From the NCBI GenBank assembly GCA_037043015.1, contig CM073325.1:15789001-15853000 (forward strand): a stretch of 64,000 nucleotides of DNA. The letters are read 5' to 3'. The DNA is from Bryum argenteum (lineage: Eukaryota > Streptophyta > Bryopsida > Bryales > Bryaceae). Made by a program: the position numbers and the translations under genes. Within the stretch, counting starts at the first letter, position 1; each line of letters opens with the position of its first letter. The notes under the pieces are model-generated. The model worked only from the letters and a program-made list of their open reading frames with translations, had not been told where the DNA came from and ran no database searches. Below, in pieces: positions 1-64,000 of the stretch.

Positions 1-2300
1 TATTAAATTTATTAAACAAATAGAAGATAAACAAAAAAAAGACAAAAAAAAAAAGTTGAATTTTGTGTCTATGCATCTAATTGATAAGTGATGGTCATTG
101 TCAACTAATTATTTAATCTACATAGCTTTACTGCATATTACTTTCTCATTCAATATCCATATTACATATCAAGTTTCACATCAAAATTCTCTTGGAACTT
201 GCTTATGAGAATATTCTAGTAGTCGCGGTAATAATAAAAAGTTAAAAAGTGGTAATCTTGGTGTTGTTAATTGATACCTTATTGCTTGAACTAAAAAGAG
301 TTAATTGTGGTCCTTTTACCTCTGGTCACACTCTTGAATAGTAAGGGTGCATTTGGCACCTACCTACATATCATGATAGATGATATTTACGTGAAATCAT
401 GATATTCATTGAGGATCATCTCTTTTACAACCAACTAATATAATGATAATCAATAACATGATAGTTCATAGGAAATCTAAAATGAAGGTATAAACCTCAA
501 CATTTGAGTCTTTTGTCTCCCAACCTTTGCCCTTCCCTAGCCTTTGCCTTTGCCCCTATACCTCTACGGCCCTATACTCGCTGACCCTTGCTTGCCACCA
601 TATCAAAGAAGTTGTGCAGGTGGCTACTAAACGCATCTCTAAATTCTCACTGTAATGATATGTGCATATCACAATAATGAGTAAAATGGAGGTTCTCACA
701 TTATCATGATATTCAAATATTGAGTTGCCAAATGTACCATATATTTTTTGGATCATGAAGCTCAAATTTTGTGGATTGTAGAATGTTCATATCTTGTCAC
801 CAAGACCATTTAGGTTCTTAGACGTTGTTTCCTTCCTAAGGTCAAAGTGCAATTAGGACACATTAAAATCAATCCAAAGTTGTGGGCTCAAAACCAAGTA
901 AATTACATAACCTAAAATATTCACCAGAGATAAAGATCATGTTTTTTATCAGTTTTTATTGATATATATGAATTTTATATACGTGCTTTCAAATTTCAAG
1001 TTTTTCACCTATCATGAATAAAGTATGTAGATATATTCCCTACTTACCTAGGAACAAGAATTTACTGAGCTTTACTTTAAAACAAAATCTTAAAAGGCTT
1101 GTTATTACCTGATGAAGTTGCCATCTCCCATGACCTATCCTAGATGTCAACCCCTTACGTGCAAAATATCTAAAATCATTTAATATTTTCTTATTATTTA
1201 ATCATAAGCATCCCTAGGTCCAAAAAGTGGACATGTAAATGCATGGTCTTCAAGGAGTTGTATCTCCTATATCCAATGTGAGATTTTCATTTTAATTTTT
1301 TGAGTTGAAATCCAATTCAAGTCTAGTTCTCGTTGTAGAAATCTTAATGTCATCCAACTTGTTATAAAGACAAGACATGGATTTCATTGCAAAAGCTTTG
1401 GATTTGGATTTGTAAAATATGAGGCAATTTTCTCTATTGCATGGCTATTATTTGAGTTACACTTTGTTTTCAGTTCTTTTTAAGTTCAAGAGTATCATTA
1501 AGATGATCGTAAACAACTATCTTATTGGTGAAATTTTTATTGTAATTGGTTTGTTGATAGTATTTCCACTTTTATGTAAAAATATTGAAATTTCAAAATA
1601 CTTTTTTTGAGTACAAATTCATTATGATCTCACAATCCATAAGGCCTCATGACTCCAAATTTGACCAACATTTAGGGTTAAGTGAAGATCATTTACGTTG
1701 GGTTTGACATTCCAACAAAAGAATATCATGATTGTTAGTGAACCTCCATTTTCACCCTTTTGTAATATGCACTTATAACAATGAAAATATGAAGTGAAAA
1801 TATGAAGGGTCGTTGGGCGAAGAGCTGGGAATAGTGACTAGTGAGAGGTGGTAGAGATATTGATGTTTAGAACTCTCTTTTTGATTTCCTCTCTAAAATC
1901 ATGATTATATCTGTATCATGACAATAGTCGGTTACATAAGGAGTGGTTACCAATAAGTATTGTAATCTTGAGAAAATCTTGAATATTTTGTGAAATAACA
2001 AGGGCTCCCAAATGCACTTTTTTATTCTTTTTATACATGTGTACTAAGCAAGTAGACTAAAAGACAAAGCTATGGAAGTTATAATGAATAAATAATAAGA
2101 ATAGTTGAAGAGGAATCAATAGAGACGAAAGACTTCCAGGACCGTAATTTCACAAACATATATATCAAATCAAACATTACAATCTCAAAAACAAGAACTT
2201 GAATTTGAGATTTAGTATGCATATACATGGAGAATTGAAAAAGTTGATCCTACACTTACCTATTTTCAGATACATGAACCAAAATTGGAACTTTTCAACT
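1..2300. other. AT-rich intergenic region
   Basis: No credible gene is visible; the open frames are short and AT-biased. It holds the foldback at 346-738. At about 1614-1670 there is a degraded match to a dispersed repeat ('attatgatctcacaatccataa') that recurs near 36.57, 46.65, 50.03 and, inverted, 51.96 kb. A sequence resembling the right arm of the 346-738 foldback recurs around 1725-1790, and a similar terminal motif (reverse complement of GTGCATTTGG) lies near 2009, suggesting a second, more decayed relative. Confidence 0.6.
346..738. repeat. MITE-like foldback element
   Basis: The ends match as inverted repeats at 12 of 13 positions: GGTGCATTTGGCA at 346-358 and the reverse complement of TGCCAAATGTACC at 726-738. 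Both arms continue with imperfect TATCATGATA-type sequence. It is about 393 bp long, AT-rich and non-coding. No clear target duplication was found, so family and exact borders are uncertain. Confidence 0.4.
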
Positions 2301-2315
2301 TGAAAGAGGGCAGTT

Positions 2316-3589
2316 TTGAGGGTTTTTGGCAGTATTGATTTAGAAGTTAAAAGGAATCTGATTTTTGGACCAAAAGGATTGACCAGTCGGAGGAGCAATG
2401 ATTCTGCCGAAAGCTTCACCGCCCAAGAACCGGGCATCCCGGTGGCGGTACCGGCAGTGGAAAGTTCTCGTCGGACGATAGTAGCAACTGATCCGTTCGT
2501 CCGTCGAGGGCCTCTCTTCCAGGGGGCTTCGTCATGGTGCGTTGAAGCCCTTTTTGGAATCCCTCGCCTGCCTGCCTGCCATCGCCATAGCCGGGCATTT
2601 ACGAGTTCCTGCTCTGTTTTGCGGAACTTTTGCGGGGGAGGTCGCTTCGCTGGAGGAGCTTCTCTTGCTTTGCCTTTGTGTCACCTCGCTGGCCGTGCTG
2701 TTTCCGTCATTCTCCCGGCAACTTGTGGTCATTTCTGTAAGTAAATATTGCAACCGTAGGGTTTGCGCAGATCGTTTATCTCTTCTCGCGGGACTGGTGA
2801 TGATGGCCAAAGTCGTCGTCGTTGCTATGACGTAGCTTGCCGAAGCCCTATTTGATAGAGCGGGTCATCGTAGGGTTTTTGGGACGACAAGCACAGGGCT
2901 GGGGCTGGCGAACTCGTCGTATGGTGGAATTGGAAGGTTGCAAGCAAAAGTTCATCGTATTGCCGGAAAATTCAGAGTAGTTGTGACATTCTTGAGGATT
3001 GAGAAGTTGCAGTTTACAGGAAAAAAAATAGGGTTCATATATCGAATTAAATTGGTATCAGACGGCATGCGAGAACTACAGGGAGCTGGTTTAGAACCGA
3101 TTTCTCAGCATTTCTGGAAATAGGAGATGACTTAATCTATGCTGGCGATCGTCGCAGCACGGGGCATACTCGAAGAATATACGAAGACCACGAAATTTCT
3201 TAATAGTTATTTAGCACAGCTTCAGAAAGAGTTGGTACCGAATTAGGTTGCAAACGGAGTGACCATTTGTGGTTGGACAAGTTCATAGCGGAGACCAATT
3301 GGCAATGCTCCGTAAGCGTTCGATGAGATCAGTAAAGGACATGCCAAGGAAGAGCGAAGTTGGGAGTAAATGATGGTGGGATTGGACAGACAACACATTT
3401 TCCAGCCCGGGCTGCTGAGAGACTCAGACTGCAGAGCTGGAGGCACATGCTCTAAGGTTGCGGTCTGAAAATCAGTAGAAGCCTTCCCGCTCTTTGGCTT
3501 CACAGTTTTGGATTGCGCGGGAATCTGATTTGTCCCTGGTTTCTGCCTGCACTTTAATTTCCTGGAGCGTGTATTTGGAATTATCGCTT
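2316..3589 (+). promoter_or_regulatory. Probable promoter and 5' leader of PP4R3
   Basis: Base composition switches abruptly from AT-rich to GC-rich at about 2400 and stays high to about 2920, as expected of the promoter/5' leader of a plant housekeeping gene. Open frames here (for example 2542-2835, with cysteine/leucine-rich translation) resemble no protein family I recognise. The 5' UTR may be spliced: there is a plausible donor near 2738 (ctGTAAGT), but no transcript start can be fixed from sequence. Confidence 0.4.
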
Positions 3590-6500
3590 ATGATTGATTC
3601 AGCAGGTCGCTCAACTCACATGGAGTTCAATTACCTTCAGGTAGTGCACTTTTTGGTGCATTTACTTTCATTCTCTGTGTTATTAATTATAGTAGAGGGA
3701 GCTTCGAACTTTGGATGCGCAGCATAGGGGACTGCTGTGGGGAGGTTGTTGAAAAGTCTATCATTGATCTCTGTACATTAGCTAGTTCTAAGGGCAGGCT
3801 CAAACCATGATGAAATTTTTATATGCCCACTGAGTCCCCGAGATACTCTGGACAACATCAACTAGGACCTAATTGTTATAAATGCACTGTATCTAGGTCA
3901 TGAAGAGAAGTAGTTCCTCTTTTGTGAGTGAGAATAGGTGCCGGAATATATCGCCAACAATCAAATATCCGGGATGAAAGAATAGCTCTCTATTGAACCA
4001 AGTTGAGAGTGGCGTATAATTGTACAATTACGAGAAGCACAGTGTGGTCCAGCATGATCATAGTCTACACATTGAAATTGTCTTCTCCGAACGGAACATG
4101 TGAAACATATAAGGCCCGTGTCAGTGAACACTGTAGAGCTCATTAGTTTGACTGTCTTTGACTGTCTGTAGCACTTTGATATCTCAGTGTTTCCTTTCCC
4201 TCTCTGAGCTATTTGGACAATGCTTGGCTAACAACTAGACCTCTGATTGTGGAAGTTGCGTGGATTTCTTCCATTTCAGAGAGTGAAGGTTTATCGACTG
4301 AATGATGAAGGAAAATGGGATGACAAAGGCACAGGCCATGTGTCGGTTGAATATCTCCAGGTAATTTTTCGACCTGAAGATTTTCCGTTTTGTCAATGAA
4401 ACAAAGTCTAGCAGAAAAGAAGTGATGTCTATTCAGAGTCTAACCGAGACTTCGAAGCTCAAGAGTATTTAAGGGTTCAACTAGATTGCTAAATAGCTAT
4501 ATGGATCTGAGTTGATCATCAGGCTTATTGCTTACAGAGAGTGCAGTTTTGGACCATTGTAAGCTCCAAGGTGTAGCCATGACTTCTAACAATTTTGCGC
4601 TGGCTTGCTACAGCGTTCTGATGCAGTAGGCTTGGTCGTTATCGACGAAGAGGACAATCAGACTCTCTTGGTTCACCGGATCTCAGCTGATGATATCTAC
4701 AGGCGTCAAGAAGGTTAGTGAGTTCTGTGGATATTGGAATGGATTCTGGTCTATCAGTATGTCGTCAGTTGTCCTCATCTGGTCCTACTTTCATTATTTT
4801 GCGAACTCTCTAGGCATACTAGTGTGCAATTGTAATAATCGGTGAAAAGTTTATCGTTTGATATCACATAGTTCGCTCTCTGCATCCCTATGCCTTTACC
4901 AGTAGTTTGTATACAAGTAAAATATGTCAAGTGCGGACTTGATAAGTCACAAGCGGCAATCGTGGAGACCGGAAATATTGTGGAATTTCAATGATAGTGA
5001 CGTTCATTTTGCTATAGAAGATCGTACCTTCTTCGCTTGTTTTATTACTTTCCTGTGTTAAACCAATCATGTGTTCGTTACAGACACAATCGTATCATGG
5101 ACGGATCCAGAAGTGGCGACAGATCTAGCCCTCAGTTTTCAAGAGACGATGGGTTGCACTTTCATATGGTGAGTTGGTTTTCCGCAATACTTTATTGTAT
5201 GCGGTCTGCCAACGAAGTCTGGTTTGGTTTTTTACACAAGCGGAGACTGTTGAGAAGCTTGAAAAAGGGATGAAATTGGTAGCAACCCAATAATCATAGG
5301 ATCGATAATGTCTATTATGATTGAAACTAGTTAAAGGTTCATCTTTTTCATTATTGTCAACTATCACGTTCGATTTATTTGTAGCAGATTGCTCTTTGCT
5401 GCTTCTAACTGAAGCTTTATTTTCCACATTTGCAGGGATCAAATATGCAGTGTACAAAGATCGATAAACTTCCCTAATGTAACTGGTATTTTTCGTGAAC
5501 TACGATTGTAAATTGGTTTATTCTATGTTTTATTAATCTTTGCACAAATGTTTTGTTTCCCAAAGATATGGCGTCAGATCACTTGCATATGAGGTATATT
5601 CAGTGCATTGTGTTCCTTTGTGTTTTTTGCGTTTCAATTTTAATTCAAGCGCTTCTAAGCTTATAACTGATGCGTCAAACTTTGTGAAACAGGGTTGAAT
5701 GGATCTGTCCGACCAGGTGGCGATGACTTGGAACACTCCGGAACTTCTCAAGACGATGGTAAGCTACTCTGTGATCAAAGAGATGCTCCGAGCATTTTGC
5801 GATGCCTGTAGGTCCTTGGACAGCAGATATATGGAATCTATGTTAAAAGCACATAGATGGTTTCCTTACAAACTTCTCACAAAGCACATTGCAATGAAGG
5901 TGGCACTGAAGGATTTGAGCTCCCGCCGGTTGAGCTTGCTAATCTTCCTCAGATTGCGAAGGTAAGTTGAGATCAGACAGAGTTTCTCACTAATATTGTC
6001 ATTATGATCACAGCATGTGGTATCCAATGTCACACCTATGCAACTATACCTCGCAGGAACTCACGTTTTGAGACTTTTTTTGTGTGCGACTCTTGTAAGA
6101 AAGTGATCGGAAGCCGTAATGGGAGGTCTTATCAATGGTGATTCTCGATCATAACTCCTCTTTAATTGCTGCTTGCAGGCCCTTGCAGAAGTTTCACCCT
6201 TCGAAAAAGATAGGGTGGCCTCTTTGGTTGTCCGTGATGTGAGTCCTAAATCCTTGGTCTTTTTCTATTGTTGCACTTATTTAAGATTCGGTTTATGACT
6301 GTTTCTGAAGAACATGCTGCACACGGGAGAGGTGATTGTTTGGAGTGGATCATTTTCTTTGTCAGCAAAATTACATACGCAAGCTCGTGGAGATGTTCCG
6401 CACTTGTGAAGACTTGGAGAATGAAGAAGGCCTACACTATATGTACAAGATTATGAAGGGAATCAGTAAGTTGTCGCCCCTTTTTAGAATCTGAATATTC

Positions 6501-9500
6501 ATCATTTCTGGTTCTTCAGTTCTGTTTCTGAACAGTGAGTTATACAGAGTGCTTTTTGCTGCACTCAAGTTCTTTTTTCTTTATCGAGTGAATTTTGCTT
6601 ATTAGTCATGCTTTCGTTAGCAATCTTTGGGTCGTGTGACTGAGTCACTCAAGACCTATTTGTATTTCCCATTGGCCGTTTCACAAGGCTACTCTCTGCT
6701 GGTAGATGACCAATATGCAAACTGTCTGAGTGTTATGCCTGTTGTTATTGCTGCTTCATTATTAAGATTTGCCATTTCTGTAAAGTGATATCATCTAGCC
6801 TTTCTTTGTAATGTTGGCAGTTGTATTCTTTGGGAATATGCTAAGCTGATGTGTGGATTTCTCTCGTATCTGTTTGTAGTCTCACTCAATGATGGAAACA
6901 TTTTTGACATTATCTTCAGCGATGAATTCATCATGGACATTATTGGAGCCCTGGAATGTGAGTTCTTTAACATTGTCCTCAAGAGTCAAAGTTCCTGCTC
7001 CACCTGTTTGCTTATGCTTAGGTGTATAGATGATAGCATTGAGCAGATTGGATCCTTTCTAATACAAGGCATCGATTGTTTTCTGCTTTACCAGATGATC
7101 CAGACCTGACCACACGCCAGAACCACCGGACGTACCTTACAGAGCAAGTTACTTTCAAAGAGGTAGGAAAGCACTGGTCGTGAGTCTTAAAAATCTCTTA
7201 AACTTGCTACTCATGGAATCTGGATCTTTGAATTGTATCGTGAAGAAGTATCCATATTTTCCTGTGAAAGCAGATATGCGTTTGGCAGTATACCTCGTCT
7301 CTCAGAAATGAGCAGATTGAAGACGTCATGATTGAAGTACAAGATGTGGTAAAGGCTAGAAGCTTACGAAAGGGATGTCTCTTTTGTATACACAGGCTGT
7401 TCCCATTCATGACCGAGCAGTATTGTCAAAGATCCATCAGACTTATCGTATTGGTTATATCAAGGTTAGTTGACGATATTATACCTGTATATTGCTTGTG
7501 GAGGCAATGCGCTGGCTGCTCTTCTCTTAATGTTCGCGTTTATTCGTATTTAATTTTGATTTTCTCTGAGTGTGAACAGGTTCAGCTACGAACTTTTCTA
7601 TATGTTTGAGTAAGATGAGTTGAATCTAACATGGGGTTATTTGTTCGAAGGATGTAATATTACCAAGGGTGCTGGATGACCAGACTTTCGCTACGATGAA
7701 CTCCATCATTCTCTTCAACAACGTTTCAGTAAGTTTCTCAAGTCTTAGTAAGAGTCTTGGCAATCACTTGCAAATTGTTGGCTTGCAAGTTTGGCTGTTC
7801 CACCTTTAAAAATTTAGGCTCGCTGAAGATAATTTCTTTCTTTTGTTTCAAATCAAGAGGATTGAGTCAAGGATAAATGTAACGAATATGCTATATGTAC
7901 GTAGGTGGTGACCTCTCTTCAGAACGACTCTGCCTTTTTGTTGGAGCTCTTTGCAAAGTTGCGATCACCTGAAACACCATGGAAAAACAGACGAGATCTG
8001 GTGAGTCTGAACTGCTGTAGCCATGTTCACTGGTTGCTCAGACATCTGTTCGTTTGTGATGCTTTCTAAGATGTTTTAGGTTTTTTTTGCTTGTGCTGAC
8101 TTGTGTCTTCTGGTTAAGGTGTTCTTTATCCAAGAGTTTTGTAATTTGAGTAAACATCTTCAACCTGGAGTTCGAAGTCAGCTCCTCAGGTACAGGCTTG
8201 AGTCATAAATCTGCGTTTTCTGTAGTTCAATGTAGGATTCTATTCTGACGGTGCGAATGTGGCATGATTTTGACTCATGGTCAATTCTGTATATTTAATG
8301 ATCTTGGTATGATTAGTCCACACTTGATCACAGATTTTCTGGTTGATGATATTTGAAGGGAGTAGAGTTGCGACGGAATGTTCTCATCATAACAGCTGCT
8401 TATTTTGAACTGCTTGCAGTGCACTCGCTAAGGAAGGCTTGTTCGATATAGTGAAAGACATTCTCAATGATGCTGAAGAGAGTGTTCGATTGAGCGGGTA
8501 TTCTTCTTTCATTTGCTGTTACTATCTTCATCCAACATTCTGTGATTCTGTGATTCTTGATATGTTGGTCGTAAACAGTACTTGGTATTTCTTGAGTTAG
8601 GATGCTGCTCGATTGTAGTTAACATTCTTGGTTGCTGTTGTTGGCAGGTGTGATATTTTGATCGTAATATTGAACAATGACCCTGCACTACTGCGCTCCT
8701 TTCTGGTGCATCAAACATCTCACGCTTTATTCAGTGAGCTGGTGCGTGTTGCTTCACATTATCACGTGCCGATCATTACCTGAATTATCGCATGTATAAA
8801 TCTTTGAGATGCCGAATTGTTGACGGTGGACCAGTCGCAAAAATATTGGAAATTGATGATGATATACTACGTACTTGGCATACTGGACCAGTTCTGTATA
8901 CGTAGTAAATCGGTGATTCTGGATCACTAATGAAGTTTCGTATTGTTACAGGTTACAGGCATGCTGACTCCAAGTGAAGGTGGCCTTCAAGCACAACTTC
9001 TAGAAATCATGCGGATGCTTCTGGACTCTGAGACCATGGACGCCGTATGTGTTACCTCTGATCTCCTCTCTTATTAGTTTCCTTGTGGCTTCTGCTTGTT
9101 TTCATTTTAGTTGCTTGGGGATCATGCTGTTTTTTCTGCGGAACTAAATGGGGAATTGCTAATGCAGTTACTGTGTCTTTGATGCGATTGTGTTGGACTA
9201 CAGACGCAAGTCGAGAAAAGTCCGTTCTTGGAGATCTTTTATGAGAAGTATATGGATCAAATGGTTGAGGTTCTTACGAGCGGCTGCCCACCTGAACCGG
9301 GTGCTGTAGTGCCCTGTAAGGAATCTGATGAGAATGAGAACAAAAGCAAACCACATGTTACACCTGAAATTCTTGGAAACATCTGCGAGCTTCTGTGTTT
9401 CTGTGTTCAACATCATCGTTTCAGGATCAAGTAAGTGCATTATATCCCTTTTCCTGTTATTGTGCAGCTGATTGTCTTAATCTGGTTTTTCATGCTCATG

Positions 9501-12223
9501 AATTGTTCGTGTGCAGGTATTATGTGATGAGGAAACATGTGGTGGAGAAAGTTTTGAGATTGACTCGCCGGAAAGAGAAGTACTTAGTCGTGGCAGCAGT
9601 GCGTTTTTTGAGAACATGTATTTCTTTGAAGGTTTGCTACTTGGAGCCACTGCTTCTTTCGCTTGCATTTCGTGACTTACGCTATAAGCAAGCAATGTGT
9701 AAATCCATGATGGTGATGCAAAATGAGATTACATATGAAACCAGCTAAGTTTTTAATCATCATCCTTCTCTCGTTTGCAGGAGGAATTCTATTATCGATA
9801 TATCGTAAAGAACAATTGTTTTGAACCTATTATTTCTGCCTTTGTGGCAAACGGCAACCGCTATAATCTTCTAAATTCAGCGGTCTTAGACATCATTGAT
9901 TCCATCCGAAAGGCAAGTTCCATCAACATACGTTTCCACTGTTTGTCAATTTATCAGCACGAACTGAATTGCATCACTGTGCACAGTCTTTTGGCATCAG
10001 CCTGTGATTTGGTGTAGAACCAACGATGATCGAATCATGGTGAGAGAGCTTCGCTTATCGTTGTGTTTAAACTGTGTGCAGGACGGCATCAAGAGTCTGA
10101 TTGTACACTTAGTTGACACATACTCATCGAAATTGGAGTCCATTGATTACGTAGATACATTCCGGGCTTTGAAATTGAAATATGACCAGGTGAGCATACG
10201 TTTGATTGAACGATTTCGTACAGAAATGAACGTCTTGAAAGGATCATTTCTGATCCTGGGTAGCCCCAGAGTGTCAAATGCGCTTGGTCTAGGCAGTCTT
10301 GAGATGTTCTTAGAAGCCTGAAACTTTTAGTCTAGTCCCGAGGATTACAGTGGACCATCTTACAAGGATGTGTTCTGTGATTTCAAAATCCAGTAGTCAA
10401 TGATTCATTTGAGTCCAAAAGATTCAGAGCTCTTAATTTGATGGGATTTAACCGGTCAAATTGCAAAATCTTCGGAGGTATTGCAGTTGCTGGAGTCTCC
10501 ATCTGGCTTTGCGGGAGGAGCTGCGATCAGCGGTGGACCTGATCATGGTTCTCGTGGAGACAAACAAGGCCTACCTGAGAGTCGTAAACGGAAAGATGAG
10601 CGTGCTTTGGACAAAGATGAAGAGGATTATTTTAATGAGGACAGGTATGCATTGCAATTCTTCCGATGCTTATCTTTAGTAACTTCTCGATATGTTCTGC
10701 TTCATCCATTCTTGAGATGCTGAATCAATCCGGTGGGGTTTGTTTACAGTGACGACGAGGAGGACACTTCTGCAGCTAATTTGAGGGCGTCTTCAGGGCC
10801 GAAATCTGCGATTGCTGGAACCCTCAACAAACCTCGCACTCCGAACCAGAGATCCCTCAGGTGAGTGACATTTTGTACTTATCTCATGGTTTTACTCTTT
10901 TATCGTATTATCTGAATGTACGCCAATTTTCCACCCGCCACAGCAGCTTACAGGATGGTGTCATATTCTAGTATCCAGTTTGACTAACCTTCATGTGATG
11001 TTTCGCAGCGTATCTTAAATGTCCTTGTTATTGATATCCTGTTTTATGATTTGTTTTAGTGATGACGAGGAGGATACGGCTTCTGCGAAGCTGAGAACGT
11101 CTGCAGGTCAACAGTCACCAAAGGCGGTGATCTTAATCAGCAAAAACATCGCACTGAGCAATGTTCCATACAGGTTAGCTTTTGTTGCCAGCTTTGTCTG
11201 GTCATAGACATGGACCGTGTCATCATATTTCCACTTTGTTTTTGTTCCTTAGGTAGATCGGTTTCTCTTTTTTCTCGCCGGGTAGCTGAGATTGGGTCCA
11301 AAATTTCATCACCCATTTTTTCAGGGGCTCAAGTTTTGCTACTTTTTCAGGGGCTAAGGTTTTGTTATTTTTTCAGGGGTAACATGTTTGGCTTAGTAGA
11401 TTATGAAGATGAGGAGGATGACATTCCCATGAACAATTTGGGTAGCAATGGAAAAGATGATGGAGGTGGCAAGGTGTTAGAGAAAACAGAGTCTGACAGC
11501 CTTCTCACGTCAATCCCACTTTCAGATCCAATTTGGTCAAATCTAGAAGATGCAACAGTTGCTAAACGAAAATCCCCTCCTACACCAGATTTGGAGCAGC
11601 AGAATGATGCAGTTCTGTTAAAGAGACAGAAACCTCAGGGGGCAATTGAACGCTCTAGTGACGTGCAAGGAACTCTCATCAGCATTGATGATTCAGAAGA
11701 ACTAGCATTCTCTACCAGGAATGCCGAGGTTCCAGCAGAACTGCTAACAAAGCGACCGGACACAGACACTTCGCAGATAGAGGAGCCAATGCCAGCATCA
11801 GAAAATGGTACCGTCGTATCCGTGCCAGAGTCCAATCACGTTGTTGGAGGCGATGGTGCAGAAGACCTTTCTTGTCCAAACGGAAAAGTTAACAACACTC
11901 TCTCAAGTGATACTGATTGTCCAAACAGGCTTGCGAATGGTTCTACGGACTCTGGCGATGGTGAAGTCGCAATATCCTCAGGAGGTCATGAGGATCCAAA
12001 CGTGCACAACGGGATTAGAGGTGGCGATGGAAATGGAGTCAATTCAGATGACAATGGAATAGGCCAAGATTGTAATGGTGTAAAGTGCAAGGTTACTAGT
12101 GAGCTCAGTAACGGCAGCAGCTTAGAGTCCAGTGAAAATAAACAAAAAATGACTAGCTTAAGTACAACGGAGCATCACAGGGCTGTTACACCAACATCGC
12201 CAGGGCCCTTTACTGTTCGGTGA
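3590..12223 (+). CDS. PP4R3: Protein phosphatase 4 regulatory subunit 3 (SMEK/PSY2 family)
   Basis: Spliced gene, 26 coding exons, about 1,063 codons. Exons: 3590-3640, 4280-4360, 4614-4713, 5084-5168, 5436-5485, 5693-5758, 5900-5961, 6179-6238, 6366-6465, 6880-6957, 7095-7162, 7396-7464, 7651-7728, 7905-8000, 8119-8189, 8420-8497, 8648-8741, 8952-9044, 9204-9430, 9517-9631, 9781-9912, 10082-10189, 10487-10644, 10750-10860, 11060-11173, 11377-12223. Phases join without a stop. The N-terminal PH/EVH1-like domain (RVKVYRLNDEGKWDDKGTGH, residues ~18-37) recognises substrate in this family. The SMK-1 region has TCEDLEN, IFDIIFSDEF and IHQTYRIGYIK. The armadillo part has RLTRRKEKYLVVAAVRF and NGNRYNLLNSA. 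RKRKDERALDKDEEDYFNED follows, then an acidic, low-complexity tail. The subunit targets the PP4 catalytic subunit to nuclear substrates. Start is inferred: ATG 3590 or in-frame 3620. Exons 24 and 25 look duplicated, and intron 21 is GC-AG. Confidence 0.92.
9913..10081 (+). other. GC-AG intron in PP4R3
   Basis: Exon 21 ends ...TCCATCCGAAAG and is followed by GCAAGT instead of GT; the acceptor is ...TGTGCAG before GACGGCATC. Reading frame and homology continue on both sides only with this donor. It fits the minor GC-AG class, whose donor otherwise matches consensus (AAAG|GCAAGT). Confidence 0.8.
11314..11391 (+). repeat. Triplicated 3' splice-site repeat before last PP4R3 exon
   Basis: A unit of about 26 bp (polypyrimidine, TTTTTCAGGGG, then a GTTTTG-like tail) occurs three times in tandem, with AG dinucleotides ending at 11324, 11350 and 11376. 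Only the third AG keeps the frame into GNMFGLVDYED. Using the first or second would reach a TAA shortly after. Confidence 0.75.
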
Positions 12224-13881
12224 TAAGGTGGGCCAATTTTATCTGCAGTTTGCACCCTTTCGTACATAGATAGCTTCTCCTCTTGAGCTTTACCTCAATT
12301 GTAATTGTTCATTGTCAGATTTTGTTCTATCTTCCACTTGCTTCCTTTCTCTTCCTAGCTTCTCAGCAGGCATGGGAGTGTTGTGGAGCGCACCATTTAC
12401 AGTTTCTCTTAGATCAGGCTGTGTCTCCTTTTCCCAGGTCAGTCTAGGACCTGATCATTAGAGCGGAGCTGATTGTAAGCAGTTCCGCTGTGGTCTCGCC
12501 ATGCAGAGTTGTTGTCACGAATCGAATCCAACTCGATTCTACTGTTATATACCGTAACTGTCTTGTACTGGAACTTACAGAAGTAGTAGAGGTGGACAAT
12601 TTCTGTATCGTAGTTCCACCTGGATGGTAGTAGAGGGAACTACATTAGTGCTGTTATACATTAAGGTCTGGGTCAAGAATCTATGAGATTGAGCATTCAT
12701 ATTGGTTACGGCTGAAAATTGGACTTTATAGAGTTAACAGTAGATTGTGGGTATAGGTTTTTTCTCTTTCATCAAACCACCGTAAAGTTCAGTCCAGTAC
12801 TCTACCTTTCCTTCCTTTCACGATGTAACTTCAGAAATGCAACAACGGTGAAGGGTTTTTAGATTCGATTCGAGTTTCACCTGAGATTTGTGAGGTCAAA
12901 TTAGAGATTGACATCAATTCTAATTCTCATGTTCATGTATAGAGTTCCTTGACTGAAAAACAGGGGTGCAAAGGTTTTATGTTTTTGAATTCTAACATGA
13001 TGAATATTGGACCTCAAGTGCCATCTGGAGTTTGTACGGAGCATTCAGTTTTCAGTATTTTCGTGTTTTTCAAGTTCAGCTTTTTCGACTCCCATGTTGG
13101 TGACTCATTACACTATGTTCGGTAGATCGCTCATATCATACTGTTTGGAATCTTAGAATTCTTCCACTTACTTTATTCATGCATGCAAATTGTTTTCACA
13201 ACCAACTACATGACAAATTTGAGTTTACAGAGGTTACCTCAAACTTATTGGAAGAAGTACGTGGTAAGGTAACTATCAATGTAAGATCAGTTTTTTGATC
13301 CTATGGGGAGAAGACTTTATACTTCAATAACCATGCGTTTCTTCCTAAATTCACATACAATCCAAGGTTATCAAAGTTTCGAATGTTTTGTATATATGTG
13401 AAGATTTCAAGAACAAATATGACATATTTGCTGTACTCTGGTGATACAAACATTCAAAAATCCGATTTGAACAAAATCAAGACTCTTCTGAAACCACGAT
13501 TCCCCTACTTATAAAAAGCTTAAAAAAAAAAACCAAAGTTTGAGATCATGCGATTGTCTTACTCTAGGAAGAATAGGATAGTGTTATTGGACTTCATAAA
13601 AAATTGGTTAAAAGCTTCTTAGCGGTATCCACAAGCAGATGAAGCCATTGCCACTTGGCAAACGGGCAGACAAAAACAATGTCTGAAGCAAACCAGGGAC
13701 GGGCAAGCAAAGGAAATTCTCGTGGGGGCAGCTGGAGCCCGCACAAAACCCACAAAGGATAAGCTAAGCCCCTGGAGCAAGCATCGCCGAAGTCGAGGCA
13801 GCAATCGGCGATAGCGATGATTCTCACTTCAGTCTGATCGCTGCTTCTCCGATTCCACAGACCCAATAATCGAACGCTGCC
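12224..13881 (+). other. PP4R3 3' UTR, spacer, and FTSHI2 upstream region
   Basis: The PP4R3 3' UTR begins after the TGA at 12221-12223. The rest is AT-rich spacer with no gene. A TATAAAA at 13510-13516 is the best core-promoter candidate for FTSHI2. GC content rises from about 13.6 kb and probably marks the 5' UTR. An antisense frame at 13594-13992 looks like a by-product of this composition. Confidence 0.5.
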
Positions 13882-16800
13882 ATGACGACCTCGCTGCGCG
13901 CGAGCTCGTTGTTGCAGCAAAGCGCTGGCCATGGCGGTATTCGCAGGCCCTCTGTGGCTGTCTGGAAGCTCACCGCCCGGCACCAGCAGCACCAGCTCAG
14001 GAGAAGGAGGGGGCCGCTTCCGCCAATCCGATCAACATCTCAACTCCCACTCCAGGTAGAATTTCTTTCTTCTTCCTTTGCAACCCTTCCTTCTTTCAGA
14101 GAATTCCACTCGATACTGCGTTAATTCCAGCATTGGAACCGAATTAGGGTTTTTGATTGTTGCGATGACTGTTAGCATCAGTCACGCCATTAGGGTTAAG
14201 GCATCGTCAAAGCGCAACCTGTTAGGAACCGAGCAAAATTCAGAATGGCAAGTCTCGTGTGGAGTGAGCAATCGTGTGGAGTGGGCAAGGAAAGGTTGTT
14301 AGGAGAATGTGCAAGGTGATGATGAAGTAATCACAATCTGCTATGGATTGGGGCTTTTTAGTCAGTCCTGTGTGGTCAAGCAAGAGAACAGAGATATACT
14401 TAATTCAATTAAAAGCTCGGGCGCGGACGGGTGAAGTTTTTTCTGGTAAGCATTTTGAATTAGGTGATGGGAATCAGCATTGAGATAATTCCTCGTGAGG
14501 TAACCGGAGTAGAGCGGCTCTGTTATTTCACGTTGATTTGGGAAACTCAACTGACTTTTATCTGTTCTCTTTCACAGCTGAAGAGCAGCAGGAGAGTTTC
14601 GCCATATTTGCAGCGATGCACGTTACCTACAAATCAAGTTCGAAGGCAGCAAGGGAAGCTCCTCCTGGTCAGATCCAGCGCTTCTTCACCCTCAAACGAG
14701 GAAGAGAAAGAGACATCAACAAGCACATCAAGAGCAGCCGTGTTCACAGCACTAGCTTTAGTGCTTCCTGCCATCCTAACAGCACAGGCCTCAGCAGCAG
14801 CAACGAAAAAGAAAGCTCGAGCGCCGAAAGCAGTCCCCACAATGCAATTAGACGAGAGAAGGGAATGGGCAAAAGGGTTACCAAAAGTCGAGGAAGCAAT
14901 CCCCTACACCGAACTCGTCGAGCTTCGAGAAGCAGACAGAGTGAAGCATATAATCAAGCATCCGAACAGTAAGCTGAAAGAGCGACCAGAACGAGTCTAC
15001 GTTGTCATGAAAGACGATCGAGTGCTACGATGCGTGCTACCGACGCCGGAGAGAGATGAGAAATTCTGGTCCAACTGGGAGTACCTCGAGCTGAATACCC
15101 TCCTTATTGATGCATTTTCTCCAGCAGTTCCGGCACCGAAAGTGGAAGGCTGGGCTGCCAGAGGACCCTCACTAACATTCTTATACAAAATCCAAGAATG
15201 GTTGAAACCAAAGGATAGAAAGAAGACTGCTGCAAGTTCAAGGCTTGAAGAGCTAGCCAGGACTCGTAGAGAGATGGAGCAGGAGCTTCGGGAGCAAGAA
15301 GAAGAAGCAAGACGATTTGAGGCCCAAAGAGTTCGGGAATTGAGGGAGCAAAAGGCTTTAGAGAAAGCTGCACGAGAAGAGCAGGAAAGGTTGCAGCGAA
15401 GGGAGGAGAAATGGGCTCGTGAGGCTGAGAACAGGGAGCTCAAGATGCAACAACAAGCGCAGGACAATGCAGATTGGAGCAATTTTTTTTACAGTGCTTC
15501 CAGGAATGAAGGTTTCCGGTTTTTGATGGGTGTCTTCTTCTTCTGGCTGTTTTATCAAACGGTCGTTGTTGGAGTTAAAAAGAGGAAACAGGACTATGAG
15601 GATCGATTGAAAATTGAGCAAGCTGAGGAAGAAGAGCGACGTAAAATGCGCGAATGGGAGGGTGCTATGGAAGCTGCTGAGGTACCTACCCTTCTCTATC
15701 ACTTCATAATGCCTGCTGTATCATATCTTACTCTCTTACTGTTACAATCTGATACTATTTTATACCAATTGATGTCATATAAACTACTTTTATTAAATTT
15801 GTATTGTTCCACCATGACATAAATTGCTATTATGCTGCTCTTTGCAGGCCTTGTCAACGAGTGAAGAGTGGGGAAAGGAAGGAATGAGTGAGGAAGAAAA
15901 GAAGAGACTTGAGGAGGTCGAGAACAATCCCCAATTGAAAATGGGAATGAAATTCATGAAGTCAGGTATGAGGATCTGTGTTTTTAGCCTGAACATTGGC
16001 TTGGTGAATGTAACTTGAATGGGCAATTTCGTCAAAATGGCAGTATTTCAAGTGCCTATTTCACGTACCGAAATTACCACTTTATCGCAAACTGTCATAT
16101 CTGGTTATGCCTTTAAATTGGCACCTTTGATGCCATTACAGAGTACACATTACTTCTTCTGTAATATCACTGTCCTCCTCTCTTTTTAGTGAATTTGAAC
16201 CCCATGTCACGGAGTTGAGGTTTCTAATGTTGGAACGTATCTTGGTGATTCACAGGTGCACGAGTGAGGCGAGCAAAAGGTCGTCGTCCACCACAATATT
16301 TGGATTTAGATGCGGATGTGAAGTTCGCAGATGTTGCGGGACTGGGTGATATCCGCAAGGAGCTCGAGGAAATTGTAGACTTTTTTACATACGGTGAAAA
16401 GTATAGGCGACGAGGCAGTAGAATTCCTGGTAACATTCCATTTCCTGGAAGTCCAGTGCTTTTATCATCCCTGGTAATATGCAATAGTTCTTCGCCATAA
16501 TCGGTGATCTTAATATTGTTGGTGTGGTTTGTTGCAGCTGGTATCCTGCTATGTGGAGAGCCAGGAACAGGAAAGACACTTTTGGCGAAGGCAGTTGCTG
16601 GTGAAGCTGGAGTGAACTTCTTTTCAATTTCAGCATCCCAATTCGTGGAGATTTATGTCGGTGTAGGAGCTTCTCGAGTGCGTGCCTTGTATAACGAGGC
16701 TCGGGAGAATGTAAGCATGCTGACACCTTGTCTGTTCAATGTTGAACTTATAACAATATGTCCAAGTTGGGCATTATTATATTCATTCCTCGGCATCAGA

Positions 16801-19800
16801 CCCAAATCCTAAAATTTATAGCATGAATCCTCATGTGCAGTTACGTATGATTATGGCCAGTTATTTCACGCATCGCAAGTTAAGAGGAGGGTCTGTTTGT
16901 CGCTGTCCCCTATGCATTCATTCAAGGAGCTGTTCATATTTTATTGTCTTTGTCTGTACTCAGGTAGTACTCAGAATTTCAGTTGGATCACTGTTTCTTT
17001 TGCAGGCGCCGGCAGTGGTTTTCATTGATGAGTTGGATGCAGTTGGGAGGCAACGTGGTTTGATAGGAGGGTCTGGTGGACAAGAACGTGACGCGACATT
17101 GAATCAGGTTCTTAGTACAGATGACTCCTTACAGAAACCTCAATAGCGTTAAATCGGCAATATTCAGCAGAAGTGGCAGTTACGCTAAAATTTCAAGAAA
17201 TAGTGAAAAGGCACTTCTAGAGGGGTAAGAATGAGAAGAGAGGGTGATATTACAGAGAACATATTGAAACTTGTACTCTGGAGATATGCAAATATGCCAC
17301 CAGAATGACACTTCCTGACATGATGGCATGTTTCGGAATAATATTGCCATTTTAACGAAATTGTCTATCCGAAAACAGTTATTGGTCGCGTATTCTAATG
17401 TGCATTACAGAGCACATGAGTATGTCAAGTTACAGGCAGACGTCTCAAGTTCGCAAGCTCTCTTGGCTCTGACCGATTGCGGAAATGTGATTGTGCAGCT
17501 TCTCACCTGCTTGGATGGGTTTGAAGGAAGAGGAGAGGTTATCACTATAGCTGCTACCAACAGGCCTGATATTTTAGATACTGCACTTGTTCGACCTGGT
17601 CGGTTCGATCGGAAGATCTTCATCCCGAAGCCTGGTACCAAAGGACGTGCTGAGATTCTCAAGGTAAAAATCTAAGGCTCGTTTTCAACCTCCTCTTTTG
17701 GTACTGGTTTGTGTAGCTTATCTTGAGGACTTTGTGGTCGTTTCAATTCTAGAGAAGAGAAGCCTCGTTAAGATGATCTTTGCGAAATCATGACTGTAGG
17801 TTCATGCACGAAACAAACCGATGGCAGAAGAAGTCGACTTTGAAGCGGTAGCTGAAATGACTGACGGAATGGTGGGAGCTCAATTGGCTAATATTCTGGA
17901 TGTTGCAGCTCTTCAAGTTTTACGAGACCGTCGAACTGAGGTACCATATATTCTGAACACCTCTCATATTTACAGTTACATTTCTGTCCATACAATTACA
18001 TGACATTTGTCCATATATTGACGAATTTTTATTTTATGGTGGTGCTCCAGATCACCACAGATGACTTGCTTGAGGCCGCCCAGCTTGAGGAGGGAGGTCA
18101 CCCTGATCCCCGCCCTCGTAGTGACTACTTGTTGTGGATGCTGGCACTAAACGAGGCATCAATGGCGGCCTTTGCAGCAAATTGCCCTGACTTGAAGCAA
18201 ATTCAACTGGTACGCTCGCTCTATTTTTACCTGATTTTCTTCTGATTCTCTTGACCTGTCGCCCTAAATCCCAATTCCGTTGAAATGGCACTTAGAACTC
18301 AGTATAAAGTTACCGAACATCTATGAAATGTGAAATTGGGCCATTTTGGGTGCAAATCGGGGACGAATTGGAATCAATCTTGGAACTAAAATGACAGTTG
18401 GTGACGAATTGACAGTTTTGTACGTCAAAATGTCATATGAACGGTATTGCCCGTCCTAGTAAATATACTTGAGTACAGGTCATGAAGTATCTATTTCCTG
18501 GTGTTCTTAATGGTCTCTCCATTCTTGCAGGTTACTATTATTCCTAGAATGGGAGAGGAGAAAGGTGCTGTGCGATTTAAGACTGACCGCACCAAGTTCG
18601 AACTACAATCTGTCAGGTCAGTTCACCATCTTCTTTTTTCTTCTGGTGAAGGTTTGAGGAGTTTTCAGTAGGTTATGGAGCTTCAACCTCTTCAGTAAAA
18701 AGTTTGCTAAAAGAAGTTTCACTTGGGTGTGGGTATTGAGCATTCTAATGATTGACAAATGGTATTGTGATTTGTGAGCAGCCGCCAAGGAATGTTGGAC
18801 TATATTGCAGTTCAGCTTGCGCCACGCGCAGCTGATGAGATTTGGAATGGGATCGACAATGTAAGTCTGCTCATTCTGTATCCACAAATGTATGGAACCC
18901 TCAATTCCGTTCAGCAGACTTGGATCTTTCAGGGGGCATAATTACCAGGGTAGTGATGTTACAAAAAAGCAATGGGTGGTCAGTCTAGAATGGTAGTAGG
19001 GGTATCAACTTGGAAGCACGGCTAAATTTGTCACTTCGGGACAAAAATGCCAGTTTTGGTATGTCAAAATGGTGCTAGCCATTTTAACGGTATGTGAATA
19101 CTTATGGTACTTAGAATAGTTGGTCATTATAATGGAACTGCCCAGTCAGGGACAACTTGTATGATCATCTGACGAGTTGGATGATTGACTTTGTGACAGA
19201 TGAGTACTATATGGGCAGATACAGTAGACCAAGCACGCGATACTGCACGAAAATTCGTATACGCCGGCCTTTCTGATAACGAAGCTCTTTATGGTCTTCA
19301 CGATTGTGTTTATAACTACGAAAGTGTCAAGGTAACTACATACATGCATTCCCTCTTGGTACTCCGATTGCTTTTTTCATATTCCTTTCATCGCATAAAC
19401 CAATCCTCGTGCTTCTGCAATGTTACAGTCCGTGGACGATGAGGCGTTGAAGGTTTTAAATCAGTGCTACGATCGTGCACTTGAGGTATGTATCACATCA
19501 CGCTCCTTTCTTCGGTGACTGCTCAATAAAAGAATTTCATATAAGCAAAGCTCCTTTTTTTATGCAGTCTTATATTTTTAGGAGAATGTGGATGACTGGT
19601 AATGCAAGAATCACAATTTTTGGACTTCTCTGTAATGTTATTTTGTTAGAAGGTAGTTTAAAATCTGGATCTAGGTATAGGGTATATCGGAAAATGGACT
19701 TTGAAGGCTAGGCTAGAATCTTTCTCATTGACAAACAAGCTTACTGAAGTAGGTTACCTTGTGCTTTTAGCTGACATTGTTTTGTTTGGTTTGGCAGTTT

Positions 19801-20004
19801 CTAAAGAAAAACAAGACATTGGTGGACAAAATGGTTGAGAAATTAGTGAAAGAGCGAGTAATTAGGCAAGTAGAGTTCGAGAGATTAGTGGCAACATACG
19901 GGAAATTGGATCCACCACTACCGTTACCAATGGAGGTACGTGATCGGAGCCTCTCAGCTTTCCAAGAGTCTATGATAGCTGAGAAGCGAAGCATTAGGAA
20001 TTGA
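13882..20004 (+). CDS. FTSHI2: FtsHi2-type inactive FtsH-like AAA-ATPase, chloroplast
   Basis: Fourteen exons, about 956 aa: 13882-14055, 14578-15681, 15848-15965, 16256-16429, 16538-16710, 17006-17107, 17499-17663, 17800-17940, 18051-18209, 18531-18616, 18782-18860, 19200-19331, 19429-19485, 19798-20004. A Ser/Arg-rich transit peptide is followed by a hydrophobic stretch (~112-135), a charged coiled coil and a membrane segment (~370-390, [19 protein letters not shown]). The AAA core has Walker A GEPGTGKT (530-537), Walker B VVFIDE (585-590) and arginine-finger motif RPGRFDRK. The zinc site HEXGH reads NEASM (751-755), so proteolysis is not expected. Order, length and C-terminus ([13 protein letters not shown]) match Arabidopsis FTSHI2/EMB2083. 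In Arabidopsis this works in the Ycf2-FtsHi ATPase complex that pulls preproteins through the inner envelope; the same role here is inferred. Confidence 0.93.
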
Positions 20005-21098
20005 ATTGAATTGAAAAACAAACAACAGTAGCTTGTATTTAGATCATCCATTAGTCAAATTGAGGAATCTAGATGCCTAGTACAACATATGCAGCAGCAG
20101 CTGTCGGGAAGTTGACAGCAGCAATTGCTTATGTTTGGGCTTTTCACACTGCAATCTTTCTCTTTCCTTTTTCTTTACCTTTTCAGTAGGGTATTTTCAA
20201 TATGGTCTATAATACTTGCTATAGTAGTAGTAGTTTTGTACCATGACTATGCATTCGTACATTGGTATTCTCGTAATAATAATCAGTGGGAATGACATAA
20301 GCGTTCTGTATTGTTCTTTGGTTGCTGTAGATGGTATTGATGGTTTGTTTGTTTATTCATCCATCTCCGCATTGAACCAACTTCCCACTGTCTGGATCTT
20401 TCATGAATCTGCATGGCAACTTTTCATTCAATTTGTTCAGTTCTGGTTCGATAACTGAGGTTACTATATAGATTCTTTCAATGTCTATTTAATTTTCTAC
20501 TTGGATACGGTATACAAAATGAACTTGAAGGGCGCAATTCAAATAAGAATGACATGATTACAGGGGTTGAGTATCAGGTTTGTTATTGAGCGAAAACGCA
20601 TTTAGTTAAGACTATACTACCATAGCTATGGTAATCAAATCAATAGATGTGAAGAGAATACTCAAATTTTGCATAAAAACTAGTTTGATATGGTGCCATT
20701 TTTCAAATCAAACCTTAGTTTACCTTAATCATCACCTTAATGTGTCCAAATTATCACCTTAATGTGTCCAAATTATACTCGTTTAGTGTAGCTATGACAC
20801 CGGCTAGTCCCTCCCTCCTATCATGACAACCTCTTTCAAATTGATGACATTCAAAGGAAAAGGAAACGCAACATGGATACATAATAACTTGCCGATTTGA
20901 TTCGAGGGAGCTCTACCATGTCACCTCATTTGGAAGTAGACCTCATTTATACGAACAAGGATAGCAAGTATTAAAACCATTTATATGATCACTCTCTCAC
21001 GTTTTTTTCATGAGATTCATTGATGGTTGTTCGAAGGTTTTAATATTTCTCTTTTATGATGTAAGAAAGTTATATCTGGTCTTTCCGCACGAAACGGA
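20005..21098 (+). other. FTSHI2 3' UTR and AT-rich spacer
   Basis: The 3' UTR starts after TGA 20002-20004. The T/A-rich stretch to about 20.5 kb contains 'aataataatcag' and similar weak polyadenylation context. Beyond that I see only AT-rich sequence with a short direct duplication ('caccttaatgtgtccaaatta') near 20725-20770. Confidence 0.45.
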
Positions 21099-21206
21099 AT
21101 TTGCCATTTTTCTGCAACGTAATTCCAGGTCATTATGGTGTGCGTATGTCGCGTGAAGCAGAATTGCCATTTTTCTGCAACGTAATTCCAGGTCATCATG
21201 GTGTGG
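21099..21206. repeat. Two-copy tandem duplication, 63-bp period
   Basis: 'GCCATTTTTCTGCAACGTAA' begins at 21103 and again at 21166; the match continues through TTCCAGGTCAT to GGTGTG with one or two differences. It lies just upstream of the chitinase-like relic. Confidence 0.8.
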
Positions 21207-21228
21207 CCTTATCACTCCGGCTGATGCT

Positions 21229-21400
21229 GATGAATTGCAGCGGAATGTTAATTTCTATCTGGCTCAAATGCATGTGGAGACAGAGACGGGCCGGACTAGG
21301 TGTGTGTGTGACTCCCATTATGAATGCGCAAGTGCGGTATGAACGAGGGTTGGTTCAACTCACATGGCACCCAGTACTTGGCTGACAATTTTTACCAGTC
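21229..21400 (+). pseudogene. Possible GH19 chitinase fragment (degraded)
   Basis: One frame reads FYLAQMHVET, then CVCDSHYECA. After a one-base shift near 21325, the next frame reads VRYERGLVQLTWHPVLG and stops. The order resembles the GH19 chitinase block in which FLAQxxHET is followed by a Cys-rich segment and YYGRGPxQLTWNYNYG. There are two frame disruptions, no exon structure and no N-terminus, so this would be a relic. I cannot exclude chance similarity. Confidence 0.35.
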
Positions 21401-21983
21401 TGTGAGAACGACACACACTAGGTACCACATACATGGAGACCGGCCGCGATTGTGTGCTATGTCAAGCCGGAAAATTGGGCACTTCAATTATGTTGGCGAC
21501 CTTCTTCCATGGGAAAAAACAACGTCAGATGTAGCCATGCCAGCGTACATACTATACTCGTCTGACCTGTACTTCAATGTAAATGTCATGACAGAGTTAT
21601 TATTTAAAATTTTTTGAGTTGAATAGAATGATTTAATAATCTGTACATATGATTGAGGTTTATGTTTTTTCATGTGTGTATCAGATTTGGTTCAAATGTC
21701 ATGTGAAGTCAAGCAGCTTCATAACTTGGAGGGGCGGTACTGTTAAATTCAATCCCTGTTCTCGTTAGGTGGGAAAGTAGCATACATGACCCCTAGTGGA
21801 AGGATGAGTGCGCCGGTATTGGCACACTACACGTGAGCTCGGATGAGCTCGGATGTAGTGTCCCACTTTGGGTGTACTCATGGGGTGTAAAGAGACCATG
21901 TTTCCACTCGTGGAAGCACCTTTAGCAACATGTGTTCGTTGAGCTTGAATTGCAGCGGTAAGATTGGTGTCAACTCATCCGCC

Positions 21984-23582
<1,599 letters not shown>

Positions 23583-23663
23583 CTCGATCGAGCATTGCTA
23601 TGCAGCAATAAGTTAGTAGCATTCCATATTCTGATTATTCTCGATCGAGCATTGCAATGCTGT
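23583..23663 (+). promoter_or_regulatory. Direct-repeat motif upstream of GDSL gene
   Basis: 'TCTCGATCGAGCATTGC' occurs at about 23582 and again at about 23640, with a third partial copy 'GATCGAGCATT' near 23683, all within 180 bp of the GDSL start codon. CTCGATCGAG is itself palindromic, so these could be factor-binding sites. That is inference from position and repetition only. Confidence 0.35.
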
Positions 23664-23754
23664 AGTGGGCCCACATAGTAAGATCGAGCATTCTAGCAAT
23701 ACTATTTCAGGTCTAGAGAATCAGCAAAGGAATAGCAAGCTAGCTAGTTGAGCC

Positions 23755-26563
23755 ATGGCGCCGTTGTTTCTGTACGTGATATTGCTGAGTTGCTGCATGG
23801 TGGTGTCGATACGAGGTATGGTCTTGAAGGATAACTATCGGGATATGATAACAGCAGTAGTGATCATCGGAGACTCCACTGTGGATGTTGGTGTCAACAA
23901 CTACATCGACACGATAGTACGGTGCAACTGGGCGCCGTATGGGCGAATATTCCAGCAGTCGATGGGGAAACCCACGGGCCGTTTCTGTGATGGCAAAATT
24001 GCCGTTGATGTCGTCGGTCAGTAATCTCCCTCGATCGGTCCCACTTGCATTGGCGCTCTATGTTTTGCTTTTATGAGTCTGGATTCAGAATGATCGATGT
24101 ATCAAATGATTCTAGTATCGAATGTAAGTTGTTGGTGATGATCGATGATGTTTGATGTTTGCAGTGGAGAAGATTGGACATCCACTTCCGTTACCATACT
24201 TGGCACCGTATGCACACGGCCCTGCCATTCTCACTGGTATCAACGTCGCTTCGGGAGCTTCAGGGTGGTACGACCTCACTGCCACTCGCTTTGTAAGTGT
24301 CTCAACTTCTCTTACAAAATCACACTGACGGATTCATTAACGACAACCGTACCGGAATATTCACTAACTTACACTTTTCCTATCATCATGCATTATCTCT
24401 GTATGCACATAGACCCGCAGAGGAGAGTTTTTTGTGGTAACCTCAATCTCGTTAATTTGGAGGAAAATGATGCCGGGCAGTAATATGAAGGAAAGTCATA
24501 ATGTTCAAGTAGGAGGTGAGTGGAGGAGGGTGAAAAATATCAAGGACTTCATGCTTTATGTTATGAAATAAGCAACTGACAATTCATAATAGCTTTCATT
24601 TGGAACTTACACAAAAGCATTGACTGATCTCACTCCATGTCAAATTGACACATGAAATCTTGAGGTTCGAAATATGATACGATTTTTATTTTCCAAGTAC
24701 CTACCGTTTTTACATACCAAAGTTGTGGATATATCCGTTACTTTCAACAAAACTGAGGTTCTATTAGTACACTTAAATACGCCTTCAGTTATCGAGGAGG
24801 TTCCAACGTGCCTACTATGAGAATAATACTTTGTGGTCATGTGGTGCAGAATGTGAAAACAACAGGAGAACAAATAGTGTGGACTAGTAATTGGTATAAG
24901 GAGGTGAAATCTCTGGTCGGCGAAGAGCGAGGAAACTATATCATCAATAACACTCTGCACATCATCAGCACGGGTGCTAATGACTGGGTCAACAATTACT
25001 ACGTCAACCCCACATTGCTGCAGCAATACACTCCTGAGACTTACACCACTTTTATCATCGGCAAAGCCCGTGCTTACATCAAGGTGCACATACATTCTAA
25101 ACTTCTCTTTAACTTTCTGCTTGAGGTGACAGATCACTTCTAACACTCTTTCAAGTCACATTAAAAGCATGCGCATCACATCTGGGATCAGTAGATCATT
25201 AGGAGCAAAACTTCATAATGTTATATCCGCCTGCACTGCACTGCTGATTTGCCGATACTGCTATTAACGTTAGGGAATGGGCAAGTGGTAGATCGAAGGT
25301 CTTGCACTGTTCACGGTCGGAGTCCGTCGTTACTTACGACTGCAAATGGTGCAGAATCTGCCACTACCGACGTGCTCTCTAGTACATTATTAGGGCCTCT
25401 TTTTTTACTTATGTTTGAAAAATTAACACCAAAAGGTCAAATTTGACCCTTATTGATAAATGCTGGACACTGAAACGGGGTCATAAAAGCCATAATTCTG
25501 TTGAGATTGCGAGTAGTTTAGAGCTATTTTACGGTTGAGATTTTCTGACAGGAGGTGGTTTCAATGTAACTTACAGGCGCTTTATGACGCGGGAGGTCGC
25601 AATATTGGAGTGCTAGGCTTACCTCCACTGGGATGCATACCAGCCCAGATCACGATTTACGGCAAAGGCAAGCCAGAGTGCATTGCGAGGCTCAATAATG
25701 TTGCACTGAATTTCAATGAAAAGTTCAAGGCTATGGTGAAGGAGTTGCAACACAGTATGCATGGAGGGCGTCTCATTTACATCGACAGTTATACAGAGAT
25801 TCAAAACATTGTCAATAATCCATCAGCATATGGTATGCAACCCTCAGCCTTTTACCGTCGGGAAGGCCCTGATACAGTCGAGAAATGTTCAATGCATGAA
25901 CATTCGTACCCGCCATGTTCAATGCATGAACATTCGTACCCGCCATGTTCAATGCATGGACATTCCGAGAAATGTTCAATGCATGAACATTCATTCCCGC
26001 CTCTCGTAGGCCCCCGCAGAAAAAAGGGCTAATCATGAGCAATCATGTCACTTTGAAAAGAGTTTCTAATTAAAAAAACTCATGTCCATTTTTGGATGTG
26101 ATTGGTTGTTTTTTTAATTTTTTATAAGCCAGATCTTCTTACCCTTTTCAAGTTACTTGAAGAGTGCCGTGAGCTACGTGAACCATAGAAGTGGTAAGTT
26201 GTGCACTACTAGGATTAAGGGGGTTTGTGATGTTTTCACAAATGTTGTTCATATGGAATAATGTTGTTTTGGTATTACTTGCTCAGACAAGCAGTGTTTT
26301 GGTTGTTGGTATGCACCTTTGACAAAATTGAGGTTTTTTTTTGTGCAGGGATAAGTGAAGTGAGAAAAGGGTGTTGTGGATCCGGATTAATCGAGACTGG
26401 ATTTGTTTGCAACCCAGGCAGCCCCGGAACCTGCTCAGTACCTGAAGGAGGTGCCTATCTCTGGTGGGATAGCTTCCATCCTAGCGAACATGCCAATTAC
26501 TTCCTCGGAGAGGTTTTGTTTCAGCAGACTGTCCCTTTCATTATGGGTCCCGCGGAGCCGTAA
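23755..26563 (+). CDS. GDSL esterase/lipase, secreted (SGNH hydrolase)
   Basis: Five exons (23755-24016, 24165-24292, 24850-25083, 25577-25832, 26349-26563), about 364 aa, the usual length for plant GDSL lipases. A hydrophobic N-terminus (residues 3-19) suggests a signal peptide, hence an extracellular or secretory location. The nucleophile is Ser41 in IGDSTVDVG (Thr replaces the usual Leu of GDSL). Block II is NVASGASGW; block III is STGANDW with Gly172 and Asn174 as oxyanion residues. Block V, WWDSFHPSEHAN, supplies Asp334 and His337. The family hydrolyses acyl esters of lipids, cutin precursors or small metabolites; the substrate cannot be predicted. All splice phases agree and no lesion is seen. 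Confidence 0.92.
25883..26003. repeat. Hairpin-forming tandem repeat in GDSL intron 4
   Basis: Four copies of a roughly 32-bp unit centred on AATGTTCAATGCATGAACATT, each an inverted repeat (AATGTTC/GAACATT) around a 7-bp core and mostly followed by CGTACCCGCC. The third copy is shortened and carries GGACATT. It lies just after the donor at 25833. Confidence 0.85.
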
Positions 26564-26585
26564 ATGATTCACTTGCAAAATTTCT

Positions 26586-26725
26586 TTTGTAAAATTGGCC
26601 ATATTTGGTAGAACAATCGCCAACACTGTAGAACGTGTATGTAGAATGGACCAAAAAAATTTCTTAGAAGTCATTGTCAGATGCTTTCTGAGTTTTGACC
26701 AACCAAATATGGCCAATTTTACAAA
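26586..26725. repeat. Foldback element with perfect 24-bp arms
   Basis: The sequence at 26586-26609 (core AAAATTGGCCATATTTGG) is the exact reverse complement of 26702-26725, separated by 92 bp, immediately downstream of the GDSL stop. It could form a long stem in the GDSL 3' UTR or be a small MITE. Confidence 0.8.
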
Positions 26726-26907
26726 TTTCTCTGTAATCCATATGCCTCTCCATTTAGAGGACCATAGTTTGCCTCTCCATTGATGGCCTAACTTCAAAAG
26801 CTCCAACATGGCTCATCTTGTGCCACGAAGGAAAGAATGATTTGCATTAAAAAAAAAACTTTTCATCTCTCTTGCGTATGATAACCCTCAAATCCACCAG
26901 TCCTTTG

Positions 26908-26944
<37 letters not shown>
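26908..26944. repeat. Poly-A tract
   Basis: A run of 37 A residues, with a shorter A run near 26849. It could be the tail of a retroposed sequence or simple slippage; no element body was recognised upstream. Confidence 0.9.
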
Positions 26945-26945
<1 letters not shown>

Positions 26946-28261
26946 AATAGAAGCATTTTTTTTTTTGGCCTACTCTAATAAGACATAAAATTTTATTATC
27001 AAGTACTTTTGATCAAATTGTGGTGTATTCATATGGTATATTCTATGCCACTTTTCTACTGATGATACTTGTGAACCAAGAACCATACGATGAAATGAAG
27101 AGACGAAGCTTTTGTGTTGGAGACAAATAAGCAATGAGCTCAATTGTGGATGATGATGTTGTGCTTGAATTTGTAAACCGCGGAATGGAGGGTGCTCATG
27201 TTGACTGAAGTGCAAAGAATTTGACAGTCAACATTTGACTTTGTTGTACCTGCTGACTTTATAGCTTCCAAGTAAATTAAAGCTTCAGATTGCAGCTCTT
27301 GTTGTACCAAACAAAGAAAGTGGACTTATCCACATCGTATCGAACTCAAGGTTTTCTGCTTGCTGCAAATGATGCACATATTCACCTTCCAGTCCAACAA
27401 CTGAATGATTGCAAGTGCCCTTTCGATCGATTTCGTTTGACAATTATACTCCATGGATCGCGGAGCCTCTGCATTCAATTCAATCTTGCTAAGATTATAA
27501 GTTATAAGTTAAGAGGCTTCCATTCTGTGCACACTTCGATCGGAAGGGCCCAGGCAGGCAGCAAGAAACTTCCGCACCGAAAGTCCGTCCTCGCACATGC
27601 ATTGGAACTTGGTGAAGAAAACCTTTGGATTGTGTCAATCAATCAAGGACAGTGAATGATGAATCGTTACTTCTAGACTGAATTCTGACTTTGTATGCAA
27701 AGATCAAGTATGGATGGCTGACGGAAAGATCACGGAGAAAGAAGTTATAGTTGTAAAATATTTTGATTCGACCATGTCATGTCTTTTTTAGTGATAGAAG
27801 TTTCAGTTTATTGTTTCTGTCATCATCAACATTCACTGTCTGATGTGTTTTGTTCTGGAAGAATAAGAACCCAATGACCTTAGCGGCAATACGGATTTCC
27901 GCTATTGTCCACAATGTTCTTAGAAGTAATTCTCGTAGTTCTTAACTTTAAATTCTGAAGTTCACAAATAGAAACCTCATCACCTTTGACTTGTACTTTC
28001 ATGTGAGAAAAATCTATAAGATAAGGTATGCATTTTGATCATACATGAAGAGGAATGTTGATTTTGAAAATTATAGGCATATTGAGTAAACTATGGTAGG
28101 TGCCTCAAAATCCACAGAAACCAACTCACTAGACCTATTCATTCAAGCAACAGGTATATTACAACTTCCAACTTTAAATTTTGATGTATCCATGGTGTAC
28201 ATTTTAGGTGGAGCGGTTTTGGGTACACCTAGGGGGTTACACTTCTAAAATTCATAACTAA
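26945..28261. other. Intergenic, nothing recognised
   Basis: Open frames such as 27290-27655 (+) match no family I know and lack splice or codon support. Confidence 0.45.
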
Positions 28262-28468
28262 ATCCAAAATTAATGATTCCTATTGGTTCAATTTTCAACC
28301 CAAAATTAATGATTCCTGTTGGTTCAATTTTCAACCCAAATATTAATGATTCCTATTTTCAACCCAAAATTAATGATTTTTGTTGGTTCAATTTTCAACC
28401 CAAAAATTAATGATTCCTATTTTCAACCCAAAATTAATGATTCCTATTGGTTCAATTTTCAACCCACT
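28262..28468. repeat. Minisatellite (TTAATGATTCCTATTGGTTC units)
   Basis: At least five alternating long and short units built from 'AAAATTAATGATTCCTATT', some with and some without GGTTCAATTTTCAACCC. Long units are about 46 bp, short ones about 27 bp. Confidence 0.8.
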
Positions 28469-29108
28469 CCTCAATCAACTTGGCAATCTCAGAATCTAGC
28501 TGTTTATGAGGCACTTACTATAATCACTCTCCGATGTGCACAAAAAACTGTCTTGATTCTTGATGTATTATTCAATCTCAAATCATGATATTGTATATTT
28601 AGAAAAAAAACTAATACTTGGGAACTACATTTTGGAGAGATGTGCATTAGTTCAAGGAACAAAAGAATTGAATTGTACATGACTTCCACCCGTGCTTTAA
28701 ACCTAAATATGGTGAAACCACCTATTCTCGTGCACTCAAGGAAAATTGAGGGAATCTATATACTTGGAAAGAGAAATGAGTCGGTTACTATTTTTCAGGG
28801 ATGAGGAATAGGAAAAGTCTCACTTTCCCTATTTTTGTGGTTTTAAAAAAAACACACATAATTAAATACAATTTTCAGAAGCAGTAGCCTAAAGGCGGGC
28901 ACACTAATTCTGTTTGCATGAGGTACATGCAAGGGAGGTTAGATCTTCATGAAAGAAAGAATCTTGGGTGCACGCCTTTAGGTAGGTGCCCGATCATAGG
29001 TGGTTTGACCATAGTCGGTGAGGCTACAGCAATATGCAGTGAGTACTCTCTGACAGTAAAAGTCAAAATCTACCAAATATCTCCCATGCACTGTGACCAA
29101 ATATCTAG
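28469..29108. other. Intergenic, nothing recognised
   Basis: AT-rich to about 28.9 kb, then more balanced composition leading into the dispersed repeat at 29109. No gene seen. Confidence 0.4.
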
Positions 29109-29210
29109 AGCAATGGTTCGTGGCAGCTACCAAGGAGGCACCCTAGAATCCGTGGGGACCTCCCAAGGCCGCTTTTGATAATTTTGAATTCAAATTTGAG
29201 GTCTGCGACC
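29109..29210 (+). repeat. Dispersed repeat R1, copy 1
   Basis: CAATGGTTCGTGGCAGCTAC through GAGGTCTGCGACC. It is nearly identical (two substitutions and a small indel by eye) to the reverse complement of 63458-63558, and more distantly similar to the copy split by the Copia insertion (29840-29904 plus 35342-35412). Confidence 0.85.
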
Positions 29211-29230
29211 CCAAGTTACCCTCGGAAGCC

Positions 29231-29460
29231 TAAGGTAGGAGTGGCTAAAACCGTCCAGCCCCAAAAACCGTTTGAATTTCAGCTTTGCATACTTGCAATA
29301 GTGGTGTAAATTTTTAATTATTTTTCGATAATCTGCAAAGCTAGTACAAATCCATCCCCCCAAAAAAGACTTTTTTTGAGTAATCCTATAATTTCCTATG
29401 AATATTTGAACCCTACTGTGCAGTTTTTGGGGCAAGACGGTTTTAGCCACTCCTACCTTA
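29231..29460. repeat. Inverted repeat, ~37-bp arms
   Basis: AAGGTAGGAGTGGCTAAAAC at 29231 is matched by GTTTTAGCCACTCCTACCTT ending at 29460. The arms extend through an interrupted CCAGCCCC/GGGGCAAG portion to about 37 bp each, with a 156-bp loop. Confidence 0.75.
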
Positions 29461-29845
29461 CTCCTTGGCATTTAATGTCTATAAATCAAAAAATCAGGGG
29501 GCTCATTACCCCTCCTCCATCCTACTTGGTAGCTACTACGAACGCTTACCCAAATATCTATGGGCTTTTTTAGTTTCAGTACACCAAACAGACTTTAACC
29601 CTTGACCGCCCGCAGGGCCTGCATAGGATAGCAAAATGTTCAGGCCATGAACATTTCAGGGCACTGTAGACCCTGTCAAGGCCTTCCCGGTGGTAAAGAG
29701 TTAAAAATAAAGGACGGGAAATCTCCATCACTCTCAGAAATGGGTAAGCGTTCGTAACAGCTACCAAGGAGGATGGGGGAGGTGTAAACTGTAAAGGAGC
29801 CCCCTAATTTTTAATGTATTGGTTAAAATTGCCAAGGAGTGTGCC
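29455..29845. repeat. Large imperfect foldback with internal MITE-like unit
   Basis: The left arm (29455-29553: CTCCTTGGCA, AGGGGGCTC, TTGGTAGCT, ACGAACGCTTACCCA) is mirrored at 29733-29845 as TGGGTAAGCGTTCGT, AGCTACCAA, GAGCCCCCT, TGCCAAGGAG. The loop holds a roughly 118-bp unit (29589-29706) whose ends, TTTAACCCTTGACCGCCCG and the complement of CGGTGGTAAAGAGTTAAA, are imperfect inverted repeats. Confidence 0.6.
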
Positions 29846-29904
29846 GCTACAGTAATTTGGGTCTGCAGACCATTGTTGAGTTCAAAATCATCAAAAATGG
29901 CTTT

Positions 29905-30111
29905 TGTTAAGAGAACAGTGGGTTTCATCCATCATCCACCGTTCGTCCAGTTCTGAGTAGATAAGTGCCGCCGCTATCTTCGGCACTGACGGCTACCACT
30001 CAGCCGCTTGTACTTCCCAGACTGATTCTACTACATGTATTAGTCTCCTCCTTGGAGCACTCTCTCTCCTTCGTTAAACCTTGGCTTGTCTCTGCCCTCC
30101 ATCTTATAACA
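29905..30111 (+). repeat. 5' LTR of Copia element
   Basis: 207 bp, TGTTA...TAACA ends. Identical to the 3' LTR except CTACATG versus CTATATG. TCTCTCTCCTTCG and ATCTTATAACA sit near its 3' edge. Confidence 0.95.
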
Positions 30112-30739
30112 CGTTATCAGCACGCTCGATTGCTTGAGCCACTCTCCATTTTCCGCTTGCAGTGTAGACACCGGTAGTAGCTCCTTCGGAACTTCGGCAA
30201 ATCCATCGACAGCCAGTGCACGAGTGAGGAACTGAGCTAGCTTGGTGCTGCTACTGAGATTCACAACTACGTACATGCCTGCGGGGATTCATCGGTGACT
30301 TGCTGGGCTGCCGAAATTCTCTGTCTGCCTGGCCGAAATTCACTCCCTGCCTGCCGAAATTCATCGCTGACCTCTCACGTTGCCCAAATTCAACGCTGAC
30401 TGCCGAGATTCGCCACAATCGCACACTGAGCTTCAAAGACAAAGACTGATGAATTGAATTTGGTGTCACGAGAACCTGAGGGCGGTTGATTTCCCAGTGT
30501 AGAAGAAATTCTCCATCAACAGCAGCTTCTATCCTGCATTTGGATCCTCCACTGACAGCAACTTCTATCATTTATTCTCAGCACTTTGGATACTCTATTG
30601 ACAACAGTTCCTTTTCTTTTGAATTCGTTTTTTTTTTTAACCAGGAGTTTGCATCCTCCATACCGGTAGATCGCGAGACTACCGTAGATTAGCATCTCTT
30701 CCCGATTTTTGCGAGTCCAAAGACATTGAGCATACGGCG

Positions 30740-31790
30740 ATGTCGACACGATTCACGGCCAAAGGAGTCACGCACCGCCCGCTCATCTTCGACCGATTGG
30801 AGCAGGACGGCTCCAACTACACAGATTGGAATTTTAACATCCGGGCGACGCTTGCGGTGACGAGATCAATGCCGCGTTAAACCCGCACCCGGAGGAAGAA
30901 ATTCCGACTTGATCTCTCCGGAAAGCGATCGCGATAATGCGCCGGCATATGGATCCCGCACTACGGATGCGAAAGACATCGCCGAGAGAACCCAAAGAAG
31001 ATTGTGGGCGGATCTCGAGGCACGCTTCAAACACGAGGAAACCATCTTCCTCCCACGAGCACAAGCCGACCGAGCGCCTGCGAGTCATGGACTTCCCGAA
31101 TTTCTCAACATACGATTCGAACTCCACAGATCACCGCTCACCAAAAACTTTGTGGCATCATAACCACAGACGCCGAGTTGATCAACAAGACGTTGAATTC
31201 CTTCCCTCCCGCTTGTGCTATTCTTTCTCAGCAATACAGAAATATAAAATTCACACGCTATTCGGGATTGATGAAATACTTGCAGGTCGGGGAGCAACAG
31301 CAGCAGATCCTGCTTCAAACCGCGGAGAAAAGACCTGCACGGGAGGTACACACTATCGAAAAGCCGCTGGCCACCATGCAGAAGACTGCTGCCACCCCGA
31401 CCTCAGCATCCAAAGCCAGCAATTTAAACCGGGAAACCCACAACTCGGAAGCGCCGACTCGCACTCCGAAGGGCGGCTATGTGAAGCCACGTAGCCACTA
31501 GAGCAAGCAGAATCACAAGAACGTGCGACACTCAAAAGGTCAGAAATCCAGCAACTTAAACAGTTCACCATCATGTCCAGTGAAAGGAAGTTGTCACAAA
31601 TGTGGTAGACCTGGGCACTATGCCCGGGAGTGTAGAGCGTCAGAATACATTGTGAACATGTATAAAGAACTCCAGGCTTTGAAAGGCACGAGAAGAGAGG
31701 CACACACGTTGGATGCCCCATCTCTTTCAGACCTTGACCCAGAGAATTACATTGATGGTGAACACTGGAAACACTACCGTGGAGGCTAAT
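30740..31790 (+). pseudogene. Copia gag, broken
   Basis: Begins MSTRFTAKGVTHRPLIFDRL and DGSNYTDWNF, typical of Copia gag N-termini, then hits a stop near 30880. Homology continues through all three frames: ERTQRRLWADLEARFKHEET, then RVMDFPNFSTYDS, then LINKTLNSFPPAC. A TAG lies at about 31499. A CCHC zinc knuckle, CHKCGRPGHYAREC, follows at about 31590-31635. Gag forms the virus-like particle; this copy cannot encode it in one piece. Confidence 0.8.
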
Positions 31791-32105
31791 ATTGCCTTAC
31801 TCGATAGCGCCTCCACTCACACCATCTTGCAAGACCAAGCATTCTTCGAGTTCAAAACTCATAATGAGCCTTGGCAAACATGTGATCTAATTACAATCGC
31901 GGGGAAAAGAAGTTTTCGTTTCCGCGAGGGCCGGGCACACATAGTGTTACCCGGGGGAGCCCCCCTCACCTGCGAACGAGCAATGTATGCTCCTGGCGCC
32001 CCCCGTAGCCTGATCAGCTACCGGGATCTAAGGGCCAATAACATACATATCTCCACCGCCCATGAGAAGGGAGGAGAAGTGCTAGAATTGTGGGAGTGGG
32101 CCTAG
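31713..32105 (+). pseudogene. Copia protease region, separate frame
   Basis: Contains LLDSASTHTILQD, the aspartic-protease active-site region (D-S-A in place of the more usual D-S-G), then MYAPGAPRSLISYRDLR, common in Copia polyproteins. It is out of frame with both gag and integrase, and the following segment to about 32275 shifts again. Confidence 0.75.
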
Positions 32106-32292
32106 CCTGGCACAGCCACAAAGACGAGCGGGTGCTAGTGGCTTATACGAACTCCCAATTCGAGGAGGAGTTTCCAACCTTGGAAACTCGAGTCCTAGTA
32201 CTGCACCGCAAAGAACATGCGGTCTCTCCTCCTCACGACAAAGGGGGCGAGCCGACCTCCGGCACCATCGGTTAGGACATCCCAAGACGACG

Positions 32293-35067
32293 ATGATGAG
32301 GAGAATGATACCCATCCTCAACAGCCACGAGTTGAGCACCCGGGACGCGGAGCATACCTCAGAGTGCCAAGCTTGCGCCCAAGGCAAGCTCATCAGACAG
32401 CCCTCGAAGTGGAAGCTGCCAACCGAAATGCCAGCACCCCTCTTCCGCCTCCAAGGTGATTGGTGCGGTCCCATCTTGCATGAATCAGGTCAGTTCAAGT
32501 ACTTCTTTGTCTTAGCAGACGCGTCGGGGCGACACACCGAAGTTTCTCTCCTTACCACTCGAAATATGGTGTTCCCTAAAACTTTAGCAATGCTCTTTAG
32601 GTACAAGAACCACTATCCAGACTTTCCTGTATGTCACCTTAGGATGGACAACGCTTTAGAGGTTAAATCCCATGCTTTCGAAGATTTTTGTATAGCTTCT
32701 GGGATCGAACTCTCTTATTCCGTGCCGTACGAACATGCACAGAACGGTCTCGCAGAAGCGGTAATAAAGAAGATTCAGTTGATAGTTAGACCGCTTCTCT
32801 TTCATGCTAACCTCCCCTCCTATTTCTGGGGACACGCGGTGCTCCACGCCGCGACCCTCTTGAAATTGAGACCCACCCTATTACAAACTCAAACTCCTTT
32901 AGAATTATCATCGGGCAGAACTCCCCATATAGCTCACTTGCGTACTTTTGGTTGCGAGGTTTGGGTCCCAGTCTCGGAACCAAAACTGAAAACCATGGAA
33001 CCTCATCGAATCAAAGGAGTGTACCTAGGATTTGACTCACCGAGTATCATACGATACAAACTCCCCAATAGAGAAGACATCTATAAAGCTCGATTTCAGA
33101 ATTGCAAGTTCATAGAAACTCGTTTCCCCGAAACTCAAAGTAGAAACAAACCTGCTGCCACACTCAACTTTCGCGATTCTGAAACTCTCACCATGAATCC
33201 TGATCCTAGAACGGCGCTAACAGATAGTGAATGCCGTAAACTCATTGACCTGCAAAGAATCGCGAGAAAGATTCCGGACGGATTTCAATCCGGTCCAAGA
33301 ATCATTAGAAGCCCAGTACCCGGCTCAGGAAATCCCGTCCCCATCGCCATACCGAGCAAGAAGAGAAAAACTCGAACCACTCTCATGGCCGATCAGAATA
33401 TTGAGATAGATAGCCCGTCTTGGGACGATCCAGAAACATTTGTGTCCACACTGTCTAACCTCGATACTGATCCACACTCCTTAGAGCAAGCTAAGAGAAG
33501 AGCCGATTGGCCACAGTGGCACGAAGCCTTACTAGCAGAATACGGTTCACTTAGAAAACGAGAAGTGTTTGGAAAATTAGTACACACCCTCACCTCACCG
33601 CCAATCGGGCACAAAATCGTGTTTACTAGGAAGCGAGATGAACACGGGAAAACTTTGAGATATAAAGTTAGACTAGTTGCCCAAGGCTTTGCACAAAAAC
33701 CCGGAATAGACTTCGAGCAAACATACTCTCCCGTAATGGATAGTACATCCTTTCGCTACTTGCTTAGCTTAGCAACTCAGCATGCACTAGAAACCAGACT
33801 AATGGATGTAGTAACAGCGTATCTATATGGAAACTTAGATACCGAGCTCTACATAAAACCTCCCCCAGACTTCCTACCTCCTTCACGCCCACCTCCAGCT
33901 GGGAAATTCTCGGGATTGCGTATCCGAAAAGCCTTGTACGGGCTTAAGCAGGCAGGAAGAGCATGGTATCACCATCTCAAAACCTACCTTATGGCTCATG
34001 GTTTTTCAAATCACCCTGCCTTGCCTTGTGTCTTTGTGCTTAAGGAAGCCACTGAATTTGTCATCCTTGCTGTATATGTTGATGACTTGAATTCAATTGG
34101 CACTCCGGAGTTATCCAGAAAAGTCGAATCGATACTGACAAAACAATTTGAAATGAAACTACTAGGACGCACAACCTTTTGTCTTGGCCTCCAGATCAAG
34201 CATTGTGCAGATGGAAGTTTGCTACTTCACCAACAGACATACACGAAGAAGCTCCTCCGCACCTTCAACATGGAGACTGCCAATGCGCTCACTGCGCCCA
34301 TGATCGGGAAGTCTAAGAGCGAGGACAACCCCTACCGCCCAGCCGAAGACAACGAGGAGGAGATTGAGAAGCGCCAATACCTTGCAGCAGTTGGAGCGCT
34401 ATTGTACTTAGCCACCAACACTCGACCCGACATCAGCTTTGCAGTCAGCGTGTTAGCTAGACATAGCCAACGCCCAACATCGCGACATTGGCAAGGCGTG
34501 AAGCACTTGATGCGGTACCTCCGTGGAACCGACGACCTCGGCCTTCATTTCAAGCCAGGACACAGCGACATCATCGGATATGCCGACGCCGGTTACAAGA
34601 CAGACCCTGCCTCGGGCAAGTCTCAAACTGGTTGGATATTCATGAAGAACGGCGCACCGATTTCTTGGCGATCATCCAAGCAGACGACGAGTGCTACATC
34701 AACAAACCACGCAGAACTTCTTGCGTTTCACGAAGCAGCTCGAGAATCCGCATGGTTGAGAACCATGCAAACGGCGATTGGCGACATGGCTGGCCTCCCC
34801 GTCCCAGCCAAACCGACAACAATTTTCGAAGACAACGCCGCGTGCATTGAGCAGGTATCATCCGGATTCATAAAATCTGACAGGGTCAAGCACATTAGCC
34901 CCCAGATATTCGGCTACATACAAGAGCTCATCAACACAGCACAGATCAACATATGCAAGGTTGTATCAGCGGAGAACGTAGCCGACCTTCTCACGAAGGC
35001 TCTCCCAGCTCCACAACACCGGAAACTCACTCAGTTGGCCGGCATGCGAGCTTTATCCGAACTATAG
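32293..35067 (+). CDS. Copia pol: integrase, reverse transcriptase, RNase H
   Basis: About 924 codons open. The integrase part has CQACAQGK (end of the zinc-binding region), DNALEVKS and YEHAQNGLAEAVIKK, and GCEVWVP. The reverse transcriptase has YKVRLVAQGFAQKPGIDFEQ, YSPVMDSTS, ALYGLKQAGRAWY and catalytic AVYVDDL. RNase H has ADAGYKTDPASGKSQTGW and NHAELLAF, then VKHISPQIF and DLLTKALP. The N-terminal integrase zinc-binding half is missing from this frame because of upstream shifts, so the true start is not an ATG here. It would copy and integrate the element; a functional polyprotein is unlikely. Confidence 0.9.
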   Translation: MMRRMIPILNSHELSTRDAEHTSECQACAQGKLIRQPSKWKLPTEMPAPLFRLQGDWCGPILHESGQFKYFFVLADASGRHTEVSLLTTRNMVFPKTLAMLFRYKNHYPDFPVCHLRMDNALEVKSHAFEDFCIASGIELSYSVPYEHAQNGLAEAVIKKIQLIVRPLLFHANLPSYFWGHAVLHAATLLKLRPTLLQTQTPLELSSGRTPHIAHLRTFGCEVWVPVSEPKLKTMEPHRIKGVYLGFDSPSIIRYKLPNREDIYKARFQNCKFIETRFPETQSRNKPAATLNFRDSETLTMNPDPRTALTDSECRKLIDLQRIARKIPDGFQSGPRIIRSPVPGSGNPVPIAIPSKKRKTRTTLMADQNIEIDSPSWDDPETFVSTLSNLDTDPHSLEQAKRRADWPQWHEALLAEYGSLRKREVFGKLVHTLTSPPIGHKIVFTRKRDEHGKTLRYKVRLVAQGFAQKPGIDFEQTYSPVMDSTSFRYLLSLATQHALETRLMDVVTAYLYGNLDTELYIKPPPDFLPPSRPPPAGKFSGLRIRKALYGLKQAGRAWYHHLKTYLMAHGFSNHPALPCVFVLKEATEFVILAVYVDDLNSIGTPELSRKVESILTKQFEMKLLGRTTFCLGLQIKHCADGSLLLHQQTYTKKLLRTFNMETANALTAPMIGKSKSEDNPYRPAEDNEEEIEKRQYLAAVGALLYLATNTRPDISFAVSVLARHSQRPTSRHWQGVKHLMRYLRGTDDLGLHFKPGHSDIIGYADAGYKTDPASGKSQTGWIFMKNGAPISWRSSKQTTSATSTNHAELLAFHEAARESAWLRTMQTAIGDMAGLPVPAKPTTIFEDNAACIEQVSSGFIKSDRVKHISPQIFGYIQELINTAQINICKVVSAENVADLLTKALPAPQHRKLTQLAGMRALSEL

Positions 35068-35134
35068 TTGCGAGGGAATCGTCACTCTTTTCTCCAATGG
35101 AGTTTTTAATGAGGACGATACCCTCGAGGAGGAG

Positions 35135-35341
35135 TGTTAAGAGAACAGTGGGTTTCATCCATCATCCACCGTTCGTCCAGTTCTGAGTAGATAAGTGCCG
35201 CCGCTATCTTCGGCACTGACGGCTACCACTCAGCCGCTTGTACTTCCCAGACTGATTCTACTATATGTATTAGTCTCCTCCTTGGAGCACTCTCTCTCCT
35301 TCGTTAAACCTTGGCTTGTCTCTGCCCTCCATCTTATAACA
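35135..35341 (+). repeat. 3' LTR of Copia element
   Basis: 207 bp, one base different from the 5' LTR, preceded directly by the purine tract CGAGGAGGAG. Confidence 0.95.
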
Positions 35342-35412
35342 ACTTTCAAGGAGGTCTTCACAGATTCTAGGGTGCCTCCATGGCTTGTAACTACCACAAA
35401 CTATTGCCCCTG
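35342..35412 (-). repeat. Dispersed repeat R1, copy split by Copia
   Basis: CAAGGAGGTCTTCACAGATT and CTAGGGTGCCTCC continue the repeat whose other part lies at 29840-29904 (GGTCTGCAGACC, TTCAAAATCATCAAAAATGG). Together they correspond to R1 in the orientation seen at 63458-63558. Confidence 0.7.
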
Positions 35413-35764
35413 CGAAAGTGTTCTCAATTGAGCAATGTGCGGTAACTTATTAGCAAATGGTGAATTTCATCAGCAAATGTTTCATACCATAACCTTCTTC
35501 GGTATCCAGTTGGTTCCTGTAACCGTTGGTTCATAATCTGTCTTATTTCAAAACCTCAACCATCATCGCTCAAGAGTTTCTTTTTATATTTTATTTTATT
35601 TTATTTTATCAAGTTACTCATAAGTATAGTGAACTATACTAAATAGTATGTTTTGGGTGAGGTGATGAATAGGGGTGAGGTGAGGATGCTTACCCCTATT
35701 ACTTTTCTAACACTATTTGTCAATTTGTGAGTAATTAGTGTTGGCGGCTACATGTGTAGTCACC
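35413..35764. other. Spacer, no gene
   Basis: AT-rich spacer with a TTTTATTTTATTTTATTTTA pentanucleotide run near 35,590. Nothing gene-like. Confidence 0.5.
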
Positions 35765-36744
35765 TTAACCCCTAAACGTCCCTAGTGTCGCAAAACGACA
35801 TTTTGGATGAAGGGCAGAAACTTTGAAGAGCCATAACTTCTTCATCCAAACTCCGTTTTTGACGAAATCACTTGGGTTAGGTCATAAATCAAGTCTATTT
35901 TATGTGGTAAAAATTGCAGACTCATAATATAAAGTATGAATAAATGGCATGGATTTTAGTGAAGGCAGCTTTTGTTTTTGGGTTTTCAAACATTTGGCAT
36001 GTTTTACCATTGCAAGCCAATCATGTGAAATCTAAAATAGTTTTTCATGAATTTTTTTTCATAGGTTTGATATTTAGATGCATCCCAACAACTTTGTAGT
36101 TGTAAGTTTTTTGATCTAGATAACTTTGGTATTGGCTTTGCAATGATGTTTCTACAATGAAAAAAATGAAAAAATGGATGATTTTTGAAGAGCTAGATCT
36201 CCTTCATCCACCGTTAGATTTTGACTTTATTTTTTGGAATGGATTCCAATTATGGTATATTTTTTGTAGTAGAAACCTTGACCCAATCGAGGATATATTG
36301 AAGAAAAGGCATGGATTTGAGTGCGAGGGGTCTAGTTTTGGACTATTTTTCCTTTGTAAAATTTTTGGCAATTTTCACGACTACAAGGCTACTACTTGAG
36401 CCAAGATTCTTTTTTGATGAATTTTTTTGGTACAAGAGTGTATTTGAGATGAAGATGAACAACTTTCTAGTTGCTGATTTTTTGATTGCAAATTTCATGT
36501 TGGTAGTATTTTCACTTCAAAGTGGAAATGATGATATTTTGTATCTTGTTTTGCGCACTAATATGTTATGATCTCGCAATCTATGAGGTCCCATGAGTCA
36601 AGTTTTGGTCCACATGATCTACTACAAGTCTATTACAAGTTTGTACGGTTGAGATCTGAATAGCTTATCTTTATTTTCATCTATATCACTTATTTTGAAA
36701 ATGAGTTTTTGGCTAAAAATACCCCAAGGACGTTTAGGGGTTAA
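35765..36744. mobile_element. Non-autonomous TIR element, 0.98 kb
   Basis: Perfect 17-bp terminal inverted repeats, TTAACCCCTAAACGTCC at 35765-35781 and its complement at 36728-36744, flanked by ACC on both sides (possible 3-bp duplication). The interior is non-coding apart from short frames. Its body (from GAAGAGCCATAACTTCTTCA through AGGCTACTACTTGAGCC) is clearly homologous to the four ~600-bp bodies inside the nested element at 52,389-57,893. Its 36,552-36,612 end resembles repeats at about 46.65, 50.03 and 51.96 kb. Confidence 0.75.
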
Positions 36745-38790
36745 ACCCTAACCTTAATCTAAACCCTAAACTATTCCACTTCAAGTTTCATTTCCTTAAC
36801 GGCAGTGACTATCCGTATTTCAAAAGATCACAATGTCAAAATCTGTCTATTCTTCATAAATAGTGTGGGGATTCACATTTGATGTTTTTACAAAAGTAGG
36901 TTAGTTGATGTTCCGGGTGATGTTTGCAATTACTTTGAGTCACACAAAACATACTAATTAGTAATTGTAAAAACCACTAGATGTTTGATACATGATTATT
37001 TAAGCCATTACAAACAAGTCAATACTAATGAGAAATTTCTTTATTCATGTGATCAACTCTTTGTAAAACTATAACCTCAACTTCATGAAATACTATTTAA
37101 TGATGATCAAGCACACTCTCAAGGTGCATTCTCTTACACACACTCGTGCCCAAGCTTTGTGCAACAAAAACTTGTGTCTTACGATCAATCCACAATGACA
37201 CAAATCAATTATACTCTATTTACGATTAGTTTATAACTATTTGTAATTAGTCTACTTCTATTTGAGTCATTGTGGACTAGTTATAAAACATATTTTTCTT
37301 TTCTAGAGTTCTAGTGTGTATATCTCATAGAATAAAAAGTGGGGTAATGTTCAAAACCCTCCGGGGATACGATGTCAAGTATCTTCAAGGCACTAGTAAC
37401 TAATTAGAAACTAGTGTAGTTATAGTGTCCACCCTCGAGAGGAGGAAGTAGTATTGTTCCAATTTCCCCTTGTCCACTAGCCATCGGGATATTAGCATTA
37501 CAAATAGATACTTCATTCACGCCGGCCCCTTAGAAAGAGTGTCTATTATCTGGGGGTGATATGGACAAAGTTTTACATTCTCCTTGCGATGGAATCTAAT
37601 TCCGTCTGCATCATTTCACTTCCTTTTTAAGATTTTCAATCTTAATGCTTTGACTCGTTGTAAGATAGTTGCTGATATCTATAATTGGTTTATATGCAAT
37701 CAGACAGGTAAAGCTTTTGATGGTTGTTGTCAACTGCTAAAACCTATTTTTGCTTTGACCTGTACATATACTAGAATAGTCATAATGGCGCACTGCCAAA
37801 AATGGAGCTCTAGTAAACTTCACTCACATGTACATAATAGCTTCTTCATACAATGGTATCATGTTTTCACTGCAAAAATTATAGGGTGTCACTTTGAGGC
37901 ACCATGTTAGTAACACCTATATTTCCAACTTCAAGAATTCATAACTCATTGTAAAAAAAGTCCAAAATTGATGATTCCACTTGCTCTAGCTTTTGACTAA
38001 TTTTTCCCATGCACTAAAATTGCTTGCACCGCTAACACCCTCTAGATTTTCCATGTTGAGTATTGCGCAATTACTGGCCACCTTACTATAGTCATATAGT
38101 ACTTGCACAAACAAGGTATCTTGCCATGAAAATTATCAACATTGCTTGACCCTAAAAAGTATGTTCCTTTTAAAATGTAAGAAAATAAAATAGGTAGGAA
38201 TATAGGATGGTTGGGAAGAAGGTGGACTACTCAATAATGCGGAAAATTTTGGTTTAGGAAATATGTATTGGAGTTGACACTGAGCAAACTAGGTGGAAGC
38301 TTAGACCAAGTGGAACCATCAATTATGAACTCCTACTATTTGTTATGAATTTTGCGAGCTAGGGTTTGAGATGTTTCCAAATTAGTATCCTAAAATGATA
38401 CTTTAAAATGTTGACTATTGATACAATCAGATTTTGAAGCTATTATGTACCTTTGGGTCCAGTGAATCATGACTATTTGTTTCCCTATGGGTTCGAGCAA
38501 GGCTACCTTAGAGAGTTAGAGCATGAACACTCATTAACTAACCAAAAAGAACATGGAATGCAATCATCTAGGGTCTGCCTTCGGGAAGGGGGGTCACCTT
38601 CTAAGCACGGAACGCTATTCACTTTCAAGGCACACTCAAAATTGACTATGCACCAACTCTTGTGGTGTGCACTAAAACCTGTCCACAATTTTTTTTCTTC
38701 TCAAAGTTGCTTTTGACATCATGCTAGAAGCTGCTACCGGGAGCAAACGAGAAGAGAAGACAAGCTACTCGGAACATGAAGTGGGAAGGG
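36745..38790. other. AT-rich spacer
   Basis: No gene recognised. Starts with telomere-like AAACCCTAACC text beside the TIR element. Open frames at 37584-37910 and 38453-38716 have no recognisable domain. Confidence 0.45.
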
Positions 38791-38798
38791 GGTGGGAA
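38791..38798. other. Left 8-bp target-site duplication (GGTGGGAA)
   Basis: Identical to 63379-63386 and directly abutting the terminal inverted repeats. Confidence 0.88.
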
Positions 38799-38809
38799 CA
38801 GGGTTGTCA

Positions 38810-38856
38810 GGACGACCGGACCAGGGGGCGACCGGTCGACCATGGTCCGGTCGTCC
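38810..38856. repeat. Subterminal hairpin, left end
   Basis: GGACGACCGGACCA (38810-38823) is the exact complement of TGGTCCGGTCGTCC (38843-38856), one base inside the terminal repeat. The GACCATGGTCCGG motif is also present near the right end at 63286-63298. Confidence 0.85.
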
Positions 38857-38910
38857 TCAGCCCCTAGGACCTGTCGGTGACATAACGGGTTTTTTATAAT
38901 TTACCTGGGG

Positions 38911-39140
38911 TAAATTACCATCCGACCGGTGGCCGACCGCACCCCCGTCCGATCCTTTGACCAGCCGACCGCACCCCCGTCCGACGCTTGGACCGGCCGA
39001 CCGGTGGCGGGTCCGGCGTTCCCTAGGCCGACCGGTGTGCGGACCGGCGAGGTCGACCGCCGACCGGTTAGCGGACCGGCGAGGTCGGCCGCCGACCGGG
39101 GTGACGACCGGCGAGGTCGGCTGCCTACGAAGGCCCGACC
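38911..39140 (+). promoter_or_regulatory. CGACCG-rich cluster upstream of transposase
   Basis: Dense CCGACCGGT / GGACCGGCGAGGTCG motifs in both orientations, GC content far above the flanks. It is followed by CAACGGTCAAATTTC repeats and then a TATA box at 39197. Translations of this stretch are low-complexity artefacts. A promoter or transposase-binding role is inferred from position and recurrence. Confidence 0.65.
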
Positions 39141-39196
39141 GGTCAAATTTCAACGGTCAAATTTCAAATTTCAACGGTCAAATTCAGGGTTGAAGG

Positions 39197-39204
39197 TATA
39201 TAAG
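39197..39204 (+). promoter_or_regulatory. TATA box, transposase gene
   Basis: TATATAAG, about 60 bp after the CGACCG cluster and 200 bp before the ATG at 39404. Confidence 0.6.
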
Positions 39205-39403
39205 AGAAGAGACACAAGGCCTCATTTCACTTCCGAATTGTGAATGCGACCCAAGGTCTCTGAGCTGCATAACTTTATGTTATGTGTCCGTTGCTTGGTA
39301 CGTATTGAGTTCGGAAGTGCAGAGTTCGTTTACGAACTCTTGACATTTTTTTCTACATATCTACTACCACGTTTGTTCATTTTGAGGTGTCTTACCTATC
39401 AAA

Positions 39404-42311
39404 ATGGCCAACAAATCATCCTCACCTTGGTTCACTGATGTTCATGAAGTACAAGGCCAACCTACCACGACCCCAACGGTCCAATGCAATCTCTGTCATA
39501 AGGGTATGAGCAAGAGGCTAGAACGGCAGCTCAGTCACCTTGGCTATGAAGGCAAGCGTGGGGTCCGCCTTAATACAGTAACGCTTTGTCCAAAATTGAA
39601 CACCCGAGTGATGGATTTATTTCGAAGATGTGACGGGCGGTTCCCTCCACATAATGGAGAAATGAGTAGTGCACATTCAATCCCATCGTCATCAGAAGTT
39701 CCGAATGTTGGCACGCCAAGGTCCACTGGTGGAGACTCTTGCGTGGGATCCTCTCAAGCTACCCCTTCAATTCCATCAACACCTTTAGTTGGATCAATCT
39801 CCACCGTTCCTAACTTCGCGGGACAAGTGAGGGTTGGTGGGCATATCAGTAGGGCGATGAAACAATCTGTGATTGAAGAGGGTTTTGCTGAAGCGGATAG
39901 GCGGGAACTAGACATACTTTGGGCAAAGTTTTTCTATGAAGCAAACGTACCGTTTGCTGTAGCACGGAATCCCGCCTTCAAGGAAGCTGTAATGAAAATT
40001 GCGTCTTTCCGAAAACCATATGTCCCTCCTTCTTACCATGACATTCGGACAAGGTTGTTGGGACAAGTAAAAAGTGATCTAGAAGGAAAACTAGATAGTA
40101 GACTCAAGGAGAGCCTTCGGAAGTTCGGGGAAACTTTAGCCATGGATGGATGGTCATCTGTGAGTAGTCGCCCTCTTGTGAATGCAATGCTAGTGACTCC
40201 TGCTGGAGAGCTTTTTCTTGGCGCCGTCGATACTACTGGCAAAGAAAAGACAGCAATGTATATGGCCTCTATCATGGTCAAGTTCATCAAACAAGTTGGC
40301 CCCGAGAACGTTGTCCAAGTCTGCACGGACAACGCTTCTGTAATGATTAATGCCTCTCGATTAGTCGTTGAGGATTATCCCATATATTCATTCAGGGATG
40401 CGCCACGCATGCGATGGATTTGTTGTTGGAAGATTGGGGAAAGGCGTCATGGGTGAAAGAAACTTTGGAAAAGGCCAAGGGCTTCGTCAAGTTCATTAAA
40501 AATCGTCAAATGCCTTTAGCCGTGTTTCGTAAACACGAGACAAGGTTTAGCCTATTGATGCCTGGAAAAACAAGATTTGCGTGCAATTTTATTATGATAG
40601 ATCGCTTATTGCAGGTTCGGGAATCATTGGAGCAAACTGTTGTAGATCCTCAGTGGTTGTCATATGCCACGAAGAAGTCTCTATCAGCTAGAGATAAATT
40701 ACTGGAGTCCCGCAACTTAAGAAAAGTGGTTTTGGATGACGTTTTCTGGAAGCGTTGTACAAACTTCCAAGATATGGACATATGGTGGCCCCAGTAGTGT
40801 ATGCTCTTCGGGAATTTGACAGCAAGGAGCCTTGTACGGGCAAGGCTTTGCATATCGTTCGTCAGCTCGAGAACCATGTACTGACGCTATCTACAGAACC
40901 ATTTTCTCTCCCGACGGATTTAGCGGACATTGCGAAGGAGAACTTTTACGCAAGGAAAAAGATGATGACAACAGATCTGCATTGTGCTGGTGCACTTTTG
41001 AATCCTTATTTACTACATGACAAAGAATTAGCAGATGATACTGAGGTCTAGCATGGGTGCAGACGTGTTCTAAAAGCTCTATGTGCTCCGGGCACTTATC
41101 ATGATGTGGCGAATGAATATATGGCATTTCGAATGAGGAGTGCACCATTTCATGAGATGTTGGATCCTAATGAGTCGAAATGTTCTCCCTTTGTTTGGTG
41201 GGAAATTGAAGGGTTTGTTGAAAAACTCCTTGCTCTGATTGCAAAGCGAATCCTAGCACAAACAGTGTCATCGTCGGCGTGCGAACGCAATTGGAGCAGT
41301 TACTCTTTCGTTCACGATAGGAAGCGGAATCGGTTGCTACCGGAAATGGCTGATGCCTTGGTCTTTGTATACACCAACTCAAAGTTACTTGCAAACGCAA
41401 AGTTAACGGATGAGAAGAGGTGGTACTCGGAGAACTTGGATGTAGAGGATCGTGACGTACGTGACTCCGAGGATGAAGAAACCCCCCATAACTCAATTGG
41501 TGAAGGCCTTGCAGATCACGTTTTAGAGGACCTAGAAGATGACCTCAATAGCATCCCCGCTATGAGCTTGCAAGATGCTTTGAACGTCCCGACCACCACG
41601 TATGACTTTGTTGACGATGATGCTGAGGCGGATGATCCAGATGAATTGTTGCCCCTAGCTCATTTACCACGGTTTCAAAAGGATACCGACAAAGTCACTT
41701 GTGATAATACCCCTCGTACCGGACTAACTCCAAATACGGACGAGAATGTGGTTCTGAATGAGAAAATTGTGGGGGATGATACTCATGGCGGTACAGTAAC
41801 GTTTGATCCAATCACGGGAAATATGACGTCCGCCACTAGGGACGAACCTGCGTTGCCTGCTGTTGCCTCTCGGTCTCTATTTCAAAAATGTGCTGTAGAG
41901 GTCCCTACAGTGATGGAGAAATCTTCCAAACGTTTGGTGTCCCTTTCAAATCAAGTGCGACCCCGAGCACTACGTACCAATTCCGGCGGAATCTCTAGTG
42001 ACTCGGATGTACCGCTTCTTCAATTGGGATACAAAAACCTTCCAGGAGGTTCAGGGCTACGGAAGAAGGAGCCTCCAAGAGTTATGACGAAATGTAAAGC
42101 TCCAATGCTTCCGTTTCTTCATGATAAACCGAAGAATCCCCTTGATGCCATTGAGAATGCGGGAAAATTCAAGATCATTCATCCGGGAAGTCACAAACAA
42201 AGAATCAAACAAGAAGTTAGTACCGATTTCGAAGATGACCCTACGGGATCTAGCGGAGCTGAAGTCAAAGGAGACAGCGATTACGCAATTTCCACCGATG
42301 TGGATGAATAG
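39404..42311 (+). pseudogene. hAT transposase (BED finger, DUF659, hAT-C), disrupted
   Basis: ATG at 39404. A BED-type zinc finger (CNLCHKGMSKRLERQLSHLG) is followed by the DUF659 core with catalytic-type LAMDGWSS and VQVCTDNAS, then the dimerisation region QTVSSSACERNWSSYSFVHD. The D, D and E positions expected for the hAT RNase-H fold are present. An acidic tail of about 260 residues follows. Three lesions break it: a one-base loss near 40380 (homology resumes as CATHAMDLLLEDW), a second frameshift at about 40757-40785, and an in-frame TAG at 41049-41051. It would cut and paste elements with CAGGGTTGTC ends; the 8-bp duplications agree. The short lesion list means it decayed recently or carries assembly errors. 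It is convergent with the RING gene. Confidence 0.88.
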
Positions 42312-42586
42312 AAATTAATTACATGCTCAGACACGTAGTAGAGGTCTAGCATACTTCGTGTATGTTTCGGGTAGTATAGCTCTTGAAACTTTATTACCAA
42401 ACAGTTGATGTGTTCGTACTTTATTTTGTCTGAAAATGTTGGTGAATAGTCAACAAAAGACTATTACATCATAAGAAATAAAAAACTTCATTACAAAAAC
42501 CATGCATTACAAATCCAAAATGGTATGCAACTCTATTCTGGGAACTATAACCGTTCTAAACCGTCTATGCTTCTATTGGATTTCTA

Positions 42587-45500
42587 TTACATCGCAACTG
42601 AATGCTCTTCTGTATCAATCGTATGTGCTATACTACGAGTCCGGGGTCTTTGGCTTGGTCTAGCAATCCTACCGCCCTCATCGTATTCTTGATCCACTGC
42701 AGCAATTTCTCTGTTGTTGCCCGACATCCAACTCTCGTCGCTCTCATTGCCATCATCCCTTTTCCGTTTCTTGGGTGGGTTAGCATTTTTGGAACGGAAG
42801 ATTTTCATGGCCTCCTCGATTCGTCCCACCACATCCTTCACAAAGGAGTCCTCTGCCGTGATAGACACCAATAACTCCGGCTTGGGGTCCTTGATCATTG
42901 TCGTCCAATGAGTAATGATGTTCTTAATGCGCCACTCAAATTTCTCTACCGCCTCCTAGAAAGTACAGTGTGCGTCTTTGAAAGATTCCTCCTTCGTTGA
43001 AATCCGTAAGTGTGCGGCCTCTTCCAATTTCGCTAGGACTAAAACCCTTCCAATCGGGCTATCATCGTACTTCTTGTACTCCTCTTCAAACTCAATGTCA
43101 CTTGTTACCTCATGCCACAAACCATCTTCTCCCTTCTCCACTCTCTTTGGAGGGAATCGGAAGAAACGATTGTGTTGATCTCAATGTCCTCCAAAGTTGC
43201 GGCAAAACATCTCTCTTTGCTCGCTGTCTTCAATATCTCGCGCCCTAATCTCCACCTCGTAGTCACGTGTCATCCAAAGCAATGGATCTGTCTCGCCTAT
43301 ATACTGCTTGAGGAGCTGGTGCTTTGATGTTGAACTATCCCATTCAAGTGCTTTCCCCCACTCACGAAAGTTGTGAAGTTTCTTTGGAAGTTGATCCAAA
43401 GGGAGATTCCATCGGTTGAACTCGTGCCCAGGTGGCATGACATCGCGCATCCCCATCACTTCGTAAAATCTCGTGCTAATTGGAGAACGACATATAGGAC
43501 ATGATGATTTTCCCCGGGCAGCGCTTGCTATGCAAGTAACATGAAAGTTATGGCCACATTGGCCCAGTGTGTACGCTCCTTCTGAACCGAAATGATATCG
43601 GCACATGCCACATTTTTCCTTCAGTATTGTCGGGGGGGGGGGTCGCATGTGTAAACTATATTTCGATTTGATTCCACAAAATGCGATGAGAATGAGTTGT
43701 ATGGCACCCATCCTTCTGCCACTTCCAAACTCCAATCAATATCATTATCTTTTCCCATCCGATTGAAATTTGTTCGCTCCATCATCTCCTCCACATCACC
43801 CCAAATAGTGACCTTAGTAGGTTCGTGTTCTCGTAATATTTCGTATTTTTTAAATTCCTCCAATGATGTATTCACATGTTCACTCGAACCATATGATTTG
43901 GCGGCGATCTTCTTCAGATCATGTTGTGCCTTTGAAACCATGGCCTCCCTATCTTGAAGTCGGTGAACCCAAGCCAACCAAGGCAATATGTTCTCTTCGC
44001 GTGGTGTATTATCCACATTTCTTAATGCCATTCGTATGGATTCTAGTTCAGCTCGTGCCTCATCTCTCTGCTTCATCATTGCCTCCAATTGCATTTCCAA
44101 TGTTTTTTTAGGAAATTGATTATGTAGGCAAGCTTTTCCCTTCGAATGTGTATCATCCTCTACACGCACGCCTCTCCTTCCATTGTCCTCCAATTCCGTA
44201 TCATCTTCCAAATTGATGATTTGTTTTCCTTTATCCTGCGTATTGAACCGTACTTCCTTCTCATGAATGTCCTCTGCTGTCTCAGTAGGCCCAGGCTCGC
44301 GTGATGGAGTACCTTTCATCTCCGGGCCATCACTCTTATTATTCCCATCATAATTAGACAGGAAAAGATCACCTTCTCTTTCGATCCTTTCTTCAATTTT
44401 TGAAATTGGAGAAATATCTTTTGGGTTTAGGGGAAGATCTTCCACATCACCTTCTTCGGGAGCATTCAAAATGTTCATCGCTTCCTCCATGAGTTTGCAG
44501 TAGTACGGGGATTTTCTAGCGGTCATATCCATTAAGTTTGAAAAATTGAACCACCTTTTCAATCACAGCAATTGCTACGGAATACTTTGCATCAAGACTA
44601 CAAATATACATCTCATCCTTTAGCCTTGCTTTAAGAAGCGGGAGAAATTTCTCTGATAACTTCTCGTAGTCTATAGCTGCGTCTAGCATTCGAGGCATCA
44701 TTAGGGCAAAAGTTTGAGACATTTCTAAAAACTGTGGAGCCATAGAAGCAAGAACTCCAGTCCTCGATTTCATATCGGCCCCAACTTGCAATATTGAGGT
44801 TTTTTTCGTCTCTTCCCACTTCACCTTCGTCACACCATCCGAAGCCTCCTCCTCGAATATGAATTTCGCCATTTCTTCACAATAAGTGAGAAACTCTCTC
44901 AGTTTCTTGTTGCTTGGTACTCCTTCATATATCTCTTCGAAATTTGACATCCAATCCTTCTCCATCAGAGGAGTAATGGAATCTGGCATGGATGTTGTTT
45001 CCATTGGTTTACTTAGCCCTGCCTCATTCAATTTTGGATTCGAGAAGGTCAAATTTAGGCCATTGGGAATAATAGGGTTATCTGGAATGAGAGGGGAGAG
45101 TACCTCTTCCACTACATTCTCTAAGTCCCCCACCTGATCTTGCACTGCATTCGCCTCTTCCAGTGACTGTTCTCCAACTGCTTTTACATCCCGAAGCCTA
45201 TCAACTGAAGATTGTTCGTTTGATAGACCATCCGTGGCAAGAGGAATGTCTTTATCCTTTGTAACGACATTCTCATCATCTGTTGTATCCTCCACAGCCT
45301 TTGTTTTTTTTTTTTTTTCCTCAAAAGCTCCAAAATATGCTTTGTCAAGGCTGATTGCGGATCAAAGCAATCTGGGATATGCTTCTGCTTCCTCTCAATT
45401 CGAAGCGGATGTTGAGTATTAGTTTGGTACGTGCTCCAATTTATCTTCCGCTGCAGTATCAACTGAGCATACACCATTGCCAACAATTGGTAACAAAAGT

Positions 45501-45867
45501 ACCCTTTTGTTTTGGCACGATCCCCAAACAAGGCCCGCCATACTTCCTCTGCACGGTGGATAAAGTGATCATCCTTGCATGTTGCCGGGTTGCAAGAAAA
45601 GTTCTTAGTATGAACTGTATGACATTCTTTAAGCCAAAGTTTGCCAATGTGAAACATCTTCACATATTTCTTGCAAATTTGAGCGGTCCAATACTCCGTC
45701 ACCTCCAGTTCCCAACCGCGTTCCGCTTTAATGTCTTCATTCTCTAAAATCTCCCAATTGAGCCCATGAGTTGCACCTTTTTGTTTATTCCTCTTCTTAG
45801 GCGCCTCTGCTGATATCATTGAATTCTCCACCTCCATACTCGTGTTCACGTTCTCAGTCGACGTCAT
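42587..45867 (-). pseudogene. Transposon-borne RING-H2 protein, disrupted (~1,090 codons)
   Basis: The likely ATG is at 45867 (MTSTENVNTSME). The N-terminal module contains ICKKYVKM, an NWSTY motif and several Cys/His. A long acidic, partly coiled middle follows (RDEARAELESIRMALR). The RING-H2 finger is at about 43495-43625: CGMC, then GQCGHNFHVTC, then CPIC, all eight ligands present. The C-terminus has a basic PPKKRKRDD likely nuclear signal. Frames change near 45310 (poly-T run), 44530 and 43635 (poly-G run); in-frame stops lie at 43181 and 42956. RING-H2 domains normally recruit ubiquitin-conjugating enzymes; the target is unknown. It converges on the transposase and has its own CGACCG cluster and TATA box upstream. 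I do not recognise the full-length family. Confidence 0.7.
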
Positions 45868-46040
45868 CGTGCAAGTATCACCGAAAGATCCACGGGACGA
45901 AGTAGCCGCAACAAATGTGAAAAAAAACCGACCCCCTTCTCCTCTCCAACTAGAATGCAGCAGGCGCCTTAGCAACTGGAGAACATTCGAATTGGGTTAC
46001 CATGAGGAGAGAAAGTGGTGCAAAATGAAGCCGGACGGCC

Positions 46041-46047
46041 CTTTATA
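46041..46047 (-). promoter_or_regulatory. TATA box, RING-H2 gene
   Basis: TATAAAG on the minus strand, between the GC cluster and the ATG at 45867. Confidence 0.6.
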
Positions 46048-46051
46048 GTGC

Positions 46052-46315
46052 CCTCATGCCGGACCGGCCGACCGAACCGCCGACCGGGCCTGGCCGTCGG
46101 AAGCCCCGGACCGGCCGACCGATCGCTGGACCGGCCATCGGGCAATTCGGGACTGGCCGACCGATCCCCCGGACCTGCCGACCGATTCCCCGGATCGGCC
46201 GTCGGGCCATTCGGGACCGGCCGACCGATTGCCCGGACCGCCCGGGCCTGGCCGACCGACCCTGACCGCCGAACCTTCGCACGCCGGGCCTGGCGGACCG
46301 GCCGCCGGCCGCCGC
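46052..46315 (-). promoter_or_regulatory. CGACCG-rich cluster upstream of RING-H2 gene
   Basis: About fifteen GGCCGACCGATC / GGACCGGCC variants in 260 bp, directly upstream (minus strand) of a TATA box. The same design as at 38.9 and 62.9 kb. Confidence 0.65.
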
Positions 46316-47667
46316 TCTAAACCCTAACCCAAAAATTTCTTGGGCCCGTGTACAAACCCTAGGCATCAACCAATGAGAATCTATCTCTCTCTAAAATTTT
46401 AAATTTGGGCCCTCGAAGTGGGCATTAGGACTTTATATTGCAAGATCCACTCTATGACCCACTTTGTAAAGTAGAGCTAAAGTTAAGGCCCACTTCAAGT
46501 CCAAGTGGGCTCAACTCCAAATGGGCCCAACTTCAAATGGCCTCTAATATAAAGTGGCCGTAAAAAGTGCCAAAACCCCTCAAAACCACCTTGTTATGAA
46601 TTTCACTTCAATCTGAAAATGATGAAATTTCGTAAATTCTCTTGTGTACTAATACATTATCATCTCGCAATCTATGAGGCTTTATGAATCAAACTTTTAT
46701 CCACATGACTTACAACAATATGTGTATTAGGGCATCCTCAATGGACACTAAATAAACGCCCTCTGTACCAAATTCTATCTTTTGAGTGATTTTGAATTAG
46801 AAAATACAATTACCATCGTTAGAAGCGCATGTAAATAAACGTGAGATAGATCTCAAGAAAAAAGATATGTGGATAAAACTTTCTTCCCAAATTGTGTAAA
46901 CTTTCTCTACCAATTTGAAGTTGTTTTTTTTAGGTTTTTTTTAGGTTTTTTTTTAAAATTAGACCTAGTTGCTTAAAAGTTCCTACTTAACCATCTCCCT
47001 TGGAACGAATTTATTATACTAATAGGATAATTATAAACTGGTAATTATTGTTCTTTAACAAGATAGATAGATAGAAACTCCAATTTTCATATTGAATATA
47101 ACAATTGTATATAAATATAACCAAAGAACTCACAACAAAAAATAGTCTCTACCTTCTTACCCACGAGTTTATACATCCACCTAAAAGTCTTTCTCTAGTC
47201 TTTTACTTTCCTATTCTAAAAATAAATCTTATCAATAGATCAATTAGAGAAATCTAACTCTTTATGTATTTAAACTATTTATATTTAAAGCAGGATGTGT
47301 ATATTTATGTATATACTATGTATTAATAAATTAGAATATGTATATTTATGTATGTACTTTCTATTTTCAAAGTGGAATATGTATATGAAGGTATTTATTA
47401 TATATAATATATATTATAATTGTATTGTATTATGGTTGAATATATAATAAATATATTATTTACTATATACATGTATACTATGTATATTTATCTATTTACT
47501 TTTTGATTTATAGTTCTAGCACACAAAGTAGAATTGATTTGCTTTAGATAGATAGATAGATAGATAGATAAGAACTCCAATCTCCAATAAGAGATTGGCG
47601 TGAATATAGCGTCTGTTCGTAATGTCTTTACCTCAATGGCCACAGGACAAAGAGGTAACAGAGCAAA

Positions 47668-47913
47668 ACTGATTTGCTTTACCTCTAAATATGTATTTAA
47701 AGAGAACCACTATTTATATAGAACTAGTTTACCTCTAAATATATTTTTAGCCTTAAGTCGCTATTTATGTAGAGTGACTTTACCTCTAACTATGTTTTTA
47801 GCGATAACCGCTATTTATGTAGAGTGACTTTACCTCTAAATATGTTTTTAGCGAAAACCGCTATTTATGTAGAGTGACTTTACCTCTAAATATGTTTTTA
47901 GCAAAAACCGCTC
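47668..47913. repeat. Tandem repeat, 50-bp unit
   Basis: About five copies containing TTTACCTCTAAATATGTTTT and CGCTATTTATGT. The last three (from 47771, 47821 and 47871) are nearly identical at a 50-bp period; the first two are diverged. Confidence 0.9.
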
Positions 47914-48299
47914 TATCTTTACCGTATAGTGTATATATATTATTTATTTAATTCTTTTCATTTCAGAGGGGACCTGAGTTCAGAACCAGCATCCGGGATG
48001 AGACTATAACATGTCCAATATATAATAAAGGAATTAGCCTACAAAGGTTTGTAAAATAATCTATTGGATATGGAAAAATAAAAAAATTGGCCAGGAAAAA
48101 TTAATAAATCCTAGACCATAAACCTTAAATCCTATCCACAAGTGATTTTATCCACAATATACTCTAAATGAAGAAGCGGTGGCTATTCAAAATATTCTAT
48201 TCCCTAATCAATCAATCGAAGTTTCTAATATAAGAATAATCAACTTCTTTTAACATAAAATCGAAGTACTATACGTGTACAAGATCAAATATGATTATA

Positions 48300-48645
48300 A
48301 CTTTATAAGTTGATGCCATTATTGCCATATGTTAAAAACTTATAGGGTGCGATATTTTCATAAATTTATTTGTAACGCTTTTTACTTCTCTTAATTTATG
48401 ATCACAAAATAGAAAACAATAGAACTGTATTTCTATTACCTTTGTAAGAGGTAAATAAATAATTACTCAAATAAATACACTAAGAAAAATTCTACAAATA
48501 ATTATTTAAAGAGAATATGTGCAAATTAAGTACAATTATTTGTACTAGGATATAAATATACTCTTAGCTTAGTTCAAGGGTGTCGAACAAAAATAGCCAA
48601 TAATAGAATTAGTTGTTTAAGCACAATGTTTTTTAATAATAAGTA
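48300..48645. repeat. Direct duplication, copy A
   Basis: TTTATAAGTTGATGCCAT through AAGCACAATGTTTTTTAA matches 50469-50795 in the same orientation with scattered substitutions and small indels. Non-coding. Confidence 0.85.
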
Positions 48646-49487
48646 CTACTAAATTAGATACACAACGATGGAGTTATTTCTAAATGCACATCAAATAATA
48701 GACCATAAAATGTGGACAACTTAAGGGCTAAATAGGAAGTTTAAATATTGACTAATACGGTAATACCAAAGTTATGAAGACAAGATACTCACACATGCTC
48801 ACCTACATTTAATATATACTTAGATCTCTCCAATGTTAGACATAAGTATACTCTCATCAAGGAATAGCTAAAAAGTCTCGAACGTGATATGAGAGGATTT
48901 AGGGCCACCTCAAAGTGCACAATAGGGGCCAAGCCATTAATGGGGCCAATACATGAGAACATCTCGTTGTGAGAATGGATCAATTTTTGACAAAAGTTGG
49001 GACATTCAAGAAATGAATGTCAATTCATGGCCTAAAAGCGTTTTCCTTGATTCAAATTAAGAAAGAATATTTAAAAAAAATAAAATCAATGAGAACAAAT
49101 CAAAAGCATGGACTCTAGCTAATAATAAGAATTGGCCCCATAACCTTCGTTTTCCTTCTAGAAATGGGCACCAACTCCCAACACCTTCACAAATGGGGGA
49201 ATTGGCATGGGAGATATGTTGGCCTTGACTCCTCTTGTAAAGAGTCCCTTATTATAGAATTATTTAGAGCCTAGAGTATCTTTGTCATAAAACATTCTTG
49301 TTTCTGACAAAGAGATCTTCCCGACATTCCCTTGTCAGAACATTCCCTACCCTGATTTAGACGCCACGTGGACGAGAGACGCTAAATATAGAAATGCAAA
49401 TATGCAATGCAGGGAAGTGAGAGAAGTTGTGGAAACGGGGAGTTTTGGGGAGAAGCAAGAAGAGGAGGGGGAAGGAGGTACGCGGGC

Positions 49488-49690
49488 CGACCGACCGATA
49501 GTCGACCGGTCGGTCGCCAGGCCGACCGTAGGCCGCCCGGTCGGTCTCCGGGCCGGTCCCTGGTCGCTAGGCCGGTCCCCGGTCGCCTGGTCGGTCGGTA
49601 GGCCGGTAATGCGGTCCCTCAGATCGGTCGGCCGGGCACGAGCGGCCCAGATTGACCGATCGTACATCGCCATCGAGCCGGCCGCTTGGG
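49488..49690 (-). promoter_or_regulatory. Fifth CGACCG-rich cluster, no intact gene attached
   Basis: GGCCGACCGACCG, GTCGACCGGTCGGTCG and similar motifs. On the minus strand it is followed by a pyrimidine-rich leader and a TATA-like CTATATTTAG near 49384-49393, but no intact gene follows. It may belong to a gene that has decayed in the AT-rich centre. Confidence 0.5.
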
Positions 49691-50082
49691 GTTTTCTTTT
49701 TTCTTTTTTTTTTAATTCTTAGTTTCCAATGTATTACTGAAATCTTTCAAAATTTCATAGGATCCTTTTTAAATTTTAATCCCTCTCAGATTTTTGTTAT
49801 TAGATTCTCAGTGATTATTACACAATGAAAAAAGGAATCCTATGTTGATTTGTGAAATGCTATATATTCTTTATTCACGGATAGGGTTTAGTGGTTTAGG
49901 GTTTAGGGTTTAGGATTTAGGTTTATGGTTTACTTGGAGATTTCATAATTGCAGTAGCTTTGTTATATGAATTTTCACTTCAATCTAGAAATGATGAAAT
50001 TTCGTAAATTCTCTTGTGTACTAACATATTATGATCTCGTAATCTATGAGGCTATATGACTCAACTTTGGGCCACATGACCT

Positions 50083-50222
50083 ACAACTATAACTCTATTA
50101 CAATATTGCATGGTTGAGAATGTAAATTGAGCATCCTCATTTTAATATAGGACCCTTATTTTGGAAATGCGACATTTGGTTAAAAATGGGCACTAAATTT
50201 GGGGAGTCTATAATCTTAGATC
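50083..50222. repeat. Direct duplication, first copy (~140 bp)
   Basis: ATAACTCTATTACAATATTG through TAATCTTAGATCCTA recurs at 50885-51024 in the same orientation with about ten differences. Confidence 0.85.
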
Positions 50223-50468
50223 CTATGTTGAATGTTGAAAATACTACCAATATATTCCTTGCAATAAACTCGTGATTTATTCCATGTCAATAACATCTTC
50301 AAACAAAAATAAATAAAAAATAGATTATTTTGCAAATAATAACAATGCGATGGAGAAAAGTGACATTGTAATCGATTAAAAATATAATTCAATACTACAC
50401 CATACATACACGAATCCATTATTTTCATTCCACACACAATTGAGTTTCCAAAGATTTCCAACACCAAT

Positions 50469-50795
50469 CTTTATAAGTTGATGCCATATGTTAAAAACTT
50501 ATAGAGTGGGATATTTTCAAAAATTTATTTGTCTCCCTTTTTACTTCTCTTTATTTGTGATCGCGAAATAGAAAACAATAGAATCGTGTTTCTATTACCT
50601 TTGTAAGAGGTAAATAAATAATTATTCAAATAAATACAATAATAAAAATGCTACTAATAATTATTTAAAAAGAATATGTGCAAATTAAGTACAATTATAT
50701 GTACTACAATATAAATATACTCCTAGCTTAGTTCAAGGGTGTCAAACAAAAATAGCCAATAATAGAATGAGTTGTTTAAGCACAATGTTTTTTAA
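50469..50795. repeat. Direct duplication, copy B
   Basis: Second copy of the segment at 48300-48645. Together with the 50083/50885 pair it shows that the AT-rich centre grew by segmental duplication. Confidence 0.85.
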
Positions 50796-51024
50796 GTTAA
50801 GAGTATTCTTATGTCTAAATGTGGTCAACTTAAGGCCTAACACGGTAATACCAAAGTTATGAAACTAAATGGTCACACATGCTCTATAACTCTATTACAA
50901 TATTACATGGTTGAGAATGTAAATTGTGCATCTTCATTTTAATACAGGACCCTTATTTTGGAAATGCGTCATTTGGTTAAAAATAGGCACTACGTTTGGG
51001 GAGTATATAATCTTAGATCCTATT

Positions 51025-52380
51025 GCAAAAAAAAAAAAAACTTATTTTGTTCCTATAAGTCATTTTGAAGTATTCTAATTATAATGTGAATAAGAATGAT
51101 ATTAGAAAATATGAGTAATTATTATATACGGTATAAATAAAACCACGTCCATTTACATAAAATTCAAGTGGGTTAGACTCAACAAATTTGAAAGAAACAT
51201 ATATGATAATAAAATTAAAGAGTATATGATGAAAGTAAATGATGAAATTTTGCTTTTAGAATCAAAAATTTTTCTAAATATAGTATGTAGGTTGTAGAGT
51301 TTAATATTCTCTGTATACAGATAATGAACGTTTGAACTCAATACTATTGTAAGAATACGAAATGCTAGAATGAAATCCAATAAGTACATATAATTCATAC
51401 GGGAAGCCAAAAGAATACAAAGCATGAATGTGAGAAAGATTCATTATAATGTAGGAGTTAGGAGTAATGATCAAACGCATTTTATATTATTTATATGCAT
51501 TCTCTATGCTTAAACATTACCTCTACATAAGTTAATTTATATCTATAAGAGTCTTATAGAAATATAATATTTTAAACCTACTGTTCACATGGAAGACACA
51601 AATTAGGATACACTAGATTCTATCATCCTTGGTTCTAAATTTGGGATGCGTGTATGTATAATGGAATTTATATGTTATATGTTTTATACCTACACATATT
51701 TTCATGAATGCCAATAGCCTTCTATTATAGTTCATGATAAAATTTATTTTTTTGCTAATACATGTTCATTGTAAGTTTGTAACCCTTAACCTCAAATGCC
51801 CAAGGGAGGTGTAGACTCTAGAGCCTAGAAACACACGTTTTGCAAAGTGCGAGAGATGAAAATGAAGGTTAGCTATCTAGATCTCAACCGTACAACATTG
51901 TAGAAGACTTGGTTTAGATCATGTGGAGGAAATTTGGACTCATGAAGCCCCATAGATTGCGAGATCATAACATATTAGTACTCAACAAAGATCATAAAAT
52001 TTCATCATATTCACCTTGAAGTGAGAATGCAATTATCATAGGTATTGGCGTGGATCGAAAAGTAGGTCCTTTGCTCAAAAGTGAATGGCATATCTTCGTC
52101 GCATCTTGGATGGAAGTAAGGTTTCCGGTAGAAAAACAAGTTAGAAATTCAAATACAACCGAACTAACAAAATTGAAATCCAACGATGGATGAATGAGAA
52201 ACTTCTGCTGAAAAACCATGTATTATTTTAATTTTTCCAAGATAGAACATCATTGCAAAATAATCCAAGACCTAAACTATTAAAAAAAAATTCCTTTCTT
52301 GGTGGGCCATGGGAAAGCATGCCCCATGTTTGAAAAACCAGAAAGGTTTGTCTCAAAAAAAAAAAAGACCAGAAACAAGA
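51025..52380. other. AT-rich interior with degraded inverted copy of TIR family
   Basis: About 51,787-52,260 is a decayed, reverse-oriented relative of 35,765-36,744: it begins CCTTAACCTCAAATGCCC and carries the complement of TATGTTATGATCTCGCAATC near 51,960. No gene seen. Confidence 0.55.
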
Positions 52381-52595
52381 CCTGCCGACAGGGTTGTCTT
52401 ATTAGACACAATTTTCGGAATGTCTGTCTGATTTGTCGTATTGGACATGTCTGTTAAACGTCGAGTCGACGAAAATGTCGACCGTACCAAAAATTACATA
52501 GTAAAAAACTTGCTGAGATTTACCTTGAGGTAAAAAGCTATTTTCCTACGTGGCGTAGGGTTGATAATGACGTGGAAAATCAAAATACACGTCAC

Positions 52596-52860
52596 AGTGG
52601 GCGACCTCGCTAGGCGACTGACGGTCGCACCGGGGCGAACGTCGGTCGCCTACTGCGATCGCCGATCGCCCTGGCAACCGCGAGAAGGCGACCGGCGGTC
52701 CAGTATGGAGACCGGTGGTCGCCCTGGCAACCGCTTTTAGGCGACCTTAGGGGCAAGGACAAAGTGTCCGGGAGCCACTCTGGACCCCTCCTGTTGGGGC
52801 GACCGCCGATCCAGGTAATGGCCGAACGTAGCTCATAGGGCGACCGGCGGTCTACCCTCT
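52596..52860. repeat. GCGACC/GGTCGC cluster of nested element (left)
   Basis: GC-rich run of GCGACCGGCGGTC, GGTCGCC and CGATCGCC motifs leading directly into the first AT-rich body at TTTGAAGAGCCATAAC. Confidence 0.75.
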
Positions 52861-52870
52861 AGAAACGAAG

Positions 52871-53520
52871 GACATGAACTTTGAAGAGCCATAACTTTTT
52901 CATTCGGACTCTGATTTTGACGAAATCACTTGGGTTGGGTCCCAAATTAAGTCTAGTTTATGTCGTAAAAATTGCAGACCCATACAATTAAGTATGAAAA
53001 AATGGCATGCATTTTAGTGAAGGGAGTATTTGTTTCTTGGGTTTTTAAACATTTGGCATGTTTTACCATTGCAAGCCTATTATGTGACATCAAAAAGGTT
53101 TTTGCATGATGTGTTTTAGACAAGTGTGATCTTTAGATGCATCCCACAATCTTTGTAGTTGGAAGTATTTTGATCCAGATAGTTTTAGTATTGGCTTTGC
53201 AATTATATTTCTACGATGAAAAAAGTGAAAAAGTGGATGATTTTTGAAGAGATAGATCTCCTTCAACCATCGTTAGATTTTGAATTTTCATTTTAGAATG
53301 GATTCCAATTAGAGTGTTGTATTGGTGATAGAAACCTCGATTCATTCGAAGATATATTGAAGATAACGTATAATTTGAGTGCTAGGGATCTAGGTTTGGA
53401 CTATATTAATCACTTTATAGAATATTTGGCAGTTCTTATCATTGCAAGGCTACTATTTGAGCCATAGGGAAGTCCAAGATGTATAGGGAAATAGAGAGGG
53501 AGAGTAGTATTTATACTTTG
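52871..53520 (-). repeat. AT-rich body A with TATA box
   Basis: Homologous to the interior of the 35,765-36,744 element. Minus-strand TATAAA at 53510-53515 follows a small GGACCGGCGGTCGCC cluster (53522-53560), so a transcript would run leftwards through the body. No conserved coding frame. Confidence 0.75.
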
Positions 53521-53560
53521 CTTGGACCGGCGGTCGCCTGAGCAACCGACGATCGCCTAT

Positions 53561-54640
53561 GTGGTTGAATTTATATGGGGATATTTGAATTGCGGGGTTT
53601 GAAGCACGGGGGCATATGTAAATATATAAGCAAAAAGGGAGTGGAAGGGGTGTTGATAACTTTCCTAGGTGATTCATATTGTGTAAAAAATATGGTATAA
53701 ATCTTAGGGTCACAGGACGAACGAAAGTATTTTTCCCGAATTTCTAAAAATTAAATAGTCATGTGAAAGTAGGCGGTGTGGGCACATGCATACGAAAACA
53801 AAGTGGGGAATGTAATTTGAACATTTGGACTACACTAAATAGGTACATTAGTGTTAGATTTTTATAAGATTTGAAACTGCTACAAGTTTTTACTTTTGGG
53901 ATAAATTTTTTACCAAGAGTATCGATTCCAATACTATGTAAGGATCCCCATCTTCACCATTGTAGAGGGTACAAATATTGACTAATAGTAAAAACTTATA
54001 GCCTATTTATGTAAATTAGTGTATCTAACACTAATCTACCTATTTAGTGTAGGTAATATGGATCATATAAAAATGATGGAACCATCAAAAATATTATAGG
54101 ACAACTTTGTACTAAAAATAAGAAAAAATCCATAAAGGGGTAAGGGGACAATTTAAACCCTTAGACTACCTAATGATGACCCTATGGAAATGATGGTGTT
54201 ATTTAGAAAATCGTGGGGATATGTCAGCTATAGGTCATCATTTACTTGTAAGTCATTTGAATGAGTAGAATATTGAATGATATACGGAAAATAGATTTGT
54301 GGAAAGGGATAACGATTTTAAAACTTGTGTTGACTAAAAAATACCTTATAAAAATTATGAAAGAACAAAATTTCCCGTAAGAGAAACGTATCTACATGTT
54401 ATGATTTACTTTGACTTTGTAGGATGCTAAGTAATAGAGGAAGTTATACTAAAGGGGGGAGGAGGTGGTTTTATTATTTTCTCTAACCGTATTAAATATA
54501 TTAAATCATGAAAGAAGCCACATGGAACTTGGATTTACATGGAAGGAAATACTTGGTGTTAATTTGATTCAACCCTGGCATGGTATAGGATACTTGGTGT
54601 TAACTTCATTCAAAACCTCCAAATCGCGCAACCGCCAATA
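53561..54640. other. AT-rich spacer of nested element
   Basis: No gene recognised; unique-looking AT-rich sequence between body A and the second GC cluster. Confidence 0.45.
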
Positions 54641-55028
54641 CAGCGGATGCACGAACGTCGGTCGCTAGGGCGACCGCCGATCCAGTTGGTGGGCGAACGA
54701 CGCTGACAGGGCGACCGGCGGTCTACGTGATGGGCAAGCACTCAAGGAGAAAGTGTCCGCGAGCTTCCGCGCACCCCCTCCTGATGGGGCGACCGCCGAT
54801 CCAGCCGATGGGCGAACGTCGGTCGCTTGGGCGAACGTCGGTGGCTAGGGCGACCAGCGGTCTACGTGATGGGCAAGCACCCAAGGAGAAAGTGTCCGCG
54901 AGCCTCCGCGCACCCCTCCTGACGGAGCGACCGCCGATACAGCAGATGGGCGAACGTCGGTCGCTAGGGCGACCGCCGATTCAGGTGATGGGCGAACGTA
55001 GCTCATAGGGCGACCGGCGGTCTACCCT
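54641..55028. repeat. GC cluster with tandem ~150-bp units
   Basis: Alternating GGGCGACCGCCGATCCAG, ATGGGCGAACGTCGGTCGC and AAGGAGAAAGTGTCCGCGAG segments, repeated in a roughly 150-bp higher-order unit (54722 and 54865). Confidence 0.75.
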
Positions 55029-55690
55029 CTAGAAACGAAGGACATGAACTTTGAAGAGCCATAACTTTTTCATTCGGACTCTGATTTTGACGAAATCACT
55101 TGGGTTGGGTCCCAAATTAAGTCTAGTTTATGTCGTAAAAATTGCAGACCCATACAATTAATTATGAAAAAATGGCATGCATTTTAGTGAAGGGAGTATT
55201 TGTTTCTTGGGTTTTTAAACATTTGGCATGTTTTACCATTGCAAGCCTATTATGTGACATCAAAAAGGTTTTTGCATGATGTGTTTTAGACAAGTGTGAT
55301 CTTTAGATGCATCCCACAATCTTTGTAGTTGGAAGTATTTTGATCCAGATAGTTTTAGTATTGGCTTTGCAATGATATTTCTAAGATGAAAAAAGTGAAA
55401 AAGTGGATGATTTTTGAAGAGATAGATCTCCTTCAACCATTGTTAGATTTTGAATTTATTTTTTAGAATGGTTTCCAATTACAGTGCTGTATTGGTGATA
55501 GGAACCTCGATCCATTCGAAGATATATTGAAGATAAGGTATAATTTGAGTGTAAGGGGTCTATAACTGGACTATATTAATTGTTTTGTAAACTATTTGGC
55601 AGTTTTTATCATTGCAAGACTACTATTCGAGCCATAGGGAAGTGTAAGGTGTATAGGGAAATAGAGAGGGAGAGTAGTATTTATACTTTT
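55029..55690. repeat. AT-rich body B
   Basis: More than 90% identical by eye to body A in the same orientation, ending GAGAGTAGTATTTATACTTT, but with no GC cluster beyond it. Confidence 0.85.
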
Positions 55691-55839
55691 CCTATGTATT
55701 TTATATGAAACATGATTAAAAGTTCTGGCCTATAAGATGAAGGTAAGTAGTTTCTTTTAAATACCTAGGATTAATTAAATTTGTTGAAATGGGGTGTGTG
55801 TATAAAAGAAGGGAAGAGATGATTCAATAATGATAAAAA

Positions 55840-56402
55840 CCGCCAAATATTTTACAAAGTAATTAATATAGTCCAAACCTAGATCCCTAGCACTCAAATT
55901 ATACGTTATCTTCAATATACCTTCGAATGAATCGAGGTTTCTATCACCAATACAACACTCTAATTGGAACCCATTCTAAAATAAAAATTCAAAATCTAAC
56001 AATGGTTGAAGGAGATCTATCTCTTCAAAAATCATCCACTTTTTCACTTTTTTCATCTTAGAAATATCATTGCAAAGCCAATACTAAAACTATCTGGATC
56101 AAAATACTTCCAACTACAAAGATTGTGGGATGCATCTAAAGATCACACTTGTCTAAAACACATCATGCAAAAACCTTTTTGATGTCACATAATAGGCTTG
56201 CAATGGTAAAACATGCCAAATGTTTAAAAACCCAAGAAACAAATACTCCCTTCACTAAAATGCATGCCATTTTTTCATACTTAATTGTATGGGTCTGCAA
56301 TTTTTACGACATAAACTAGACTTAATTTGGGACCCAACCCAAGTGATTTCGTCAAAAACGGAGTCCGAATGAAAAAGTTATGGCTCTTCAAAGTTCATGT
56401 GC
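55840..56402. repeat. AT-rich body C, inverted
   Basis: Reverse complement of body B across about 560 bp, so B and C form a very large inverted repeat around a roughly 150-bp centre. Confidence 0.85.
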
Positions 56403-56519
56403 TTCGTTCGAAGAGGGTAGACCGCCGGTCGCCCTATGAGCTACGTTCGCCCATCACCTGGATCGGCGGTCGCCCTACTGAACGGCGTTCGCCTTTCAGC
56501 TGTATCGGCGGTCGCCTAG

Positions 56520-56751
56520 GGGCGAACGTCGGTCGCTCATGGGCGAACGTCGGTCGCTCATGGGCGAACGTCGGTCGCTCATGGGCGAACGTCGGTCGCT
56601 CATGGGCGAACGTCGGTCGCTCATGGGCGAACGTCGGTCGCTCATGGGCGAACGTCGGTCGCTCATGGGTGAACGTCGGTCGCTCATGGGCGAACGTCGG
56701 TCGCTCATGGGCGATCGTCGGTCGCTCATGGGCGATCGTCGGTCGCTCAGG
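56520..56751. repeat. 21-bp GC minisatellite, 11 copies
   Basis: Unit GGGCGAACGTCGGTCGCTCA(T), nearly perfect; the last two copies read GCGATCG. All six frames stay open because the period is a multiple of three, giving spurious repeat peptides. It contains the CGGTCG core shared with all other clusters. Confidence 0.95.
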
Positions 56752-56762
56752 CAACCGCCGGT

Positions 56763-57424
56763 CCAAGCAAAGTATAAACACTACTCTCCCTCTCTATTTC
56801 CCTATACATCTTGGACTTCCCTATGGCTCAAATAGTAGCCTTGCAATGATAAGAACTGCCAAATATTCTATAAAGTAATTAATATAGTCCAAACCTAGAT
56901 CCCTAGCACTCAAATTATACGTTATCTTCAATATATCTTCGAATGAATCGAGGTTTCTATCACCAATACAACACTCTAATTGGAATCCATTCTAAAATGA
57001 AAATTCAAAATCTAACGATGGTTGAAGGAGATCTATCTCTTCAAAAATCATCCACTTTTTCACTTTTTTCATCGTAGAAATATAATTGCAAAGCCAATAC
57101 TAAAACTATCTGGATCAAAATACTTCCAACTACAAAGATTGTGGGATGCATCTAAAGATCACACTTGTCTAAAACACATCATGCAAAAACCTTTTTGATG
57201 TCACATAATAGGCTTGCAATGGTAAAACATGCCAAATGTTTAAAAACCCAAGAAACAAATACTCCCTTCACTAAAATGCATGCCATTTTTTCATACTTAA
57301 TTGTATGGGTCTGCAATTTTTACGACATAAACTAGACTTAATTTGGGACCCAACCCAAGTGATTTCGTCAAAAACGGAGTCCGAATGAAAAAGTTATGGC
57401 TCTTCAAAGTTCATTTGCTTCGTT
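56763..57424 (+). repeat. AT-rich body D, inverted, with TATA box
   Basis: Starts after GCCGGTCCAAGCAAAG with TATAAA at 56773-56778 and a pyrimidine-rich leader, then the reverse complement of body A. The arrangement of cluster, TATA box, then transcribed body mirrors the cargo genes of the outer element. Confidence 0.8.
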
Positions 57425-57429
57425 CGAAG

Positions 57430-57715
57430 AGGGTAGACCGCCGGTCGCCCTATGAGCTACGTTCGCCCATCACCTGGATCGGCGGTCGCCCTACTGAGCG
57501 ACGTTCGCCCATCGGCTGTATCGGCGGTCGCCTAGGGGCGAACGTCGGTCGCTTATGGGCGATCGTCGGTCGACTTGGGCGATCGTCGGTCGCTAAGGTG
57601 ACCGCCGGTCCAGAGAAGGCGACCACCGGTCCAGAGAAGGCGACCGCCGGTCCGGCCAAGGCGACCGCCGGTCTAGATGACGCGACCGCGGTCCGATCCC
57701 TCGTGGCGCGATCGC
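57430..57715. repeat. GC cluster of nested element (right)
   Basis: GACCGCCGGTCGCC, GCGATCGTCGGTCG and four AAGGCGACCGCCGGTCCAG-type units of about 20 bp between 57595 and 57680. Confidence 0.8.
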
Positions 57716-57901
57716 AAACCGTATTCTTTGAGTAGTACACACTACGTGGCAGCCACGTAGGATGCAACGTGGACAGGGTAAATCCAGGGTAAAAAAAAGA
57801 TTCTGTAGATTCTATTAGACATTCTGAGGCTTAATGTCTGTCTGACATGTCGTGTCTGTCTGACGTCCGTCTGTGTCTAGCAAGACAACCCTGCCTGCCG
57901 A

Positions 57902-58250
57902 CCGGGCGGGGGACGGCCGACCGCCTTGGAGGCCGGCGACCGCATCGGACGGCCAGCGACCGCCCTCGCGACCCCGTTGGACGGCGGCCGTCGGATCCGT
58001 CGGACGGCGGCCGTCGGATCCGTCGGACGGCGGCCGTCGGATCCGTCGGCCGCAGTAAATCGGTCGGCCGCGATGGACCGGCCGGATCCGACAGCCGCGA
58101 TGGATCTGTCGGCCAATCGGGCGGCCTGGATCGGTCGCCATCGCGGGCATCGGATTGGCCGACCGATCCAGGCCGACCGATGGCGGAATTGACCGGTGCC
58201 GACCGAGATCGGACGGCCGGGGCCATCGGAAGAATGCCGACCGGGGGCTC
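57902..58250 (+). promoter_or_regulatory. CGACCG-rich cluster upstream of repeat-protein gene
   Basis: GGACGGCCGACCGCC, then four GGACGGCGGCCGTCGGATCC-like units (57970-58050), then GGCCGACCGATCC motifs. The nested element inserted exactly at its left edge. No clear TATA box follows; a T-rich leader precedes the ATG at 58377. Long frames on both strands are compositional artefacts. Confidence 0.6.
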
Positions 58251-58376
58251 ATTTCCCTTCACTCTGGTGTGCGCCCTGGTCGCTGTGGTTTTCCATGTCG
58301 ACTGCGCTCCTCGGAGTCCCCTCTTGATAATTGACCCCTTTTTTTGCACTTTTTTTTTTTCTTGTGGCTGAACAAT

Positions 58377-59975
58377 ATGCCGAGGGAACGACGTACTAGT
58401 GCACCCAAGGGCAAGGCCCCGGAGATGGACTGTGTAGCAACTGATGATCCAAATTGTGTCGCCGAAGATGGATGGGAAGATGAACCGGCGAGAATTTGGA
58501 ATTGCACCATGTGCAAGCGATATGTGAAGATGAAACACCTCATGAAGTTATAGCCAAGAAATCAAGCGATTATATCAGGGCCACGACGCGAAGGTCTAGC
58601 CAGCAGTTGCACAAGTCAACATTTCAAGCTTCGATATCATGAAGTGACCATTGCCGTTGGAGTACGGAATACTAGGCCGGAAATCATGTTATATTCCAAC
58701 ATGGCTATGGTTTGGGCAGAAATCGTTCTACATAAGAACGTGAATTGGAGCACCGTGGCAGGTTTGAATGTTGCCGAATTGGATCGGAGCAATGATTTCA
58801 TACCAACTAGTTGGCTTGGACCCAGTGATTGTATGCCCCTTTGGTCGAATCGGACATATACGGAGATGTCGGAAGTTCAAGATGAAGAAAGACAGTACAC
58901 CTCCAAGGAGATATGAAGGTCAAACTCGAATTTCTCAAGATACACCTCCAAGGGGATACGAGGGTCAAACAGAACATCAACAAAATACACCTCCGAGGGG
59001 ATACGAGGGTCAAACTGAACATCAACAATATACACCTCCGAGGGGATATGGGGGTCACACAACAGATGATTATAATCGCAGCAATAACAGGGGTATGGCA
59101 CCAATATCTTTTGGCATAGGAAGTGGTGGGTATTATCCCGGTAGCAATATATACGGTCCAGGAACCACTACTCCTGAGACATATAGGGCAGAGCATCCAA
59201 GGGATAAGTACCAATCCAGAGGCCAACACGATACAAGTCCGAATGCTGGAGGAAGATATATGCCAACATATCCTCGGGATACATACGAGTCAGGAGGCCG
59301 ATACGGTGGAAGGAGTGCTCCGGAGAGCTATACGCCAACATATCCTCGGGAATCTAACGATGTCCCTGGCCAATATGGTAGAGGTACCAGTAGTCCAGAG
59401 TACCATATCCCAACACATCCAAGGGACACATACGAGTCTCGAGGCCAGTATGGGAGAGGACCTAACATTCGAGAAAGGTACCCCACAACGTATCCTACTG
59501 AATCATACGATGCTCCCAACCAATACGATAGAAGACCTGAGGTTCCAGATACCTTTAAACCAACGTATCCAAGAAATACGCATGATCATCACGGCGAGTA
59601 CGGTAGAGCTATTACCAATCCCGAGTACCGTACTACAAGTCAAGCAAGAGATGAATACGAGCCCAGTTGGAATTCCCGAACAAGGATCGTGAAGAGCATA
59701 TCACTCAGTACCCATATCTCGGGTATGACCAATATGCATATGGGAGTAACGACACTCCCCCGCCACCATTCCGAATTCGTGAAGAAGAAGATGCAGAGTT
59801 TGAAAAACAACTACGAGAGGCAACAATTCAAAGTCAAGCGGAGTACATCCGCAAGCTTGAAAATGATTGTATTTACGACGAGCAGCGCTTGTATGATGCT
59901 TATTCGCGAGGGCGGTTCTCGAACCAAGCAAGGCCAAGTGGAACACATGATGATAAGGACCAGGATGAAAATTAA
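58377..59975 (+). pseudogene. Transposon-borne P/Y/G/R repeat protein, disrupted
   Basis: ATG at 58377 (MPRERRTSAPKGKAPEMD). The N-terminal part resembles that of the RING-H2 gene: CTMCKRYVKM versus ICKKYVKM, and an AMVWAEIVLHKNVNWST stretch versus AMVYAQLILQRKINWST. Then come four 45-bp units encoding PPRGYEGQTEHQQ-type peptides and about nine YPRDTYESRGQYGRG-type units, low-complexity and probably disordered. The C-terminus is charged (EEEDAEFEKQLREATIQSQA), a likely coiled coil. Lesions: TAG at 58551-58553, a frame change near 58900 and another near 59680. No known family recognised for the whole. It converges on the kinase-like gene and may be a paralogue of the RING gene's 5' half. Confidence 0.6.
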
Positions 59976-61173
59976 TTATACATTTACATATAGGCATGTT
60001 GTAATGTAGTGTACGTAGATGTAGTATTTGGATGAGAACTCTATTCTCCATATGGTAGAGGTCATTTTTTAAGACCTTCTTAACCATGTTTTGTTGGTAA
60101 ACGGACATCATATGAATGATATAAGGAATGTAGGACCATGACCTATATTACACATTTATTTGAGTAAATATGTTATGATTCCATTTATTAACCACTAAGA
60201 ATTTTAGTGTTTTTGGAAGCTTGAAAGCTGAAACCTCTTGCTCAAAACTACGATTTCCTACGTCTATGTACTCTCGGAGTATGTAAGAATTATTTTTATC
60301 TATTTAATACATTCAACCGTAAGATCGTGAACCGAAGCCTATTTTAAGTTACTATTTTGAAAAGTGACCTTAGGATGTTTATCATTTGCGAGATCCTAAC
60401 ATCCAAATTTTGTTTAAAACTTTATTTGGGATTTGCTCCGGAGGCAGTGTCTCCACGGTGCAAAGGGGGAGTTGGAGATTGTTACCAACAAAATTTTGGT
60501 CATATTTTTTCCCATGTATGTAATCAAGTGTAGTAAATTCATGCAAAATTTGGGAGCCTCATTCCTCTTGATTGACATTCATGCAAGTGATTTTCTAAAA
60601 GCAGGTCCGAAAACAATACTATAGTAAAACATGCACGTCGTTACGTATATTTCGTATTATAAAGAACTTAAAGTGGGTTATGTGAGTGTAGGAGTTTGTG
60701 ATTTTTGAGGTAACTTATTTCTAAAAGTTTTCCATAATCTAAAATTTTGACAAATTTTGAAATATATAATTCATAATATACTAATACATTTTGAGCTTGT
60801 GTTGGTAATTTCTGGAGGCTGCCACTGTAAAATTGGTAAATACTATGACTTAAATATTTTTGGAATTTCAGTAGTGATTGGCTTATAAACATATTAGAAG
60901 AAAAATAGAAGATAAATCGCTAATTTTGAATTACCCAACCAACACTTAAAAATTGAATCGATAGGTTTTTTTGGGCTTTACCCTAAAGGCCTCATCCAAA
61001 TGGTGCAAAGGGGCAAAATATTATAATAAACATAAGTGTACTTGGTGGGCCAAAATTTGAAAGGCATGCAATACATTTGAAACAAATAGTATTGTTGGAG
61101 TGAAAATAGAACATGCATACTAATTCATATACTATAATAAAACCGATATGAGTAAAACAAATTCTACGTTTTC
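59976..61173. other. AT-rich spacer between convergent genes
   Basis: 3' flanks of the repeat-protein and kinase-like genes. Nothing else recognised. Confidence 0.5.
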
Positions 61174-62661
61174 CTATTCGTAATTCGTCCAAAAATGCTC
61201 ATAAGGCGTGGGCCAATGAAACATTTCGCTAAAGCGTGAGATGATATGGGACAACCCTCCAGCGCCGTCACGGCTCTCGTTGCATACTCTATCCATGTAA
61301 AGATGGAAAGCTTGTGCAAGGTCTTCATTGGAGAATACCGAAGTATTTCGGTTTCCACGTTGCAAGCTCTCGTACGCCGTAGACATGGTCATCCCATTAA
61401 TTCTTTGTGCTATGCGGGCCGTGGCAAACTCCTCCGAAGCAATCGAGTATTTTGGAATAACCTGTAAATCCTCACCCGCTTTGTACAAGAACGCCACTCG
61501 TGGATCTACCCAATAACGTTTTCGCAGGGTCTCCACCATGTCCTCACGTTTTGTGAATGTATAAAATGATTGCATTGGTTCTTGAACTGTTGTGGAAAAG
61601 CCCCAATCGCATACTCCGATATACACTCGTGATTCATCAGCAGGGAAGTGGAGAAGGATATTATCTAGAAATATATCGTTATGGAGGTGGTGGCTCTTGT
61701 GGACCTCGTTCATGATATGCAACAACGCCCAAGCAAGCTCTATCCGTTTTTTACGGAATCGAATCAGTTGATGAGCCCGAATAACCTCGTCATCGGGGTA
61801 ATTCCCAAAGTTCAAATGTACAAAGACATCGTCACCATAATCCATATCGCGGTTCAGCATCTCTCGAATAGTCCTGCCATTCCACCAAAACGCATAGCCT
61901 TGATTCTTCACTGGATGAATGGCCACAAAGCGGATCACACCAGGGTGTCTAATCCTTATCGCCATAGACTCATTCATATGCTCCAATTTTGCCAACTCCG
62001 GTCGTGTCAACAAGTGAATGGAAGTTTTTGCAGCAAATTCCCAAAATGGTTCAATGCCTGCAACACCTTCAAAGCGAACTTTGATAATAGTACCATACCG
62101 TCCCTTCAACCTCGTGTTGTCAACTCGCATGATTTGGGCTGTATCCGGAATGGTAACCAAATGAGTCAATCGCATGGTTTGAGTTTGTCGTCCCTCAATG
62201 GATTGCCACCATGTTCCAGAGCCTCGACGGTGTGAATTCTTTGAAAATGCCCTCATTTGGGCAGAAAAACAATCAGCCCTATTCACCACGTCAACAAAAT
62301 CCTCATCACCCTCCCGAAACATCCTTCCATATTTGGCTATTACAACCTTGGGATTTCAGAGTGCATCCTTCACCCTATTTTCCATCCATCACATGAACCC
62401 CCGTTTCTCTGTCTCTGCTACCCACCTCGGATGCTGAAGCACTTCTATCATGAGTTCTCTAATTTCGAGCTTAAACTTCTCGATGCCCTCCTCCTGATAT
62501 CTCACATATTTGCTTTCCAATGCTCGAAGATCATTGGCCTCATAGAATTTGACGGTAAATTCTATTAAGAATGCCTTACAAGCGTCACCCGGGACCTCAT
62601 AAGCCTCAAACTTCTCAAACAAGTTGGCTACACCAGCCTTCCTCTTCTTCTCCTTTGGCAT
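61174..62661 (-). pseudogene. Transposon-borne protein-kinase-like gene (domain frame intact)
   Basis: One frame of 496 codons runs from ATG 62661 (MPKEKKRKAGV). It is interrupted only by two TGA codons near 62389 and 62356; from ATG 62322 it is open for 382 codons. The kinase fold is recognisable: glycine-loop-like GRYGTIIKV, AAKTS (candidate ATP-binding Lys), HNDIFLDNILL (catalytic-loop Asp and Asn, with Asn in place of Arg of HRD) and CDWGFS (in place of DFG). Catalytic residues are all present, so activity is conceivable for the shorter product. A glutamate for the C-helix could lie in KLEHMNES. No introns. Nearest host kinase family unknown. It faces the repeat-protein gene and lies beside the right end of the element with its own cluster and TATA box. 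Confidence 0.72.
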
Positions 62662-62885
62662 CTTGATCCCAGAAAAGGAAATATGTAAAGAAAGTGTAGT
62701 AAGTTTTTACAAAAGCTTTTAAAAAAAAAACAACAAAAACTCCCCCTGTATAACGAGTCACTTCCTTCCTCCAAAAGACAAGGAGCCAGTGGACAAGAAT
62801 TACAGGAAATCCCAGCCAGAGACACTCCGCATCCTCACTTCGTGAGAAATGGAGAAAAGAAGTGGAGGAAATGGAGGCCAGTCGG

Positions 62886-62895
62886 CCTTTTATAG
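62886..62895 (-). promoter_or_regulatory. TATA box, kinase-like gene
   Basis: CTATAAAAGG on the minus strand, directly at the inner edge of the GC cluster and about 225 bp upstream of ATG 62661. Confidence 0.65.
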
Positions 62896-62896
62896 C

Positions 62897-63210
62897 GGCG
62901 GACGGCCGGCCTTGGATCAGACGGCCGATCCGTCGCCTGGCCGACCGATCGGACGGCCCGCCCGGATGGCCGACGGCCGATCCGTCTGGCCGACTGATCC
63001 GTCGGCTGCGCCCGCTGCGCCGCCGACCGATCGATCCGCTTGGCCGCGCCGAATCCGATGGCCGTCGGGCATGCGGACGGCGGCCCGATCCAACGGCCCT
63101 CAAGCGCTTACAAATGATCCGACGGCCAGGATTTGCTGCGGTCGGCCGCCGTCCGATCTGACGGAGCGACCGGAGGTCGGTCGGCCAGACCGGGGATCAA
63201 ATTTTGACGG
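62897..63210 (-). promoter_or_regulatory. CGACCG-rich cluster upstream of kinase-like gene
   Basis: GGACGGCC, GGCCGATCCGTC and GGCCGACCGATCGG motifs, the closest in wording to the cluster at 57.9-58.25 kb. Confidence 0.65.
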
Positions 63211-63292
63211 CTGAGATGTGGCCAGGTGGATGATCCAACGCCCCCGTGGTTACCAGGGGACCGGGTAACTCGCATTTATCCCCCCGACCATG

Positions 63293-63327
63293 GTCCGGAC
63301 TATGGTCCCGGTCGACATAGTCCGGAC
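63293..63327. repeat. Subterminal hairpin, right end
   Basis: GTCCGGACTATG (63293-63304) is the complement of CATAGTCCGGAC (63316-63327). It is followed by AGTCCGGACTACGTCCGCGGAC palindromic text and lies 40-85 bp inside the terminal repeat. Confidence 0.8.
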
Positions 63328-63378
63328 TACGTCCGCGGACTAGGTTTACCCCGAATGTCGACCGATTTGACAACCCTG

Positions 63379-63386
63379 GGTGGGAA
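63379..63386. other. Right 8-bp target-site duplication (GGTGGGAA)
   Basis: Exact repeat of 38791-38798. Confidence 0.88.
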
Positions 63387-63457
63387 TGGTGGGGAACTCA
63401 CAATGGGATTGGACATGGGTAAGCGTTCATAGCAGCTACCAAGGACATGGGTAAGTG

Positions 63458-63558
63458 GTCGCAGACCTCAAATTTGAATTCAAAATTACAAAAACGACCT
63501 TGGGAGGTCCCCACGGATTCTAGGGTGCCTCCTTGGTAGCTGCCACGAACCATTGCCC
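63458..63558 (-). repeat. Dispersed repeat R1, copy 3
   Basis: Reverse complement of 29109-29210, about 97% identical by eye, 72 bp beyond the right end of the giant element. Confidence 0.85.
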
Positions 63559-64000
63559 ACTGCACACATGCATTGCAAGTATGGGTGAGGTTATAATAAT
63601 ATTGACACCCTCAATTCCAAAAAGGCACGGAAGAGGCTCTTTTCAGTGTGGAGAGCAAGTTGCATTCTTGGGAATGGGTGTCTGGCTTACAGTAATAATA
63701 TCATTGCACTCATCTAACCAATCCTTATATAAAAGAGAAAGATGACATCATCACACCCCACAGTTACCAAATACAGAGCACTCTATATGTATCTATAGAT
63801 ATGTTCGTACTAGGGACCTGTCGGAAATATATGCCTCAACCTTATCGTGTGGTGCACACGCTTCAAACCTACACAGCCTCAGTGTAGCATAACATTGCAC
63901 TAGATCGATCTTAAAAGATGTTAAAAAAGCGAAGTGATGTAACCTTCCAACCAGAAACAGGACGTACGCCTGCAATAATGCAATAGAATACAGATTGTGC
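63559..64000 (+). other. Right-edge flank with possible promoter
   Basis: No coding region recognised. CTTATATAAAAGAG at about 63723-63736 is a good TATA-box candidate on the plus strand, followed by CATCATCACACC, so a gene may start here and continue beyond the window. Confidence 0.35.

What the first reader, a model, noticed from the sequence alone, without database searches (positions are those of the whole stretch)
38799..63378. A single ~24.6-kb hAT-type transposon carrying cargo genes
Seen: perfect 11-bp inverted termini and perfect 8-bp flanking duplications 24.6 kb apart, with a DUF659/hAT-C transposase just inside the left end. Known: hAT elements make 8-bp duplications and have C-A-G-G-G-like ends, but autonomous plant hATs are usually a few kb and encode little beyond the transposase. 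Inference: this is a giant hAT lineage carrying at least three extra genes. I know of no described plant family with this layout, but I could not search.
Basis: partly seen in the sequence, partly recalled or inferred. Interest (0 to 1): 0.93.

Follow-up and report, generated by a model that had tools for sequence, protein, structure and literature searches.

The report
Giant four-gene jumping element in moss
The stretch is one decayed copy of a very large cut-and-paste jumping gene that carries, besides its transposase, a kinase-like gene, a RING-finger gene and a fourth gene, in an arrangement shared with other copies and with a second family in the same plant genome, which is unusual because such elements are normally small and carry little else.

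Summary
In detail: perfect 11-bp inverted ends, perfect 8-bp duplications, DUF659/hAT transposase. It is not unique. Ten further copies read in full are 18.1-19.3 kb, collinear and 92.6-97.5% identical. Genome-wide, 79 of 90 neighbouring end pairs within 60 kb are correctly oriented left/right pairs, 34 of them 17-20.5 kb apart. The 24.6 kb is inflated by a nested 5.5-kb element with its own 8-bp duplication; the giant is 19.07 kb.

The eleven copies share four gene tracts: transposase(+), a ~1,090-codon RING gene(-), ORF C(+) and a kinase-like gene(-). A second family in the same genome (one copy read: 17.1 kb, other termini, 8-bp duplication) has the same four genes in the same order and orientation, with transposase 53% and kinase 54-55% identical. 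So the extra genes look like a long-kept core, not chance cargo. CGACCG-type arrays lie upstream of each gene in both families.

Best reading: an autonomous hAT lineage with its own regulatory genes; the regulatory role is inference. The host is probably a moss. My literature searches listed no described plant hAT of this kind.

The parts
38791..38798 (.). left 8-bp target-site duplication GGTGGGAA
38799..38809 (+). left terminal inverted repeat CAGGGTTGTCA
38799..39300 (.). left subterminal array rich in CGACCG/GACCGG/GGTCGG, upstream of the transposase; about the left 390 bp are what the 7.3-kb and 1.26-kb derivatives keep
39404..42311 (+). hAT transposase gene (DUF659 + Dimer_Tnp_hAT), broken here by frame shifts; 972-aa open frame in another copy (L022:4834-7749:-)
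42587..45867 (-). RING-finger protein gene, span of ~1,090 codons; shares an N-terminal domain with ORF C; split over several frames in this copy
45868..46567 (.). CGACCG-type array upstream of the RING gene (21 motifs in 700 bp)
48647..49030 (.). part of the central AT-rich block; the matching piece of another copy is 85.5% identical in DNA to family 2 over 387 bp; no conserved ORF seen
49298..49798 (.). fifth, central CGACCG-type array; no gene recognised; present also in the family-2 copy
52381..52388 (.). left duplication CCTGCCGA of the nested element
52389..57893 (.). nested 5,505-bp hAT-type element without a recognised transposase, ends CAGGGTTGTCT; not part of the giant element
57894..57901 (.). 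right duplication CCTGCCGA of the nested element
58377..59963 (+). ORF C (approximate end): N-terminal domain homologous to that of the RING protein (31% over 122 aa, E 2e-13) followed by P/G/Y-rich repeats; frame broken here
61174..62661 (-). protein-kinase-like gene (~495 aa), two in-frame stops in this copy; 78% identical to a Ceratodon purpureus protein
62662..63367 (.). right subterminal region with CGACCG-type array, upstream of the kinase gene; about the last 345 bp are kept by the short derivatives
63368..63378 (-). right terminal inverted repeat
63379..63386 (.). right 8-bp target-site duplication GGTGGGAA

Best explanation
This is a decayed copy of a giant, originally autonomous hAT DNA transposon (about 18-19 kb) from a plant, probably a moss. 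It carried four core genes: transposase, RING protein, ORF C and a kinase-like protein. Shown by sequence: the ends, the 8-bp duplications, the copy number, short derivatives that keep little but the two ends, and the conserved gene order in a second family. Inferred from hAT knowledge: the transposase cut and pasted the element through the terminal repeats and the CGACCG-rich subterminal arrays. Inferred, less certain: the same arrays in front of all four genes are binding sites for an element-encoded DNA-binding protein (transposase zinc finger, or the domain shared by the RING protein and ORF C). The RING and kinase proteins would then be the element's own regulators, most likely countering host silencing or controlling transposase. 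The confidence given is for the element and its core gene set; for the regulatory step I would say about one in two.
For: Ends and duplications: 20 of 26 two-ended family-1 copies tested have perfect 8-bp duplications. Size: of 79 convergent pairs, 34 are 17-20.5 kb and 21 are 5.5-8.6 kb. Collinearity of 11 of 11 copies. The column-by-column majority sequence is open over the whole transposase and kinase and over most of ORF C; the RING gene needs two frame changes and ORF C one. Transposase with DUF659 and hAT dimerisation domains in one frame and invariant D254, D315, E631 in 26 aligned sequences (the query and 25 of 51 hits; assignment as catalytic residues recalled). Kinase: K227, E246, D344, N349, D367 invariant in 32 aligned sequences (the query and 31 of 54 hits). 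Linkage: 43 of 49 kinase hits of 85% identity or more lie just inside a listed right end; 32 of 35 family-1 transposase hits just inside a left end, and 21 of 28 family-2-like kinase hits just inside a family-2 right end. Second family: same order and orientation, ends with TTCGAGAC duplication, 8 of 10 further copies with perfect duplications. Arrays: CGACCG-type motifs are 10.6 to 35 times denser upstream of the four genes than elsewhere in each of 11 copies; the one family-2 copy has 99 in 2.8 kb upstream, 12 in the central array and 4 in 13.6 kb of the rest.
Against: No expression, excision or binding data. Of 26 two-ended copies, 6 lack a perfect duplication: one with 1 mismatch, one shifted by one base, two that carry each other's flanks, two without a match. 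The copies read in full are decayed to some degree. Selection inside the family is weak: the dN/dS-like ratio for shared variants is 0.76 (transposase), 0.60 (kinase), 0.86-0.96 (others), while some control frames reached 0.64-0.71. The arrays upstream of transposase and kinase are also the two ends, so they need not be promoters. That one contig holds two genes in metagenomes is inferred from equal lengths only. Four-gene order in family 2 was read in one copy. The function of the RING, ORF C and kinase proteins is not shown; the kinase matches Pfam's Pkinase model below its curated cut-off.
Confidence: 0.93

Rival explanations
1. Pack-type capture: an ordinary hAT that once picked up host gene pieces, which are passive cargo.
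For: The copies are decayed and selection within the family is weak. 7.3-kb and 1.26-kb forms with mostly unrelated interiors exist.
Against: Same four genes, order and orientation in a family whose transposase is only 53% identical; kinase residues invariant in 32 aligned sequences; the majority sequence is open over the kinase and transposase.
Confidence: 0.05
2. The extra genes benefit the host or help spread between hosts (like cargo of fungal Starships) rather than controlling the transposon.
For: Kinase and RING domains are typical of signalling proteins; the element is large.
Against: The gene set is the same in the eleven family-1 copies and in the family-2 copy read; the arrays that mark the ends also lie before the inner genes, which suggests a system directed at the element itself.
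Confidence: 0.15
3. Virus-like or Polinton-like element that was mobilised by a hAT transposase.
For: Size of 17-19 kb and several genes; a phage-tail Pfam model matched the RING protein below its cut-off (E 0.044).
Against: No relative of kinase or transposase among viral contigs (0 of 20 and 0 of 34 pattern matches confirmed); no capsid, polymerase or integrase domain in the 14 frames scanned; 8-bp duplications of hAT type.
Confidence: 0.02
4. The two ends belong to different elements and their pairing is chance.
For: The 11-bp end is shared by other families; 2 of 20 long candidate pairs fetched were not members.
Against: 79 of 90 neighbouring end pairs are convergent left/right pairs; full-length collinearity.
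Confidence: 0.005

Closest known systems
hAT superfamily (Ac/Ds, Tam3, Hermes and relatives)
   Same: 8-bp duplications, short terminal inverted repeats, transposase with hAT dimerisation domain, subterminal repeats, non-autonomous forms that keep the ends (general features recalled; the 11-bp ends, subterminal repeats and the 4.6-kb Ac are in the abstract start of PMC3260210, seen in the listing)
   Different: About four times longer than the 4.6-kb Ac, with three further genes kept in fixed order
ToxhAT (14 kb, fungi)
   Same: Large element once called hAT, with cargo
   Different: PMC12506042 (passages seen) reports a 2-bp TA duplication and 74-bp ends and renames it ToxTA, a non-autonomous element that likely belongs to Tc1/mariner; so it is no hAT precedent
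VANDAL Mutator-like elements of Arabidopsis with VANC anti-silencing proteins
   Same: A plant DNA transposon with extra genes, and short motifs arrayed as repeats in its noncoding regions (PMC5735166 and PMC10398659, passages seen)
   Different: Different transposase superfamily (recalled); no anti-silencing shown here; relation of the encoded proteins to VANC was not tested beyond Pfam scans
Starships of fungi
   Same: Large elements with cargo and the mobility gene at one edge (PMC12506042 passages)
   Different: Tyrosine recombinase in place of a hAT transposase; cargo varies between Starships (recalled), whereas here the gene set is the same in the copies read

Membership tests
hAT superfamily | 8-bp target-site duplication | tested here: met
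   20 of 26 two-ended family-1 copies perfect; family 2: 9 of 11
hAT superfamily | short terminal inverted repeats (5-27 bp, range as given in PMC12506042) | tested here: met
   11 bp, CAGGGTTGTCA
hAT superfamily | transposase with hAT C-terminal dimerisation domain | tested here: met
   PF05699 E 5.7e-11 and PF04937 E 7e-24 in two window frames; both in one 972-aa frame of another copy, E 1e-6 and 1.1e-36
hAT superfamily | conserved catalytic acidic residues | tested here: met
   D254, D315, E631 invariant in 26 aligned sequences; that these are the catalytic ones is recalled, not tested
hAT superfamily | cut-and-paste excision | not testable with these tools
   no second strain or experiment
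Starship | DUF3435 tyrosine recombinase as first gene | tested here: not met
   absent from Pfam scans of 9 window frames and 5 best-copy frames; the first gene is a hAT transposase
Polinton/Maverick | protein-primed DNA polymerase, integrase, capsid genes (recalled) | tested here: not met
   absent from the 14 frames scanned; no viral contig relatives
VANDAL/VANC anti-silencing system | Mutator-like transposase (recalled) | tested here: not met
   transposase is hAT
VANDAL/VANC anti-silencing system | motif arrays in noncoding regions of the element | tested here: met
VANDAL/VANC anti-silencing system | encoded protein binds the arrays and removes DNA methylation | not testable with these tools
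   needs binding and methylation assays

The most novel reading that the evidence does not exclude
A moss lineage of giant hAT transposons encodes its own control system: a kinase, a RING-type (putatively ubiquitin ligase) protein and a paralogous DNA-binding factor act through CGACCG arrays at every promoter and at both ends, to lift host silencing and time transposition. It would be a hAT counterpart, with phosphorylation and ubiquitin added, of the VANC anti-silencing system.
Probability: 0.35. Interest if true: 0.92.

Novelty: new variant of a known kind. Interest (0 to 1): 0.82.

Why it matters
Autonomous hAT elements are known (recalled) as small transposons that encode little beyond the transposase. 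A 17-19 kb lineage that kept a kinase, a RING protein and a fourth gene in fixed order while its transposases diverged to 53% identity suggests that cut-and-paste elements can evolve multi-gene regulatory programmes. With many copies in one compact genome, a copy nested in another family, short derivatives and a flank swap, it also offers a natural test of whether size limits hAT transposition, how a large element copes with silencing, and how much giant copies rearrange chromosomes.

Tried and rejected
Rejected: chance pairing of ends; a single 24.6-kb element (a nested 5.5-kb element accounts for the excess); viral origin (patterns matched 20 and 34 stretches, none confirmed); RNA genes (Rfam 0 hits in 36000-64000; 0 tRNAs in the window); a structured RNA in the 386-bp central block (fold z -0.91 and 0.07); relatives of kinase or transposase among solved structures (0 hits each at E 0.001). 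Selection within the family was too weak to be decisive and some control frames looked as constrained.

Literature: the searches (1 listed of 1; 3 of 3; 25 of 142; 7 of 7; 20 of 37; 15 of 54; 10 of 725; 12 of 398) of the open-access library gave no title or abstract start that describes a giant plant hAT with such genes; the bodies were not read. One search was a search for VANC papers. Passages only were read in PMC12506042, PMC10398659 and PMC5735166. Repbase and subscription journals were not searched.

Left out of counts: of 20 long candidate pairs fetched two, L037/L038 and L043/L044, have ends not of this family and are not in the duplication count; of ten single ends fetched (L059-L068) one was a family left end. 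L069 is the same copy as L053/L054 and counted once. The family-1 census uses 96 left ends and the 100 right ends listed of 121. The family-2 census uses the listed left ends (first places only, of 248) and, of the 100 right ends listed of 198, those on C1-C7. Kinase and transposase searches scored 84 of 1115 and 47 of 1250 candidates, so their counts are lower bounds; rows are matches, and a few copies have two. The protein alignments took 31 of 54 kinase hits, 25 of 51 transposase hits and 4 of 9 RING hits.
Full report
OBSERVATION. The window shows CAGGGTTGTCA at 38799-38809 and its reverse complement at 63368-63378, flanked by GGTGGGAA on both sides. Just inside the left end, frames encode DUF659 (E 7e-24) and the hAT dimerisation domain (E 5.7e-11). 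The 11-bp end occurs 313 times in the 258.8-Mb genome against 49 for the reversed control.

ONE UNIT, MANY COPIES. From the first places listed, I fetched ten convergent pairs on contig C1 in full. All ten have one left-type and one right-type end, are 18,146-19,345 bp long and collinear with the window copy; pairwise identity among the eleven copies is 0.926-0.975. Ten more long pairs and five short ones were read at their ends; two of the long ones were not members. Of 26 two-ended family-1 copies tested (19 long including the window copy, 7 short), 20 have perfect 8-bp duplications. Of the other six, one has 1 mismatch (E15), one is shifted by one base (L029/L030), two (E25 and L039/L040) carry each other's flanks, and two do not match (E11, E27). 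A census with 20-base ends gave 96 left ends and 121 right ends (100 listed), 0 in controls. Of 90 neighbouring end pairs within 60 kb, 79 are convergent left/right pairs: 34 at 17-20.5 kb, 21 at 5.5-8.6 kb, 3 at 1.3-1.6 kb, 21 at other sizes.

SIZE OF THE WINDOW COPY. Compared with the other copies, the window copy has about 5.5 kb more at 52389-57893. This stretch has its own ends (CAGGGTTGTCT) and its own duplication CCTGCCGA. It is a nested hAT-type element in which tblastn found no relative of the four genes. The giant copy is thus 19,067 bp.

GENES. In the copy where it is longest, the transposase is one 972-aa frame. A RING-finger gene on the other strand spans 42587-45867 in the window; two overlapping long frames in other copies (706 and 496 aa) and the majority frames show one protein, whose four full-length relatives are 1,061-1,110 aa. 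ORF C (58377-59963) begins with a domain homologous to the N-terminus of the RING protein (31% over 122 aa, E 2e-13) and continues into P/G/Y-rich repeats. The kinase-like gene (61174-62661, minus strand) matches Pfam Pkinase weakly and below its cut-off (E 3e-4), but K227, E246, H342-N343-D344, N349 and D367 are invariant in 32 aligned sequences of down to 28% identity (the query and 31 of 54 hits). The column-by-column majority sequence is open over the transposase and the kinase; it changes frame twice in the RING gene and once in ORF C. The copies themselves are decayed. Within-family substitution ratios are only slightly below 1 for most genes, and some control frames are as low, so the case for function rests on the comparison between families.

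A SECOND FAMILY WITH THE SAME GENES. Copy E23 is inserted in a coding sequence: its joined flanks minus one duplication read in frame and resemble the RING protein. The surroundings (L072-L074) hold a transposase 53% identical over the whole 972 aa, a RING gene (29-42% to the family-1 frame P0003, 55-61% to the relative P0111), ORF C (78% in a 27-aa piece, 35% over about 250 aa) and a kinase 54-55% identical, in the same order and orientation. The host element ends in CAGGGATGTCA and CAAGGATGACA with the duplication TTCGAGAC and is 17.1 kb long without E23 (35,302 - 18,198 - 8, from those coordinates). The homology of four further copies stops sharply at the same right end. The ends of this family occur 248 times (left) and 198 times (right) with up to 2 mismatches, against 2 and 0 in the reversed controls. 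In the listed part, 44 of 50 neighbouring end pairs within 60 kb are convergent left/right pairs, 25 of them 16-18 kb, and 8 of 10 tested copies have perfect 8-bp duplications, the others 1 and 2 mismatches. So a giant hAT sits inside another giant hAT, and two families with different ends keep one gene order. The full gene order of family 2 was read in this one copy.

LINKAGE GENOME-WIDE. Kinase hits of 85% identity or more: 43 of 49 lie within 3.5 kb inside a listed family-1 right end in the expected orientation; 6 of 10 at 60-84%; 1 of 29 below 60%. Of 28 hits of the last group, 21 lie just inside a family-2 right end. Family-1 transposase hits: 32 of 35 used lie within 4 kb inside a left end. 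Both searches scored only part of their candidates.

RELATIVES ELSEWHERE. The one close kinase relative with an organism name that fits is from the moss Ceratodon purpureus (78%, M758_3G001500); one hit of 50% is labelled a Bacilli MAG, probably contamination. Among transposase hits, a Ceratodon protein (M758_UG198100, by its name on the U chromosome) is 37% identical over half the query, and one from the flowering plant Nepenthes gracilis 27%. That these are the same contigs is inferred. The host of the window is therefore probably a moss (inference).

ENDS AND ARRAYS. Two 7.3-kb derivatives (L069, L070) and a 1.26-kb derivative (L071) share about the first 390 and last 345 bp with the giant, and apart from weak internal matches of 140-210 bp in the 7.3-kb ones nothing else was found; all three have perfect 8-bp duplications. 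So these ends seem to suffice for mobility in trans. CGACCG-type motifs are 10.6 to 35 times denser in the 700-1,100 bp upstream of the four genes than elsewhere in each of 11 copies; in the family-2 copy there are 99 in 2.8 kb upstream, 12 in a central array and 4 in the remaining 13.6 kb. The arrays before transposase and kinase are also the two ends; those before the RING gene and ORF C are internal. The fifth, central array is present in both families.

HOW IT PROBABLY WORKS. Shown: structure, copies, derivatives, conserved gene set, arrays. Following from hAT biology (recalled): the transposase binds the ends through subterminal repeats, excises the element and inserts it with an 8-bp duplication. 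Inferred: the arrays before every gene tie expression to an element-encoded DNA-binding protein; the RING and kinase proteins modify transposase or host chromatin proteins. The nearest documented parallel is VANC of VANDAL elements, which binds motif arrays in noncoding parts of its own element and removes DNA methylation (PMC5735166, PMC10398659; passages).

NOVELTY. It meets the hAT features tested here; excision could not be tested. In size and gene content no counterpart showed in the listings (titles and abstract starts only). The one large 'hAT' with cargo that I met, ToxhAT, has been reclassified for its 2-bp duplication (PMC12506042, passages).

Noticed in passing
G000:C1:39512002-39530488 (L025/L026) and G000:C1:39932360-39952894 (L039/L040): Two giant copies 0.4 Mb apart in the same orientation carry each other's flanking 8-mers (ACAATATC/TGTGTACC and TGTGTACC/ACAATATC), as expected after recombination between copies.
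   Followed up: partly
window 48647-49030 (L017:9296-9681:-): A central AT-rich noncoding block is 85.5% identical in DNA between the two families over 387 bp, other central pieces about 68-90%, against 66-77% in the longer alignable coding pieces. The pieces occur in scrambled order in family 2; no ORF seen, no Rfam match, no strong fold. A genome search with it scored 40 of 348 candidates, 97-100% identical.
   Followed up: partly
window 52389-57893: Nested 5.5-kb hAT-type element with long internal inverted repeats (765 nt, 98%) and an array with 21-bp spacing.
   Followed up: partly
G000 left ends at C1:32252423, C2:22028954, C4:3620435, C7:742623, C11:6617487: Five family-1-like left ends share the variant CGGGGTTGTCGGGACGACCG, apparently a subfamily with a changed left terminus.
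   Followed up: no
L062, L063, L064 (C1:6117610, C1:21625461, C1:22436626): Another family begins CAGGGTTGTCAGGCCTAGTC, and the three ends read share the flank AGGTCTGA (or its complement), suggesting a target preference or a larger repeat.
   Followed up: no
protein P0022, MAG 'Bacilli bacterium' IMZ40_01335: A relative of the kinase (50%) is filed under a bacterial MAG; probably plant contamination.
   Followed up: no
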